Positions 1 to 64,000 of a DNA stretch of 64,000 nt are shown one piece after another; position 1 is the stretch's first letter, and each line of letters opens with the position of its first letter. Both the position numbers and the translations under genes were made by a program. The notes below the pieces were generated by a model. It had not been told where the DNA came from. It worked only from the letters and a program-made list of their open reading frames with translations, and did not search any database. The stretch is from Tribonema minus (lineage: Eukaryota > Sar > Xanthophyceae > Tribonematales > Tribonemataceae): assembly GCA_017506865.1 (NCBI GenBank), contig JAFCMP010000368.1, positions 806,001-870,000 on the forward strand, written 5' to 3'.

Positions 1-884
1 TTAGGGCGCAGCGTCACAAGATCTTCACCTCCTAACCCCAACCCTAACTCTGGGGAGTTCAAGGAACCGTAGTGTAGAGAGAGGCACAGCGAGAGGCACC
101 ATGGCGGTGGCGCTGCACAGCACTGTGACTGCTCACGATTACTGCTCACGACATACGCGGGCTTCTTGCACCGCATGTGTCAGGGTTGGATCTGGACCTG
201 AACTACTTCAAGCGCAGGTGTCTTAATGTCCTAATTTCGCATCTGCGACTCTCGCGCGCGCACCCTAACCCTAACACGCAGGTGTCCCAATTTCCACGAG
301 CTCATTCGCGTTGCGTCTTTCGTGTCCGAATCCTGTCCCTCACCCTTATCCGACAGTCAGCCCATCTACCCTAAACTAACCTGACTGACTGACCCTCGAG
401 CAGCCCCGACTGATTCTCAACTAGCCCTAATCCCGAGCTTAGGGTTAGGGTTAGGGTTAGGGTTAGCTGCCAACCACGCAGGGTCCACGCGGGTCACAAG
501 TTCAGGCTGAACCTGTACTTTGGCCCAAGTCAACTAGCCATACGCAACACCTCACCATTGGTTCCGTCAGGACTTTCCGAGGTGCTTTTGTCGCGGACGC
601 AGCCAACCTTAACCCTTTCGTTAACCCTAACCCTAACCCTATTCCCGCACATGGTGCTGTCCCGCCGACTATCCAGGGTCACAAGTTCAGGCTGAACAAC
701 TACCAATCAGGTCGCCAAACTCTGAATTTGCCCTAACTGACTCTCAACCGTCCCTTGCGCTGAACTTGCGCACCAGACTGCAACGCATGTAGCCCCAACT
801 GACTTCCAAGTAGCGTGCAAGCGCCTGTGGGAGCTTCTGGAGCATACCTCAACCCGAGCTTGCATGGTGCTGCCGTCTTTGCAG
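1..884 (+). repeat. 5' flank or intron with telomere-like tracts and copies of protease exon 1 start
   Basis: No complete exon is seen. The stretch holds interstitial telomere-type tracts (TTAGGG at about 439-466, CCCTAA at about 620-642) and two partial copies of the start of the first recognised protease exon (about 488-515 and 672-697, both reading GGGTCACAAGTTCAGGCTGA). It is probably the intron preceding that exon, so the protease start codon lies off the left edge. Confidence 0.55.
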
Positions 885-991
885 GGTCACAAGTTCAGAC
901 TGGACCTGATGGAGCTGGCCAAGCGCGATGCTGACGGCACGTGCACGGCTGCGCTGGTGGCGTACGTGTCACTGCAACCCCACGTCTACAG
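885..991 (+). CDS. S8 protease exon 1 (first seen)
   Basis: TTTGCAG acceptor and AG/GTGAGG donor; begins GHKFRLDLMELAKRD and ends phase 2. It is part of the N-terminal propeptide-like region before the catalytic domain. Partial copies lie on both sides. Confidence 0.7.
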
Positions 992-3900
992 GTGAGGCAG
1001 TGCTCTGCTGGTGTCACTAACAGAGCTGGTCTAGTTTCCAGAAGCGGACCGCGCGTGCTCGCGGCTGCGCTGGTGGCGTCCATGTCACTGCAACCCTACG
1101 TCTACAGGTGACGCAGCACTCCGTTAACAAGAGTGCTCTGGTTTCTGAAGCTGCACAGCGCTTCGCAAAGGCGTACGTGTCGCTGCGACCCCACGTCTGC
1201 AGGTGACATACTCCAATGAGAATGTTATATTTGCTGGAACTGCAGCGGCACCCGGTGTTCAAACGAGCACCTTCCTCGTGAATTGCGGAATGCGCACATG
1301 CTGCTGCCTAACCCTAACCCTAGCCCTAGGGTTCAGCGCGCCGCCGGAATAATCGTTGATCTCTGTTTCTGCCACACGAGGTTAGGGTAGGGTTAGGGTT
1401 ACACTTCTGAGTCTCCAAATTCGGTTGGACCCCTCACTCTTTCGAAAGAGCATGTCACTCTGTTGCCGTTTGCAAACGTCCATTTTTTCAAAGCTTCGGC
1501 TTCAAGAACTGACATGGGCGCATAAGTGCAACGGTGCGACGGCGCTCGTTCAGCTGCTGTTCAGTCTTGTTGCATGCATCTGCTCTGTATATACGAGACC
1601 TGGCATGGGTGCAGTTAGTCGCGCATCAGTTTTGGGGGCGCTGTGCCTGCGCACCCCAGTCTTGTGACATTATCGATGCATCTGTTAATAAAATTGTGCT
1701 AGTTTCTGGAACTGCACAGCGCTCCGCACCTGTACCCCTAGTGTGCCTTTTTGCAAGCAACACCTTGTACTCAGGGTTAGGTGCTGCGGTTCGTGCTATG
1801 CAGTGCGTTATCGCAGACTTTGAGGGTTGAAGTTAGGGTTAGGGTCAGGGCTGACTCACTCCATGCTCACATGCTACATATCCCTGGCTGGAGGCGGTTC
1901 GAGCTTTGCAGTACGTCAACGCAGCCTACGAGGGCATTTTGATGAATAAGGTAAGGGTCAGGGTTGGCTCACTGCGCACTACATACTTACATACCCTTGG
2001 GGTTAACTCACTCGTGTTCATACCTACATTTTCCCCAGACTGGGGGTTAGGATTGGGGTTAGGGTACACTCACTTCGTGCTGCTCATTCCCATGTACCCC
2101 AGGCTGAAAAGCAGGGTTAGGGCTAGGGTTAGCTCTCTCTGTGCTCATGCCTACGTACCCAGGCTGGAGGCGCAGCACAGGGCCATCCTGTTCAACAACC
2201 GTGACGCCGTCATTAGGGTTAGGGTCAGGGTGAACTCACTCTGTACTCATCCTAACGTACCCTGAGGTTTAGGGTTAAGGTTAACTCACTCGCGCTTACG
2301 CCTACATGCGCCAGCCTGGAGGTTTTGGGTAGGTTGGTTGTTACGGTTATTTCACTCCGTGCTCATAACTACGTACCCCAGGCTGGAGGCGCAGCACAGG
2401 GCCATCCTGCTCAACAACCGCGACGCCGACTGGGTGGCGCAGCCGGGACGCTAGGGTTAGGGTTAGGGTTAACTCACTCTGCGCTCAAACCTACATACCG
2501 CTGGTGAGGGTTAGCTTTAGAGTTAACTCACTCTGTGCTCATACCTACATACCCCCAGGCTGGAGGCGCAGCACAGGGCCATCCTGTTCAACAACCGCGA
2601 CGCCGACTGGGTGGCGCAGTCAGGGAGCCTCAACCTGTGGCCCATGTGGAGCGCTGGCATCCTGGGCGCTGGCGAGGTCATTGGCATGGCGGACAGCGGT
2701 GCGTCACTCTTATTGCAAAATTTCATGTTGAAGAAAAGTGAACACTATACCTTCTAGTCCAAGTATACGCCCAAATGGAGCGCTGGCATCTTCGGCACCA
2801 GCGAGGTCATTGGCATGGCAGACAGCGGTTCGTCACTTTATTGCAAAACCTCAAGTTGAAGTCAATTGTGAAAATTAAGTTCAAGTGTGCGGCCATGTTG
2901 ACCGCTGGTGTCCACATGCTTGTACATGTGCGTGGGGGGATATCTCCAACGTGCCATGCTGCACAGTGCTTGGCGACTTTCTCAGTAACAGTATCGGCAA
3001 TGTTCTTCGCTGCTGCCGCCGCTGCTGCCGCAGGCGTGGATTCGCCGGTGGTAAGTATGTAGTACATACACGTACATGAGTGTGGGGTAATATTGATGTA
3101 CCGCGCTGCATATATATAAGTACGCTCTTGGTAACATACTCAGTAATGCCCTCAGTGAGTAACGTTATGGGTAGCGTTTTACTTCGATGTAAGTAACGTT
3201 CTTCGCTGCTGTCGCCGCTGCTGCCGCAGGCGTGGATCGCCGCCACTGCTCGTTCTACGACAGCGACGGCATCATCGTCAAGGCCAGCGCGTGGAACGCG
3301 CCCGTGACCGACAACACGCGCAGAAAGGTGACAGCGCTCAGTAAACGCGCTGCTTGTGTTACTTTCAAATTTGGCGAGTCCTGCGTACATACCTTGAAAG
3401 GCAGCAAGCACGCTTTGAGTACGCGGCAGGTGACAGCGCTCAGCAAAGGTGGCTCACTATCTTACTTTGTCTCTTTAGTGGATCTCGCATTGATGATGGG
3501 TTCGGGTTAGCTAGCCCTAACCCTATTACTAAACGTGGTCAAGGCCAGCGCGTGGAACGCGCCCGTAATTGACAACACGCGCAGAAAGGTGACAGCGCTT
3601 CAGCAAATGTAGCTCGTTTTACTTTGTCTCTTTAGTGGATCCCGCATTGATGATGGGTTCGGGTTAGCTAGCCCCATTACTAACCGTGGTCAAGGCGAGC
3701 GCGTGGAACGCGCCCGTAACCGACAACACGCGCAGAAAAGTGACAGCGCTCAGCAACTGCGGCTCACTTGTTCACCTAAATGGTAGTGGATCATGCACGT
3801 GAATCATAGAGCCCCTGCTTGCCTGGAGTACATTGCAATTGTGGCAGGCAATAATGTACTGACGCGTGTGATTGCTCAGCGCGTGATTTCTCAATCTGCT

Positions 3901-6900
3901 CCTTGACAGATCATCCAGTACATTGCTTACGTGGACAGTGAGGATGAGAAGAATGGGCACGGCACACACGTCGCGGGCACGCTAGTCGGCGCCAGGGACG
4001 GCACGACAGCCGGCAGCACCATCACTGATGGCCAGGCGTTTGAAGGTATGTATAACAGCATATTCTACCATGAATGTGTCTTGATGGACGCTCTCTAATC
4101 CTCCTGGACGTATCGTATGCTGCCGAATGCAGTTGAGCTGCAGTGCGCGGTGTACATTCAAGAATCATCAACGTGCTTCAAATGCGCTTGTTTGAAGCAT
4201 CGGCAGAATATGTGCGTGCATGCCAGCCGGCGCCAAGGGACGGCACGACAGCTGGCAGCACCATCACTGATGGCCAGGCGTTTGATGGTAAATCAGTCTG
4301 CGGCCGATGCTGCGTGCTTTTCAATCATTTGTGACCAAGTAACTGTGCATACTAAGCCTAATCTCATTCGCCTCAAATACTAAGCCTACATCTCGTTCAC
4401 CGTTGTGACTCGCAGGCAAGATCACGGTGTTTGATTTTGGCGCCAGCGACGGCACCGACAGCCTGTCGGTCCCGGGCGACGTGCAGACGATGCTGCTGGC
4501 GCCGTCTTACAACGCCGGCGCACGCGTGCACAGCAACTCGTGGGGCACGCAGTCGGTGCAATACCAGGCAAGTTAAAGTATGTACTTGAAGTATGATGCT
4601 GCGGGCACCATCGTATGCGGCGGGCGCGCGCATGCACAGCAACTTGTGGGGCACGCAGTCGGTGCAGTACCAGGCAAGTTGAAGTTGGGACTTGAGCGGT
4701 GTATGATGCTGCTGGCGCCTTCGTCGGCCGACGCAGCACCAGGTGAGTTGAAGTATAATCTTAAGTATGTATGATGCTGCTGGCGCCTCTCGTACGCGGC
4801 CGGCGCGCGCGTGCGCAGCAAATCATGGGGCACGCAGTCCATGCAGTACCAGGCAAGATGAAGTATGGACGTCAAGTTGAAGGATGTTTTTGAAGTATGT
4901 ACGATACTGCTGCTGGCACCGTCTTCCCCCTCAGGCGCGTGCGTGCACAGCACGTCGGCCCTGAAAATGAAATTTAACCCTAACCCTAACCTAACCCTAA
5001 CCCTAACCCTCTGTCTCCTCACGAGCGCGCAGCAATTTCACGTTGAGATGGACTTGGGTTAGGGTAGGGTTAGGGATAGGGTAAGGGTCAGTCTGTCAGC
5101 GGCACATGAAGTTGTTGACCACAGCCGGCAACTGCTGCGACGTCTTCAATGACTCCTCGGCCCTGAACGTCACCTACAATTCCTTTGTCCCTTCATGTGC
5201 GTGCAGCAAATCGACGTCGAGATGGATACGTACGTGAACGACCACCAGCAAATATCGTTTTTTTACTTGACTTACCTCATACTTGAAGTGTGACCATGTG
5301 GCAATGTCTCCGATACGCCCCCTTGACCCTGAACGTAACCTATAACTTCTCGTCTCCTCACGAGCGTGCAGCAAACCGATGTTGAGATGGACACATCCAT
5401 CAACGACCACCAGCAGATATCGTATTGGTCACTGTACTTACTTGATACTCGAAGTACGCCCACGGCTAGCATCCGCGGCGATGTCTCCAACGCCTCATTA
5501 ACCTGAACGTAACCTATGAATTCTCTGTGTCCTCACGCGCGCTTTACTTACTTAATACTCGAAGTACGCCCACGGCTAGCATCTGCGGCGATGCCTCCAA
5601 CGCCTCATTAACCTGGACGTAACCTATGAATTCTCTGTGTCCTCACGCGAGCGCAGCAAATCGACGTCGAGATGGACACGTACGTCAACGACCACCAGCA
5701 GATGCTGATCGTCATCGCTGCCGGCAATTGCGGCGACGTCTCCAACACCTCCCTCGATTGCGGTCCCGAGTTCACGGGACCGAACTCCCCATCCGTCTTT
5801 TCACCGGCTCAGGTCAGGGTTAGGGGTAGGGTTAGGGTTAGGGTTGGGGGTAGGGGGTTAGGGTTGAATGTAGGGCTAGGGGTAGGGGTAGGTCCACCTC
5901 CCTCGACTGCGGTCCCGAGTTCACGGGACCGAACTCCCCATCTGTCTTTTCACCGGCTCAGGTCAGGGTTAGGGGTAGGGTTAGGGTTAGGGTGGGGGGT
6001 AGGGGGTTAGGGTTTAATGTAGGGCTAGGGTTAGGGTTAGGTCCGTGTCCCTCGACTGTGGTCCCGACTTCACGGGACCGAACTCCCTATCCGTCCTCTC
6101 ACCGGCTCAGGTTAGCATTAGGGTCAGGGGTGGAGTGAGGGTTAGGATTGGGACTAGTTGAGGCTAGGGTTCAAATGTAGGGCTAGGGTCACGATTAGGG
6201 CCAGCTCCCTCGACTGCGGTTCAGAGTTTGCAGGATTCCACTCTCCATTCGACTTCTCCAAAGCTCAGGAATGCATAGCACAAGGTCTAGGGTTGACCTA
6301 GGGCTTTCTTAGTTAGGGTTCAGGCTAGGCCTTAGAATGAGGGTGATAGGATCGGGCTCAGTCGGGTTAGGGTTGGGGTTAGGGCTATGGTCACGTCCCT
6401 CCACTGCGGCCCCAAGCTCACGGGCTCTAGCCCTTCATATCCTCAGCTAGGGTTGCCTAACTCCGACTCTAGCCCCTCTCGCTGGTTCAGATTTGTGTAG
6501 GATGAGGGCTAGAGTTTGGAGTGAGGGCTAGGGTCGGGGCTGAGTTGAGGATGCAGAGATTGGGGCCAAAGTTAGGGCTAGGGGGTAGGGTCAGGGTTAG
6601 GGTTAGCGCTACACATCTGCCTCCGCATTCTCTGCAATTAGCATGTGCATCAACGACAGTGCTTACGGCTGAGGTCTGGGGGTAGGTAGGCTATCGGGGA
6701 CGCGTGAGCGCTACTGCTCACTGGCGGTTCTATGTCGTGTGTGGGGTGCGGTTGCCTTGCCTTGAGGTTACTTGCTGAATCTTTGTGACCTCGTCAATGT
6801 ATGCACACTCCCAGTTATGAGTGCATCTGCCGACCAATGGTGGATGTCAAGCGTCGCGGGAGTATTGCTACTTGCGTGAGCATTGCTCCTGCACCCGCCT

Positions 6901-9900
6901 TCCCTAACTGCTGCACGCCTGTGCATGAATGGCACTGCAGAACCCTAGCAGTAAGGTGGTGGCACCGCTACGTACTTACCCATCCTGGTGGAACCCCCCT
7001 CCCCTTTGCCTCAGTGTAGTCGTCAGTTAGGGTCAGGGGTTGCGGCTGACATGGTTGGTGTTGCGCTCAGGAGAACAAGGGTTTCAGGGCTGGGGTTAAC
7101 GCTAGGGCTGACGTGGTTAAGCATTAGGATTAGGTGTTGCAGTCAGGAGAAAGGTTTTAGTAGGGCTGGCGTGGAGGTAAGGGTGGGGGTATCAATCATA
7201 GGCAGGCTGCGAATTTTTCTTACTGTAAGCTCTGCATGAGTGTCGTATATACCTACCCAAGCTGTCGTTGAGACTCTCGCTGCTCCGGTGGAGATGGTCA
7301 GTATCGCAATCTGCGGGATTGGTGCACGAATGCCCTTGTATGCATACGCCCAGCACATATGCCAAGCACGTGCATGCTGCGAGGTTATAGACTATCAGCC
7401 TTGGCATGAAGTTTGCTACATACCTACCCAAGCTGTCGTGGGGACTCTCTGCTGCTGTGGCAGTATTGCTTAGGTTTAGGCCCAGGGTTAGGGCTAGGCG
7501 TGGTTGGTGTTAACGTCAGGAGCAGGGTGAGGGTTGGGGTCAGGGTCTTGGCTCATCGATGGCTGCATCCGCTGTTGCCGTGCGCTTCTTTTTTCTGTTT
7601 GCAGGCGAAGAACGTCGTTGCAGTGGGCGCGAGCTACAACTACCCCAACAATGTGGACGGCGGCGACATCAACACGGTCAGTAATCAATACCTACCTACC
7701 CCTATTCACAGTTTATTATGCCTACCTGCGCGAGCTACAACTACTTCAACAAATGTGGACGGGCGGCAACTTCAATACGATCACTATCAATTTCCTGACT
7801 GATACCTGCGTATCAACACAGCCAGTAACCAATATCTTGAGTTTTTCTCCCCTATCAGTTATAACCGATACCTTATAACCGATACATGCATACCTCAACA
7901 TGGTGAACCATTTACATACCTAGCTCAACCACCGACGTCATACTTGTTTGCTGCCTTGACCCTGTGGGTGACCAGTACCTACGTACCCCTATTTATAGGT
8001 TGTACCGATCCCAACATAGTGAACGACCACAGGGTCAGTTACATGCCTAGTCGCTCTCAACTACGTCCAAGCTGTTGAGCTGCCTTGAGCGGAGCGACAT
8101 TTTTGCTGTTGCTTCTGCCGCCCCTCTTGTTGCCTTGTTGACAAACACATATCGCGTTCTTCAGAGCGAGAGCGGCCTTGAGAGCAGCATGTTTGCTGTC
8201 GCTTATTTCGCCAGCACCCTTCGTTGGTTGCCTTGTATATTATCACAGATCGGTTTCTTCAGTCGGAAAGCTGCCATGAGAGCAGCACATTCAACGCTGC
8301 TTATTCCGCTGCCCCCTCTCATTGATTGCCTTGTTGATCAACACACATCGCTTTGTCAGTGCAAGAGCTGCCTTGAGAGCAGCTCATTCTCTGTTGCTTA
8401 TTCCGTCGGCCCCTCTCGTTGATTGCCTTGTGAACATAGGTAGATAGATTAGATAGATCATGTTTTTTGAGTACGAGAGCTATGCGTCGTTGCTTATTTC
8501 GCTGGCGCCTTGTTGACAAATGCAGATCGCTTTCTTCAGTGCTAGGGGGCCCACGGTAGACGGCCGCATCAAGCCGGACGTGGTGGGCCCCGGCTACTCC
8601 CTGGTGAGTCGAGTCAAAGAGTCATTGACTGATGAATCATCAAGTCATCAAGCCTGGATCTCAAGCTACACTTGGGATGCGCCACCTGCTGCATGCACCT
8701 CCCTTAGGATTGTCTTAGTGTGCGCAGTAGTGTGTTTTGATAGCATTGAGTGATATTTGATGGGCCGTGGCTACTCCCTGGTGAGTCGAGTCATAAATTC
8801 AACGATTGACCAGACATTGAGTCAATGAGCCTTCAACCTGTATTTTTAAGGTACACTTGGGAAGCGTAATCTGCTGCATGCACTTCCCTTGGGATTGTCT
8901 TGGTGCGATCGGGAGGGATGTTTTTGATGGCATTCAGTGGAATGGTGGCCCCAGGCTACTCCCTGGTGAGTTGAGTTATAGTGTCTTCTGACTGATGAGT
9001 CATCGAGTCATCAGCAGATATATTTGCGGGAACCTGTTGGCGCCTGGTCTGATGTGAGAGCCAACGTGTGAGCTGCAGCAGCAACGCTCAGGGGAGCGAC
9101 CGATTTGCCAGGCTGATGCGGCAGTGGTTGATTGCTCATTGCTGAGCGCTGCAGTTTTTTTTTTCGGTTTTGCTCGCAGACGTCCGCAAGCGCCAACACG
9201 CCATATTTCTGCAGCAGTGCTCACTTTGTTGGATTTGCTGATGGCTGAGCGCTGCTGCTGTTTGCTTTGCGTGCAGACGTCCGCAAAGCGCCAACGCCCT
9301 AGTTTCGTGCAGCAGTGCTCAATTTTGTTGAATGTGTTTGGTGGCTGAGCGCTGCTGCTGTTCTGCTCTGCGCGCAGACGTCTGCGAGCGCCAACACGCC
9401 GGGCGGAGGGCCAAGCTGCGCCTCGGCCTCCAGGTGCGCACAGTGTTGAACTTGAAGTACTTTGTTGAAGTTGAACCTTGAAGTACATTGCTTGAAGTTC
9501 TTACGTGTACTGCCAGGACCAGACCGTAAGCGGGCTGTGCATTCCTGAGACTCAAAGGACTTGGAAGTTTGCTTGAATTACTTGAAAGTACTTCGCTTGA
9601 AGTACTTGACAGTATATGTACCGCCATAGCCAGTGCGTGAGCAGGCTGTCCATTCCTTCGACGCATGCTGCCGTCGATGGCGGCGCGTGTAGTGGCAGCA
9701 AGTGGTAGGGTTCGGGTTGCGGGCAGTGGTGGGGGTATGTACGGCCTTGACTGCTGAGAGCAAGTTCCTTGTATTTCTGACCGCGAGCCGTGCGGCCGCA
9801 GGCAGGGACCATCAATGGCAATGCCCAGAGTCGAAGCGAGCATCCGTGTGAAGATTACGCTTAGGGTTGATGTTGGATTTAGGGGCACATTAAGGTGCAC

Positions 9901-12900
9901 ACTGCTGCCACCAGGCCGCGAGCGCAAGCTCAGCCTTATTCCATTTCAAACGTAAACCTCCTCCTCGCTGTTGTGACGCACGTTGTCGTCATTGCAGGCA
10001 GGGGACGTCAATGGCAACGCCCGTGGTGGCGGCGAGCGCGGCGCTGGTCAGGCAGTACTTCAGGGAGGGATGGTGAGAAACTCACAATGTGATGTCAACC
10101 TTGAGGTTGCTGGTGAGGAAGTTCACAATGTGAACTTGAACTTGAAGTTGCTGTGCATGTTGTCGCAAAAGTGGTGGCAGCGAGCGCGGCGCTCGTCAGT
10201 ACTTCAGGGAGGGCTGGTGAGAAACTTCACAATCTAATGGTACACTCGACCTTGAAGTTGCTGCGTATGTTTTCGCAAAAACGTGGTGGCCGCAAGCGCA
10301 GCGCTGGTCAGGCAGTATTCCAGGGAGGGCTGGTGAGAAAGTCCACAGTGCAATGTTGAACTTGCATTGAAGTGACTGTGCATGTTATTGCGAAAATGTG
10401 GCCGCTGCGAGCGCGGCGCTGGTCAGGCTGGAGGGCTGGTGAGAAACTTCACGATGTGGTGTTGGAACTTGAAGTTGCTGGTGAGAAAGTTCACAATGAG
10501 ATGTTGACCTTGTGCATGTTGTCGCAAGATGCGGTGGTCGCAAGCGTGGCGCTGGTCAGGCAGTACTTCAGGGAGGGCTGGTAAGACACTTAGTAATGCA
10601 ATATGAAGGTGCGGGGCTGAGCTTCAACTTCATGCGTGTGGGGCTCAACTTCAATTTCATGTGTGTGCAGGTACAACAGCGGCGGCCAGGCCGCGGACGA
10701 GGAGAACTTTGGCTTTCTGCCGAGCGCAGCGCTGCTCAAGGCAGTGCTCGTCAACTCCGCGCACGCCGTCAACAACGTCGAGCAAAAGCCCGCCAATGCG
10801 CGGCGCTCGCTGCTTGAGGTGAGCTAGCGTGTGCGCACCCCTGCTTGGAGTCGTTGCGTGATCTACTTGGTCAGATCAAGCGACAACAGAATAGTAGCAG
10901 CAGTGCTCGTCAACTCCGCGCACGCCGTCAACAACGTTGAACAGAAGCCCGCCAACGCGCGGCGCTCGCTGCTCAAAGTGAGCTACCGGTCGCGCTCTGC
11001 GATAACTATCATATCGTGAGTCCTTGTGCTTGAAGTGCATCTTACTTAGGCAGATCAAGGGACAGATTACGGGCAACAGCAGTGCTCGTCAACTCTGCAC
11101 ACGCACACGCCGTCAACAATGTCGAGTGGAAGCCCGCCAACGCGCGGCGCTCGCTGCTCGAGGTGCGCTAGCGTTTGAGCTCTGCTGTTGTGAGCCCTTG
11201 TACTTGGAAGTCTGATAAGTTTTGTGGTAAGAGTTCTTTTGGTCAAGCGACGAACACGGCAGCAGCAGTGCTCAGATGCTCGCCGACGTGCGGCTCTCGC
11301 TGCTCGAGGCGAGCTAGCGATTGCGCACCGCTATTGTGAGTTCTTGTGCTTCAAGTATGATTCATCTTGGTCAAAAGTGAAGCGAAAAAGAATGGTAGCA
11401 GCAGTGCTCGTCAACTCTGCGCACGCAGGCAACAGCGTCAAACAAAAGCACGGCAACGCGCGGCGCTCGCTCCTCGAGGTGATCTGGCAGAATAATAATT
11501 GTTTACACTTGAACTATGCAAGTCTCATAGTCTAATCCGAAAAAAGGAAAATCAGCAGTGCTCGTCGACTCCAGGCGAGCCACCGCGCAGCGACGTGGCA
11601 TCTGAGCTTTGATGCCTCTTCTCATCACATATGTTTTGCGCAAACAAATTTAGTGTATGTTTTTCGAAGTGGGTGAAGTGTGCATCAAAATAGGTGTGAT
11701 GCAAAGCACAATTACGTGCGGTTTGTGGACCTTTCAGCGTTCACTCAATGGCGCTGCCGCAGCGTCAGAGTCAGAGTCGGAGTCGGAGGTGGCATCGGAG
11801 CGCTGACGCCTTGACTTCTGCAACGACTTCTTTTGTCGCGTTGTTTCTCGCAAATGGTGGTGTTGTGTTTTAACAGCGGATGAAGTGTCTCTTCAGAAAG
11901 ACTCAGCGCAGAGCCCTTTTGCGTGCGGTTTGTGGAACTTCCGGCGTTGAATCAGTCATGGCCGCTGCTGCTTTGCGTTGCAGCACACGTAACACACTTG
12001 CGATCAGCCTGCGTGTCCCTCACCCGCAGCCCTGAGGCAAAACAGCAGATGCCATCGCCGACATTGAATTCCTGCGGTGCAAGTTTGTGTGGTGTGCCTG
12101 CCATATTTGGCTTCATGTCATGACTGCCCCCTGGTATCAGGGCTATCGTCAGAGCTAGCCCAACTCCATCACTGGCCTCACCAGAAGCAGATGCCATCGC
12201 TGACACTGAACTCACTCGTGGAACTGTCACGCGTCTGCTTTGTAAAGAAGGGTCACAAAGGAGGCCGCGGCTCGTGTGCAAGGCTGCGTCTCCTGTGTGT
12301 TCCTGGCATGTGCAGCAACTACTTGAAGAGCCTGGATTCACTCGTAGTGCTGCTGCTACGCAGCGCGCGCGCTCACCGAGATGCGTAGCGACGTGCCTTG
12401 ACAAACACCTATGATTGGAGTTAGCGTTAGAGTTGGCTTGAACCTCACCCTGGCCTCACGAGAAATAGGAGTGCTATCAACAGACGCTTGACTTGCGGTA
12501 CTGTCACAATGTCTGTTTTCGCCGCGCAGCGCGCACTCAGCGGAGACGTCGCACAGGCTTTCGGCATTGGCTCGTACGGTGAGAGTCACTTCAAAGTATA
12601 CTTGAAGTATTACACCAGCTTCGGGTGCCCTATGTGGAGACACATTTCTCAATACATACTTGAAGTTTGTTACTACAGGGCGTAATAGTCAGCCACATAC
12701 ACCACAAGCATGTGGCATTCGAAGTTGGGCATCTAATCTTACGGTGAGACGGCGCCGCCAAACACCGTGAGTCGATACTGCAAACTGCAGTTGCGCAGCG
12801 ATGAAGGAGACACTTTCAAGTCACAAGTATTTACACACCGGAGGAATGTACTTCAACCGCGTAGTTTAGCGCATCGGCTCTTAGGGTGAGACAACCTTCA

Positions 12901-15900
12901 TTGTGTACCTTTCACCTAATTTTCCAAGTGAGGCTGGTGGTCAGGACAGTATTGTAGTAAAGCATATACTTCTTTTTTTTGAAGTATACATATGTATGAA
13001 AAAGGTCCGGGTTAACATTCACACATAATCTCAAAATTTCAACCCTTCAACCATTCAACTCTTTTCGTGTGCAGCGCCCCGGGGGTCAGCACGATCCAGG
13101 TCTTACGGCACTGCCAGGACCGCCAGATAAGGCTCAAAGGGCGCAGCCACCCCTAACCCTGCTTGTCACCCTGACCTCAACCCTTGAACACCCCGAGTTG
13201 TGACCCAAATCCTTGTTGTGCAGCACATACATGCAGCGCGGGATCATAACCTAAACCCTTTAATCTATCCATGCAGCGCCCTGGTGGTCAGCGCGATCTC
13301 CAGGCCTCACGGGACTGCCAGGACCGCCTGACAAGGCGCAGGGCCACGGGCGCTCTGCTCAACATGGTTAGGGCTAGTGTAAGTCTAACCCTAAGCTCAA
13401 AACCCTTACATCAACCTCAACTCTTTCCGTGTGCAGCGCCTCGGGGATCAGCGCGGTCTCTGGGCCTCACGGCTCTGCCGGGACCGCCAGATAAGGCTCA
13501 GGGGCACGGGCGCATTCTGCTCAACATGGGGGTCAACGTGGACGCCACCGTGGGCCTGTTCTTCAAGGACTGGCAGCAGATTGCTGAGGGCCAAGTGGTG
13601 AGCGCTGCTGCAATTGTTGAAGTTGATACTTCAGGTTGAAGTGGCTTCTTTAAGTTCTGAATTTTGGCGTGACGCAACACGCATGACAAGATGCTCGTCA
13701 CCACTGGCAGCAGATCGCCGAAGGCCAAGTGGCGAGTGCATGGAGCGCTGCTGCGAGTGCTGAGGTTGTCAATTGAAGGTTTGAGTTGGCCTCGTGGGCC
13801 TGTTATTCAAAGACTGGCAGCAGATTGTGGAAGGGCCAAGTGGTGAGGGACTGTTGAAGTTAGTATGTGACGTTCTGACTTTGCCACCATAGGCCTGTTT
13901 TTCGAGGACTGGCAGCAGATTGCGAGGGTCCAACGGGATGTTGAAGTATGTACTTGAAGTTTTGATTAGGGCCGCAGTGGCCTGTGTTTCGAGGACTGGC
14001 AGCGATCGCCGAGGGCCAAGTGGTGAGGGGCTGTTGAAGATGGTATTAGAGAGTTTGACTTGACGCCACGGTGGGCTTGTTTTTCAAGGACGGCAGCAGA
14101 TCGCTGAGGGCCAAGTGGTGAGGGACGTTGAGCGCTGCTGCAACTGTTGAGTTTGATACTTGAAGTTTTGACTTTGGTTGTAAAGAAAGCAGCAATTTCT
14201 CGAGTGATGAAATGAACAGATCTCAACAGGCGTGCTGGCTGCCACGCTTGTTTTGGACCTGAAGTCCCCGGCAACGCCTGTGTTCAGCGAAAAACTAAAA
14301 AAACTTGAGCACTGTCACACTGTCACACATAAAATTTGATGCTGTGGCGGCGGCATGCGCACTGTACGATTCTCACTCAGTTGCCTCGCCTCGGCTGTGC
14401 CCTCCGCTGCAGGTTGAATACAATGTGACGACAGTGCCAACGGCAGTCACGACTCGGCTGCTGAGCGTCACCCTCGTGTGGACCGACCCTCCAAGGTAAC
14501 TGACGTAACTGACGTAACTGGCATTCTTCTGTGCTTGAAACTACCTCCACCACCCAAACTCTAAGCTGACCTCTTTCCATGGGGTCGATGACTCACGAAA
14601 AACCAATGCAAATGAGCATTCCCCTAACCCTAACCCTAACCCTAACCCTGTGCATCAAGACGTGTGTGAACGAGTATAATCAAATACTCTCAAGTAAGTC
14701 CACCGACAACTGCGTGCGTGATATATCCTTGTTGGCGCAAGTGTCCTTCGAGGTCCGCAGGTAAAAGTAAAATCAGCCCACCGACAACTGCATGCGTAAT
14801 GTATCCTCCTGTACGCGTTCACAACGTGCTTGATGCGGCGAACCACCATCACCATCAACATTGCCATAAAATGTATGCATAGCATGTATTCCACTACGCG
14901 CGTCACGTATGCAATACATAAAAAACAGTGCACCAAAAACCCTGCATGTATGCTGTATGCATACATGCATACATAGTGCGTGCATGTGTACATAGTTCAC
15001 CTTATATGACCCTTTTATTGATTGCTGATCCTTATCTAAGCCCGTGGGCAGTAAGTTCACTGACACCATTCTTAGACATGCAATGTACGCACCTCATGTA
15101 TGCGCAGCGCGCCCGGAGCGGCAAAGCCCGTGCTGCACACGCTGGGGGTGCGCGTGCGGGAGCAGGGCTCAACCGTCTGGACGTATCCCAACGGTCTCGC
15201 GCAAGCTGATGACGTGAACAACGTGCAAAAGGTGAGGGTTTAAGCAAGGCCAGGTGGGGTAAATTGTGAGTCAGCGTGAGGGTTTGGGTAGGTAAGGGTA
15301 TGGGGGTCATAGCAAAAGGTCAGGCTCCAACATCTGGACGTATCCCAACGGTCTCATGCAAGCTGATGACGTCAACGTGCAGAAGGTCGAGGTTGAAGTA
15401 AGGCTATGCAGGGGTAAATTAAGGGTCGGCGTCAGGTTGTGGTGGTGGGTTGACAATGTGGTGAGGGTTGGGACTAGGAGAGGGTTAGGACTAGGAGAGG
15501 GTTAGGGCTCAGCCGTCTGCACGTATCCCAAGGGTTTCACGCAAGCTGACGATGCCAACAACGTGCAAAAGGTGACGGTTGAAGTATGGCCATGTAGGGG
15601 TACATGAAGGTCAGCATGAGGTTGTCAATGTGCAGAGGGTGAGGGTTGAAGTAAGGCTATGTAGGGGTAAAATAAGGGTCAGCATGAGGTTGGGAGTGCT
15701 GGGTCAAGGGGTCAGGGGCAACCTGCAAGAAGAAGGTCTAGAGTGAGGCTACTGTACCAGCATGTAGGGACGGACTCCCCCACACACTTCAACATGAACT
15801 TCCCACGCAATCTTGTCGCCTCACCCTGACCCCAACTCTGACCCTAGTGTGACGGCCGCAGATTGTGCTACCGTCCACCAAGCAGGGCACGATGTACATT

Positions 15901-18900
15901 ACATCATTGAATTCTCAGTGGCTCCGGTGGTGCCTACAAACTTCAACATGAACTTCTCACGCAATCTTGTTGCCTGACCCTGACCTGAACTCTCATTATC
16001 ATATAACCACCGCAGGTAGTGCTGCCGTCCACCAAGCAGGCACGATATACATCATCAACCTCACCATCAGCTGCACCTGCATGCAATGTCAACATGCGCC
16101 GGCCCTGTGCCTCTCACCTCAGTTAGAGTTTATCATAAAAGCCTGCCGCTGCAGAACCACCCCCCACAGACGACATCAACACGAACCTCAACATGTTCAC
16201 AAAGGAAGTAATCACAAAACTCTTGTCACCGCTGCATGTATCCCCCCCCCTCACCCCCCCAGGTGGTGCTGCCATCCACCAAGCAGGGCACAATGTACAT
16301 CATCGAAGTCAGCGCTCCAGTGGTGACGGAGTCTCCCACGCAGTACTATGCGCTGGCGGCAGCAGGGGAATTCATCGTCACCAACGACCCCCCGCCGCCG
16401 CCCCCTGCCGATGGAGGGTGAGATTGTGACATGGTATAGATTGTTGTGCTTATTGATGGAACATACATGTATGCATACATTAAGACGCACATATGAGTTC
16501 ATCGTCACCAACGACCCCCCCCCCTGCCGATGCAGCGTAAACTTGCATCATGAGATAATTTTATTATGCTTATTGTAGGTACTTTTCATTAAATCTCGCT
16601 CAGGGCGCGAAAAAGCCCAGATGAATGGCATCTAACTTGAAGCTTGCTGTACGGAATCTACATGTCGTGTGACAGTCTGAAAGTGTCTCAACGACAACCA
16701 CTCAAACGCCGCCGCTGCCAAATGGCATCTCGGGATCCTCCCCCACGTCCTCCTCCATGTGCCCCCCCCCCCCCCTGGTCCATTTCAGGTACTTGTGTAC
16801 AAGTATGCATGTGACAAGCAGGGCACACATATAAGACGCCCCGCTGGGGGGACCCTCAGCTGCCGCCCTCGGTGAAGGAGGGAGATGTTGTAGATTCATT
16901 TGATTGTCATTATCCCTGATTGTGTTAGGGATAGTCCTGGTACATCTGGCTCATTTGAGTGAGCATGCAAGGACTTAGGGTTAGGATTACGATCAGGGTT
17001 AGGGTAAAAAGCGACGCTGCAGCAGAACAATGTTACTTGTTCGAGCCCTTGATCGAACCTGCCATGCTTGCCTCTGCGCATTGCTGCACCCCTGCAGGGC
17101 CAATGACAACCTGAGCAACCTGTTCACGGAGACCACGGGCATCAAGATGACGTGGCAGGTAAGAATATATATATATAGGCTTTTAGCAGTGCTCATGTAT
17201 GCGCACGCATGTGTTGGTATGCACGAGGCCACAAATCTCGGTGTACTTCAGTAAGTACTTTGCGGACTGTAACTGAAGCTTAGCAGCATGTCTCAGCGCT
17301 AATGCGGAAACACGACACTTTGGCTGCTCTTTTTTTTTTAATGCGGGTGTTGATCATTGAGGGCTAACAGCACACCACTTTTGTGACAGCCTTGCGTATG
17401 AAGCAGCCATTGCAACTCACAAGCAATCATTGAAGTATTTTCACTTCATGCGTCTGTATGTGAAGCACACTTGACATGGTAGCACTGGGAGGTGGCGGCA
17501 TGGTAGCACTAGGAGGTGGCGGCGTGCTGTCTCATACTTCTATGACTATACTATATGAAGTTGACGTCTTCATGTATGCACATGGCGGGTATGCACGTAT
17601 GTGCTCTTGTGCACAGGTGGCGCTGTACATAGCGCTGGGGGTGGCAGCATGCTGTCTCATACTATGAAATGGATGTCTTCTCATGTATGCACACAACGGG
17701 TATGCATGTATGTGCTTTCGCGCACAGTGGCGCTGTACATAGCGCTGGGAGTGGCAGCATGGTGTCCCATACTATAATGAAATTGATGTTTTTTATGTAT
17801 GCACACAACGGGTATGTACGTGTGTGTTTTTGTGCACAGGCGGCGCTGTACATAGCGCTGGGTGTGGCGGCGGCGCTATCTCATACCTTTATCACTATAC
17901 GTAATATATGTGTTCACGTATGCACATAACAGGTATGTATGTATGTGCTTTCGCGCACAGGTGGCGCTGTACATAGCTCTGGGGGTGGCGGCATGCTGCC
18001 TACTGAGCTGCCTGTGCCGCACGCTTCTCTCAAGCCGCGGAAAGGGGCTGCGGCCGCAAAGGCCAGTGCCGATGCTGCAGAGGTGCGTCACTTGTTTAAG
18101 TGCTGCTTTGTGCTGCAGGCAGTTTTACTGACAGTGCATCACGCGTTGAAGTTCGTTCTTGTGCTGCCGGCATCTTCACTGGCAGTTACACTTCAAACGC
18201 TGTTTTCAAGCCGCGGCAAGGGGCTGCGGCCGCAACGGCCAGTGCCCATGCTGCAGAGGTGCGTCACTTGTTGAAGTGCTTGGGACGTTATACTGACAGT
18301 TGGCGAATAGGCCTCGGAATGCGTACTTCTTGACTGGTACCGTCCAGCAAGTGTAGGCATGTAGCTGCAGCAGAGTACCAGCTGGTAGGCTAGCATGAAA
18401 GCTTTGGGAAGTTCACTGACAGTCCCACCGTCGCTTGTTGAAGTGCGCTGTGCTGCCGGCAATTTCACTGACAGTAAAGTGCCGGGCTCGCAAAAAATAC
18501 TTCAACAAGTGATGCACCTCTGCGGCCGTAGTCCTCTGCCGCGGCGCGAGAACAGCATTGGACTGATGAACTGCCCATGCTGCATTCCACACAGCCAGTG
18601 GAAGTGTAACCGCCGGCAGTGCACAACACTTCAACTTGTACAGTGATGCATGCGCGTTGGAACTGTATCTGTTGGTGAAACTGCCGACAGGGCAACACAA
18701 ACTTTAGTCTGAAGCGTACAGCATGGGTATGGGTATGGGTATGGGTGCGCCCAGACTGCAGTGTGTGTTGCCCTGACAGATACAGTTCCAACGCGCTTGC
18801 GTTCCTGCCAAAGTTGAAGTGCTTTGCACTGCTGGCAGTTACACTTAACGCAGACTGTTCCGCTGCATGTGACGCACGTCAAAGCATGTGCAGGCAGCAT

Positions 18901-21104
18901 GAAACTGGCCATGTGCAGGTCGCTTTGTGCAGGTGCTCATGGCACTCACACCTACAACACTGCCAGTGCATTCTGCGCTCTTGTGTGCGTATCACTGACC
19001 ATTTGTTGCGGTCACTTGTGGAGTGCACCATATGTCTATACATCCCATACTTCAGTAGACCAATAATACCACTGCAACATGTGCCAATGCTAACGTCACT
19101 CTGCGCTTCGCATTGCACTAACCCTAATTAATTATCATATCCCTAACCCTAACCCTAATGAACCCTATTACAGGCGGCGTGCCACGACCGCCCGAGCCTC
19201 ACACCCACCCGCAGTCGCTGCCGACATGGAGGTGGGTGATGCACTTCAGTTGAACTTGACTATTGCTTGTTTAGTGGTCACAAATCACGAAGGGCTCACT
19301 GTGGCTCATTCAACTCATCGACTGTCGCTTCCAAACTGAAATTGGGTGGTGCACCTCAAGTTGCAGTTAACTACTACTTGACTAGTGGTACTGAAGGGCT
19401 CGCACGCGGCTCATCCAACAAATCGACCGTCGCTCTCAAACTGGTAGTGGGTGACGCACCTAAGTTGAAGTTAACTACTTTGACTAGTGCTAATGAAGGG
19501 CTCATATGACTCATTCAACAAATCGATTGTCGCTTCCGAAGTACGTGGGTGACGCACCTCAACTTGAACTTAACAACTACTTTGACTAGTGGTAATGAAG
19601 GGCTCGCAGGAGGCTCATTGTTTCAACAACAAATCAACTGTCGCTTTTGAACTGGAGGTTGGTGACGCACCTAAAGTTGAACTACTAGTTGAAGTGGCGG
19701 TAACGAAGGAGTAGTGTGCGGCTCATGCAGCGTATCAAGTGCAGACCGGCAAGTGATTGATGACAGCCAAAAGCTCTGCGCAGTCCGGAGTTGCGTTATG
19801 TGCATTAGACTTCAAGTACATGATAAGCGATGTAAGACTCGTGGCCAATTGCCGCACCTGCGGCGACCGTTGTTATTGGTGGAAGGCACTCAATCTGACA
19901 GCTCACCACACCTTGTCACCTAGTGCTCTACGATCTTTTGATTCGTTTCCATAACAATGATTCGCTTGCAGCGTGCCTCTTTCTAATGATGCCATTCTCG
20001 TTTCCACTATTTGTGGCTCGCAGAAGTGCCCTGAGTGCGGCGTCGAGTGCAGCGACGTGGTCAAGCTGGTCGAGCACGTGCAGGTGAGTAAAGTCTTGAG
20101 TAGAGTAGACTCTTGGTTGAGTCAAGTCCTGGTGCACGTTTCCCGGTTTTGAGGCTTGAGAAACCGAAGTCATAGAGCAGCACGGGCAAATGAGTGCCGC
20201 GACGTGGTCAAGCTGGTCGAGCATGTGCAAGTGAGTCAAGTCTCGAGTAGAGTTAAGTCTTGGTTGAGTCAAGTCCTGATGCACGTTTTCCCCAGTTGAG
20301 AGGCTGAGAAGCCAACGTCGAAATCGCAGCACACGTGCAAACGAGTCGAGTCTTGAGTAGAGTCAAAGACGCATGGCAATTTCCCTCGCGAAGTACATAC
20401 TTATGCGCTTGTCTTGCGTGTTCATTGTTGTGTGCCAGAGGACGCATGGCATTGTCCTTCGCGATGCTCACGCTGATGCGCTTCCTTCTCGTTTCTTTGG
20501 TTGTGTGCCAGAGGACGCACGGAGGCAGGGCGCGTCGCCCCCCCCCCTCCACTGATGCGCTCATGGCAGCGAGCGTGGCAGCGTCGCGATAGCGTGCGCT
20601 GTGTCACAGCAACATCGAATGTCGCTGTCGCTGACACTGGGGCAATGGTCAGGGGCATCTGCTGTTACAGCAACATCCGTCACTGCCGCTGTCACTGGAG
20701 CAATGGCCGGAGGCATTGTGACCAGCATCTGCAAGTGGCGCAGTCGTTGGCCGTTTGAGGTTGATTCCTCTGCCTTGCCGGCGCTGGGTGGGGGCTCATA
20801 TGCTCCCCACAAAAAACGTGTTTGGGAGGTGGTGGCGGGCTGCTGCTGCTGCCTCCGTGAGTCTCTTGGGTGGTGATATGCTCATCAGGCCCGGGGGGGG
20901 GGGGGGGGGGGAGGGAGGGGGGGGGGGGGGGGGGCAGGTGGCTACAAGGTGTTTCAAAGTACCAGGATGTGCAGAGCACCCGCTGCGGAGCTTGAACAAA
21001 ATCCAAAAACAACAGAGGACGGCGGTACCTTGCACAGGGCCCAATGCACTCACATGTGCATACGTTGTGGGCTGTGGATGTCATTACGGCTATAGAGAAG
21101 GGGC

Positions 21105-21138
<34 letters not shown>

Positions 21139-21369
21139 CTGGGGCAGTCCCCTTAGCATTTGTACTTCAACGTGTACTTCCAGACGGGACGCAGAATCTG
21201 ACGTCCCCTGCGCAAACTCGCTTCCCACCACACAACTTCGGGGGCCTCTGAGCCTTTCGGGCGGCGGGGGCTGGGGGGAGAATCCAGGGGTGTGTGTTTT
21301 CGTCATCTGTGTGTAGCGCCGCCGCCGCCGCCGCAGCGCAAGCAACAGGCCCAGCAAGACTGCTGTTGA
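885..21369 (+). CDS. Membrane-anchored subtilisin-like serine protease (S8 family), 21 exons, 5' partial
   Basis: Joining 885-991, 2559-2698, 3230-3327, 3910-4045, 4416-4567, 5657-5812, 7605-7676, 8526-8603, 9378-9433, 9998-10072, 10671-10818, 12530-12578, 13437-13597, 14413-14495, 15108-15231, 16263-16417, 17098-17158, 17961-18082, 19174-19231, 20024-20083 and 21337-21369 keeps one frame through 707 residues to TGA. The subtilisin triad is visible: Asp81 (GMADSGVD), His132 (NGHGTHVAG) and Ser336 (GTSMATP), with oxyanion Asn235 in AAGN. Residues 424-596 match the C-terminal region of related S8 proteins (VTLVWTDPP, YPNG, NNVQK). A transmembrane segment spans about 618-637, followed by a basic tail with a CPECGVEC...H zinc-finger-like motif and a terminal Cys pair. 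It probably cleaves proteins on the luminal or extracellular side of a membrane. The true N-terminus is outside the window, and exons 12, 19 and 21 are the least certain. The last exon is convergent with the gene ending at 23077. Confidence 0.85.
992..2558 (+). repeat. Intron 1 of S8 gene: copies of both flanking exon ends
   Basis: After exon 1 come two copies of its 3' end with donor (about 1044-1111 and 1170-1205). Before exon 2 come copies of its 5' end with acceptor (about 2158-2213 and 2380-2441, the latter 93 bp from the real one, and a weaker one near 1881-1905). TTAGGG-type tracts at about 1308-1335, 1385-1401, 1830-1852 and 2453-2472 separate the copies. Confidence 0.7.
2559..2698 (+). 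CDS. S8 protease exon 2, catalytic Asp
   Basis: Acceptor CCCCCAG, donor G/GTGCGT. Encodes LEAQHRAILFNNRDADW... ending IGMADS; Asp81 is the catalytic aspartate of the D-(S/T)-G motif. Phase 2 in, phase 1 out, matching both neighbours. Confidence 0.85.
2699..3229 (+). repeat. Intron 2 of S8 gene: exon-end copies
   Basis: One copy of exon 2's 3' end (about 2774-2828, GCTGGCATCTTCGGCACCAG) and one of exon 3's 5' end with its CTGCCGCAGGCGTGGAT junction (about 2996-3045). Confidence 0.65.
3230..3327 (+). CDS. S8 protease exon 3
   Basis: CCGCAG acceptor, AAAG/GTGACA donor. Completes DSGVD and continues RRHCSFYDSDG, the typical stretch after the catalytic Asp in this S8 subgroup. Confidence 0.8.
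3328..3909 (+). repeat. Intron 3 of S8 gene: exon 3 donor-side copies
   Basis: Copies of exon 3's 3' half at about 3537-3600 and 3688-3750, each reading GTCAAGG(C)CAGCGCGTGG then CGCAGAAA(G)GTGACAGC. Both keep the donor. A weak copy of exon 4's start lies near 3820-3850. Confidence 0.7.
3910..4045 (+). CDS. S8 protease exon 4, catalytic His
   Basis: Acceptor TTGACAG, donor GAAG/GTATGT. Contains NGHGTHVAGTLVG; His132 is the catalytic histidine. Confidence 0.9.
4046..4415 (+). repeat. Intron 4 of S8 gene: exon 4 donor-side copy
   Basis: A copy of exon 4's 3' half at about 4227-4292, from GGGACGGCACGACAG to GGCGTTTGATGGTAAAT, with a changed donor. Confidence 0.65.
4416..4567 (+). CDS. S8 protease exon 5, GC donor
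   Basis: Acceptor CTCGCAG. Encodes KITVFDFGASDG... and HSNSWGTQSVQYQ; NSWG is a conserved S8 motif. The donor is CAG/GCAAGT, a GC-AG intron, and the downstream partial copies keep the same GC donor. Confidence 0.85.
4568..5656 (+). repeat. Intron 5 of S8 gene: GC-donor copies and exon 6 acceptor copies
   Basis: Copies of exon 5's 3' end at about 4606-4680, 4701-4745, 4771-4858 and 4903-4955; the two best keep ACCAGGCAAG, the GC donor. Copies of exon 6's start at about 5200-5255 and 5368-5423. A perfect-looking CCCTAA array lies at about 4976-5012, and TTAGGG variants at 5054-5090. Confidence 0.7.
5657..5812 (+). CDS. S8 protease exon 6, oxyanion Asn
   Basis: Acceptor GCGCAG, donor CTCAG/GTCAGG. 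Encodes QIDVEMDTYV..., then VIAAGNCGD; Asn235 is the oxyanion-hole residue. The donor runs directly into GGGTTAGGG tracts. Confidence 0.85.
5813..7604 (+). repeat. Intron 6 of S8 gene: exon 6 donor copies among TTAGGG tracts
   Basis: Copies of exon 6's 3' end at about 5891-5962, 6043-6111 and 6207-6260 (TCCCTCGACTGCGGTCCCGA). Each ends in CGGCTCAGGT or a variant and runs into GGGTTAGGG-like sequence. A separate intron duplication pairs about 7248-7310 with 7410-7465 (ACCTACCCAAGCTGTCGT). No other coding sequence is seen in 6500-7600. Confidence 0.6.
7605..7676 (+). CDS. S8 protease exon 7
   Basis: TTTGCAG acceptor, ACG/GTCAGT donor. Encodes AKNVVAVGASYNYP..., the conserved stretch after the oxyanion Asn in subtilases. 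Phase 0 at both ends. Confidence 0.85.
7677..8525 (+). repeat. Intron 7 of S8 gene: exon 7 donor and exon 8 acceptor copies
   Basis: Exon 7 3' copy at about 7727-7790 (GCGAGCTACAACTACTTCAA). Exon 8 5' copies at about 8138-8172, 8244-8268 and 8338-8362 around (A/G)CAGATCG.TTTCTTCAG. The intervening GAGAGCTGCCTTGAGAGCAG unit recurs every 90-100 bp. Confidence 0.6.
8526..8603 (+). CDS. S8 protease exon 8
   Basis: ATGCAG acceptor, CTG/GTGAGT donor. Encodes IAFFSARGPTVDGRIKPDVV followed by GPGYSL, the FSSRGP...KPD(I/V)..PG block that precedes the catalytic Ser in subtilases. Confidence 0.9.
8604..9377 (+). repeat. Intron 8 of S8 gene: exon 8 donor and exon 9 acceptor copies
   Basis: Exon 8 3' copies at about 8760-8792 and 8943-8975 (GGCTACTCCCTGGTGAGT). 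Exon 9 5' copies at about 9174-9203 and 9273-9303 (CGCAGACGTCCGCAAGCGCC). Confidence 0.7.
9378..9433 (+). CDS. S8 protease exon 9
   Basis: GCGCAG acceptor, TCCAG/GTGCGC donor. Encodes TSASANTPGGGPSCASAS, a short linker before the GTSMATP block. Phase 2 out. Confidence 0.7.
9434..9997 (+). repeat. Intron 9 of S8 gene
   Basis: A decayed copy of exon 10's start lies at about 9793-9830 (CCGCAGGCAGGGACCATCAA). CTTGAAGTA motifs cluster at about 9450-9610. Nothing else coding is seen. Confidence 0.5.
9998..10072 (+). CDS. S8 protease exon 10, catalytic Ser
   Basis: ATTGCAG acceptor, TG/GTGAGA donor. Encodes QGTSMATPVVAASAALVRQY; Ser336 is the nucleophile. Followed by four partial copies that lack or corrupt the Ser block. 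Confidence 0.9.
10073..10670 (+). repeat. Intron 10 of S8 gene: four donor-side copies of the catalytic-Ser exon
   Basis: Copies at about 10170-10220, 10278-10335, 10397-10443 and 10530-10582 carry GCGAGCGCGGCGCTGGTCAG-like sequence, then the end of exon 10 and a GTGAGAAA or similar donor. None keeps the GTSMATP codons. Confidence 0.8.
10671..10818 (+). CDS. S8 protease exon 11
   Basis: TGTGCAG acceptor, GAG/GTGAGC donor. Encodes YNSGGQAADEENFGFLPSAA then LLKAVLVNSAH; the last is the conserved helix after the Ser block (LLKA.L.N.A). Confidence 0.85.
10819..12529 (+). repeat. Intron 11 of S8 gene: exon 11 donor-side copies
   Basis: Copies of exon 11's 3' end at about 10892-10985, 11077-11170, 11265-11315 and 11398-11480 (GTGCTCGTCAACTCCGCGCA). 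The first is nearly identical to the exon for about 90 bp. From 11550 to 12500 there are weaker intron-internal repeats (AGCAGATGCCATCGC at 12046 and 12186). Confidence 0.75.
12530..12578 (+). CDS. S8 protease exon 12 (probable)
   Basis: GCGCAG acceptor, TACG/GTGAGA donor. Encodes RALSGDVAQAFGIGSY. An exon of length 1 mod 3 is required here to keep phase between exons 11 and 13, and this 49-bp exon fits. Little family conservation. Confidence 0.5.
12579..13436 (+). repeat. Intron 12 of S8 gene: exon 13 acceptor-side copies
   Basis: Copies of exon 13's start at about 13074-13150 and 13275-13367. The second covers about 90 bp, through CTGCTCAACATGG, before diverging into TTAGGGCTAG. Positions 12600-13050 show no coding sequence. 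Confidence 0.7.
13437..13597 (+). CDS. S8 protease exon 13
   Basis: TGTGCAG acceptor, GTG/GTGAGC donor. Encodes ...KAQGHGRILLNM... and GLFFKDWQQIAEGQV, matching the 'G.GR..L' and 'I..G' blocks that follow the peptidase domain in this subgroup. Confidence 0.75.
13598..14412 (+). repeat. Intron 13 of S8 gene: exon 13 donor-side copies
   Basis: Five decayed copies of GACTGGCAGCAGAT...GCCAAGTGGTGAG at about 13700-13735, 13797-13848, 13885-13935, 13990-14028 and 14072-14125. Confidence 0.7.
14413..14495 (+). CDS. S8 protease exon 14
   Basis: CTGCAG acceptor, AAG/GTAACT donor. Encodes VEYNVTTVPTAV... and SVTLVWTDPP, the signature of the beta-sandwich region after the peptidase domain. Confidence 0.8.
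14496..15107 (+). repeat. Intron 14 of S8 gene
   Basis: Holds a CCCTAA array at about 14622-14650 and ATGCATACATG-rich sequence at 14940-14990. No clear exon copies are seen. Confidence 0.5.
15108..15231 (+). CDS. S8 protease exon 15
   Basis: GCGCAG acceptor, AAAG/GTGAGG donor. Encodes APGAAKPVLHTLGVRVREQG then STVWTYPNGLAQADDVNNVQ, matching the YPNG...D..NN.. block of the C-terminal region. Confidence 0.8.
15232..16262 (+). repeat. Intron 15 of S8 gene: exon 15 donor and exon 16 acceptor copies
   Basis: Exon 15 3' copies at about 15320-15388 and 15512-15575 (CGTATCCCAACGGTCTC, GTGCA(A)AAGGT). Exon 16 5' copies at about 15858-15905 and 16012-16055 (GTCCACCAAGCAGGGCACGA). Confidence 0.7.
16263..16417 (+). 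CDS. S8 protease exon 16
   Basis: C-rich tract then CAG acceptor, GAGG/GTGAGA donor. Encodes VVLPSTKQGTMYIIEVSAPV ... QYYALAAAGEF, then a proline stretch that probably links the folded region to the membrane stalk. Confidence 0.8.
16418..17097 (+). repeat. Intron 16 of S8 gene: exon 16 donor copy plus dispersed repeat
   Basis: A copy of exon 16's 3' end at about 16497-16540 (GTTCATCGTCACCAACGACC), then dispersed repeat A at 16592-16777, which is annotated separately. Confidence 0.65.
16592..16777 (+). mobile_element. Dispersed repeat A, copy 1
   Basis: Starts TCTCGCTCAGGGCGCGA, continues through AGATGAATGGCATCTAACTT, and ends in a 14-C run. About 185 bp, nearly identical to copies at 21839-22021 and 28359-28470. 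No ORF and no clear terminal inverted repeats. A short non-autonomous element or retroposon; class unknown. Confidence 0.6.
17098..17158 (+). CDS. S8 protease exon 17
   Basis: CTGCAG acceptor, CAG/GTAAGA donor. Encodes ANDNLSNLFTETTGIKMTWQ, a short extracellular stalk just before the transmembrane exon. In phase with both neighbours. Confidence 0.65.
17159..17960 (+). repeat. Intron 17 of S8 gene: three acceptor-side copies of the transmembrane exon
   Basis: Copies at about 17612-17650, 17724-17762 and 17835-17875 carry CACAGGTGGCGCTGTACATA or close variants, spaced about 110 bp. The real exon at 17961 is the last of the series. Confidence 0.8.
17961..18082 (+). CDS. S8 protease exon 18, transmembrane segment
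   Basis: GCACAG acceptor, CAGAG/GTGCGT donor. Encodes VALYIALGVAACCLLSCLC, a hydrophobic span with Cys residues, then a basic stop-transfer stretch (RGKGLRPQR). Three copies of its start precede it. Confidence 0.75.
18083..19173 (+). repeat. Intron 18 of S8 gene: direct and inverted copies of exon 18 end
   Basis: A direct copy of exon 18's 3' end at about 18208-18262 (CAAGCCGCGGCAAGGGGCTG) and an inverted, decayed copy at about 18508-18560. A second inverted repeat pairs about 18653-18700 with 18766-18798 around (ATGGGT)4. CCCTAA tracts precede exon 19. Confidence 0.6.
19174..19231 (+). CDS. S8 protease exon 19 (cytosolic tail)
   Basis: Acceptor TTACAG follows CCCTAA tracts; donor GAG/GTGGGT. 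Encodes RRATTARASHPPAVAADME. Supported by phase and by the downstream copies of its 3' end. Confidence 0.55.
19232..20023 (+). repeat. Intron 19 of S8 gene: exon 19 donor-side copies
   Basis: Four decayed copies of GTCGCT....GAGGTGGGTGATGCACCT at about 19322-19365, 19428-19465, 19525-19562 and 19638-19672, spaced about 100 bp. Followed by dispersed repeat B. Confidence 0.65.
19836..19953 (+). mobile_element. Dispersed repeat B, copy 1
   Basis: GACTCGTGGCCAATTGC... through TTATTGGTGGAAGGCACT to CTTGTCACCTAG and CGATCTTTTGATTCGTTT. Shared with 47143-47259 and, for its end only, 54541-54590. About 115 bp, non-coding, class unknown. Confidence 0.55.
20024..20083 (+). CDS. S8 protease exon 20, zinc-finger-like motif
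   Basis: CTCGCAG acceptor, CAG/GTGAGT donor. Encodes KCPECGVECSDVVKLVEHVQ, spacing CxxCx3C...H, like the first half of a UBZ or C2H2 finger. Its copies lie downstream. Confidence 0.65.
20084..21336 (+). repeat. Intron 20 of S8 gene: exon 20 donor copies and poly-G tracts
   Basis: Copies of exon 20's 3' end at about 20190-20240 (GACGTGGTCAAGCTGGTCGA) and, weakly, 20330-20365. Two long G tracts lie at 20893-20934 (interrupted) and 21107-21136 (30 G). A duplication of CGCATGGCA(T/A)TT-type sequence lies at 20370-20530. Confidence 0.6.
20893..21136 (+). repeat. Two poly-G tracts
   Basis: G-only runs interrupted by two A residues at 20893-20934, and an uninterrupted 30-G run at 21107-21136. They could form G-quadruplexes. 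The apparent poly-proline and poly-glycine ORFs here are translations of these tracts. Confidence 0.8.
21337..21369 (+). CDS. S8 protease terminal exon 21
   Basis: CCGCAG acceptor in phase with exon 20. Encodes RKQQAQQDCC then TGA. A TGTAA motif, a typical green-algal polyadenylation signal, lies at 21412-21416. The assignment rests on phase and the nearby stop only. Confidence 0.4.
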   Translation, partial: RKQQAQQDCC

Positions 21370-21411
21370 GGCCTGGTGCTTGCTGTTGCGGGTGGTGGCG
21401 TGCGGCGTGCG

Positions 21412-21416
21412 TGTAA
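21412..21416 (+). terminator. Possible TGTAA polyadenylation signal of the S8 gene
   Basis: TGTAA lies 43 bases past the proposed TGA. It is the usual signal in green algae, but five bases recur by chance and the 3' UTR would be short. Confidence 0.25.
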
Positions 21417-21838
21417 ACTGCAAGTCTACTACTTCAAGTAGGTGGCCCCGTGAGCGCCGGCGCCGCTTTGGCGGCCCGAGCGCCTCTTGAGTCCTTTCCT
21501 ATTCCCAGCTGATTATACCCTTCCATCTACATGCACACGGCTTTAGTTCCTCTCACTGCGCGTTGCAGCTTCTGCGCTCTGCCTCTCGCGTGTTCGTACT
21601 GTTCCCATGTGCCCATTGCCCATTGGTATGGCTTGTTGTCAGAAAGGTCAAGCGTTTGGTGAAGAGTCAGAAGGCGCAGGATTGTGCCTGCAGTTGACTG
21701 GCTGCCATTGAAGGCGCAATTATTGGCACCCCACATTGAGTGGGTACCACAACGTACTGCATATAGTCACAGAGACACGGACATTGCAGCAGTGGCGCAC
21801 CGCTTGCATGCGCGTAGCGCCGGCTGTACTTTGTTGTT

Positions 21839-22021
21839 AATTCTCGCTCAGGGCGCGACAAAGCCCAGATGAATGGCATCTAACTTGAAGCTTGCTGTAT
21901 GGAACTACATGTCGTATGACAGTCTGAAAGCGTCTCAACGACAACCACTCAAACGCCGCCGCCCCCAAATGGTATTCGGGATCCTCCCCTACTTCCTCCA
22001 TGTGTGCCCCCCCCCCCCCCT
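21839..22021 (+). mobile_element. Dispersed repeat A, copy 2
   Basis: Same orientation and ends as copy 1, including the terminal C run at about 22007-22020. Shares a few extra 5' bases (TTAATTCTCGCTCA) with copy 3. Lies between the S8 gene and the convergent unknown gene. Confidence 0.6.
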
Positions 22022-23076
22022 GGATTCTGCCAAGTGTGTCGTGACAAGGCCAGAGTACGCCATGTGGAGCCTGCTGTACTTGTCGCACTATGAACATGCA
22101 GTGAAGTCCTAATTCAGGTCTCCTAAAGCAGACTGCCACGCACTCTAGCAAACTACGTCTTTGAGCTATCTACCATCAGCACAATTCAATATGACGGGGC
22201 TTGTACGCATCTGAAGTGCTTTGGACATGCAGCACTTTTCAAATGCGCAGGTGTAGACGTACGAATTTCGCTGCTGCACGACATCAGAGTTCTACCTTGC
22301 ATTGTAAAATGGCCAATGAAGCACACCGTTGCAGCGGAAGCACCCGGATCAGGCTTCGCCTGTACGACCTCAGGAGTGTTCTGAGTTGCCATGTAGGCCA
22401 ATGAAGCACATCATTGCAGCGGCAGCCGCTAGCTCAGGTTTTGCCTGATTGAGAGTGCGGGGAACTCAAATGGCTCGTAAAGGCCACAGTTCGCTGCTGT
22501 GTGTGACATGCTCTGACAGACAAAATAGACCAACTACCGAGTAGCACTGGTATGGGAAGAGCATGCGGCTTGCAGGATGCGAAACAACATACTTGATCTC
22601 ACGGCAACGCAATTTTAGGGTTGAACTTGGGCTAATAACCCGAACTACTGTGCCATGCGATGATGCGACTAAGCTGGATACTGCAAACGCGCGCAACAAC
22701 TGCACACACAGCGGGATGCGCGCACGCGCAAATGGACCCGGTGCATTGACACCAAGAAAAAAATGCAGCGGCCTGTTTCATTCGATTATGGAAACTGAGA
22801 CACTGTCATTGCGCGGTGTCTGTGCCCCCGTCTTATTGGCCAGCCGATCAGTGCCCACAGCAGTGCTCAGCAGTGTGACAATACATAGGATCGGTGCAGG
22901 GCGTTTGCAGAGCCAAAGCTCCGCCGCGTATGGAGGAACGCTGTTGACAGAGCCCTTGCGTAAGCCGTTGCTGGCGCAGCGCATCAGCAGCTGGCACACC
23001 AACGCGCGCGCAAGCACGGTGCTGTACTCTCCAACACGAAACCTATCTCAACAAGGCAGGGGGCCGTACCTGGCTC

Positions 23077-23752
23077 TCACTGCCTGATGTATTTTACGGT
23101 GGCATGCTGCTGCCATGCGCTGCTGCTGCCAAGGGTATGGTCTGCTGCGTGCAACCATACATACCCCTGGTGCTGCTTCCAAGGGATGTAGAGCTGGCTG
23201 GCACATGTCTTCCTGGGGACGGCCAACAGCAGTTTGAAACTGCTCGCAATGCTTAGACGTATATGCAGCGCACTGCGCACGTGACGCAGCCGCCGCGGCA
23301 GCATCTGCTGCCGATGAAACAACTTGAACACTGTGCCCGCGCCCACTATATCGCACGGTTTGTGCGCGCTGCGTGACCCGCTTCCGCTGCCGCCGCGGAA
23401 ACGGCGCAGCAACCGCTCTGATCCGCGCATCCTCTCGCGCCTGCTGCGAAGCACAACGTGCACCGCGAGCGCTGCGTGCATGCCCATGTAACCTCTCTGC
23501 CAGAAGCAGGGCTTGCAGGGAAACTTGCGACTGCAGGCGTGGTCGCGTGTGTAAGATGCATCACGCGTGCTGCGTGCGTTCACGCGTGTGCCTCGGCACT
23601 TTGCTGTTGAGCACTGCCTGGCCGCTGCTGCCACTGCTGCCGCTGCTGCCGCTGCCGCCGCCGCTGCTGCTGTCATTGCCGTCGAGCATACCCGACGCCT
23701 GAGTGGCAGGGGCAGCTGCGTGGCTTCGGCGCTTGCGTCGCCGTGCCAGTAG
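23077..23752 (-). CDS. Unknown gene, possible terminal exon
   Basis: TTCAG acceptor at 23753 in phase with exon 7, open for 225 codons to a stop, including a poly-Ala run. Read one frame over, the same exon gives a shorter basic/Ser-Gly tail (LLARRRKRRSHAAAP, then SSG repeats) that looks more natural but would need a different upstream phase. Either way unproven. Confidence 0.3.
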
Positions 23753-26700
23753 CTGAAGGAATGCCGACCTGCTCAGGATTATGGCAAGGGTTAAATTTAC
23801 GGAGGGTGTGAAGCAGATTAGAGTTAGGCAGATTAAAATTAGGGTTAAAGTGTGACAGCGCAGTGTAGGTATATATGTAGGGTGCCGGCTGGAACCGATG
23901 ACATTTTTGTTGGGTGCTTCACAACAGCTGGATCCTGGCCATGCGGTGACAACTGAGAGTTGCCAATTCAGAAGGTCAGGGGATGCTGACAGCGAAATAG
24001 AGAGCTGGTGCTCTAGTAGTTCATTTACTTCCGCTAGAGGAACAGAAACCCTTGACTAGTACAACAACAGCGCCGAGGGACGAGTCAAGTGCTTGAGACG
24101 AGAGCATGAAGACGTGGGGATCACCGCGCAGAATTAGGGTTAGGACTAGGGTAAACCCTAATCCTAACCCGCACCTACCCTAAGTACTGTACATCAGATG
24201 CACCACATTTGTGCCTGAACCTTACCCTAAGATGCATGACCCCCGTAGCAAAGGGTGACGCATAGCAACGTGCTATGTACAAGCAGTATATATAGGAGCT
24301 TTGTACATCAGAGAGTGCCCTAACCCTGTACCCTAAGATGCATTACATACCTGCGTAGCAAACGCTGGTGCCCAACGAACACGCTACAAGCAGTACATAT
24401 TAGCTTTGTACATGCCCTTACATGAGATTGTGCCGTTACCCTTACCCTAAGATGCGTTACATCCCCGCGTAGCAATGGGTGATTAAGCGACAATAGGGCC
24501 AGGGTTGGGGTTCCTGACGCTAGTTGTGTACTTCAACATCAGATGCTGATCTACTTCAACATCAGATGCTGATCTCTGTACATCAGATGCGCCACCTGCG
24601 AAACAGCCAATATTGCTCTTACCCTAATCCTGAGATGCGTTACATACCTGCGTAGTAAAGGGTGATGCCCAACAAACACGCCCGCTTCCGGAACATAGGC
24701 CTCTGTCACTCCTGTCAGGTGGTCAAAGTCGGGTTCTCGGCTGACGACCACAACCTGCGTCTCATAGCGGCCCCACGCATGAATGAATGATTCATGTTTC
24801 ATGCACACGTCATTTTCATGAACACACCAGCTTTAGAAACGTACGCTTTAGTCACCTCTGTTTGGTGGTCAAAGTCGGGTTCTCGGCCGACCACCACGAC
24901 CTGCAGTTCATAGTGGCCACGCGCATGAATGAATGAATTCATGTTTCATGAACACGTCAGGTTCACAGACGTACGCCTCCATCAAGCCTGTCAGGTGGAC
25001 AATGTTGAGTTCTCGGCTCATGACCACAACCTGCAGTTCTTGGCGGCCATGCACATGAATCAATGAATCATGGTTCATAAATACTTCATTTTCATGAACA
25101 CACCATTTTCAAGCACCTGAGTGACGACTACGATCTGCAGTTTCATGGCAGCCGCGACCTGGTTGAATGAGCACATGACTCACTAAAGTTCACAGCAAGC
25201 CACGAAAATGAATAAATGGATGCATGAATGAACGAGTGAAAGATTCATGAAGAGAGCACGCGTGGCCGCAGCTTTCCGTGACCATTTTGCTCAAACTGCA
25301 TCTGGATGAGTGAAAGCGCAGCATCATGCGGCGAAGTGCTTGCACCAGCGCGGTTACTTCAATTGAAGTTTACCATGCATCTGACAGCCTGATTGAAGAA
25401 GTGTCATATCCTCCGAGTTCTGCGGCTGCAAAGACAGCGAAGCACGACAAAACAAGCGGAAACTTCAACACGTTCTGGAACTACTCCATGTTGTAACCAT
25501 AGCTACTTCAACATCATACCTCAACATCATACTTCGACTTACCTCGCAGTGCATGCCTTCCCGTATGGCGCGGTAGGCGGGGACCTTGGGCACCTAGGGT
25601 ACAGCAAAGACGCCACAACTGCATTAATAAGGACATCCTACAGTACAGCAAAGACGCAACCACCACATCCGACGTGCATCGTTGTAAATTGACTGTCAAT
25701 GTATACAGCGGCGGTAATAGGGAACGTGCATACATACGCCACAACAGCATTAACGAGGGCATTGCATGTCTATGCGGGAACAGCCTGGAGTACAGCGTAA
25801 CGAGAGCATCCAAAGTATAGAGTAAAACTACACTTCGAAGTACAGCAGAAGGCATCACAACAGCATCACTTCATCGGGACATCCAATGCGTAGGGCTTCA
25901 CATCAATGATGCGTGTATACATAGCAGCACAAACAGGGTGCAAGCACACGTACGTGAAGCAACGGCGCAAAATTTTGATCAAGTTAAGCAGAAACGCGAC
26001 AGTGCCGGCTGACTGACTGGTGGTGCCGTGTCCCGTGTGCCGTGTCTACAAGACTTGGCCTCGTGTAATCTAGCAGCATGTGCATGGCTTGCTGGTTCCC
26101 CTGGTTTTGGGCCCCAATTTTGTAACCAAATTGCCGAAACGTTTGACATATCCGTGAGGGCATCCAATGTACAGGGCTATACATCAATGACGTGTGTGTA
26201 CATGGCGGCACGGACAGGGTGCAATTGACATTGAAGTTAGGATGCTCGCCTCAGACAGCAGCTCCCTGTCTTTGGCATCACGCACCGGCATCTCAAGGTA
26301 GACGTGATGCCTGATTGAAGTTGAACGTAAAGTAAAAATGGAAGCTAGCACAGTTGTGGTGTCGAAGGTCTTTCATTACTTGAACTTGTTGTATGAAAGT
26401 TGACACATTGAGGTTGTGATGCTCACCTCAAACAGCAGCTCCCTGTCCTTGGCATCGCGCACGAGCATCTCAAAGTGCACGTGATGGCTGATTGAAGTTG
26501 AATGTGAAGTACAAAAGGAAGCTAGCACAGTTGTGGTACCGAAAGTCCGTCATGACTTGGACTTGTGCGCGACAGTTGACATTGAAGTTAAGATGCTCAC
26601 CTCAAACAGCAGCTCCCTGTCCTTGGCATCGCGCACGAGCATCTCAAAGTGCACGTGATGGCTGAGCGCATTGGGCGCCAGAACTTCGCGCGTGCGCACC

Positions 26701-29700
26701 ACCTTACCGCTGCAGCGGCGGCGATGAAAAGCAGCAGCGTTCAGCAGGAGGGAGTCAGTCAGTCAGTCCACATGCTGCTGCCAGTCCTGTGTGGTTTGTA
26801 CGCTCCGCTACCCGTGATACATACATGCCCATCAGACTGAGCGACTGAGCGCCAGAACTTCGTGCGTGCGCAGCGCACCACCTTACCGCTGCAACAAGGG
26901 CGACGAAAAGCGGCGGCACGCATTCAGCAGAGGTCAGCTTCATTGCTTTTAACTTATGTAGTTTGTGCTACCATGAATGTTTGTGCTACCATAAATGCCC
27001 CAAACATAGGGCGTGGACAGGAATCACACATAAATCCGATATAGAACTGCCCCTGAAGGACGAGGACCATCGTCAATACTTGACCCTGGAACTACCTACC
27101 CCAGCGCGTGCGCACCACATTGCTGCTGCGGCGGCGGCCACCAAACAGCAGTGGCATTCAGCAGAGGGGAGTCAGCTAGAGCGCTTTTGTGCCGTTTGTG
27201 CCACCATACCCATGACAAGTGCAGAGCATACATGCATACCCCAGACGCACCTGACCAGCGCCCCCTCCGCGCATGATTGCATACCTGCGTGCTATACATA
27301 CCTGCTTGACAATGCACACATGCCCCAAACGAACCTGAACAGTCATACATACCTGCAAGCTATACATACCTACTTGACTGCACAGTATATACATACCCTA
27401 CATACCTGAATAGCGCCCCCCACACACGCCCTACGCCCCCCCTCCCCCCTCCAGTCATAGATACCTGCCTGACTGCACAGTACATACATACCCCAGACGC
27501 ACCCTACGCACAGTTATATATACGTGCGTGCAATACATACCTAATCGGCTGCACAGTACATACATACCCCAGATGCAGCAGAACATGCCTGCGTGCTATA
27601 CATACCTACTTGGAGTGCGCAGTACATACATGCCCCAGACGCACCTGAACAGCGCACCCCACACGCGTCCTATGCGCAGTCATACATACCTGCATGCTAT
27701 ACATACCAGCTCGACTGCGCAGTACATACATACCTGAATAGCGCCCCCCATACGCGCCCTGCATGTAGTCATAAAATACCTGTGTGCATGCCTACTCGAC
27801 TGCACATTACATACCCCAGACGAACCTGAACAGCGCCCCCCACATGCGCCCTGCGCGCAGTCATATATACCTGCTGCTATATATACCTACTTGACTGCAC
27901 AGTACATACATGCATACCCCAAACGCACCTGAATAGCGCCCCCCATACGCGCCCTACGCGGCGCAGGTCCAGGTTGCGGCGATATACACCTACTTGACTG
28001 AACAGTACATACCTACATACCCAAACATACCTGAACAACGCCCCCCATACGCGCCCTATGCGCCCGCCCCGCAGGTCCAGGTTGCGGCGATAAGCCTGCC
28101 AACATGGCCCCAGTGACCAGCTGTCACAACAAGGGTCAAAATGCAGGTGAGGGTTAGGGTTAGGCTTGGACTAACAAGTAAGGTGCTCGCAATAAGTACT
28201 TCGAAGTACATTTGATGTGTGCACCTCACGCTCTCCCGCGCCCCAAGCGAGAATCGATGAAGGTGTTGAACAAACCTAACCTTAACCCTAACCCTTAAAC
28301 AAACCGCGCCACAAACCGCAAACAAAGCTACAGACAGGAAATACTTGTACTTGTTATTAATTCTCGCTCAGGGCGCGACAAAGCCCAGATGAATGGCATC
28401 TAACTTGAAGCTTGCTGTACGGAATCTACATGTCGTGTGACAGTCTGAAAGTGTCTCAACGACAACCACTATAGTTGTACCACTAGGGTGTACTTCAGCA
28501 AAGCAGGCACTGGTGGTTGTGGCGGCACCGGCAGAGCGGTAGCCTGCGGATGGCGTCGGTTCACAGAGTTGTAACTGCTACAACACCTACACGCGCCCTC
28601 CATGAACCATGTGGTCACTCTGATATCCCTTTAACCTAACCTGTTCCTACTCGGGGAAAAGTTGAATCTGACAAATATTGAATCATTTGACTGCGGCCGA
28701 AAAGGCGACGAGGCAGGTTTGCGGACGTGCGTCAATGCCCAGGATTGTAGCTATTGTAGTATTGGTTTAGCCATTTGAACCATGCTTAGAACAGATCCTT
28801 GTTCGTATAAAGCACAGATGATTCCACGGTAACTTGAAGTTGCATCTGAAAACAAAAGCACGATGGCTGCGAGGCAGCTTGCGGATGTGTGACGGTTACA
28901 GGATTGCAACTGCCGTAGCTGCAAGAGTTGCAGTGCTGCTTTGCTATCCAAACCATGCCCAGAAAAAAAGTTATTTCTTTAAAAACATTTGGATCCAGAG
29001 TAGCTCGAAGTTGAAGCTGATAACAACAGATGGCTGCGGCGGCGGCAGCAAGCAGCACCGCTTACAGGGTTGTGATGCCGTAGGTGCGGACGCGCGTCTG
29101 TGACAGGATTGTGGTATCTGCCTCAAGATCGCAACTGTCTCACCTTAGCACCATGGCCAGCGCAAACACCTTCGACGCCACCGGTCCTATGACGGTGCTG
29201 CAACAAAGCCGCAGTGAACGTGATGCACCAAACATCAACCTTAGATACCCCCCATGTACCAAAAAACTTGAAGCATTGCAGAACAATGCAATGAAGAGCT
29301 ACTGCGAAAGATGGCACATTGCCACTCTCTAGCAGTGCTACCACACATGACGACGCACCCAGGTAGGGGTAGGTTCAGGGTCAGGGCTAGAAGCTTAGGT
29401 TTTAAATAGAGGTTGGGCGCAAGCACGGTGATGCGACCGAGCCAGATCATTGGGTTAACATAAGAGTTAGGGTAACCCTAAGACCGATCATCGCACAGCA
29501 AATGAGCATGCAGATGCGCTAGCCTAACCCTAACCCTAACCCTAACCCTAACACAAGACTCTTGCTTGTTGTGCTGTTGCGAATGCAAGCTTGCGCAGAT
29601 AATCATACTCGTACATGAATTGAGCCATGTAGTGCCAGCGTCGCAGTGGTATTCAACTGCAGCAGCGAATATGGTGATGTTGGCAGTTACAAGCGGAACC

Positions 29701-32700
29701 TGCGATAACCCTGACCCTGACCCAAACCCTAACCCACGTGTTCAGAGGAAGGGCTCGGCAGTATGCCCCTGATTGACCCTTACTCTAACCCCAACCTCCA
29801 CCCTCATCCTGATCCTAACCCTAAGCCTAAGCAAACTGGAACCCATAACCTGTTGCTCACTGGCGTATTGCTGTACACCGCCAGCGGTGGAACCAAGGTG
29901 ACCAATGCAACAGAAGACCGACGCCAGACGTATGCTGTCAGAAGTGAATGTACTGTAGTCTGTGGATATATTGCAAATCTGTCCACCAGCAAATGTGACT
30001 GCCGTAAACTTCAAGAGTGCAAACGGCAATGAGCAGCCAGCCAGCTGTTGCTTGCTCCAACACACGCACCTTCAAGCGTTGCAGCTGGGTGCCAACTAAT
30101 ACGCCGGTGCAGTGCATGAGAAAAGACCAGCGCCAGTCGTGTGCTAACCCTACCCCCTGACCCTAACCCTAACCTAACCCATTCGCAAGTGTGTGTGTGC
30201 TCTAGGCCTTTAGGTTAGTTGGGGTTAGGGCTGCCGTCCAGCGCGCAAACGGCAATGAGTATACAACAGTCTCAACAGTTGCCATGTCGCAGCAGTCGGA
30301 CGCTGCTGTAGGTTTAACCCCACAATCAAGTAACCCTAACCCTAACCCTAACGCTATCCCTGACCCCACATGAGCCAGTGCGGGCGAAAGAAAGGTCAGA
30401 ACTGCACCACCAGCTGATATAACATTGCGGCATGATGAGCAGCGCGCAATGGCAGTTGCATAAGCATTTACATGGTGGACGCACTGAACTTCGACCCTAG
30501 CTACAAGGCAAACCCTAACCCAGATCGTCAGGTTATTTTTGCTTGTGCGGCCGTACAGTGTAGGACCCCGCTGCATCTGTTTAGAATCCGAGTTGTTGCT
30601 GATACGGATACATACATACCTGCTGAGAAAGAACCCCCCCCCCCACACACACAGGAACCCCAGCCTGGCCCAGCCTTAGAGTACTCAATTACGAAGATAG
30701 GATTAGGGTGTAGGGTTATAACTCATAGGGCTACCATCGGCAAATCAAGCGGAAATACCAGTCACACATACATGCATACATACCTGCTGAGAAAGAACCC
30801 CCCCCACATCCACAAAACCCCCGCCCCTGCACTCTCCATGATGTGCCCCTGCCGCTCCATTGGCGAGGCTTGCACTGCACATGCGGTACGTATACATAGA
30901 CACCTGAGAAAGATGTGGTACGTATACATACATACCTGCTGAGAAAGAATCCCCCCCACATCCACAGGAACCCCGCCCCCGCACTCTCCATTATGTGCCC
31001 TTGCCGCTCCATTGGCGTCTGCCCCCAGTGCGCCTTCCACTGCGCAGCAGGGCAGCGGCAGAATGGCAAAGGTGTGAAGAGGTTTGTACAGACATGTTGT
31101 GACAGGGTGGTGGTGCTTTTAGAAGTGCAAGCACTGGCGCACATACATGCATACCCTCAGCTCTCCCGTCACTCCACAGGTCACTTTATGATGAGAGGAA
31201 TTCGACGCAAGTACAAGTGTTTTTGCCTCAAGCGAAACTCAATGAAACGTACTTGAGCAGCGCGACAGTCCTCGTGGCGGTTTCATCAGCAGCGCTCAAC
31301 ATCTTCTGACGCGTGTCAGCCCTGGGCACTGTCTGTTCAACTAGGCAACGGCGCGCCTTTGCGTCACTAGCACGCGCTGATGGCCCAAGACGTTCATTCT
31401 CTAGTAATCCGCGCTTTGGTGGCGGAAACGGTAACTTGTTGACGTGCCGTCGTTTGAGGTCGCAGGTGCCATTCCTCAACTTCAAACACGCACTCCATGA
31501 AAGCTGGCGGTCATCGCTGCGCATCACGTGTCAGCTGTTCAAGCTGCCCTTGCTGAAGTTGGTACAGTAATCACTGTGTGGTGGTGCGGCAGTTACGGCA
31601 GTTACGGCGGTTACACGGCCTCTCACCTGCTCCCACGTGGGTAGCACGGGCAGCAGCACCCTGAGCGTCCGCGTGGGCAGCCGCTGCAGTGACATGCGCG
31701 CATGACCTGCAACGAACACAAGACTTCACGTTCAGACGCTATGTAGCATTAAGATTTTCGCAGTGATTCCCAGCACCAAGGGCACTAAATTTGCACTTCT
31801 ACAGAAAATGCACGTATTATGTCAAAAATGTGAGCAACAGAGGTGAATCACTGTCTGACATGCGCGTGCAGTCTGCAATGAACACGGGACTTTGCATTCA
31901 GACGCTGCCATCCATATCGTCACAGTCATTCATAGCAGCAACAAACTACTTTGAAATACTTCTGAATATTAGATGGACAAGGACTTTGAGAGTTGTAGAA
32001 CTGTTTGACATGCACGCATGACCTGTAATGACCACGGGACTTCGCGCTTAGACGCATCGAAACTGTCACAGTCATTCTTCAAAGCACCAGAATTGTCACT
32101 GTCATCCTTAGCAGCACGAAAGTACTAGTGAAGGATGTCAATGTGAGCCGCAGAGGTTGTGTAACTGTTGGCATGCGCGCGCAGCCTGCAATGACCATGG
32201 GACTTTACATTAAGACTTGCTATCTACATTTTCGCAGTGATTCCCAGAGCAGCAAGGGCACTACACTTGTACTTTAAGAAGTACATCTTATGTTGTCAAT
32301 GAGAGCAACAGAGGTTGTATCAATGTCTGACATGCGCGCGGAGCCTGCAATCACCACGAGACTTTGTATTCAGACACTACCATCCATAATTTTGCAGTGA
32401 TTCCCAGCATCAAGGGCAGTTCATGTGTGTCCTGCAAGGAGTACACTCATGTAGTCAATGTGAGCGACAGCGGTCATATCATTGTTTGAAATGCGCGCGC
32501 ACGCGCAGACTGCAATGACCACTGGATATTACAATGAGGCGCTAGGACACGCAAAAGCAAAACGCTAGTTGGCGCTGCTGGTGCCTTGCTGATGTACACT
32601 TGTTATACTCTTCTAACGCATGAGGTGAACAATTAGGACGATGAACAGCCTGAAAAACGCTTTAGTTTCTAACCATATGCGAACGGTGCCGTCAAATAGT

Positions 32701-33217
32701 TTTCAGCTACTTGTTCGAAGGTGTTGCAAGCCCAAAGCGGACCAAGGGGTTGAGCAAATCGCTGTGGGCGCGATTGCTCGCTGCTGTAGTGACAAACACC
32801 AACTGAAGACGTGAAGACGTGAATAAGTGCCATGTAAACACGCATTCAGAAGACGTCAAAAGCTACCATCGCTTTGCTCTCCAGATGCTTGATGCTACCA
32901 CTGTTGGCAAGCAGCCTTTAGAAGAAAGGGCAGTTTTCCCCTGACGACAGACGCAGAAGATACAATTTGAAAGCCGTGCAGCACGCACAACAATGGTTCG
33001 CACCTCTGCGCAGGCCCCGCTTCGCCGACAAGCATGATGTACCACCCGCGCCTTCGACTACTGCCTGCCCGCAGCCTGTAAACGCGCAGCCTCGGCCATT
33101 GTCGGTTCCTGACACAGGTTGATTGCAGCTCTTGGCAAGTGTTGTACCAACCCAAAACCCGCTGACCGTGCCAAAGTACACCAGCAGTGAGAGCGCGCAC
33201 AGCCACCGGCTCGCCAT
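23077..33217 (-). CDS. Unknown protein with signal-peptide-like start, 7-8 exons
   Basis: Exons on the - strand: 33217-33004 (start; end uncertain), 31706-31627, 31039-30936, 28120-28031, 26709-26601, 25593-25543, 24754-24648 and perhaps 23752-23077. All junctions have CAG/TAG acceptors and GT donors, and phases agree throughout. The start MASRWLCALSLLVYFGTVSG resembles a signal peptide. The middle holds a hydrophobic aromatic stretch (AGAGFLWMWGGFFLS), then conserved-looking exons such as HVHFEMLVRDAKDRELLFE and VVVVSREPDFDHLTG. I do not recognise the family. Secretory or membrane localisation is inferred from the start and the hydrophobic stretch. Flanking partial exon copies mark these exons as real, because they follow the same pattern as in the protease and biotin synthase genes. 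The C-terminal exon is weak and may be read in another frame. Confidence 0.55.
23753..24647 (-). repeat. Intron 7 of unknown gene: exon 7 donor-side copies
   Basis: Copies of exon 7's 3' end with donor at about 24438-24480, 24340-24385 and 24228-24262 (+ strand motif GATGC(G/A)TTACAT.CC.GCGTAG). CCCTAA/TTAGGG variants are scattered between them. Confidence 0.6.
24648..24754 (-). CDS. Unknown gene exon 7
   Basis: Acceptor ACGCAG, donor GCAG/GTATGT. Encodes VVVVSREPDFDHLTGVTEAY then VPEAGVFVGHHPLLR. Acceptor-side copies lie upstream and donor-side copies downstream. Confidence 0.65.
24755..25542 (-). repeat. Intron 6 of unknown gene: exon 7 acceptor-side copies
   Basis: Copies of exon 7's start at about 24865-24920, 24998-25048 and 25125-25160 (+ strand TTCTCGGC.GACCACCACGA, then CCTGCAGTT). 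GAATGAATGA runs lie between copies. Confidence 0.65.
25543..25593 (-). CDS. Unknown gene exon 6
   Basis: Acceptor CCCTAG, donor GAG/GTAAGT. Encodes VPKVPAYRAIREGMHCE. Phase 0 at both ends, matching exons 5 and 7. Confidence 0.6.
25594..26600 (-). repeat. Intron 5 of unknown gene: exon 5 donor-side copies and a tandem array
   Basis: Copies of exon 5's 3' end at about 26415-26482 and 26248-26305 (+ strand GCTCACCTCAAACAGCAGCT). A loose tandem array of GTACAGC..AGACGCCACAAC units spans about 25600-25900. Confidence 0.65.
26601..26709 (-). CDS. Unknown gene exon 5
   Basis: Acceptor CTGCAG, donor GAG/GTGAGC. Encodes GKVVRTREVLAPNALSHHVH then FEMLVRDAKDRELLFE. Copies flank it on both sides. Confidence 0.7.
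26710..28030 (-). repeat. Intron 4 of unknown gene: exon 4 donor copies and exon 5 acceptor copies
   Basis: Exon 5 5' copies at about 26850-26895 and 27097-27130. Exon 4 3' copies at about 27930-27975, 27826-27862, 27735-27765, 27640-27675, 27400-27435 and 27242-27275 (+ strand CATACCTGAATAGCGCCCCC). Donor-like CATACCTG strings recur throughout. Confidence 0.65.
28031..28120 (-). CDS. Unknown gene exon 4
   Basis: Acceptor TGACAG, donor TTCAG/GTATGT. Encodes WSLGPCWQAYRRNLDLRGGR then IGRVWGALF. The phase fits exon 3 (AG+C). Six or so donor-side copies lie downstream. Confidence 0.6.
28121..30935 (-). repeat. Intron 3 of unknown gene
   Basis: Exon 3 donor-side copies at about 30776-30880 and 30615-30665. 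A loose ~170-bp tandem repeat spans about 28690-29110 (GGCTGCGAGGCAGCTTGCGG-like). CCCTAA arrays lie at about 29523-29552 and 30330-30352. Dispersed repeat A copy 3 lies near the left end. Confidence 0.55.
28359..28470 (+). mobile_element. Dispersed repeat A, copy 3 (3' truncated)
   Basis: Matches copies 1 and 2 from TTCTCGCTCAGGGCGCGACA to CAACGACAACCACT, then diverges, so the last ~70 bp and the C run are missing. Lies inside an intron of the - strand unknown gene. Confidence 0.6.
30936..31039 (-). CDS. Unknown gene exon 3
   Basis: Acceptor GCGCAG, donor AGCAG/GTATGT. Encodes WKAHWGQTPMERQGHIMESA then GAGFLWMWGGFFLS, a possible membrane or re-entrant segment. Two donor-side copies lie downstream. 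Confidence 0.65.
31040..31626 (-). other. Intron 2 of unknown gene
   Basis: No exon copies or recognised elements are seen. A 99-codon - strand ORF at 31228-31527 has no recognisable motif. Confidence 0.4.
31627..31706 (-). CDS. Unknown gene exon 2
   Basis: Acceptor TTGCAG, donor CAG/GTGAGA. Encodes HARMSLQRLPTRTLRVLLPV then LPTWEQ. A tandem series of copies of its acceptor end lies upstream at 31850-32530. Confidence 0.6.
31707..33003 (-). repeat. Intron 1 of unknown gene: tandem array of exon 2 acceptor ends
   Basis: Five or six units of about 140-165 bp from about 31740 to 32540. Each holds a CATGCGCG(C/T)GCAG.CTGCAATGA block, an exon 2 start plus its acceptor, and a GTGATTCCCAGCA(C/G)CAAGG block. 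From 32560 to 33000 nothing is seen. Confidence 0.65.
33004..33217 (-). CDS. Unknown gene exon 1, signal-peptide-like
   Basis: ATG at 33217-33215. N-terminus MASRWLCALSLLVYFGTVSG, then a Cys/Gly-rich stretch (CNQPVSGTDNGRGCAFTGC). The donor at 33003 (G/GTGCGA) gives the phase needed for exon 2, but G/GTACAA or G/GTACAT further upstream in the gene would also fit. Confidence 0.4.
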
Positions 33218-33342
33218 CGCTGCCCCGCGCCTTAGCTTTGCACTCTAACATGATCCTCCTCAGCGTTGATGAACTCGCCTCAGTGATCTGAGTCAAACTC
33301 TCTCAGCTCAGCTCAGCGGGCAAAAAAGTACGTATGGACTTG

Positions 33343-33350
33343 TATTTATA
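33343..33350 (-). promoter_or_regulatory. TATA-like element upstream of the unknown gene
   Basis: TATAAATA on the - strand, about 125 bases upstream of the ATG at 33217. It would fit a core promoter for that gene, but a single AT-rich octamer is weak evidence. It lies between the gene and the retrotransposon stop codon at 33410. Confidence 0.35.
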
Positions 33351-33409
33351 AAGGCCCAAGGGAGGCCGGGTTGCCTATGCAATCGAAAAGCTTGCGTCAA
33401 CGCAGCAGC

Positions 33410-36400
33410 CTAGTCTGCGCTGTGCCCTAGGAGTTTGGATACCGGCGCCGCAACACAGCCCAGCATTCGCGCTCCACGTGTGTATGCCATGACGCGCTCC
33501 GCCAACTCCCGCGCCAGCGATATGCTCAGCTCAATGTGGATCTGACGCTTAGCTAACCCGGCCTTGCGTAACACATCTGCCTTCCCCCCCCCTGAGCACA
33601 GTGCTGAGTGCATTGCCAACTCCTTAACAAAAAGGCTTGTCTGCTTGCCCAGCCGTCCGTACGACTCCTGCACGAATGGCACAAAAGCCCAAGATGACGT
33701 CAAGGTGCCGGTGTGGTGCTTGACCTTCGCGTCCTCCCCCACCCCAGCAGCATAGCCGTCCGTGTTCGAGGCATTTGTTTTGCCTGTCAGGTACGAGCTC
33801 GCTGTGGGTGCGCGCACACTTGTGTCTAGCACTATTCCCTTGTTACGGTATGCACTGCTAAAGTGCAGACACCCTGGGTCAATGACTGTGTCCGCCCGAT
33901 ACCCCGGTACCTTGAAGACGCTAGCGTCCTCATTGCGGACAATAGAGACATGGTGCTGTCTCAAGATGCGCTGTAGGCACCGCTTTTGGGCAGTGTGTGT
34001 CGCGTTGTGCCCCCGTATGTGCTGGCTGGGGCAGCTGATCGCATGCGTGGAGGTGGGGCTCACGTCACTGCACCGCCATGGGCACACCTCGCCCTGTATG
34101 CCCCACCCGTCTATAAAGATCGCAACCATAATCATCGTGGCTGCTGCCATACTGGACATGGGCGCCGCACCCGGGCGGTCATTGGCAGCGGGTGGCACGC
34201 TCATCCACGCCATTGCCCCGGACGCACGCTGGCTGCGCAGCTGCGCCAGGACCCGCGCGCTAGCCTGTTGGCGGCGGCGGCTGGTGTCACGCAAGTCACC
34301 AATAAGTGTAGCCTGCGTCGGCTTGCCCACGGCACCAGCCGAGGCAGCCTCTAGGTCCTCCACCAGGCAGTCCTCGTATTGACGTCGAAGAACATTTGAA
34401 AGGCCGGCTTGTAGTCCGTGCGTGAAGTGACCGCGCCGGCGGCGGGGCACTACCTTTCTGCAGATCTCGTCAGCATAGGCCTCCCAGTCGTCGTCGTCGT
34501 CCTCCTGCCCGCCGCTGCAGCTGCTTTCTTCCGCGCTAGTTTGTGTTTTAGCGGGCGTGGAAGAGGCAGCCGCGGCAGCGGCTTGAGGGCCAGGTACGGT
34601 CGCCGCCGCAGCGGCCGCCTCGGCGCCAGGCACAATGCCGTGGGTGTGTGGGGCTGGCTCAGTGGTCCCCGTCTCCGTGACGGCAGTTGCGGCGTAGATC
34701 GCTTGCACCGCAGTGGGGAGCGTCGACGCTGCGGCCGTTGTATCCGCTGCCCACCGTAGCAACGATGCTGGGAGCTGCTCGGCCACAGCTGTGCGTGATT
34801 TTTCGCCGCCATCAGCTGTCAGCGCTCGCGTAGAGCGTCGCACGGCCTCGATGATTGGCGGCAGTCCCTGGTCCTCGCGTATTGCGCATGAGTGCTGCGC
34901 GAACCAGGTGACTGCGCCGTGTTCGTCAGTGCCGAGCCTCAGGGCCCCTGCTGCCACAGTGGCATGAATTATTGCAGGCCGCAGTGTTGTGCATGCCTGG
35001 GCCGTGTATGCGGCTGGTGCCAGTAGCCCCAAAAGCGGCATGCCCAGACCGCCTCGTCGCTCCGGCAACCGTGACGCCCGCAGTGGCACTGCGATGTCCG
35101 TGAGTTCTGGCGGGCCCAAGCGCGGCAATACCAGCACGCTGCCACTGCTGGCTACCTCATTGTCACCAGCAGTGCAGGCGGCCAGCAGGTGTGACTTCAT
35201 GACTGCCGCGGTAGCGCAGCCGTGCAGGTGCAGCATGCGTTCAAGCGTCCATGCACAGAACCCGTCAAATGCGTGCAGCCATGTCTCACTCAAAGCCGTG
35301 TCAACGACCCGAGCTAAGAAGCCCATGCGCTTTGTCAGTGACCTGCGCAGAATGAATTGTGCTGCCTGTAGGTGATGCCGCGCCATCCCAGCTAGCTGCC
35401 ACGACAATCGCCATGTCCCTGCGTCAACAAGATGCTTGCTCATGGCAGCATGCACATAGGCTGGGTGCCCTACCGGTACCCCGACCGACGTAAAGCCCTG
35501 ACTGGATTCTGGCATGGTGGCGTCCACAAACGGTATGTCAAGGGCGCGCAGGCGTGCTCTGGCCGCTTCATCAAACACTGTGCCGCGCATGGCAATGGCC
35601 AGCGACTTGTCTGGTCGAACGCGTAGGCCCCCTGCCGCAAGCCGACGGATCACCTCTGCCACCCCAGCGGCCGCTGCATCGTCGAAGTAGGCAGCTTGCA
35701 GCACGTTGAGGTCATCCAGGAAAGCGCAGTGCGGGGCTGGCGGTTCCGCTGTGCTGTGGCCGTAGGCCGGCATACTGCCGGGCGTCGCACTCACTCCATC
35801 AGGGTAGAAGAGTAGGAATGCCGCTGCCACTGCAAAGTACAGCGGCCCTAGAGGGTCCCCTTGCTGGCACCCTAGGTGGGAGCAGATAATGCGAGCTTCA
35901 CCGTTCACCTCCACTCGCATCTCTGGGGCAGTGTCACCACAGTATACGGACTCAAAGTGCGGGAGCAGCTCCGGACAGAAGAGCATAAGTCCCCGCACAA
36001 TGGCGGCGCGATCCACACTGTTAAATGCGTTCTCACAGTCCAGCTGGATTGTGGTGCCATACAGCTCGTGCCACACGCGCGCGCGCGCTGCCACATGCTC
36101 GACGCCAGACCGGTATCCTACGCCAAACTGCGACATGGAGGCCAGCAGCCCCGATATTTTGCCCTTGACACCCCGTGCCGCTGTGGACCCGAGGAGTCTG
36201 CGCCAGACACTGGAGCAGGCGATCGGACGCCGCTTCTGTCCTATGCCTGAGAGGGCCGCGGCGCGGAGAAGCCGTTGCGATTGCTCCGGCAGCAGTTCGG
36301 GCTCAACAAGCAGCGTCGTGAACACCTTGGCCAGGTGATGGGCGAATGCCGGTTCCATCACATCCGATTCTGAATCACCAGCTAGTCCTGGCGAGGCACT

Positions 36401-39400
36401 GCCCACGGGGCGGGTGGCTGCTTTCACTGGTGCACCAGGCCCAGCGGCCATCAAGAGGTGTTCATAGCGTAGGCCGTCCAGCCCTCCTGCCTTCCCCGCC
36501 CCTGCTGCGGACAAGGTCGACAGTATGTCTGTCGCCTCCACCTCGAGGCGCCGTCCGGCTGCGCTGGCAGCATCCTCAGGCCTATCGCTGCGATCATGCG
36601 CCTGACCCGATTCGAAGACGGGACTGCCGCTGCCAGCGGGCCCGGCGGTCGTTGCCACCCCTGCGCCGTGCAAGCAGTGCCGCCGGGCGTCGCGTACCAG
36701 GCCGCGCACTTGCTCCATTGGCGTATCGACTACCCCGGGCCGGGTGCCAGTTTCAGGGTGCTTTGCTGCCAGCACCTGTGCCGTGACCTCGTCTGCTGGG
36801 GCGCATGCTTCACGCGCCTCTAGTCGTGCGGCAGCCAGGCCTACCCCCCGTCGCTTGCCTGAGAGGGCAGCGCATGCTGTTTGCTGCCTGGAGTCAGCCT
36901 CCGTCCAGTCGGCATCGAAGTTCGTTTGTGCCGACGCCGTAGCTGCGTTGTTTGGTTTGGGGGCCCGCAGCGCCGCTGCTGCTGACAGCGTCTTTCTCAG
37001 TAGCTCCGCAAAGTCGCCAGACAGCAACGCTGCCAGCCGGGCCGCAGGCGGCATACCGGTTCCCTCCGGTTGCCTACCAAAGGCCATTGCTGCTAGCAGG
37101 TGCAGCAGCCTGTAGCCGCGCTGCACTAGAGTCTGAGAAACCTGATGAGCAAACGCCCCGGCACCATGGTGGAGGCGCACCCGTGCCGCCTCACGTGCAC
37201 TGTCTGTGGCGTCCGCCAGTAGTCGTGTGGCGTGCTCCACTAGCCGTGCCCACTGGGTGCACTGCAGCTGAGTGCGGAAGGGGTTGGCAGTCGTGGTGAA
37301 CCGTAGCAGCAGTAGATCCGCCTCATTGGTCTGGTCAAGTGCGTGGACGACCGAGGGCGTCGAGAGGTCCCAAGCCAGGGATGCTCGTGACTGGGGCTTT
37401 GAGGGCCTGCCACTGGTGGTGGTGGTCGGGGGGGGCGGTGACGCGGCATCGTCCGGCGGGTCCAAGTCCATGTCCGCCCATCCCACGGCCGTCCCGTGGG
37501 GGGGGCTGCTGTCCTGCAGCCTTAGGCTGTTAGACTGAGTGCGGCTGCCGGCGCTGCCAGGCGGTGCTGCAGCAGCTGCCGTTCGGCGCCGGCGTTGCGC
37601 GCCGGTTGCCGTGGCCGCCGGGCGTTTCTTGCTGGACTTTGAGTTGGCAGCGCCACTAGCCGGCACCGCCGGTGGCTTTGGAGGTGTCGCTGCGGCAGCC
37701 CCCGCCGCCGCGGCCGCGCCGTCGCTACCCGCACCCCCGCCCTCGGACTGGCCCGGGGGTACTGCCGGGCGTGCGCGCGTGGGGGCGCTTCCATTCCGTC
37801 GACACGTGTGGCATGGCGAGGTCAGCGCGCATTGCCTCTGCCCCGCGCTGGCTGACATATGGACCAGACCGCAGGCACCTGTGCATGCACTCAGCTTCCT
37901 TACCGCCCGTAGGAAGTCTTCTGCCGTGCAACCATACATGGTGCTCATCTCCTGCACACGCTTGGCATGGTGTGCCCCAGTGTTGCAGGTACTGCTGCCT
38001 GAAGGGGCACGGTCACCGGATGGGTCGTGATCAACCTGCTGCCGGATGCCCTTGGCGTATGCTGCCGCCAGATTTTGCTGACAGTGTGATGTGCTCGCCT
38101 CAGGGTTCAGCATCGACCTCGTGCAGCTACCACCGTTGAAGTGGGCCACTACCGGTGCCATGCGGCTCGCAGCTGACAGTTTGCCTCGCTGTTTGCTGTC
38201 CTCTTTCTGACCAAGCTGCCAAAATGCCAGTGTGCATAAAGGACACCTCAGTGGCTCAGGCTGCTGTGGCAACTGCAGCGCAGTACGGGGCTGTGTCCGA
38301 CTCGGAGCCGTGATGTGGGTGCTGTTAGCTTGAGTGGTCGCCGACGCTGTCATAGTGGTTGGCAAGGGCGGAGCTGCCGCAGGGGCGACAAGCAGTTCAA
38401 AGTGTCCCACATTTGTATATAGCCCAGGCGGCGTCCACAGCACATCCAGATGGCAGTCAGGCTGAGCTGGAGTTGCCGGTGCGAATACCGCTGGCAGCCC
38501 CATCAGTTGTGCCAGCACCAGCCCTGTTGATTTTTGCGTGCTGCCAGTGGCCTGAGGCTCGGCCTGCCACACCGTCACCGAGACCGCGTAGACCGCTGCA
38601 ACAATGGCCCACACAGACAAACCGAGGGGCCGTCCCCACACGCCCTCTTCCTGTAGGCGTTGCAGCAGGAGCGTGTGCCCGCTGTCCGCGCTGTCCGTTT
38701 CATTTGTGCCGTACTCGATTGCGAGGCAGCGAGCGCGTGTCCCGTACGTGTCGAATTGTTCACGTGTACACGCAGGTTGGGCTGCTGCATGCGCGGTCAG
38801 TTGACGCATCGATGACATGCTGGCCCCTTGTTTGCCCGCCCCCTGCGTGACGTATGCCACCATCCCGTCCAGCAGTGCCTCTCGCATGGCAATCACCAGT
38901 GCTGGGGCCGGCAGTCCGTGCTCAACTGCGACGCTGTCTATGCCGTGTAGAGCTGTATGAATCAGGCAGTTGCCGTTGCCCACGTTGCTCACGGGGCGAA
39001 GCTCCCCACCACGTGCTAGCGTCGCTGTGTTTTCCCCAAGCGCCTGTTTGTGGAGTGCCTGCAGGCCCGTGTGCCAAGTGGAAAAACCATAGTTGGTGGC
39101 TTTTGCCAGCGCGTCTTGCTGCTCCTCCACGGTGACTGTATGGCACACGGTTGAGGGTATCCGGGTCGCCACCGTCACGGTGGTGACCTTCGCCGGCCCG
39201 GATATTGGTGCTGAGGGGGCAGAGGCACCGCCCCTCGGCGGTGTGGTGGCTGGTGCCAGGGGTGCACGAGAATTGTCGCACTGGGCCTGTCGCTCCTGCG
39301 TCCGCCGTCTGTGTTTACCTCTGCGTCGACTGCGCTTTCCACTGGCAACCATAGCCGTGACAGGTGCTGTCTCGGTCATTGTTGCGTGGGTGCTGTTATC

Positions 39401-42262
39401 ACCAGCCTGCGTTACGTCTGACTCACCACGTTTCCCGGCTGGCTGGCGAGGCGACCTGGCAACGACCGGTTCCCTAAGGGAGAGTTGGTCAAACACCGTT
39501 GCCAGGTCATTACCTTCTTCTCGGAGGGAGAGCAAGCTGAACGTGACCGTCAGGTCATGCATCTGACTCACCAGCGGTGCGCAGGAAGTCCGGCCCAGCA
39601 GGGTCTGTGTTGCTGGCGCGTCGCTGGGCGCCGGCCGCATATGCAGTCGGCGTGACGTGCGGCAGGGTCCAAGCTTGGTACCCGTCGGCCAAGCGCAAAG
39701 CACCGTGACGCGTGCCCGATTGGGGGCAAGGGCCAGTGCACGTACCCTGCGCGCGAGTGCGCCAGCCGCCCCCAGCAGGCCTTGCCAGTGTGATCCCGTC
39801 GGGTCCCTGGGGCATTCGCTAGACTGAGCGCCCGCTGCGACAGCAGCTGCGGCACTGCCAGGTGTGCTGGGCACACGATCGTTGCTTGACATCGTTGCGC
39901 CGCTATCGCTAGCACGACTTTCGCCAGGCAGCACACCCATTGTGCTGCTCCGGGTCAGTCTCGGCAGCGGCGCATCTGCCACACCGTCCAACGTAGATGC
40001 ATGGGCTTGCCTGGGGTCTACCCCCAGGTGCTCGCATCCGAGGAATTTGCGTATGGGACCACATTTGCTAGCGGCGGCGAGCAGCGCGGCTGTTGGCTTC
40101 AGGCTATTCCCCCCACCAACAGCTGCACCACCCGCTGCCGCCGCGCATGTCGTTGGTCGGGTGTGTATGTCAGCAATGTGATCATGGCCTGATGCACGGT
40201 CACAGCCTGACAGTGTGCATGCTGTCGCGGCGACCGGGCCTGCGAGGCAGTCGGCGCAGCGCCACACGTCGCACTGGTCCAGGGCCCCTAGATCACCAGA
40301 TGGTGTCGTGGCGCTTGCTGCTGTGCGTCTGATGAAGAGGTTGCCGCACCCGTCGCAGACCTGCTCTAGGCCGCCGTATATTGGTCGGTGGTCTAGGAAA
40401 AGCTGAACATGCAGTTCTGCAAATTGCTTCCCTTTCCCTGTGTGGCGCGTGCGCTGGTGTGCACATGCGTGTGCCGCTGGGCAATTCTTTCCCGGGGCCC
40501 GAGGATTTGCTCGCACTATGAACTTGTCGCACATGCGGCAGTCCAGCCCCGGGATATTGACCTTCCGGTTGGCAGCGGGTGTCTTGGCGGGCGCCAAAAC
40601 TGTCATAGCGGTGATGCCGGATATTGGGTGCCCGTTGCGACTGTTACCGTCAGAGGTGACGCTGCCGCCTGACAGAGAGGCGCCGCTGCCAGCTGGCTGC
40701 AAAGACCGGGACGTGATTCGTCTCTGGTGACCCGCCGGCCCAGGTTCGCCAACTTCCATCGGTACAGGCATGGTCACGGTGACCGGCTTTGCCAGCGCAC
40801 CGCCAGACTGTGGCTCTGGACGGGTGACGCTGCCAGTGCTTTGGGCGCTGGCGCGGCGCCGACCCCGCCGGGGTGCAGCCGCCCCACGTTCGCCGCCCGG
40901 TGCAGCAGCCGCTGCGGCCGCTGGTGCTGTTGTCACCATGTCTGCAGTACATGGGGTTTCCGCTGCGGTGACCTCCATCGGCTGAGGACCGGGATGCCAC
41001 TGGGGAGAGGCGCCGCTGCTAGCTGGCTGCGAAGGCCGCGACGTGATCCGTCTCTGGTGACCCGCTGGCCCACTGGTAGGTTCGCCAACTTCCATCGGTA
41101 CGGGCACGGTCGTGGTGACCGCCTTTGCCAGCGCACTCAGTTTGCCAGACGGCGACTCTGGGCGGTTGATGCTGCCAATGCTTCCGAGGCGTCCCAGGGG
41201 CGGCCCGGCGCTGGCGCCGCGACGCCGACCCCGCCGGGATGCAGCTGCCCCGCGTTGGCCATCTGATGCGGCAGCGCCTGCCGGCGGTTTTGGCACCATG
41301 TCTGCCGCACGTGGCGTTGCCGCCGCCGTTAAGTCGGAGGTAACCTTGCGACCGCATGCAGCGGCGGCTGTGACAGTCGTCCGTGGCTGTGCAACCACCG
41401 GGTTGGCCGGTGCGGGCCCCGCCGCTGGTGCGGCAGTGGCAGCCGTCACTAAAGGCGTTTTCCGCCGCGAACGTCGTTTTGGCATTGGCGTTGTCGCTAC
41501 TGGTGAATCCGGCGGCAGTGTCGCCCGACGGCGTTTATTTGCCGCTGGTGGCGGTAGTACCACCAAGCTCAGTACAATCATCGCTGCTGGCGGCAGTGCC
41601 TCCCGTAAACTCGCCGCTTGAGACTCCGAGTCACTGGCAGGCTGATGCCGCGGGCGCTTCGTCTGTGAGCATCCCCTGTCACAGTGATTAGCGGCACCTG
41701 GGCTAGACAGATGGCGGCGGCGCTTCTTGACGTGCGCGTGGCTGCCACTGCCCTGAGGCTCGTCCGAGTCGGCTGACGACAAGTGTAGTCTGCGCATGCT
41801 TCTGCACAGCTCTGCAACCTGACTGCACACTGGCACCTCTGGCATCGGCCGCGGTCTAGAGCTCTGGGCCATCAGCTGAGGTGGTGGCGGGCCGGGTATC
41901 GGTGGCGGGTCCGGTATCGGCGGCGGGCCCGGTATCGGCGGTGGGCCCGGTATCGGCGGCGGGCCCGGTATCGGCGGGGGGCCCGGTATCGGCGGCGGGC
42001 CCGGGATCGGCGGCGGGCCCGGGATCGGCGGCGGGCCCGGGATTGGCGGCGGGCCCGGGATCGGTGGCGGCGGCGGTATCACTAGGCGTACCCAACGGCC
42101 AACACCATGGCGGCGTCTGCGGCGTGTGTCAGATTGGCGTGCAGCTTTGACCTGCCACCACCACAAGCCAGTATTCAGCCCGTGGTTGCGCTGTTCCCGT
42201 TTGCGTTTCAGAGGTGACCCCTCCCCACGTGAGGCAGGGCTGGTAAGCCAGTGGAGAGCCAT
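33410..42262 (-). CDS. LINE polyprotein: zinc-finger, OTU-like protease, reverse transcriptase, RLE
   Basis: First in-frame ATG is at 42262-42260 (MALHWLTSPASRGEG), giving 2950 residues to TAG at 33412-33410. The frame is open up to 42352 but only through a TTG and the T run. Order: (I/P)PGPPP repeats (about 60-125), basic low-complexity, Cys/His clusters (CRMC...H and CDGC...C near 570-700), an OTU-like domain with NGNC (Cys1099) and a later GHFELLV His (about 1283), a reverse transcriptase with LDCENAFNSVDR (Asp2075) and FLDD (2180-2183, the usual YxDD position), a CCHC knuckle CPWRC...H...C (2727-2744), then RADTVIDPG...VLDTSV (near 2790), which fits a restriction-like endonuclease. It would copy its RNA into DNA at a nicked target. 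No apurinic-type endonuclease was recognised. Confidence 0.88.
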   Translation of the reverse strand: MALHWLTSPASRGEGSPLKRKREQRNHGLNTGLWWWQVKAARQSDTRRRRRHGVGRWVRLVIPPPPPIPGPPPIPGPPPIPGPPPIPGPPPIPGPPPIPGPPPIPGPPPIPGPPPIPDPPPIPGPPPPQLMAQSSRPRPMPEVPVCSQVAELCRSMRRLHLSSADSDEPQGSGSHAHVKKRRRHLSSPGAANHCDRGCSQTKRPRHQPASDSESQAASLREALPPAAMIVLSLVVLPPPAANKRRRATLPPDSPVATTPMPKRRSRRKTPLVTAATAAPAAGPAPANPVVAQPRTTVTAAAACGRKVTSDLTAAATPRAADMVPKPPAGAAASDGQRGAAASRRGRRRGASAGPPLGRLGSIGSINRPESPSGKLSALAKAVTTTVPVPMEVGEPTSGPAGHQRRITSRPSQPASSGASPQWHPGPQPMEVTAAETPCTADMVTTAPAAAAAAAPGGERGAAAPRRGRRRASAQSTGSVTRPEPQSGGALAKPVTVTMPVPMEVGEPGPAGHQRRITSRSLQPAGSGASLSGGSVTSDGNSRNGHPISGITAMTVLAPAKTPAANRKVNIPGLDCRMCDKFIVRANPRAPGKNCPAAHACAHQRTRHTGKGKQFAELHVQLFLDHRPIYGGLEQVCDGCGNLFIRRTAASATTPSGDLGALDQCDVWRCADCLAGPVAATACTLSGCDRASGHDHIADIHTRPTTCAAAAGGAAVGGGNSLKPTAALLAAASKCGPIRKFLGCEHLGVDPRQAHASTLDGVADAPLPRLTRSSTMGVLPGESRASDSGATMSSNDRVPSTPGSAAAAVAAGAQSSECPRDPTGSHWQGLLGAAGALARRVRALALAPNRARVTVLCAWPTGTKLGPCRTSRRLHMRPAPSDAPATQTLLGRTSCAPLVSQMHDLTVTFSLLSLREEGNDLATVFDQLSLREPVVARSPRQPAGKRGESDVTQAGDNSTHATMTETAPVTAMVASGKRSRRRGKHRRRTQERQAQCDNSRAPLAPATTPPRGGASAPSAPISGPAKVTTVTVATRIPSTVCHTVTVEEQQDALAKATNYGFSTWHTGLQALHKQALGENTATLARGGELRPVSNVGNGNCLIHTALHGIDSVAVEHGLPAPALVIAMREALLDGMVAYVTQGAGKQGASMSSMRQLTAHAAAQPACTREQFDTYGTRARCLAIEYGTNETDSADSGHTLLLQRLQEEGVWGRPLGLSVWAIVAAVYAVSVTVWQAEPQATGSTQKSTGLVLAQLMGLPAVFAPATPAQPDCHLDVLWTPPGLYTNVGHFELLVAPAAAPPLPTTMTASATTQANSTHITAPSRTQPRTALQLPQQPEPLRCPLCTLAFWQLGQKEDSKQRGKLSAASRMAPVVAHFNGGSCTRSMLNPEASTSHCQQNLAAAYAKGIRQQVDHDPSGDRAPSGSSTCNTGAHHAKRVQEMSTMYGCTAEDFLRAVRKLSACTGACGLVHMSASAGQRQCALTSPCHTCRRNGSAPTRARPAVPPGQSEGGGAGSDGAAAAAGAAAATPPKPPAVPASGAANSKSSKKRPAATATGAQRRRRTAAAAAPPGSAGSRTQSNSLRLQDSSPPHGTAVGWADMDLDPPDDAASPPPPTTTTSGRPSKPQSRASLAWDLSTPSVVHALDQTNEADLLLLRFTTTANPFRTQLQCTQWARLVEHATRLLADATDSAREAARVRLHHGAGAFAHQVSQTLVQRGYRLLHLLAAMAFGRQPEGTGMPPAARLAALLSGDFAELLRKTLSAAAALRAPKPNNAATASAQTNFDADWTEADSRQQTACAALSGKRRGVGLAAARLEAREACAPADEVTAQVLAAKHPETGTRPGVVDTPMEQVRGLVRDARRHCLHGAGVATTAGPAGSGSPVFESGQAHDRSDRPEDAASAAGRRLEVEATDILSTLSAAGAGKAGGLDGLRYEHLLMAAGPGAPVKAATRPVGSASPGLAGDSESDVMEPAFAHHLAKVFTTLLVEPELLPEQSQRLLRAAALSGIGQKRRPIACSSVWRRLLGSTAARGVKGKISGLLASMSQFGVGYRSGVEHVAARARVWHELYGTTIQLDCENAFNSVDRAAIVRGLMLFCPELLPHFESVYCGDTAPEMRVEVNGEARIICSHLGCQQGDPLGPLYFAVAAAFLLFYPDGVSATPGSMPAYGHSTAEPPAPHCAFLDDLNVLQAAYFDDAAAAGVAEVIRRLAAGGLRVRPDKSLAIAMRGTVFDEAARARLRALDIPFVDATMPESSQGFTSVGVPVGHPAYVHAAMSKHLVDAGTWRLSWQLAGMARHHLQAAQFILRRSLTKRMGFLARVVDTALSETWLHAFDGFCAWTLERMLHLHGCATAAVMKSHLLAACTAGDNEVASSGSVLVLPRLGPPELTDIAVPLRASRLPERRGGLGMPLLGLLAPAAYTAQACTTLRPAIIHATVAAGALRLGTDEHGAVTWFAQHSCAIREDQGLPPIIEAVRRSTRALTADGGEKSRTAVAEQLPASLLRWAADTTAAASTLPTAVQAIYAATAVTETGTTEPAPHTHGIVPGAEAAAAAATVPGPQAAAAAASSTPAKTQTSAEESSCSGGQEDDDDDWEAYADEICRKVVPRRRRGHFTHGLQAGLSNVLRRQYEDCLVEDLEAASAGAVGKPTQATLIGDLRDTSRRRQQASARVLAQLRSQRASGAMAWMSVPPAANDRPGAAPMSSMAAATMIMVAIFIDGWGIQGEVCPWRCSDVSPTSTHAISCPSQHIRGHNATHTAQKRCLQRILRQHHVSIVRNEDASVFKVPGYRADTVIDPGCLHFSSAYRNKGIVLDTSVRAPTASSYLTGKTNASNTDGYAAGVGEDAKVKHHTGTLTSSWAFVPFVQESYGRLGKQTSLFVKELAMHSALCSGGGKADVLRKAGLAKRQIHIELSISLARELAERVMAYTRGARMLGCVAAPVSKLLGHSAD
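41877..42075 (-). repeat. 18-bp minisatellite coding IPGPPP repeats
   Basis: About eleven units of GGGCCCGG(T/G)ATCGGCGGC on the + strand encode IPGPPP on the - strand near the polyprotein N-terminus. The units are nearly identical, so the array is probably unstable in length. Confidence 0.85.
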
Positions 42263-42291
42263 AGCTTTGAAAGGCGACTTTGAGGCGCGAG

Positions 42292-42317
<26 letters not shown>
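42292..42317 (+). repeat. 26-A run (T run on the - strand)
   Basis: Uninterrupted A26. On the - strand it directly follows the tRNA-like sequence and precedes the LINE start codon by about 30 bases. It could be a polymerase III terminator or a retroposon tail remnant. Confidence 0.85.
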
Positions 42318-42322
<5 letters not shown>

Positions 42323-42389
42323 CAGGCTCGGTCTCGAATGCGCGGCTGCCAACCGCGAATACTCCCCTGCACAACTATACCACTTTCAG
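42318..42389 (-). tRNA. Degenerate tRNA-like sequence followed by 26 T
   Basis: On the - strand these 72 bases contain an A-box-like GTGGTATAGTTGTGCAGG, a perfect five-pair stem CGCGG/CCGCG closing a seven-base loop TTGGCAG (the anticodon position would read GGC), and a B-box-like ATTCGAGACC. They end CTC and then 26 T, which would stop RNA polymerase III. The T-stem and acceptor stem do not pair properly, so this is a tRNA pseudogene or tRNA-derived SINE head, not a working tRNA. Confidence 0.4.
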
Positions 42390-44349
42390 TTCAAGATCCC
42401 GTCCTGCTCTGGTGTATCTGTTGAGGTGCTTCTCCCGCCGTCGTGAAACGAGCGGTGGTGGAACGAGTCGGTGTGCTCAAGCTCTCTGCCTCTGACCAAC
42501 ACAAGGCAGCTGGGCTGAATGCAATGCTGTGCAATTCGTGTCCTTGCCGCTGCAGTGTCGTGGTCCTGTCGTGTCTGTGCGTGTGCTGAATGCAGTCAGT
42601 CTCTGCCAGGCGAGGTCCCTTGTGCGGCTGCAAATCAAGCTGGTCAGCAAGCGTTCAAACCTTAATCTGGTGAACTGCTATCTACTGCCCTGCGATCCAG
42701 TGTGCCCTAGGTTCCCCCTTCCCGATCCGTCGACGGCGATATCGTCTGATGTTTTGTTTTTTTTGTTTGTTTTTTTTTAGTTTGCCCTTCTTGTGCTTCG
42801 GCCGATGTCGCTGTGTGCGTAGGTAGCTTTAGCAATATCAATGCGAGGCTTACTTGCTTACACCGGCGACCCACGCTGCGTGTCTGGCCTTGTTCGCCTC
42901 AGGCCCGCGGTGGAGCGAAAATCCGCTCTCTAGTCCTCGGCTGTAGCCAGGCCGACAGGTTGAGCGTGCGGTGCTGCTGTGCCCTCAGTGTCCCCTGTGC
43001 ATCCTCGCCTTCCGCGCCGCCGCTCCGCCAGCGGCTCCTCCTTCGCTGCCTCCTCCTGCCGCTCGCCCGAGCAGCAGGGCGCTAAGCACGGTACTGTACT
43101 GTGTGAAGTGCCTGGCGGCAGCAATTAACGGTGCTTTGGTGGTCCGGCCTCAGAGCTAGGGTTAAGGCTAGGGTTACCCCACCCCCCCATTGAAGGACAA
43201 GACCCCTGCACTTGCGTGCTGGGCTAGGGTGTGCTTGAGGCAACAAGAATGTACCACAGGCTGTGGCAACAAGAACTAACAAGTTCATCTTCCTTTGCTT
43301 CACAATCAGCCACAACGTCGGCAGTGTCATCAGGCTGGCAAGCCCTCTCATTTTGGCCGACAGTGAACATGGCTTTAGAGTGATTGGCATTTTGACACAT
43401 GTGGCTCAGACTGGGTGCCGCTGTGTTTGCAACTCATTGTCTAGACGAAGTCTGCTACACAGGCCTCCGGCCCCTTCTGCTCTCACAGTACTGGCCTCGG
43501 GCCCCTTCTCTCACAGTACTTCAAGACTTGAAGTAATTGTTTACAGACGGTCACAAACACAAGGCAGATACCAGGCGTTTGAGTTGGCAAGTTGGGGCTG
43601 CGATGAATGCAAGATCATGCCATCAGCCTTGAGTGCATCGCAAGCTTGCTCCATCCTGAGGTGTGACTTTGGTTGTGCATCTTGAGGCTTAAGCAATTGA
43701 CTTTGGTTCTGCCTGTAGGGTGTCATGCATGTCGTACCCTACATCAGCACGACACTGTCAAGATCAGATACACAGTGTGTGTGTCACGCACACATACTCA
43801 TGGGGGGGCTTGCACTTATACAGGTTAAGCCCACTGCACATGGTGCCCGGATGCTTTTCCGTGAGGACCTAATTCTTGATTCATTCACTTGCATGAGAGC
43901 CATTCCCTAGCGCCACTGCTTGACCTTGGTGATTTTTTTATGGTTGGCGGCTCGTAAGCGCCACACATCACGTAGGCAAGCATCCTCATGTGTATCTCAC
44001 TCATGCAGTTGCCACTGCACTGCAGCAGCAAGCCGGAAGCAGCACTGACAGGAGCCGCGGCCAGCTGTGGTGGCTGCATGGCGGCAGCAGTTGTGCAATG
44101 GCAAAGTGACACACGGGCAGCGCAGGCACGGCGGCCAACGGTTGGTGACGGCACCATGGCAGCCACGTCAAACCCACTAAACTTCTACTGACGCGGCAGG
44201 ACGTTTGAGATTGGTTCTCCCTCTAGACAGCCCCGTTGTGAACGGGCCATACCGGCGGCCTGGCCCCAGCCTGCTGCACTTCCACCGAGCATTAGCCACC
44301 AAGGGTGTAGACCTCTGACAGCAGAATCATCAGCATTGAATCGTCATCG
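42390..44349. other. Stretch between the intact LINE and its decayed relative
   Basis: No gene is established. A + strand ORF at 43263-43685 carries a short HNVGSVIRLA string that resembles a motif of SpoU/TrmH RNA methyltransferases, but the rest of the fold is not seen. TTAGGG variants lie at 43155-43175. Confidence 0.35.
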
Positions 44350-45410
44350 CAGCCAGGCTGTCACCACGCTGCAGCTGCCCTCTTGTGCGATCGGATCTTG
44401 TGTGTTTGAGCGGCGTGGAAAGGGCTCAGGTGCTGCACTGGCACCGATAAGCCGGGGCCGGGGAACGGGCCGTGGCCGGTTGCGCAGGCCCAAGCACAGT
44501 ATGATGTGCGCGTGGGGCTGCCCAGCGCGTGACAATGTCAGTCGAGGTCACGCGATGGCGTTGTTGCAAAAGTGCTGGATCGCTTGCATAGCGCTGCCAG
44601 CGGGTAGTGTCAATTCAATCAGCAGATGTTCTGCTGCCACACTGCAGCAGCGATGCTGGGAGCTGCTCAAGGCAGCCACACTGCGGCAGATGCGCGTGAA
44701 AATGTAACCACGTTTGCTGTTTCAGTGCTTGCATGGATGGCGCATGCCAGTGGCCTCAAACGACCAGCTCCAACCCCTGTTCATCGCGTATTGCACAGGA
44801 CTGCTGCCAAACCAGGTGAGTGCACGTACTCATCATGATCTATTCAATAGTTGCCAGTAGGTTAAGCTCAGGTTCTGGCGCTCAGCGACTCTCTCAGCTG
44901 GCTGAGTGGATGCTGGTCGCAGTGTTTGTGCGTATGCCTAAGCAGCAATTGCAGGTAGACCAGGTGCCGCTGGCAGCAGTCCTAAGAGCGGCATCATGCC
45001 TAGGCCTCCTCGTTGCTCCACCAACCGCGATGCAGTGCCCTCAACGCACCCCACATCTGCAAGCCCGGCAGGCCCAAGTATGCACCACAGCCTGAGCACA
45101 AAAGCCATGCTAGCCACCTTTTTGTCACGACTCAGTTACCGCAGGCCTGCTGTAAATACATGGCTGGAGCGGGTGGGCAGCCGTGCAGGTGTCACATCGC
45201 TCGTGCGTATATGCGCACAGCCCGTCGAATGTACGTAGTCAGGTCTCATGCGTCTCGGGGGCTGTGTCTACGTAACTCTAAAGATTAAGGGCCAGCGCTT
45301 CAATATTAACCTGCCAGGGCCTGTGCAGGAAACAAACAACTGTGCTGCCTGTAAGTGATGCCACGCACGCGGGCAGTGAAGACAACAGCCACCCAGGGGG
45401 CAACAACATT
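44350..45410 (-). pseudogene. Decayed fragment of a related LINE
   Basis: Aligns by eye to the intact element at about 34490-35420 in the same orientation. Matching landmarks on the + strand include CGATGCTGGGAGCTGCTC, CGCGTATTGC.CA, AAACCAGGTGA, GCGGCAT.ATGCC and TGTGCTGCCTGTA(A/G)GTGATGCC. Frame is lost by substitutions and indels. It covers only the part after the reverse transcriptase fingers, so it is truncated at both ends. Confidence 0.7.
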
Positions 45411-45885
45411 GTACCCATGTCATCACTACTATAAAGATCATTGCCTATGAGCATGTGCACTGTAGTCTACTACTACTCCATGATCACAATACTTGCGACT
45501 GCAACGTCAGCACCTTCAATTTGGGGTTTCTTAAGATTGGCTCGAAATGGCCCAAGAGCCGATGGGGCATCGTAGCGGAAATCGTATGATACTGTGTCCA
45601 CTGAGAACTGGTGCAGAACAAGGATCCACTTTCGATGTAGCCATGCTTGATGCAATTGTTTGACTTTGACTGCCTTAGCGCCTGCGGAGCTTGACGTGCA
45701 GCTGCTGTCAGTACTGCATATTATATGATGTGGTTGTCGACGCAATCAGGTCAGTACTTGTTGACTTGCGTGTTATAAAGGCTCCAAGAGACGCTAGGCA
45801 TGCATATTGCATATGCATATGCATATGCCTGGGGTATCCTCATTATGAGAGCATGCTGCCGCAGGCTGCAAACCAGAGATGCCCG

Positions 45886-46010
45886 TTAACTGGTAGCACC
45901 GGTACCCGTACCAGTTTTTGTACCAGTTTTAAACGGTAACTGGTTGCCGCTCGCTAACCGGTACGGGGTAACTGGCCGGCGAGGCAACCCGTAAACACGT
46001 ACCGATGCCG
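45886..46010. repeat. Cluster of ACCGGTACC and GTACCAGTTTT motifs
   Basis: Short direct and inverted copies of GGTAACTGG, GTACCAGTTTT and ACCGGTAC within 125 bp. The cluster could fold on itself; origin unknown. Confidence 0.5.
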
Positions 46011-47142
46011 TAGCTGATGACCGGCGCCACCAGTTAAAATGCAACGTAGACCGTTTCAGCCAAGTGTATCTTTTCGTGCCTTGAAGTTAGTCAGCGAAGT
46101 TCAGCGCGGGTACACGGACCACCCACACGCGACACGACAGGTGTATGGACGGTGTATACTGGCAGATATGTTATGATTGAATTACTGATTGCTGCTGTTG
46201 ACATATGGGTTCGGCTAGTGATGGCATGCAAGCGATCCATGTGGCGCAAAATCGAACGCAGGTGGCAGTCTCCGATTGATGGATGCGCAACTGTTTGATG
46301 TCGCTGAATGCACAAGCAGCTTCTGCAGGCTGAGATATGCAGGTTGGATGAAAAGCATAAGCATCCATTAACCGACGTGGGACGCTATGCATTTATTTTG
46401 AACAACGCAACTCCGGATCGGATTTTTCTGCTGTCGCAGCCAACGAAAAGGCTCAAGCTTCAGCTGTAAGCATGAAAACCTGGTTCACACATATGCAGAG
46501 GTTGTGCTGATTCACAAGGCAAGGGTGCCAGTTGTAGAGCGGAAGTCGAAAACAGGTGGCAGCAGGCAGAATGATATATGCGCATGCTGCCCCATCATCC
46601 ATCTTTTGCTCAGCGGCTGCTGCACACATGTTCTGACTGATGCCTTGGCATCTGACGGGTGCACTTGAGTGCCACAACAGAGCAAATAAAAAGCGCAAAT
46701 GAGTCGAGTGACTCATTGCGAGCGCGATGGGGCGTTGTGTGTTTCAAGGCCGCATGCAGATGGAGGTTTGGGCAGCTGCGACACGGAAGAGAGTGCCTGC
46801 TCATACGTGTGCACATGGAGGTGCAACAACGCACGGGCATATGGAGGCCTATTCCTCATCGCTGATCTCAGTAGTGACTCAAGCACCACATCGCCAGCAA
46901 AGCTGCAAGGCTCGCCAGCCTGATCCTAATTCTGACCCTTGCCTGCTGGCTAACCCTAATCCGCACCCTAGCCCTAGCACTTGTCACATCCACATGCATG
47001 CCATACGGTCAAAGTCGTGCTGAGCACAACGAGCTGGCCTACCGAACACGTGAGACCTTTCCAATACTGAACACCCATGCCTCAAACGCTAAAAGCTTGC
47101 ACACAGAAGTCTTTTTTGCCTTGTGGACAAGGTGGTACTGTT

Positions 47143-47259
47143 TGACTCGTGGCCAATTGCTGCAGCAGCGGCGACCACGGTTATTGGTGGAAGGCACTTG
47201 CGCCTAACCATCCTTGTCACCTAGAGCTCTACGATCTGTTGCTTCGTTTTCATTCATTC
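47143..47259 (+). mobile_element. Dispersed repeat B, copy 2
   Basis: Same order of blocks as copy 1 (GACTCGTGGCCAATTGC, GGTTATTGGTGGAAGGCACT, CTTGTCACCTAGAGCTCTAC). Lies downstream of the recognised biotin synthase exons. Confidence 0.55.
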
Positions 47260-47600
47260 CTGGAGTGCGTACAGTAAGATTCAGCCGCGTGCAATGCCGC
47301 AGGGCGGCAGATCTGGCAATCCACCAGTGAACTTTTACACTGCTTCATGGTGTCAACGGATGTACAGGTCCAACAAGTGTTCCCGGTATCTGAGAGGCCT
47401 GATTGCTCCATGTATGCGCGAAAATCACGCGGCCTCTCAGCTACCCCTTTCCCGGTGCATCACGATACATGGCAACACATCACACTATAGAGCACGTACT
47501 TTTATTATATTCCACTTGTGGCTGTGGAAATGCCATGTTGTAGGTGTGTCGCCTTGTAGAGCACGTACTTTAATTAGCTGTTAAAAGGAGGAATTCCTTA

Positions 47601-48185
47601 TGGGACAAGGCAATTTCATGGTACCTGCGAGGCCTGCTTGCTCAAAGTGTGCATGTCGACAACCTTGGAGCTATTCGAGGGCCCAAACTTCTTCATGCAT
47701 CCCAGGACACATTTTCAGCCAGCATAAGATGCAGTCATATTCTTCATTTTCCGCAGTACCAATGACGTGCTGCTTTGAAATGTAAATGATTCTCACGGTA
47801 CCTGACAGGCCAACTTGCTCGAAGTGTGCGTGGTGACCACCTTGGAACCATCCATTGGCGTGAACTTCCCAGTGCATCTCAACACAGTGTAATGCATTGG
47901 ACAGTGAAGCATGTACTAGTGAACTTCACTGCGCCAATGAAATATAGTTGATGCAAATTAGATGTATTTTAATGACAAGCTAGACAGATAATTGATTATA
48001 TCGCGGTACCTGAGAGGCCTGCTTGCTCGAAGTGTGCGTGTTCACAACCTTGAAACTGTCCATGGGTGTGGACTTACGATTGCATCCCATTTCATACTTG
48101 GGCAAATTACAAGACACAGATGCTCATCCTCCAACTTCACAGGACGATGACATGCTGCTTGAATTGCAATCGATTCATGCCGTAC
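47601..48185 (-). repeat. Donor-side copies of biotin synthase exon 11
   Basis: Three copies at about 48003-48090, 47797-47880 and 47617-47690 (+ strand GGTACCTGAGAGGCCTGCTT, then GAAGTGTGCGTG). Each keeps the splice-donor side, implying that exon 11 is spliced to a further exon at lower coordinates. Confidence 0.75.
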
Positions 48186-48374
48186 CTGAGAGGCCTGCTT
48201 GCTTGAAGTGTGCGTGATGACCACCTTGGAACCGTCCACAGGCGTGAACTTCCCAGTGCATCCCAGTTCCTCGTAGTTGCGCTCGCTGAGCGGTGCTGCG
48301 GACTGCTGCACGAGGGGGCTTTCCTGGGGGGCCATGTGTGAGGGCTTTCCCACCAGGCCGAGCTTGTTGAAGAG
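48186..48374 (-). CDS. BIO2: Biotin synthase exon 11, extended C-terminus
   Basis: CTGCAG acceptor, CAG/GTACGG donor. [10 protein letters not shown] aligns with the family end, then a further 53 residues ([20 protein letters not shown] ... SSKQASQ) without bacterial counterpart. A following exon is expected but not found. Confidence 0.85.
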
Positions 48375-51300
48375 CTGCAGATGATTCATGAGAGCGACGA
48401 ATATGAATGATTAAGAAATGATAGAATGAGGGCATGAATGGGTGATGGCACGAGTGAGGGGCCATCTGAGAGGCTTTCCCGCAAGTCTGAGCTTGTGGAC
48501 CAGCTGCATGTCATGCAGGAGAAAATCCATGAATGAGTGAAGGAAAGGATTGATGACAGAATGGGTGAGCTGATGGTAGACCAAATGAACTGCGGAAAGG
48601 CTAAAGGATATGAATGTTCGACCAGGCTGAGCTTGTTGAACAGCTGCAGACGATGCAACAGGAAATCGATGTATAAAGCCATGAACCAATGAATGAATGA
48701 GGGCATGCAGGGATGGTGGCACGGTTGAGTGGATGGTTGGCCAGATGAACCAGTGAATGGGCAAACGGCCGAATGAAGTGAATGCTTGGCGCAATGCATC
48801 ACTTGGAACGAATTTTTCACCGAGCTCAAAAGAAATTATCCAGATGTGTAGCTTTAGTCACGCACCGCGGTGTCAACCTATCCGTAACCCTCATTATCTG
48901 CAGTCCCCTGATCAATGATGGAAGTCAACTGACTCCTGAGTTTAAGAGCCAACTTATCAGGGAGCACATGCAGGGTGATTCATGCATGAGTTCAGGTGAT
49001 GCTTTGGAGCACATGAACTTTGTTGATTCACGTGCCAATTCACGTGCTGTGGTGTCATATGATACGCTGGGGCACACACATTTCATTAATTCACGCATGA
49101 TTTCAAATGGACTTTGCTACTTCACGCATAAGCTCAGATGCTGCGGTGTCTTATGATACGTCGGGGCACACACTCTTGATTGATTCACGTGTTAATTCAC
49201 GAACCGCAGTGTCAGCGTTGAACTCGGGGTTTGGGGGTAGTCGCATTCATTCACGTGTTCACTCAGAATTCACGAATCCATTCACTGGTTCATTCACGTA
49301 CCGCGGTGTCAGCGTTGAACTCTGGGTTGGGGGTGGTCAGCAGCTTGTCGCCGTTGAAGATGGAGTTGGCACCAGCCATGAACATGAGCGCCTGTGAAAA
49401 AAAAAGACAGTAACACCACAATTGCTCAGACTTCAACATTATGGCCATAAACATGAGCGCCTGTGATAAAAATGAAGAAAGACGGTACCACCACGATTGC
49501 TCAGACTTCAATAATGACTTGTGGAGAAAAAAAGTGCGATGTCTGTAGGGATTTGGGGCATTCCTGGTAGTTGGGAAGAGCTCAGAATCTTTCACAGGTT
49601 GCTCTTCTAAGCACTGGTTCACACCAAATTGCTCGTGGAAGCTTCTTTGCAAGTTCTGGCAGGTTCTCTCATTTTCTAAGGAAAGTTTGTGCCCCCACAC
49701 GACGGGAAGCAATTGTGTTTGGTCTGGTCAGTGTTGACTTCTCTACTTTCGCACCAGCCAGTGTACCCTGCTTCCTCTGATGCTATGCGCTGGTAGCGTT
49801 GTGCCTGCTGCATAGCCCAGCTTTCCAGCAAAGTTGGCGCCGGCCACGAACATAAGAGCCTGCCATGAACATAAGAGCCTGTTGACAAACTATACATCAA
49901 CGATCGTTCAAACTTCAACATTGTATATTTGAGGGAAATCATTTGATATTCGAGTGATTGCGCAAATCAAATTTTGATCAACTTTTCCGCTTAGGCCTTG
50001 CGCTGTTCTAATAAACAAAATCGTGTTACGCGGTGGCCTGCGCAAAAACAAATCGGGTCATTTTAGCGTAAACGCATGAAGCAGGCATGGTAGAAGGCTC
50101 TGGCAGCCCTGGCGTGACTAGTAGGTGCAGGAGACACTTCCGCCATGTGCTCTTACGCAACAGGCCAGGCGCGCAGTGCACACGAGAGCCCAAAAATGAT
50201 CGGACGCCCTTCTGCTGCAGCACTTTAAACCACAGCTGGCTAACGCGCACAACAGCAACTGGCTAGCCTGGTGCACACAGGCGCCAGCAGTCATGAGAAC
50301 TGTTCCGCCTGTCTGCGTCTGCGTCACGTGTGCCTAGGCTGTGCCAGACGCAAGCTTGAGTGTGGTCGTGCCTGCTGATTTCGACGAGCACCCACTTGCC
50401 GACCAAGTGCTAGCTCTACACGACACCTTGGGCAGTCGCTGTGGGTGCGCTGGACAGCCAAGAGTATCACTCAAGTGATCTGCTCCCTCGCCGCTGCCGT
50501 ACGTGTGCCTATGGCGCGCCATCTGCCTAACCGTGCCATGCAACTAAGCAAAATATGTTTTCCGGTTAAATCGCTCAAAACGCCAGAATAAGCCAAGTGA
50601 CTAACGCGAGTTTGACGTACGCGAACCGTTCAGCTTGAAATAGCCGAAGTATAAGCCAAATTTCGATTTGCGCAATCTGCCTATTGCATTTGGCACCGAC
50701 CTTGATCATGAGGGCTTGTAACAGTAATCAACAAGGAGTACACCAAGAATTGTTCAGACCGCAACATTGACTTTGAGAAGAACTACAAGGCGTGAGTTTG
50801 CGCCGGGGATGAACATGAGAGTGCCTGTAACACAAAGAAGTACAACACAGAATACCAATGATTGCTCACACTTTCAATATACACTGAGTTTATGAAATCT
50901 AATGGAGTTGGCGCTGGCCAGAAGTGTGCTATTGGAAGTTGCTGGGCCTGCCGTAACCACGAGGGTATTTCAAAAAGCTGCGGCTAACCCTAGCCCCAAC
51001 CCTAGAACTTGCCTGTTCGCCCTCGCTGAAGCTGAGGCGCCCTGCGCTGAGCCTCACCATGGTGCGGGGCATCAGGATTCTGGCGAGGAGAATGAGGCAG
51101 ATAACAGCAGATCACAAGTTTAAGTCTAGATGTACAGACTTTCACAATGCGGGCATCAGGATTCTGGCGGGCGAAAAAGGCAGTAGCAGAGCGACAGACA
51201 ATACATTTAAGTTTTCAGGTGAGAACTTCAAAGTGTTGCCGTGACGGAAAGATATGCAGTTAGTGGCGAGACCTTCAAGAAGTGTGGCTGTGATGTCCCT

Positions 51301-54300
51301 GCACTTTGCAAGCATATACATTCATGGTGCGGGCATCAGGATTGTGGCGGGGGAAATGAGGCAGCAGCAGAGAACAGCATGTAGAGAACAGGCGCGCGTG
51401 ATCTTATTTCCACAAAACATTTCAAGAGATTTAGTCTACTAAAACGCTTTTTTTGTCAAGGCAACCGACACAAGCAGGCGTATTGTGGTGCTGTAAGTGT
51501 CTCCACTCCAAGGGCTTCATGCCACGCGCCAGTGCCGCTGGAGTGCAAGGTGCGCTCAGTTTGTAGTGACCCGCGCCATCTCTGCTGAAGTACTGCGGCA
51601 GTAGCCTAGTACGGTGGATGCTGCACTTCGTGCACTGTGTACTTCAAGTGTCAATGCCGTACTTCAACGACAGCTTGCAGTGGCTCACCGTGCCGTGGCG
51701 ATCATGCGGCCCATGTCCCAGATGTCAGGAGGAGCGGCCCCCCCCTGCCAACATATGATACATGCCCATGCAAGGCAACATGAGGATTTTTGTTGTGAGT
51801 TTATAAAACACAGTCATGGGATGAAAAGGCTCAACCAACGGCTCCAGATTCGCTTACAGCACCCGAGTAACGAGAAACGCGAGAACGCAGCCAGCAGCGG
51901 GTCATAGCGTGCATTCGCAAACATACCCATAGACTATCCATGCAAGGCAGCAGACGGTGATCAACGTGCGTACAGACACAGTCATGGCAAAGGCTTGACT
52001 TCCGCTTCCAGAGTATGCTCGCTTGCGCGGGGACAAAGCCAATCCATGCAACCAAACAAGCGTGCATAAACGCAACGGGTGCACCTCTCACCACCAGGCT
52101 CCCTGCATATATCATCACAACAGGCGTGGGAATGAAAGCAAGCCAACGCCAACCCTCATCCCTAACCCCTGACCCTAACCCTAACCCCAACCCTAACCTA
52201 ACCCTAGGCCAGGTTCCTGCAGCATGGAAAACATCACCAATCTGCCTGTGCCTACGCGCGCGACGTGCCCTGTTGAGCACTGCTGCTGAGCATTGCTGCA
52301 TTTCAACGCTCACCTCGGCGATGGGGGTACCGTCAATGGCCACGAGCGCGTTAATGGGCACGCTCTCCGGGTGCTCGTCGAGTGTCGCCAGCGTGTGCAG
52401 CAGTCCCACCCTATCAGCATCACACATCAACGCAATAAATTTCATGAGTTCCTGCATTGATCCTGACATCAATGGACTGGAATTCATGAATCCAGCCCTA
52501 AAAATCATGGATTCATGCAGCCGTCATGATGGGCACGCTCTGCGGGTGCTCGGCAAGTGTCGCCAGCGTGTGCAGCAGGCCGACCCTGTCAGTACATGCA
52601 GAGAAGTCATGAATTCATCCGTTAATGATGACTCAAGGCGGCAACAACTGCTCGTCCACTGTCGCGAGCGTGTGCAGTCCGACCCTGTCAGCATAACAAA
52701 TCAGTAAACTCATGAATTCATGCTTCAATCATGACATCGATCGGTGGAGTGGAATTCGTGCATTTCAACCATCAATCATGAGTTAGAATATGGCATCAAA
52801 CAATGGGCACGCTCTTCGGGTGCTCGTCGAGCGTCGCCAGCTGCAGCAGGCCAACCCTGTTAGGACAACACAACTACCAGTCCACTGAATTCATGATTTC
52901 ATCCATCAAGCAATAAGTTAATGCAGCAAACAATGATGCGAATGCTCGTCCAGCGACGCCAGCGTGTGCAGCAGGGCGACCCTGTCAGCACCACAATGAA
53001 TTCACAAATTCACGCATCAGTCATGCCATCAGTGCATACACAGACATACTCAATGATTGCATGAACTCATACATCGATCATGACATCAATGCATGAACAG
53101 ACATACTTGCCACACTCCTTCTCGAGCAGCCCCGGCATGCCCCCCAGGGGATGCAGTGCTCGACAGGATAGGGCCACGCTCAACGACATCAATACGGTGT
53201 CACACGTAGGTACCTGTTGGGGGCCGGCTCGCCCGATATCATACTGCGGTCAGCGGTACGCATGCGGTTTGTTACATAGATGCATACCTGTCGGGCTCCG
53301 TCTCGCCCAGCCCCAGGATGCCGCCACAGCACACGCTGGTGCTGCAACCCCCGCACGTCGGCAGTTACACATGTTTGAGCGCTGCCAGTCAGCTGAGAAC
53401 ACATCCAACAAACTTCCTGATCCCAATCACCAACAGCATGAATTAGAGTTGCTCAAGGTTGCGGAGCGGGATCAGCTTAAGGCCGCACAGTATGTACATA
53501 CACGCATACCTGTCCGACTCCTTCTCGCCCAGCCGCAGGACGCCGCTGCAGCACACCAAATTACAACGATTACGGGCATGTATTTGAAGTACTTTATATG
53601 CACTTTGTTGCATAGATACATACCTGTCGGACTCCTTCTCGCCCAGCCCCAAAATGCCGCCGCAGCATACGCTGATGCCCGCCTCCCGCACGTTGGCAAT
53701 CGTCTGCAGCCGGTCGTCGTACGTGCGCGTAGTGATCACCTGAGGACATGAAGGAAGAAGGGTCACAGTGGACGCGTTGGGTTGTGCTTACGTGGTGTGT
53801 GAGTGTGTGCATGTGCGCTGTCGCTGAATCAATGAGACGGGTGCAGAATGCCACAAGAGCACGTTGGCGATCGTCTGCAGCCGGTCGTCGTACGTGCGTG
53901 TCGTGATCACCTGAGGAGCGGGTCGGCAGGTGTCTTAGTGGTGTGCTGTTAACAAGGTACATGAGTCTGTGTGGGTGTGTGGCTGTGTGCGCGTGCGCTG
54001 TGCTTCAAGCAATAAGACGCGTGGAGAATGGCACAAGAGCACGTTTGCGGTCGTCTGCAGCCGGTCGTCGTACGTGCGTGTGGTGTTCACCTGAGGACAT
54101 ACAAGGGTCAATGCGAACGCGTTGGTATGTATGTACGCATACGAAGGCGTGTGAGACTGTGTGTGCATGTGGAAGTGTGTTTGTTTGCGTTGGGCTTCAA
54201 TGAGATGGGTACAACAAAAAATGACGCCAGAGCTCACTGGCAGATCGTCTGCAGCCGATCGTCGTACGTGCGCGTCGTGATCACCTGAGGACAAAAGGAG

Positions 54301-57300
54301 GTCAACACGAACGCGGTATTTATGCATGTCATATGAAGGTATGTGAGACTCTGTGCATTGTGCTTGAATGATATGGGCACAACGAGGGATGACACGAGAG
54401 CACGTTGGCGCTCGTCTACGGCCGGTCGTCGTACGTGCGCGTCGTGATGACCTGAGGCCAAGAAGGGTCAACAAGTGGAGCGGATGTCATTCGCCGTGCA
54501 CATGTATATACCTCTTGAAGTATATATAGAAGTATATAACCATCCCTTGTCACCTAGAGCTCAACGATCTTTTTGATTCGTTTTTCATATGTGTGTGTGT
54601 GTGTGTGTGTGTGTGCGTACACGCATAGTGCTGCACGACAACGGGATGGATGATGACTGCAAGCGTGCTAGCGTACAAGCAGTCGTCTGCAGCTGTTGGT
54701 CGGCACGCGTGTTAATAGTATGCTCTCAATCAGGTATATGAGTCAAGTGTAGGCGTGTTGCTGTGTGCATGTGCGCTGTGCTTCAATCGATAAGACGCGT
54801 CGTGAATGACACACAAACACGTCGGCGATCATCTGCTGCCAGTCGTCATACGTGCTTGTGGTGATCACCTAAGGAGTGGGTCGGCACGTGTGCATTGAAA
54901 ATGTTTTACATAAGAGCGTGTAAGTCTAACAGAGTGTGTGATAGTCTGTGTGGGTGGGTGCGTGTGCGTTGCGCTTCAACAATCAAGAACGGCGCAAGGG
55001 CACGTTGGCAAATCGTCTGCAGCCGGCCGTAGTACATGCACGCGGGGAGCGGGTCATTGGCATTGTTGTGTATGAATCCTAACCCTAACCCTTGGTGGAC
55101 GCGCCACGGGTGCGTTGGGCTGTATGGACAAGGGTGAGCGAGACTCTGTGTGTGGGAATGTGTGTGTGTGTGCAGTTGTGCTTAAAGCGTTCGGCAACTA
55201 TTGACAAACCACAAAACAAAAGGCGCGTGCGTGTGGCGAGCGGGTCATGAGCATTAGTATGAATGTACGAACTCTAACCCTAACCCTAAACCCTAATAGT
55301 GTGAATGTATGAACTCTAACCCTAACCCTAAACCCTAAGCAAACGCCCCGCGGGTGCGTTGGGTTGCATGTACGAAGGTGTGCGAGTCTGTGTGCGTGTC
55401 AATACGTGTGTGCGTGCGTGCATGGTGTGCTTCAGCATATTGGGCATCAACATATTGGGTAACTGGTAATGAACCATGAAAAAGAATGCATTGCTCATGA
55501 CCGACTGCTTGCGTATCCAGACTTGAACTGGTCACTGCAACTTGAAGTTCCGTACCTTGGCGTAGTGCTCACGGGAGGTGTCGAGGTTGTGGTTGTAGGC
55601 CGACAGGCCCGCCTCCTTCAGCTGCTTGGCCTGCGGGTTCAGTACCAAGGTAGGTATGGTATGAGAATTTATGGGACATACATGCGTACCCAAACTTGCC
55701 TAGTGCGCGGTGCAAGACTTTACAAGGGTTAAAAATAAGGGTGGGTATGGTATGAGAAGTATGGGAAAAAGAGGCAGGCATACACGGGCCATAGGGTATG
55801 AAAACTATGGGACATGCATGCGCAGGGACATGCATGCGCATGTACCCAAAGTTGCCAAGCTTGCGTGGTGCATGTTTTCGTGAGGGTCCAAGGCCAGGGT
55901 AGGTATAGTATGGAAAATATGGGGTAACTATGCATACCCAGAGTTGCTGGTCTTTCATGACGGTCAATGACCAGGGTAGGCATGGTGCAAATATGAAGGG
56001 GCATACATGATATCCAAACTAACAGCCATCACCGAGAGTCAGCACTCAGCTACCACTGGCAGTCAGTGAGGTGTCATAACAGACAACAGTCAGTGCTCAG
56101 CCATAGCAGACACTGAAGTTGGGGTCAGAGATGTGATTGGGGTCAGACTGAGCATTTGAGGTAATAGTGGGGGGAGTAGGGGCAATGACTCAGCTATGGC
56201 CCCATATCAGCGCTCAGCTTCTGCCGGCTATTACGGAGTGACAGGGCTCAGCTGGCTGCTGTAAATTGGGTCCAGAGTTATGATTTAGTGTTTTGGTCAA
56301 GGTTAGGGTTAGGGTTAGCCAGGCAGCGCTCAGCTCACCTGGTCGAGAGAGAGCATGCCCAGCGTGCAGCACACCTCCAGCCCCATGCCGTTCACGCCCT
56401 TGACCTGCGCCGACGTCACAAGAAACAAGTGAGTGAGTCATGAGTGAATGAGTCATGGGTGTTTGAGTCATCCGCTGCAACCGAGTCAGCGTGCAGCACG
56501 TCTCCAGCCCCCATGCCGTTTGCGCCTGCGCCAACGTCACAAGTGAGTGAGTGAGTGAGTGAGTCATCTGTCGAGGGTGGGTTGTTCAATGCCCTTCGAC
56601 TGTGCCGGCATCACAAAGTGTGAGCGGAAGAGGGAGAGCGTGTGAGTCATGAGTGATTTGAGTCATCTGCTGCGAGTGCGTCTTGGGTGGGTGCACAATG
56701 AGGGACGCATTGCGCAGCGCAGACGTCAAACAGCGCTCAACTCGACCCAGCTGATTCCGAGTGAGCGAGCGAGTGAGTGAGCTACTCATCTGCTGCGAGT
56801 GAGTCCCATGACGCGAGGCACGCCCTCTATTTGCACCAGTTTCAGGGCGCAACCTAACCCTAACCCTAACCATCACACCACCTCTGACTCTGACCCTTGC
56901 TCAGCAGGGCACCGACCCTAACCCTTGCCCTTGCTCAGCAGGGCCAGGAGGTGTTCGAGCTCAGGCATCCTAGAGGTAGGGGGTAACAGCCGGAACACTG
57001 TGCTGATAAGGTGATGTCATCGTTCAGCTGTGTGACTTCACTGAGAGCCAGTGTTCTTGAAGTAGAACCATGGCAACTTCAAGATCCACAACTGCTTTGA
57101 GACAACAGCCATGGAAGCAAGGTTTCTTTTGAACAAAAGTCACTAAGAATGCTACTGCGGACCTTGATCAAACCCTGAACCTACATCCTGAAACTCGATT
57201 TTATGCTACATGTAAGTGGAAGCTGTGCAGGCTGCTGACTTACTCTAACTCTACTTGATACGGGATTAGCGCAGCAGCAGCTGACAGACCTCTCACTCTG

Positions 57301-60300
57301 TCTCTCGATGCTCAGCATCACGTGGGGGACCTCAAGTTCAAGAAATGACCGTTGGACACGCAACCCATGGTTGAAGGCAATCTGCTTGTGCCATCTCGCG
57401 CCACGCCGCGCCCCGTGTGACTAATATACTCACTCACTCACTCACCATGTCCAGGATGTGGTTGAAGGCGTCCTTCTTGTTGCCCATCTCGCGCCACGCG
57501 GCGCCCATGCAATATGACTCATTCACTCACTCACTCACTCCCCACTCACTCTGAAGGCGTTCTTCTTGTTGCCCATCTCGCGCCACGCCGCGCCCATGTG
57601 ACTCATTTACTGACTCACTCACTCACCATGTCCAGGATGTGGTTGAAGGCGTTCTTCTTGTTGCCCATCTCGCGCCACGCCGCGCCCATGCAGAAGCGCG
57701 TGCTGCCCGCCGCCTTTGCGCGCGCCGCCGCTTCCAGCACCTCCTGCACCTGTTTACGTGTACGTACAGCAGAAGAATAAATGAATGTACGCACACAGAT
57801 ACACTCCGGGCGTTGCGGTTTCAGGGCGGTTACGCTACAGCTGCCGTTCAACCCTAACCCTAACCCTAATCTAACCCTAACCCTAACTTGCGCACGCCGC
57901 CGCTTCCAGCACCTCCTGCACCTGATGACGTGTAAAATAACAATAAAAAAGATGCATGCAAAAACATGAAAAACACATGTATGAACATGTGGCCCTGTGA
58001 GTGACTGCAACTCGCTGCCACTCGTGTGTAGAGAGGGCGACGGTTGCACTGACGGTTCCACCCTAAGTAAGTGCAAACTGGCAGTGATGATGCCTGCGCG
58101 CGCCGCCGCTTCTAGCACCTCCTGCTCCTGTTGGGTGCCGATGCGGTGTGGTGTAATCACACAGCAACAGTGAAACTCCGAGCAACTGCGACCTGGCGAT
58201 GATGTTTGCCTGCGCTGCCGCTTCAGCACGTGCAACTGCAAAGTGGCAGCAGCGAAGTGCAGTGATGTTGCGGAACTGCGGTTTGGCAAAGACTTCCGTG
58301 CAAGCCGCCACCTCCAGCACCTCCTGCATCTGGTCAGGTGTAGGTACAGTAGAGATATGCATGAAGAATGAAAAATGCACGGTTTTACAGAAAACTCTGT
58401 GTAACTGTAGGCGTCGAAGTGCGGGCACACTGTGGATTGCTCTGTGGCGTTGCAGAGGCGGTTACACTCTAGGTAACTGCGTGTGCGTGAGCCTCTGCCT
58501 TCAGCACCTGCTACACCTGTTGCCGCGTGGAGGGATGCCTGCCAAAATGGTTGCTCTATGAGTGACTGCAACTGGCGACCACTGATGTGTAGATGGCTGC
58601 ACGCGGGGACGACGGTTGCACTGACGGCTACGCATGCGTTGCCGCTACCGGCGCCTTCTCTGCCTGTGCATACCACTTCAAGATCATGCTCATTTTGAGG
58701 TTGCCGTTCATCTGCGGCGTGGGCTTGACGAATGTCTTGTGCCGCACGCTCTGCAAGTTGAGTCGTCCGCCGGCACTCAAACTTGAAGTTTGTGTCCACA
58801 CTCACCTTCATCTGCGGCACGAGCGTCTTGTGCCGCACGCTCTGCGAGCTGTGTCCTCCCGCAGACAATACAAAAGTTGTAAGTTTGCACTCCAGGATTG
58901 AAGTTGACGCTCACATCTGCGGCGTGGACTTGACAAACGCATCCGTCTGCGGCGTGGGCTTGACAAACGCCTTTGCCGCATGCTCTGCGAGCACGCCCCC
59001 GTGGACAACAAAGTTGAAGGTTGAACTCTCAAATTGAAGTTGGCACTCACCTTCATCTGCGGCGTGGGCTTGACGAACGTCTTGTGCCGCACGCCCCTCT
59101 GCGAGCAGTACGAGCAGTCCTCTGTGCACCCCCCCGTCTTGATCGACAGCAGCGTGCACTGCTGCACCTCGCGCGGATTGAAGAACAGAAGTTGAAGTTT
59201 GTGCTCCAGAATTGAAGTTGAAGCTCACCTTCATCTGCGGCGTCGGCTTGACGAACGTCTTGTGCCGCACGCTCTGCGAGCAGTAAGAGCAGTCCTCCGT
59301 GCACCCCCCCGTCTTGATGGACAGCAGCGTGCACTGCTGCACCTCGCGAGGGTTGAAGAACATCCTGTGCACCGTCGCCGCGCGGTACAGCAGCTCCAGC
59401 ATCGGCATCTGGTAAATCTCCGCAATTTCCTCCTTGGTCCAGTCCTGTGCAGCGCAATGGCCGATCGCGATGATGCTCATAATGACAATTTCGTGTTACA
59501 TGTCCGCAATGATAATATCGTTATCCCCTAAATGAGTATTGCCATCTGGTGGAAGCAGCTCCAGCATGGGCATCTAGTAAATCTCTGCGATTTCCTTCTT
59601 GGCTCAGTCCTATGCGGGACAATTATCGAGCATGATGATGTTACGATGACTGATGAATATCATGTAATGCTTATCAGAATATAATGAGCTTCAGTATCTG
59701 AGTAGATATCCGCAATCTGTCATTTTTCCAACGCTGTGAACCGCCAGATGCATTGAACAAGAACTATGACATTAGCAAAAAAGTATATGTGAAAAATGTC
59801 CGTCTAAAGCAGGTATATTGATGTGGGCAACTGAGCCACAGTTGAGGAGTGTGTGATCAGGCAGCCTCACAGACACAAACAGCTAAGCGATGACTAGCTC
59901 AGCAATGAGGCAGCATCACCCAGGCATACCTACAGGTTTGAGCATGAGGCAACGTCCGCTACGCAGGCTTTCCAACACCCACACCACGGTGGCACGCCAT
60001 GTTGAAGTACGTGGCCACCTCACCACTGCCGACGACACCAACCTGCAGTGCTGATGCATATATGTAGTTGCTTGCCAATGGCCTGTCATAACTCGTTGTG
60101 CGTTGCATGTCGCGCTGATGACGGAGGCGGCGAGTGTTGCCCCACGATGGAACGGTAAGCGGGATCCCGCACGTAGCAGCTGCACACGAGCTACTGGCGA
60201 CGGCTAGCAACGTTGACCAAGAGCCTTCATTTACATAGCAGATCTAAATTTATATGCATGCGACCCCAGCAAGGCAAGGCGCGCGGACCCTGATGACGTT

Positions 60301-60667
60301 GTCGACGCCGTCGTGCAGTGCCACCCCAGATTCAACTACCCAGTTTAAAGCTGCGATCAACACGTCCGCCACAACATCCATGCTTTGCAGGAGCCGAGGA
60401 GGCGGCGATAAAAGCCATGGTCGACAAAGCCGCTGGCAGGCAACTTACATTCCTCACGCTCGCCGTAAACCCATTTAGGCTGCGTGTCTCCCCCATCTTG
60501 ACGTTGCGGGCGACCGCATAGTGAGACTCCGGTGCCGGCTCAGGGGCCTCGTGTCGATAGCTGTCTACTACTGCGGATGCCAGCCTGCTCTGCTCCAGCG
60601 TGGCCCTCCTTCGGACGCCACCGGCAACGATGGATCGCGAGCGCATGAGCATCGTCGCTGCTTTCAT
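48186..60667 (-). CDS. BIO2: Biotin synthase, 11 exons seen, last exon not found
   Basis: Exons 60667-60449, 59444-59229, 57749-57627, 56404-56339, 55630-55556, 53739-53624, 52410-52314, 51744-51689, 51079-51013, 49391-49302 and 48374-48186 join in phase to 438 residues. This radical-SAM enzyme makes biotin from dethiobiotin. The CxxxCxxC cluster is [11 protein letters not shown] (Cys121, 125, 128). The [2Fe-2S] ligands are Cys165 (STRFCMG), Cys198 (GLEVCCTLG), Cys258 (ISVCCGG) and Arg332 (MVRLSAGR). [25 protein letters not shown] and [20 protein letters not shown] are also conserved. The first 73 residues are basic and Ser/Ala-rich, probably a mitochondrial targeting region. Exon 11 continues about 55 residues past the LFNKLGL where bacterial enzymes end soon. 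Intron 9 has a GC donor. It shares a 344-bp upstream region with the helicase gene. Confidence 0.93.
48375..49301 (-). repeat. Intron 10 of biotin synthase: exon-end copies
   Basis: Exon 11 5' copies at about 48480-48512 and 48622-48655 (+ strand GCTTGTTGAACAGCTGCAGA). Exon 10 3' copies at about 49203-49242, 49040-49065 and 48865-48885 (+ strand CGCGGTGTCA). GAATGAATGA runs fill 48400-48780. Confidence 0.65.
49302..49391 (-). CDS. BIO2: Biotin synthase exon 10
   Basis: CACAG acceptor, GCG/GTACGT donor. Encodes [20 protein letters not shown] then [10 protein letters not shown]. Confidence 0.95.
49392..51012 (-). repeat. Intron 9 of biotin synthase: exon 10 acceptor-side copies
   Basis: Copies of exon 10's start at about 49443-49467, 49836-49882 (double), 50693-50722 and 50790-50830 (+ strand AACATGAGCGCCTGT). 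Nothing else coding is seen in 49900-50680. Confidence 0.6.
51013..51079 (-). CDS. BIO2: Biotin synthase exon 9, GC donor
   Basis: GCCAG acceptor. Encodes [20 protein letters not shown] then EQ, with Arg332. Donor CAG/GCAAGT makes a GC-AG intron. Confidence 0.88.
51080..51688 (-). repeat. Intron 8 of biotin synthase: exon 9 acceptor-side copies
   Basis: Two copies of + strand GCGGGCATCAGGATTCTGGC at about 51147-51172 and 51330-51357. Confidence 0.7.
51689..51744 (-). CDS. BIO2: Biotin synthase exon 8
   Basis: GGCAG acceptor followed by a G run, CACG/GTGAGC donor. Encodes [18 protein letters not shown], matching the bacterial FDFIRTIAVAR block. The exact acceptor in the G run could shift by a codon. 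Confidence 0.8.
51745..52313 (-). other. Intron 7 of biotin synthase
   Basis: Holds a CCCTAA array at about 52165-52206 and a loose duplication around GCAAACATACCCATAGACTA-type sequence. No clear exon copies are seen. Confidence 0.5.
52314..52410 (-). CDS. BIO2: Biotin synthase exon 7
   Basis: GATAG acceptor, GAG/GTGAGC donor. Encodes [20 protein letters not shown] then [12 protein letters not shown]. Confidence 0.93.
52411..53623 (-). repeat. Intron 6 of biotin synthase: exon 7 acceptor and exon 6 donor copies
   Basis: Exon 7 5' copies at about 52530-52592, 52650-52690, 52803-52862 and 52935-52990 (+ strand GTCGCCAGCGTGTGCAGCAG). Exon 6 3' copies at about 53503-53558, 53277-53350 and 53108-53165 (+ strand CTCCTTCTCGCCCAGCCGCA). 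Confidence 0.8.
53624..53739 (-). CDS. BIO2: Biotin synthase exon 6
   Basis: CTCAG acceptor, ACAG/GTATGT donor. Encodes [20 protein letters not shown] then [14 protein letters not shown], with Cys258. The exon with the most flanking copies. Confidence 0.95.
53740..55555 (-). repeat. Intron 5 of biotin synthase: six acceptor-side copies of exon 6
   Basis: Copies at about 53865-53915, 54045-54095, 54240-54292, 54405-54455, 54825-54872 and 55008-55045. Each carries + strand CGTCTGCAGCCGGTCGTCGT (or variant), then CGTACGTGCG and GTGATCACCTGAGG, which is the acceptor side. Also a (GT)n run at about 54588-54615 and CCCTAA arrays near 55078, 55272 and 55317. Confidence 0.85.
54541..54590 (+). mobile_element. 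Dispersed repeat B, copy 3 (end fragment)
   Basis: Only the terminal block remains: CCCTTGTCACCTAGAGCTCA then CGATCTTTTTGATTCG. It lies in intron 5 of biotin synthase and is followed by a (GT)n run. Confidence 0.5.
55556..55630 (-). CDS. BIO2: Biotin synthase exon 5
   Basis: CCGCAG acceptor, AAG/GTACGG donor. Encodes [20 protein letters not shown] then EHYAK, the YNHNLDT motif. Confidence 0.95.
55631..56338 (-). repeat. Intron 4 of biotin synthase
   Basis: A loose tandem array at 55630-55990 repeats GGTAGGTATGGTATGAGAA with ATACATGCGTACCCAAACTT. TTAGGG copies at about 56300-56318 adjoin the exon 4 donor. Confidence 0.55.
56339..56404 (-). CDS. BIO2: Biotin synthase exon 4
   Basis: GCGCAG acceptor, CAG/GTGAGC donor. 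Encodes [20 protein letters not shown] then DQ, with Cys198. Confidence 0.93.
56405..57626 (-). repeat. Intron 3 of biotin synthase: exon 4 acceptor and exon 3 donor copies
   Basis: Exon 4 5' copies at about 56488-56535 and, weakly, 56585-56612. Exon 3 3' copies at about 57546-57602, 57443-57512 and 57372-57415 (+ strand TTGCCCATCTCGCGCCACGC). (ACTC)n runs follow the donors. Confidence 0.75.
57627..57749 (-). CDS. BIO2: Biotin synthase exon 3
   Basis: AACAG acceptor, ATG/GTGAGT donor. Encodes [20 protein letters not shown] then [15 protein letters not shown]. Contains Cys165, a [2Fe-2S] ligand. Confidence 0.95.
57750..59228 (-). repeat. Intron 2 of biotin synthase: exon 3 acceptor and exon 2 donor copies
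   Basis: Exon 3 5' copies at about 57893-57926, 58098-58133, 58302-58335 and 58490-58520 (+ strand CCGCCGCTTCCAGCACCTCC). Exon 2 3' copies at about 59051-59186 (long), 58908-58990, 58803-58860 and 58712-58760 (+ strand TGCGGCGTGGGCTTGACGAA). CCCTAA array at about 57850-57890. Confidence 0.85.
59229..59444 (-). CDS. BIO2: Biotin synthase exon 2, radical-SAM cluster
   Basis: CACAG acceptor, AAG/GTGAGC donor. Starts [14 protein letters not shown], then [20 protein letters not shown] with SYCSQ. Phase 0 both ends, 72 codons. Confidence 0.95.
59445..60448 (-). repeat. Intron 1 of biotin synthase
   Basis: One acceptor-side copy of exon 2 at about 59557-59618 (+ strand GCAGCTCCAGCATGGGCATC). No other coding sequence is seen from 59640 to 60440. 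Confidence 0.6.
60449..60667 (-). CDS. BIO2: Biotin synthase exon 1, targeting region
   Basis: ATG at 60667-60665; [20 protein letters not shown] then [13 protein letters not shown], basic and without acidic residues at first, as in mitochondrial presequences. Donor AAT/GTAAGT, phase 0. Confidence 0.75.
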
Positions 60668-61011
60668 GGCAGGAAACTGACAGGTGGTCCTCAAAGGCAG
60701 CGAGGTCTGTTGATGCTGCGATGTATCGCTGGGTCGCACTGGCTTTGTCTGTGTGTGCTCAGCGGCTATCAACCACGGTGCACCAGCTTCGGGTTTTTGG
60801 ATCGAAAGCGGGTGCGGGCACACGAAAAATTCAACTTCTTTAATGATGGCTTGAAGTAAGACGCCCTTACCCTTGTGGCCATTAGAGACACCCACCAGCC
60901 TGCTTTGCTTGCCTTCCTTGTTGTAAGAGCTTTCGCTGTGTTGCGGCGCAAAAGGGACGCGGTCTCACCACCTGTTGGACTACACATTACTGTGCTAACA
61001 ATCAACCACCG
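60668..61011. promoter_or_regulatory. Shared upstream region of biotin synthase and helicase genes
   Basis: 344 bases separate the two divergent start codons, so both promoters and 5' UTRs must overlap or abut here unless 5' non-coding exons exist. No TATA box or other known element was recognised. Confidence 0.5.
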
Positions 61012-61227
61012 ATGAGGCTCAAGAAAAGGCCTCGCACGGAGCTGAATGCACCTGTAGACGAGGAGACGGAGCTGACGCAGCTGGAGCAGAGAGTGTTGAA
61101 TGAGGCGCCACCCAAGGGAACGCAAGCGGCAGCAGCTGGCGGCAGGCAGTTCTCGCAGCTGCCCCTGTCGAGGAGGACGCTGCAAGGGCTGGAAAGTGGC
61201 AAGTTCGACAGCATGACAGAGATACAG
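61012..61227 (+). CDS. DBP4: Dbp4-like helicase exon 1, Q-motif region
   Basis: ATG at 61012, donor ACAG/GTGAGT, 72 codons, phase 0. Contains QLPLSRRTLQGLESGKFDSM then TEIQ. Confidence 0.85.
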
Positions 61228-63997
61228 GTGAGTCGCACAACTCATGCAGCTCACAGTGGTACCTACGCTGTGTGCTTCATCACCACTACCTTGTTTGGTC
61301 AGAGCGTAAATGCCTCTAATTCTTGAGACACACCAGTGCCAGGAGCGATGCTTTGCCATGCATCGTGTGTTCGAGGAAGCTTTGGCATTCCATGGTCAGC
61401 TGATTACAACAACAGGGTGCACAACTTAGCAGCCTCCCAAAGCAGCCGTAGCAGCGTCGATTTCCTCTGCATCAACGCCTATTGACTCAAGCCATGCAAC
61501 GCGCAAGCCGTGGACACCTAGCACCGGCTGCGCTCGAGGCAACCACTATGACACCTAGCACAGGCCGTGCTCTCGGCGGCTATGATGTTGGGTGCTGCTG
61601 CTGTGGTTTCACGACCACGTTTTGAGACAAAGTGTCTGATGGCTGGGCTATGTCTTTTCACTGCAGCAAGGGACTTGTCACGCGCCATCCTGGCAGGAGC
61701 AGGCCAATTGTGCAAGGCAGCAGTACACGCCTCTAGACTAGGGCTCGGCAAACGCCCTAATCTACCAGCGCAGTAACCTGCGTTGTAGGCGAGGGACCCT
61801 TCAGGGCGCGAGCCTTCTTAGGTATTTCGGCGCGCGCGCGATTCTCCACACTACCGATGCATCTGGGCGTGCTGACTTTTGCGAACTGGAATGCTGGTTT
61901 TTGCGGAATGTTGCGCATGGGCGCCAATCAGTGCTCTGATAGAGTTGCTCTGGCGGCACGGCACGACCGTTTACCAATCAGCCTGCAGGGGTCTAGTTGT
62001 TACTCCCCGACGGCAACACCCAAGGAAGCCTCGAGCTTATTCTGGCGCTGGCTCTCCAGTGCGTACGGTGTTGCTGCACAGGCAGCGCTGAGCGCGTGCA
62101 GCAAACTGACACTTGGCACGTATCGTACTGCAGTCTTAAGCCTGCGGCCACGCTTCATGGCCTGCAGGGCGCGCTCATCATGTCGCCACTTTTCCGCCTC
62201 CAAAAGTGAAGTTGTGCGTAACGGCTTTGAAGTTGCTGCGATGTCGTTGTGTGATCATGTTAAAATGCACGCAGCGTGTGCACATTGTCATCATCAGATT
62301 TGGAACAAAAACCAGTTTTCATGTTCAATGACGCAACTCGACGTAGAACCATTTCCTGTGACTGTGCTTTGAGCGCAACTTACTCCCAAGGCTGCCTCCT
62401 CACACATGCACTAGGGGTCCCTCGCCCCCTACCTCCGGAGGATTAAGGGAGGGTTCTTTCTTGTCCATCAGTTTTCATAACCAAAAGTATGTGGCAGCTG
62501 ACATTTTTTTCAAGTTTGAGACCTCATGCCACAACTTCCGCTTCGAGTATGTAGCAGCTGCGGTGAAGTGATGCGCTTCGTGCATCTGAGTGGGGGCAGC
62601 ACTGACCCTGTTTCTGGAGCCCCTAATTCTAGCGCGCACCAAATCGAGCAGAAGTGAAGTTATTCATACCATTTGATCGTAGTTGGGATCAGTGGTGAGT
62701 CCTTGTACATGTTGTTTTGACGCCATCAGAACGTATAGGGTTAGCGTTAGGGTTAGGTAGGGTTACGCGCTATCCTGCTAAAGGGCTGTATCGCAGACTG
62801 CGCCGCGTTGCGCGTGAAGCACCGCCCTTCTACTACGTGTACCCTGAAGCACTTATTGCATGCAATGAGGTGAAGGAGGCAAGTCACATCTCGGCATGTA
62901 ATCAGCTGAGCCGCCACTTGGATTAGCAGGTCCGCGTTCAGGGGTGAGAGTAGGGTTAGGGTCAGGGTCAGGTTAGCAGTCGATGTCTCGTCACTTTGAT
63001 TAGCAGTTCTACGCCCACATCCACACTTCAGGTTTAGGGTTAGGGCTGGGTTTAGGGTTTAAGGTGTAAGGTTAGGATCAGAGTGGACTCCAGCTGTCAT
63101 CCGCGTCCAAGCTCCCCGCAGAGTGTGTTTTTGTCACGTGCCACCTGTCAGCGCACACCCTCAGGGTGAGGGGTATGCTAACCCAACCCTAACCCTCATT
63201 ACTGCAAGTGACATCTGCCACCGCTCCAACTGCTGCTGACAGCGGTGGGTCGGCATCACTGCAGTGAGCGAGCTGCGTGCCATCCCCTTGACCTCACGTT
63301 GCAAAGCCTCGCGGTTCGAGGCTGTTGAGCCACGGCCATCGCCCATAAATGGGTCGGCGCATTATCCGTCAGAGTCTTGCTATGCTGCCAGGTAGCTGTA
63401 CCCCTAACACCTAACCCTTACCTAGGCCTAATTCCAATCCTAACCCTGCTGCTCGCAGCAGGGAGCCATAAGGGCAATATGTTTTCATGCAGGTTGCGTC
63501 ACATCTTGTGCGGAGTGTTGCCACCGCTGCGAGCTGCCGCTGAGCACTGTTGCCTCTTGCAGCTTAACAGCACACCAGTGTCTTCCAGAAGTCAAGCCGT
63601 TGTCTGCTGCGGTTTGCAGTCGCACTTTCTCGACGAGGACATGTGCAGTGCACAGGCATTTGTGGGTTTAGGGTTATTAAGTTAGGGTTAGAGTTACGGG
63701 AAAGGGTGATCGGGCTACTCTGAACCCATCAGGCCTTCGGGATGAATTACTGTCTGTCTGCTGCTGAGCGCTGCTGATGCCGCAGCTGCTGAGCAGTGTT
63801 GCTGAACTGCCGCTGAGCACTGCCTTCTGATCTTAAGAAATCAACACTTCAAGCAGGTTTCACCTATGTAGCAAACTGCTCATTGCTGACTGCTGCTGAG
63901 CAATGCTGCTGCAACTGCTCCCGCTGCTGTGCGCGTAGGCGGCGTCTATCCCACACGCTCTGGCTGGGCGCGACGTTCTAGGGGCCGCCAGCACAGG
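61012..63997 (+). CDS. DBP4: DEAD-box RNA helicase (Dbp4/DDX10-like), 3' truncated by window
   Basis: Exon 1 61012-61227 and exon 2 63939-63997 are in phase. The encoded protein starts MRLKKRPRTELNAPVDEETE and contains FSQLPLSRRTLQGLESGKFD followed by SMTEIQ, the F...LS..TL.GL......T.IQ Q-motif region of the Dbp4/DDX10 helicases that act in 18S rRNA processing in the nucleolus. Exon 2 continues AASIPHALAGRDVLGAASTG, the stretch that leads into the Walker A motif. Family members usually read AKTGSGKT there, so this Ser for Lys deserves a check. The rest of the gene lies off the right edge. Its start is head-to-head with biotin synthase. Confidence 0.85.
61228..63938 (+). other. DBP4: Intron 1 of the Dbp4-like gene
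   Basis: A 2.7-kb intron with a short duplication near 61510-61580 (ACACCTAGCACCGGC.GTGCTC), TTAGGG variants at 62738-62760 and 62950-63070, and GCTGCTGAGC-rich sequence near 63750-63930. No clear copies of exons 1 or 2 were recognised. ORFs inside it show no known domain. Confidence 0.5.
63939..63997 (+). CDS. DBP4: Dbp4-like helicase exon 2, start of motif I
   Basis: GTAG acceptor at 63935-63938; encodes AASIPHALAGRDVLGAASTG. The donor may be GG/GTA at 63998, with the window ending there; the exon end is uncertain. Confidence 0.75.
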
Positions 63998-64000
63998 GTA

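Follow-up and report, generated by a model that had tools for sequence, protein, structure and literature searches.

The introns of a 64-kb stretch of the genome of Tribonema minus, a yellow-green alga (Xanthophyceae), raise the question of what process leaves decayed partial copies of exon ends beside the exons themselves and how it bears on intron length. Intron lengthening is usually attributed to transposons. The stretch (positions 806001-870000 of contig JAFCMP010000368.1, assembly GCA_017506865.1) is here called the window, and all coordinates below are positions within it. The T. minus assembly comprises 158 Mb in 554 contigs.

Gene models and copies in two genes of the window

Our sample consisted of 30 modelled loci, namely, the biotin synthase and S8 peptidase genes of the window and 28 kinesin loci elsewhere in the genome, the latter fetched from about 46 clusters that had been grouped by eye from 132 matches. 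At all 30 loci, exons were set by protein similarity, without use of the repeats, and each exon was then searched against its adjoining introns, with a match score of at least 32 bits taken as the threshold for a copy. Kinesin exons lying less than 70 bp apart in the models were merged. Twelve matches of exon 3 at locus L054 (5 direct and 7 inverted) were discarded as low-complexity, by judgement, because identical stretches match either strand. An Rfam search of the 64-kb window returned nothing at the gathering threshold. A search for a second haplotype, in which 3.8 kb from the biotin synthase region served as the query, gave the window itself as the sole full-length match, the rest being about 40-70 bp long.

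The biotin synthase gene lies on the minus strand and was modelled by spliced alignment as nine exons running from 59441 to 49308. The protein encoded by the spliced exons shows 100% identity with P0002, a T. minus protein, and with the transcript-derived P0003 (over 96% of the query for the latter), and the exons are thus backed independently of the repeats. The gene carries 25 direct copies, at 8 of its 16 modelled junctions. Exon 1 as modelled (59229-59441; its true 5' end may differ) is followed by five downstream copies of its 3' end across 58707-59187 (59051-59187, 58946-58993, 58914-58939, 58806-58852, and 58707-58757; 80 to 94% identity). Exon 2 (57627-57749) is flanked on both sides: three copies of its 5' end lie upstream across 57888-58328 (57888-57921, 58095-58125, and 58304-58328; 92 to 97%), and three copies of its 3' part lie downstream across 57368-57598 (57552-57598, 57446-57511, and 57368-57413; 88 to 100%), one reaching the exon end and two being scored as interior. 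Exon 3 (56339-56404) has a single copy of its 5' part, located upstream at 56487-56526 (88%). The richest upstream array belongs to exon 5 (53624-53739), with six copies of its 5' part across 53859-55042 (53859-53910, 54039-54090, 54238-54284, 54400-54451, 54818-54868, and 55000-55042; 82 to 94%), the last scored as interior; two copies of its 3' end, each with the donor, lie downstream across 53288-53556 (53510-53556 and 53288-53363; 83 to 85%). Exon 6 (52314-52410) has four upstream copies of its 5' part across 52529-52974 (52529-52585, 52649-52677, 52802-52856, and 52943-52974; 88 to 91%), one of them scored as interior, and exon 8 (51013-51079), whose donor is GC, has an upstream copy of its 5' end at 51323-51343 (95% over 22 bp). 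No copy of exon 4 (55556-55630) or exon 7 (51689-51744) was found in the adjoining introns. The last modelled exon is at 49308-49391, and P0003 extends past it.

The S8 peptidase gene lies on the plus strand and matches P0126, a T. minus protein of 940 amino acids; 20 exons were modelled against residues 234-840 of that protein, from 876 to 15915, and the gene runs past both ends of this interval. The public P0126 protein contains repeated peptides that resemble exon copies mistaken for exons, and some of the modelled S8 exons may therefore be copies themselves. In total, 36 direct copies were found at 17 of 38 modelled junctions. Copies of the 3' end follow the exons at 876-991 (1041-1107 and 1170-1202, spanning 1041-1202; 85 to 91%), 3230-3327 (3538-3588 and 3689-3738, spanning 3538-3738; 94 to 96%), 3910-4045 (4214-4285; 92%), and 15108-15231 (15323-15385 and 15504-15571, spanning 15323-15571; 86 to 87%), and four downstream copies of the 3' part belong to the exon at 9998-10072 (10171-10216, 10282-10332, 10398-10428, and 10533-10580, spanning 10171-10580; 86 to 90%). 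Two exons are flanked on both sides. That at 5657-5812 has two upstream copies of its 5' end (5207-5253 and 5372-5418, spanning 5207-5418; 87 to 94%) and four downstream copies of its 3' part (5895-5961, 6048-6110, 6202-6258, and 6392-6424, spanning 5895-6424; 74 to 97%), the last two scored as interior. That at 13437-13597 has two upstream copies of its 5' end (13075-13136 and 13277-13367, spanning 13075-13367; 81 to 83%) and five downstream copies of its 3' end across 13703-14117 (87 to 91%).

Side, orientation, and locality of the copies

Comparison of the exons with their adjoining introns at the 30 loci (264 adjoining comparisons, low-complexity rows removed) yielded 132 direct matches and 1 inverted match (32.8 bits). 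All 48 copies of 5' ends are upstream of the exon and all 61 copies of 3' ends are downstream, so that none of the 109 end-bearing copies is on the wrong side. The remaining direct matches are 19 interior copies (5 upstream and 14 downstream) and 4 whole-exon copies (1 upstream and 3 downstream), the latter representing predicted exons of about 36-52 bp. The copied exon parts measure 22-71 bp (5th to 95th percentile), with a median identity of 90%, and the spacing of copies has a median of 157 bp (5th to 95th percentile, 91-295 bp; n = 128). The acceptor AG is retained in 39 of the 48 upstream copies, and the donor GT or GC is retained in 56 of the 61 downstream copies.

Copies occur at 64 of the 264 junctions. 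In the kinesin loci, they were detected at 39 of 210 junctions, distributed over 14 of the 28 loci; the other 14 contain no copy detected at the 32-bit threshold. Exon-edge copies are therefore not restricted to the window. Their density is uneven, being higher in biotin synthase and S8 peptidase, the genes picked by the preliminary description of this DNA, than in the kinesins. That description had placed 5'-end copies upstream and 3'-end copies downstream of their own exons at "roughly 30" splice junctions of S8 peptidase, biotin synthase, and an "unknown" gene and had supposed that the pattern extends beyond the window. We found 25 such junctions in the two genes, and scoring of side against exon end, as it had proposed, gave the same arrangement at the kinesin loci. 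A lone inverted copy that it had placed near 18508 is also present, as a 28-bp inverted match of 18250-18277 to 18499-18526 (93% identity) outside the annotated genes.

The repeats are local. Aligned with itself, the window showed 218 direct and 47 inverted matches at E < 1e-3, of which 183 direct and 8 inverted ones were separated by less than 1 kb. Local direct repeats make up 26.9% of 100,091 bp of intron, compared with 0.3% for local inverted repeats (figures for T. minus, the one eukaryotic genome covered), and segments of another gene match 0.2% of the same sequence. In a control with 21 loci, exons matched the introns of other genes in 10 of 444 comparisons, a number that may include copies of paralogous kinesin exons, versus 68 of 148 comparisons with their own adjoining introns. 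When exons were compared with nonadjoining introns of their own gene, 823 comparisons yielded 5 direct matches (all in the S8 gene) and 4 inverted ones.

We consider it probable that T. minus introns lengthen as local stretches of DNA are tandemly duplicated again and again, with many of the units lying across one splice junction. Duplication of local DNA would leave copies typically 90-250 bp apart. A unit consisting of the intron end, the acceptor, and the 5' part of the exon would yield a partial copy upstream followed by the intact exon, and a unit consisting of the 3' part of the exon, the donor, and the intron start would yield the intact exon followed by a partial copy downstream. With either type, one full exon would keep both splice sites and the mRNA would be the same if the intact exon is used, so that the duplication would be nearly neutral and survive. 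Duplications within an exon, of a whole exon, or over several exons would alter the mRNA and would mostly be lost. The spare copy would decay as intron, and repetition would build arrays. Splicing may ignore the copies because the opposite splice site is missing from each, as expected under exon definition.

The fixed sides would follow from this scheme, since junction-crossing duplications that spare the mRNA must put 5' copies upstream and 3' copies downstream. Insertion at random sites would misplace about half of the copies; the observed 109 of 109 on the expected side thus favors tandem duplication under purifying selection. A selection filter against mRNA-altering duplications is probably at work, and the scarcity of whole-exon copies (4 of 132) fits the same filter. 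The preliminary description had held that the two-sided regularity calls for a process not yet described; however, random duplication combined with purifying selection already produces it.

Anatomy and age of the duplicated units

In 54 of 68 copies, the intron sequence that flanks the copied splice site resembles its counterpart at the source junction more closely than it resembles unrelated junction flanks (p < 0.02; 21 loci). The matching flank indicates that the duplicated unit crosses the junction and that DNA, not spliced RNA, was copied. The flank test and the copy-copy identities given below cover 21 loci, and the flank, period, codon-position, copy-identity, hexamer, and cluster analyses all concern loci other than the S8 gene. 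These flanks also bear on whether exon ends could have entered nearby introns by templated or RNA-mediated insertion, without any tandem duplication. Such ectopic copying would suit the spacing of the copies, which mostly exceeds the recognizable copied length. However, it predicts copies on either side, in either orientation, and in other introns, whereas we found none on the wrong side, one inverted, and only 5 direct matches in the 823 nonadjoining comparisons, and the flank likeness means that intron DNA was copied as well. Disfavored by sidedness, orientation, and locality, ectopic insertion is very improbable.

Clean young cases show the tandem units directly. At exon 3 of locus L053, a perfect 177-bp unit lies over the junction and comprises 54 bp of the exon end and 123 bp of intron (123 of 123 identical) in the first copy; in the second copy, identity is 94% for the exon part and about 75% for the intron part. 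A perfect unit of 39 bp lies over a junction at locus L055, and young tandem units located entirely within introns were found at this locus and at L045. Together with the flanks, the L053 and L055 units lend support to the earlier proposal of repeated tandem duplication across single splice junctions, and tandem duplication is well supported as the source of the copies. Near-complete arrays of head-to-tail units, in which unit length equals period, number 11 at any location in 233 kb. If units are taken to be as long as the spacing, their intron part can be recognized in only 16 of 67 cases (z > 3), that of most junction units being too diverged; either fast intron turnover or additional sequence at the joins is therefore required.

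Errors of assembly or gene modelling could also generate repeats of this kind: the perfect L053 repeat, taken alone, could be an assembly error, and the peptide repeats of P0126 imply that some modelled S8 exons may be copies. Against such an origin, median identity is 90%, substitutions differ from copy to copy, and the biotin synthase exons match a transcript-derived protein, which leaves an artefact as an extremely remote explanation.

Mismatches between copies and exons amount to 5.2, 6.7, and 13.1% at the three codon positions, a pattern that fits a neutral copy and a constrained exon. Among copies found through their exon sequence, copy-copy identity is 0.84 in the exon-derived part and 0.73 in the flanking intron, the exon-derived part being the more similar one in 58 of 68 pairs. 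This difference would be expected if copies were maintained through a function (e.g., in regulation or as decoys for splicing) or through gene conversion by the exon, and one copy at L056, in which 66 of 66 exon bases match whereas the homologous flank next to them has diverged, does not fit simply with decay. Copies found through their flanks do not uphold retention or conversion, however: in the 43 of 73 matches with an exon identity of at least 0.7, identity is 83.6% in the exon part and 84.3% in the flank, the exon part being higher in 20 of 43, and the other 30 of 73 matches show no clear exon similarity (identity below 0.7). We therefore treated the apparently better conservation of exon parts as mostly a matter of ascertainment. 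As some copies have also lost their splice sites (AG kept in 39 of 48, GT or GC in 56 of 61) and the codon-position pattern suits neutral copies, maintenance by function or conversion seems improbable.

Of 32 untied arrays, 19 have a nearest copy that is more similar than the most distant one (p = 0.38), and the rank correlation within arrays is -0.32. The idea that arrays age outward is thus weak, and the loose order of distance and age suggests that arrays may also grow by duplication of copies. Introns with a copy are longer than those without (median, 912 bp [n = 50] versus 574 bp [n = 82]; p = 9e-8), in line with the link to intron growth drawn in the preliminary description, the interpretation of which is, overall, partly supported.

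Junction excess, repair routes, and known systems

Clusters of repeats touch an exon in 46 of 64 cases and in 16 of 18 cases at an identity of at least 90%. Simulations of random placement with selection and detection, run under seven settings, gave 21 to 39% touching and 16 to 38% at an identity of at least 90%, and a first version of the simulation gave 34 and 36%, respectively; the cluster counts and simulations left out L054 and the S8 gene, and the simulation model is simple. Random placement thus yields too few junction-touching clusters. Part of the excess could stem from merged clusters and from introns that used to be shorter, and a junction bias could play a part as well. In its strongest form, such a bias would be a junction-directed process in which breaks, nicks, or R-loops concentrated at exon-intron boundaries aim duplication there, rather than duplications simply being tolerated there. 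The excess over simulation argues for this process. On the other side, neighboring events are merged in the clusters, introns may once have been shorter, and the simulation is a simple one; moreover, young tandem units also occur inside introns alone, and 30 of 73 matches in the flank-ascertained set have an exon identity below 0.7. We regard a junction-directed process as possible but doubtful.

With respect to the repair route behind tandem duplication, the units may arise by end joining of filled-in staggered breaks or from mis-processed Okazaki flaps. Paired nicks in plants reportedly lead to tandem duplications as well. At the joins, match run minus period ranges from -3 to 6 bp, a range drawn from 5 simple two-copy events; staggered-break fill-in expects little or no microhomology. 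Telomeric hexamers such as TTAGGG occur at about 11 times, and GTTGAA/CTTCAA-type hexamers at about 3.5 to 5 times, their dinucleotide expectation in 53 kb of introns. Near breakpoints, the enrichment is modest: 14 of 82 breakpoints have a telomeric hexamer within 40 bp, versus 7% of positions drawn at random (on the copy's other side, 10 of 82), and GTTGAA-type hexamers are near 21 of 82, versus 16%. The telomeric enrichment is compatible with break repair and with flap-derived duplication alike and makes no choice between them.

Telomeric-repeat insertion at double-strand breaks is known in mammals, a minority of the insertions having a target-site duplication according to the excerpted text of the source (PMC2246262). 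The short internal TTAGGG tracts described there resemble those abundant in T. minus introns; the enrichment at T. minus breakpoints, however, is modest (14 of 82 versus 7%) and gives no proof of a shared route (PMC2246262). Mis-processed Okazaki flaps in FEN1/rad27-deficient or stressed cells lead to duplications in yeast mutants and human cells (PMC13202174). These duplications share small units with those of T. minus, and some hold internal sequence between both units, but the excerpted text makes no connection to splice junctions or intron growth (PMC13202174).

Among known intron-related duplications, the nearest case is a potato RdRp gene, in which a tandem duplication over an intron-exon boundary, of the same kind as those of T. 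minus, created an intron (PMC4974935). The potato case, as given in the excerpted report, concerns a single gene and a new intron, whereas the T. minus duplications affect 64 of 264 junctions, on both exon sides, and enlarge existing introns (PMC4974935). Tandem duplication is also counted among the mechanisms of intron gain (PMC3443670, PMC2891723), and the two situations have in common that a local duplication leaves a surplus removed by splicing. In the excerpted accounts, however, the unit is exonic and makes an intron, whereas the T. minus unit spans an existing junction with flank and splice site (PMC3443670, PMC2891723). The Rogers model, in which a purely exonic unit containing AGGT is duplicated and the intron lies between the two AGGT copies, does not describe the copies in T. 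minus introns, as 54 of 68 carry flanking sequence from a junction that was already there. Among the matches listed in searches of open-access full text (e.g., the best 10 of 7,042), no account was found of introns growing across a whole genome through duplications that span junctions.

A bolder reading, which we put forward only tentatively, is that an active tandem duplication process with a bias to splice junctions is a principal driver of intron growth in T. minus. Each round would copy a junction together with about 50 bp of exonic and 100 bp of intronic sequence, producing rows of half-exons whose splice sites look live but must be ignored by splicing, and would occasionally introduce new peptide repeats into proteins. 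The copies constitute a natural test of splicing, in that ordinary-looking splice sites at partial exons, both donors and acceptors, sit at most a few hundred bases from the real ones and have to be skipped. They are also a warning to annotators that exon copies can be taken for exons, as the repeated peptides of P0126 suggest. Decayed exon-edge copies point to one route by which introns can lengthen, and because conserved exon sequence tags the duplicated intron pieces, single steps of growth, with their size and relative age, can be read from the genome.

Dispersed and self-complementary repeats

Self-comparison of the window identified a palindrome-like self-complementary stretch of approximately 245 bp (69%; positions 18602 to 18846) and a dispersed repeat occurring in three places (16579 to 16778, 21826 to 22023, and 28347 to 28470; 124 to 201 bp, 91 to 97% identity), which perhaps represents a mobile element. 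Another dispersed family is represented by a member of approximately 490 bp at positions 200 to 689 of L053, one of the kinesin loci elsewhere in the T. minus genome; among the matches listed, 25 further near-full-length genome copies share 86 to 93% identity.

Telomeric tracts and an intron-enriched motif

Short interstitial telomeric (TTAGGG) tracts are present at eight places in the window (439 to 466, 4975 to 5010, 5812 to 5892, 14622 to 14649, 29523 to 29552, 30331 to 30366, 52151 to 52206, and 57850 to 57887). Telomeric tracts of at least 12 bp were found in 24 of the 113 introns examined, and the interstitial tracts are possibly scars of break repair. The introns of 21 loci are also enriched, on both strands, for a hexamer-like GTTGAA/AACTTC motif (e.g., window positions 59007 to 59362), with single hexamers approximately 3.5- to 5-fold enriched and 8-mers more so.

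A long open frame

An uninterrupted open frame of 2,991 amino acids (33410 to 42385, minus strand) lies in G+C-rich DNA (0.63 to 0.67) and apparently lacks introns, in contrast to the two neighboring genes. Read on the opposite strand, positions 41886 to 42070 contain an 18-bp tandem array.

Peptide repeats in the S8 protein

The public T. minus S8 peptidase protein (P0126) contains repeated peptides, such as KPANARRSLLE (three times), which coincide with short exons of the S8 model that resemble copies of neighboring exons (2163 to 2698 and 10671 to 11478). These peptide repeats represent either annotation errors or real in-frame exonization.
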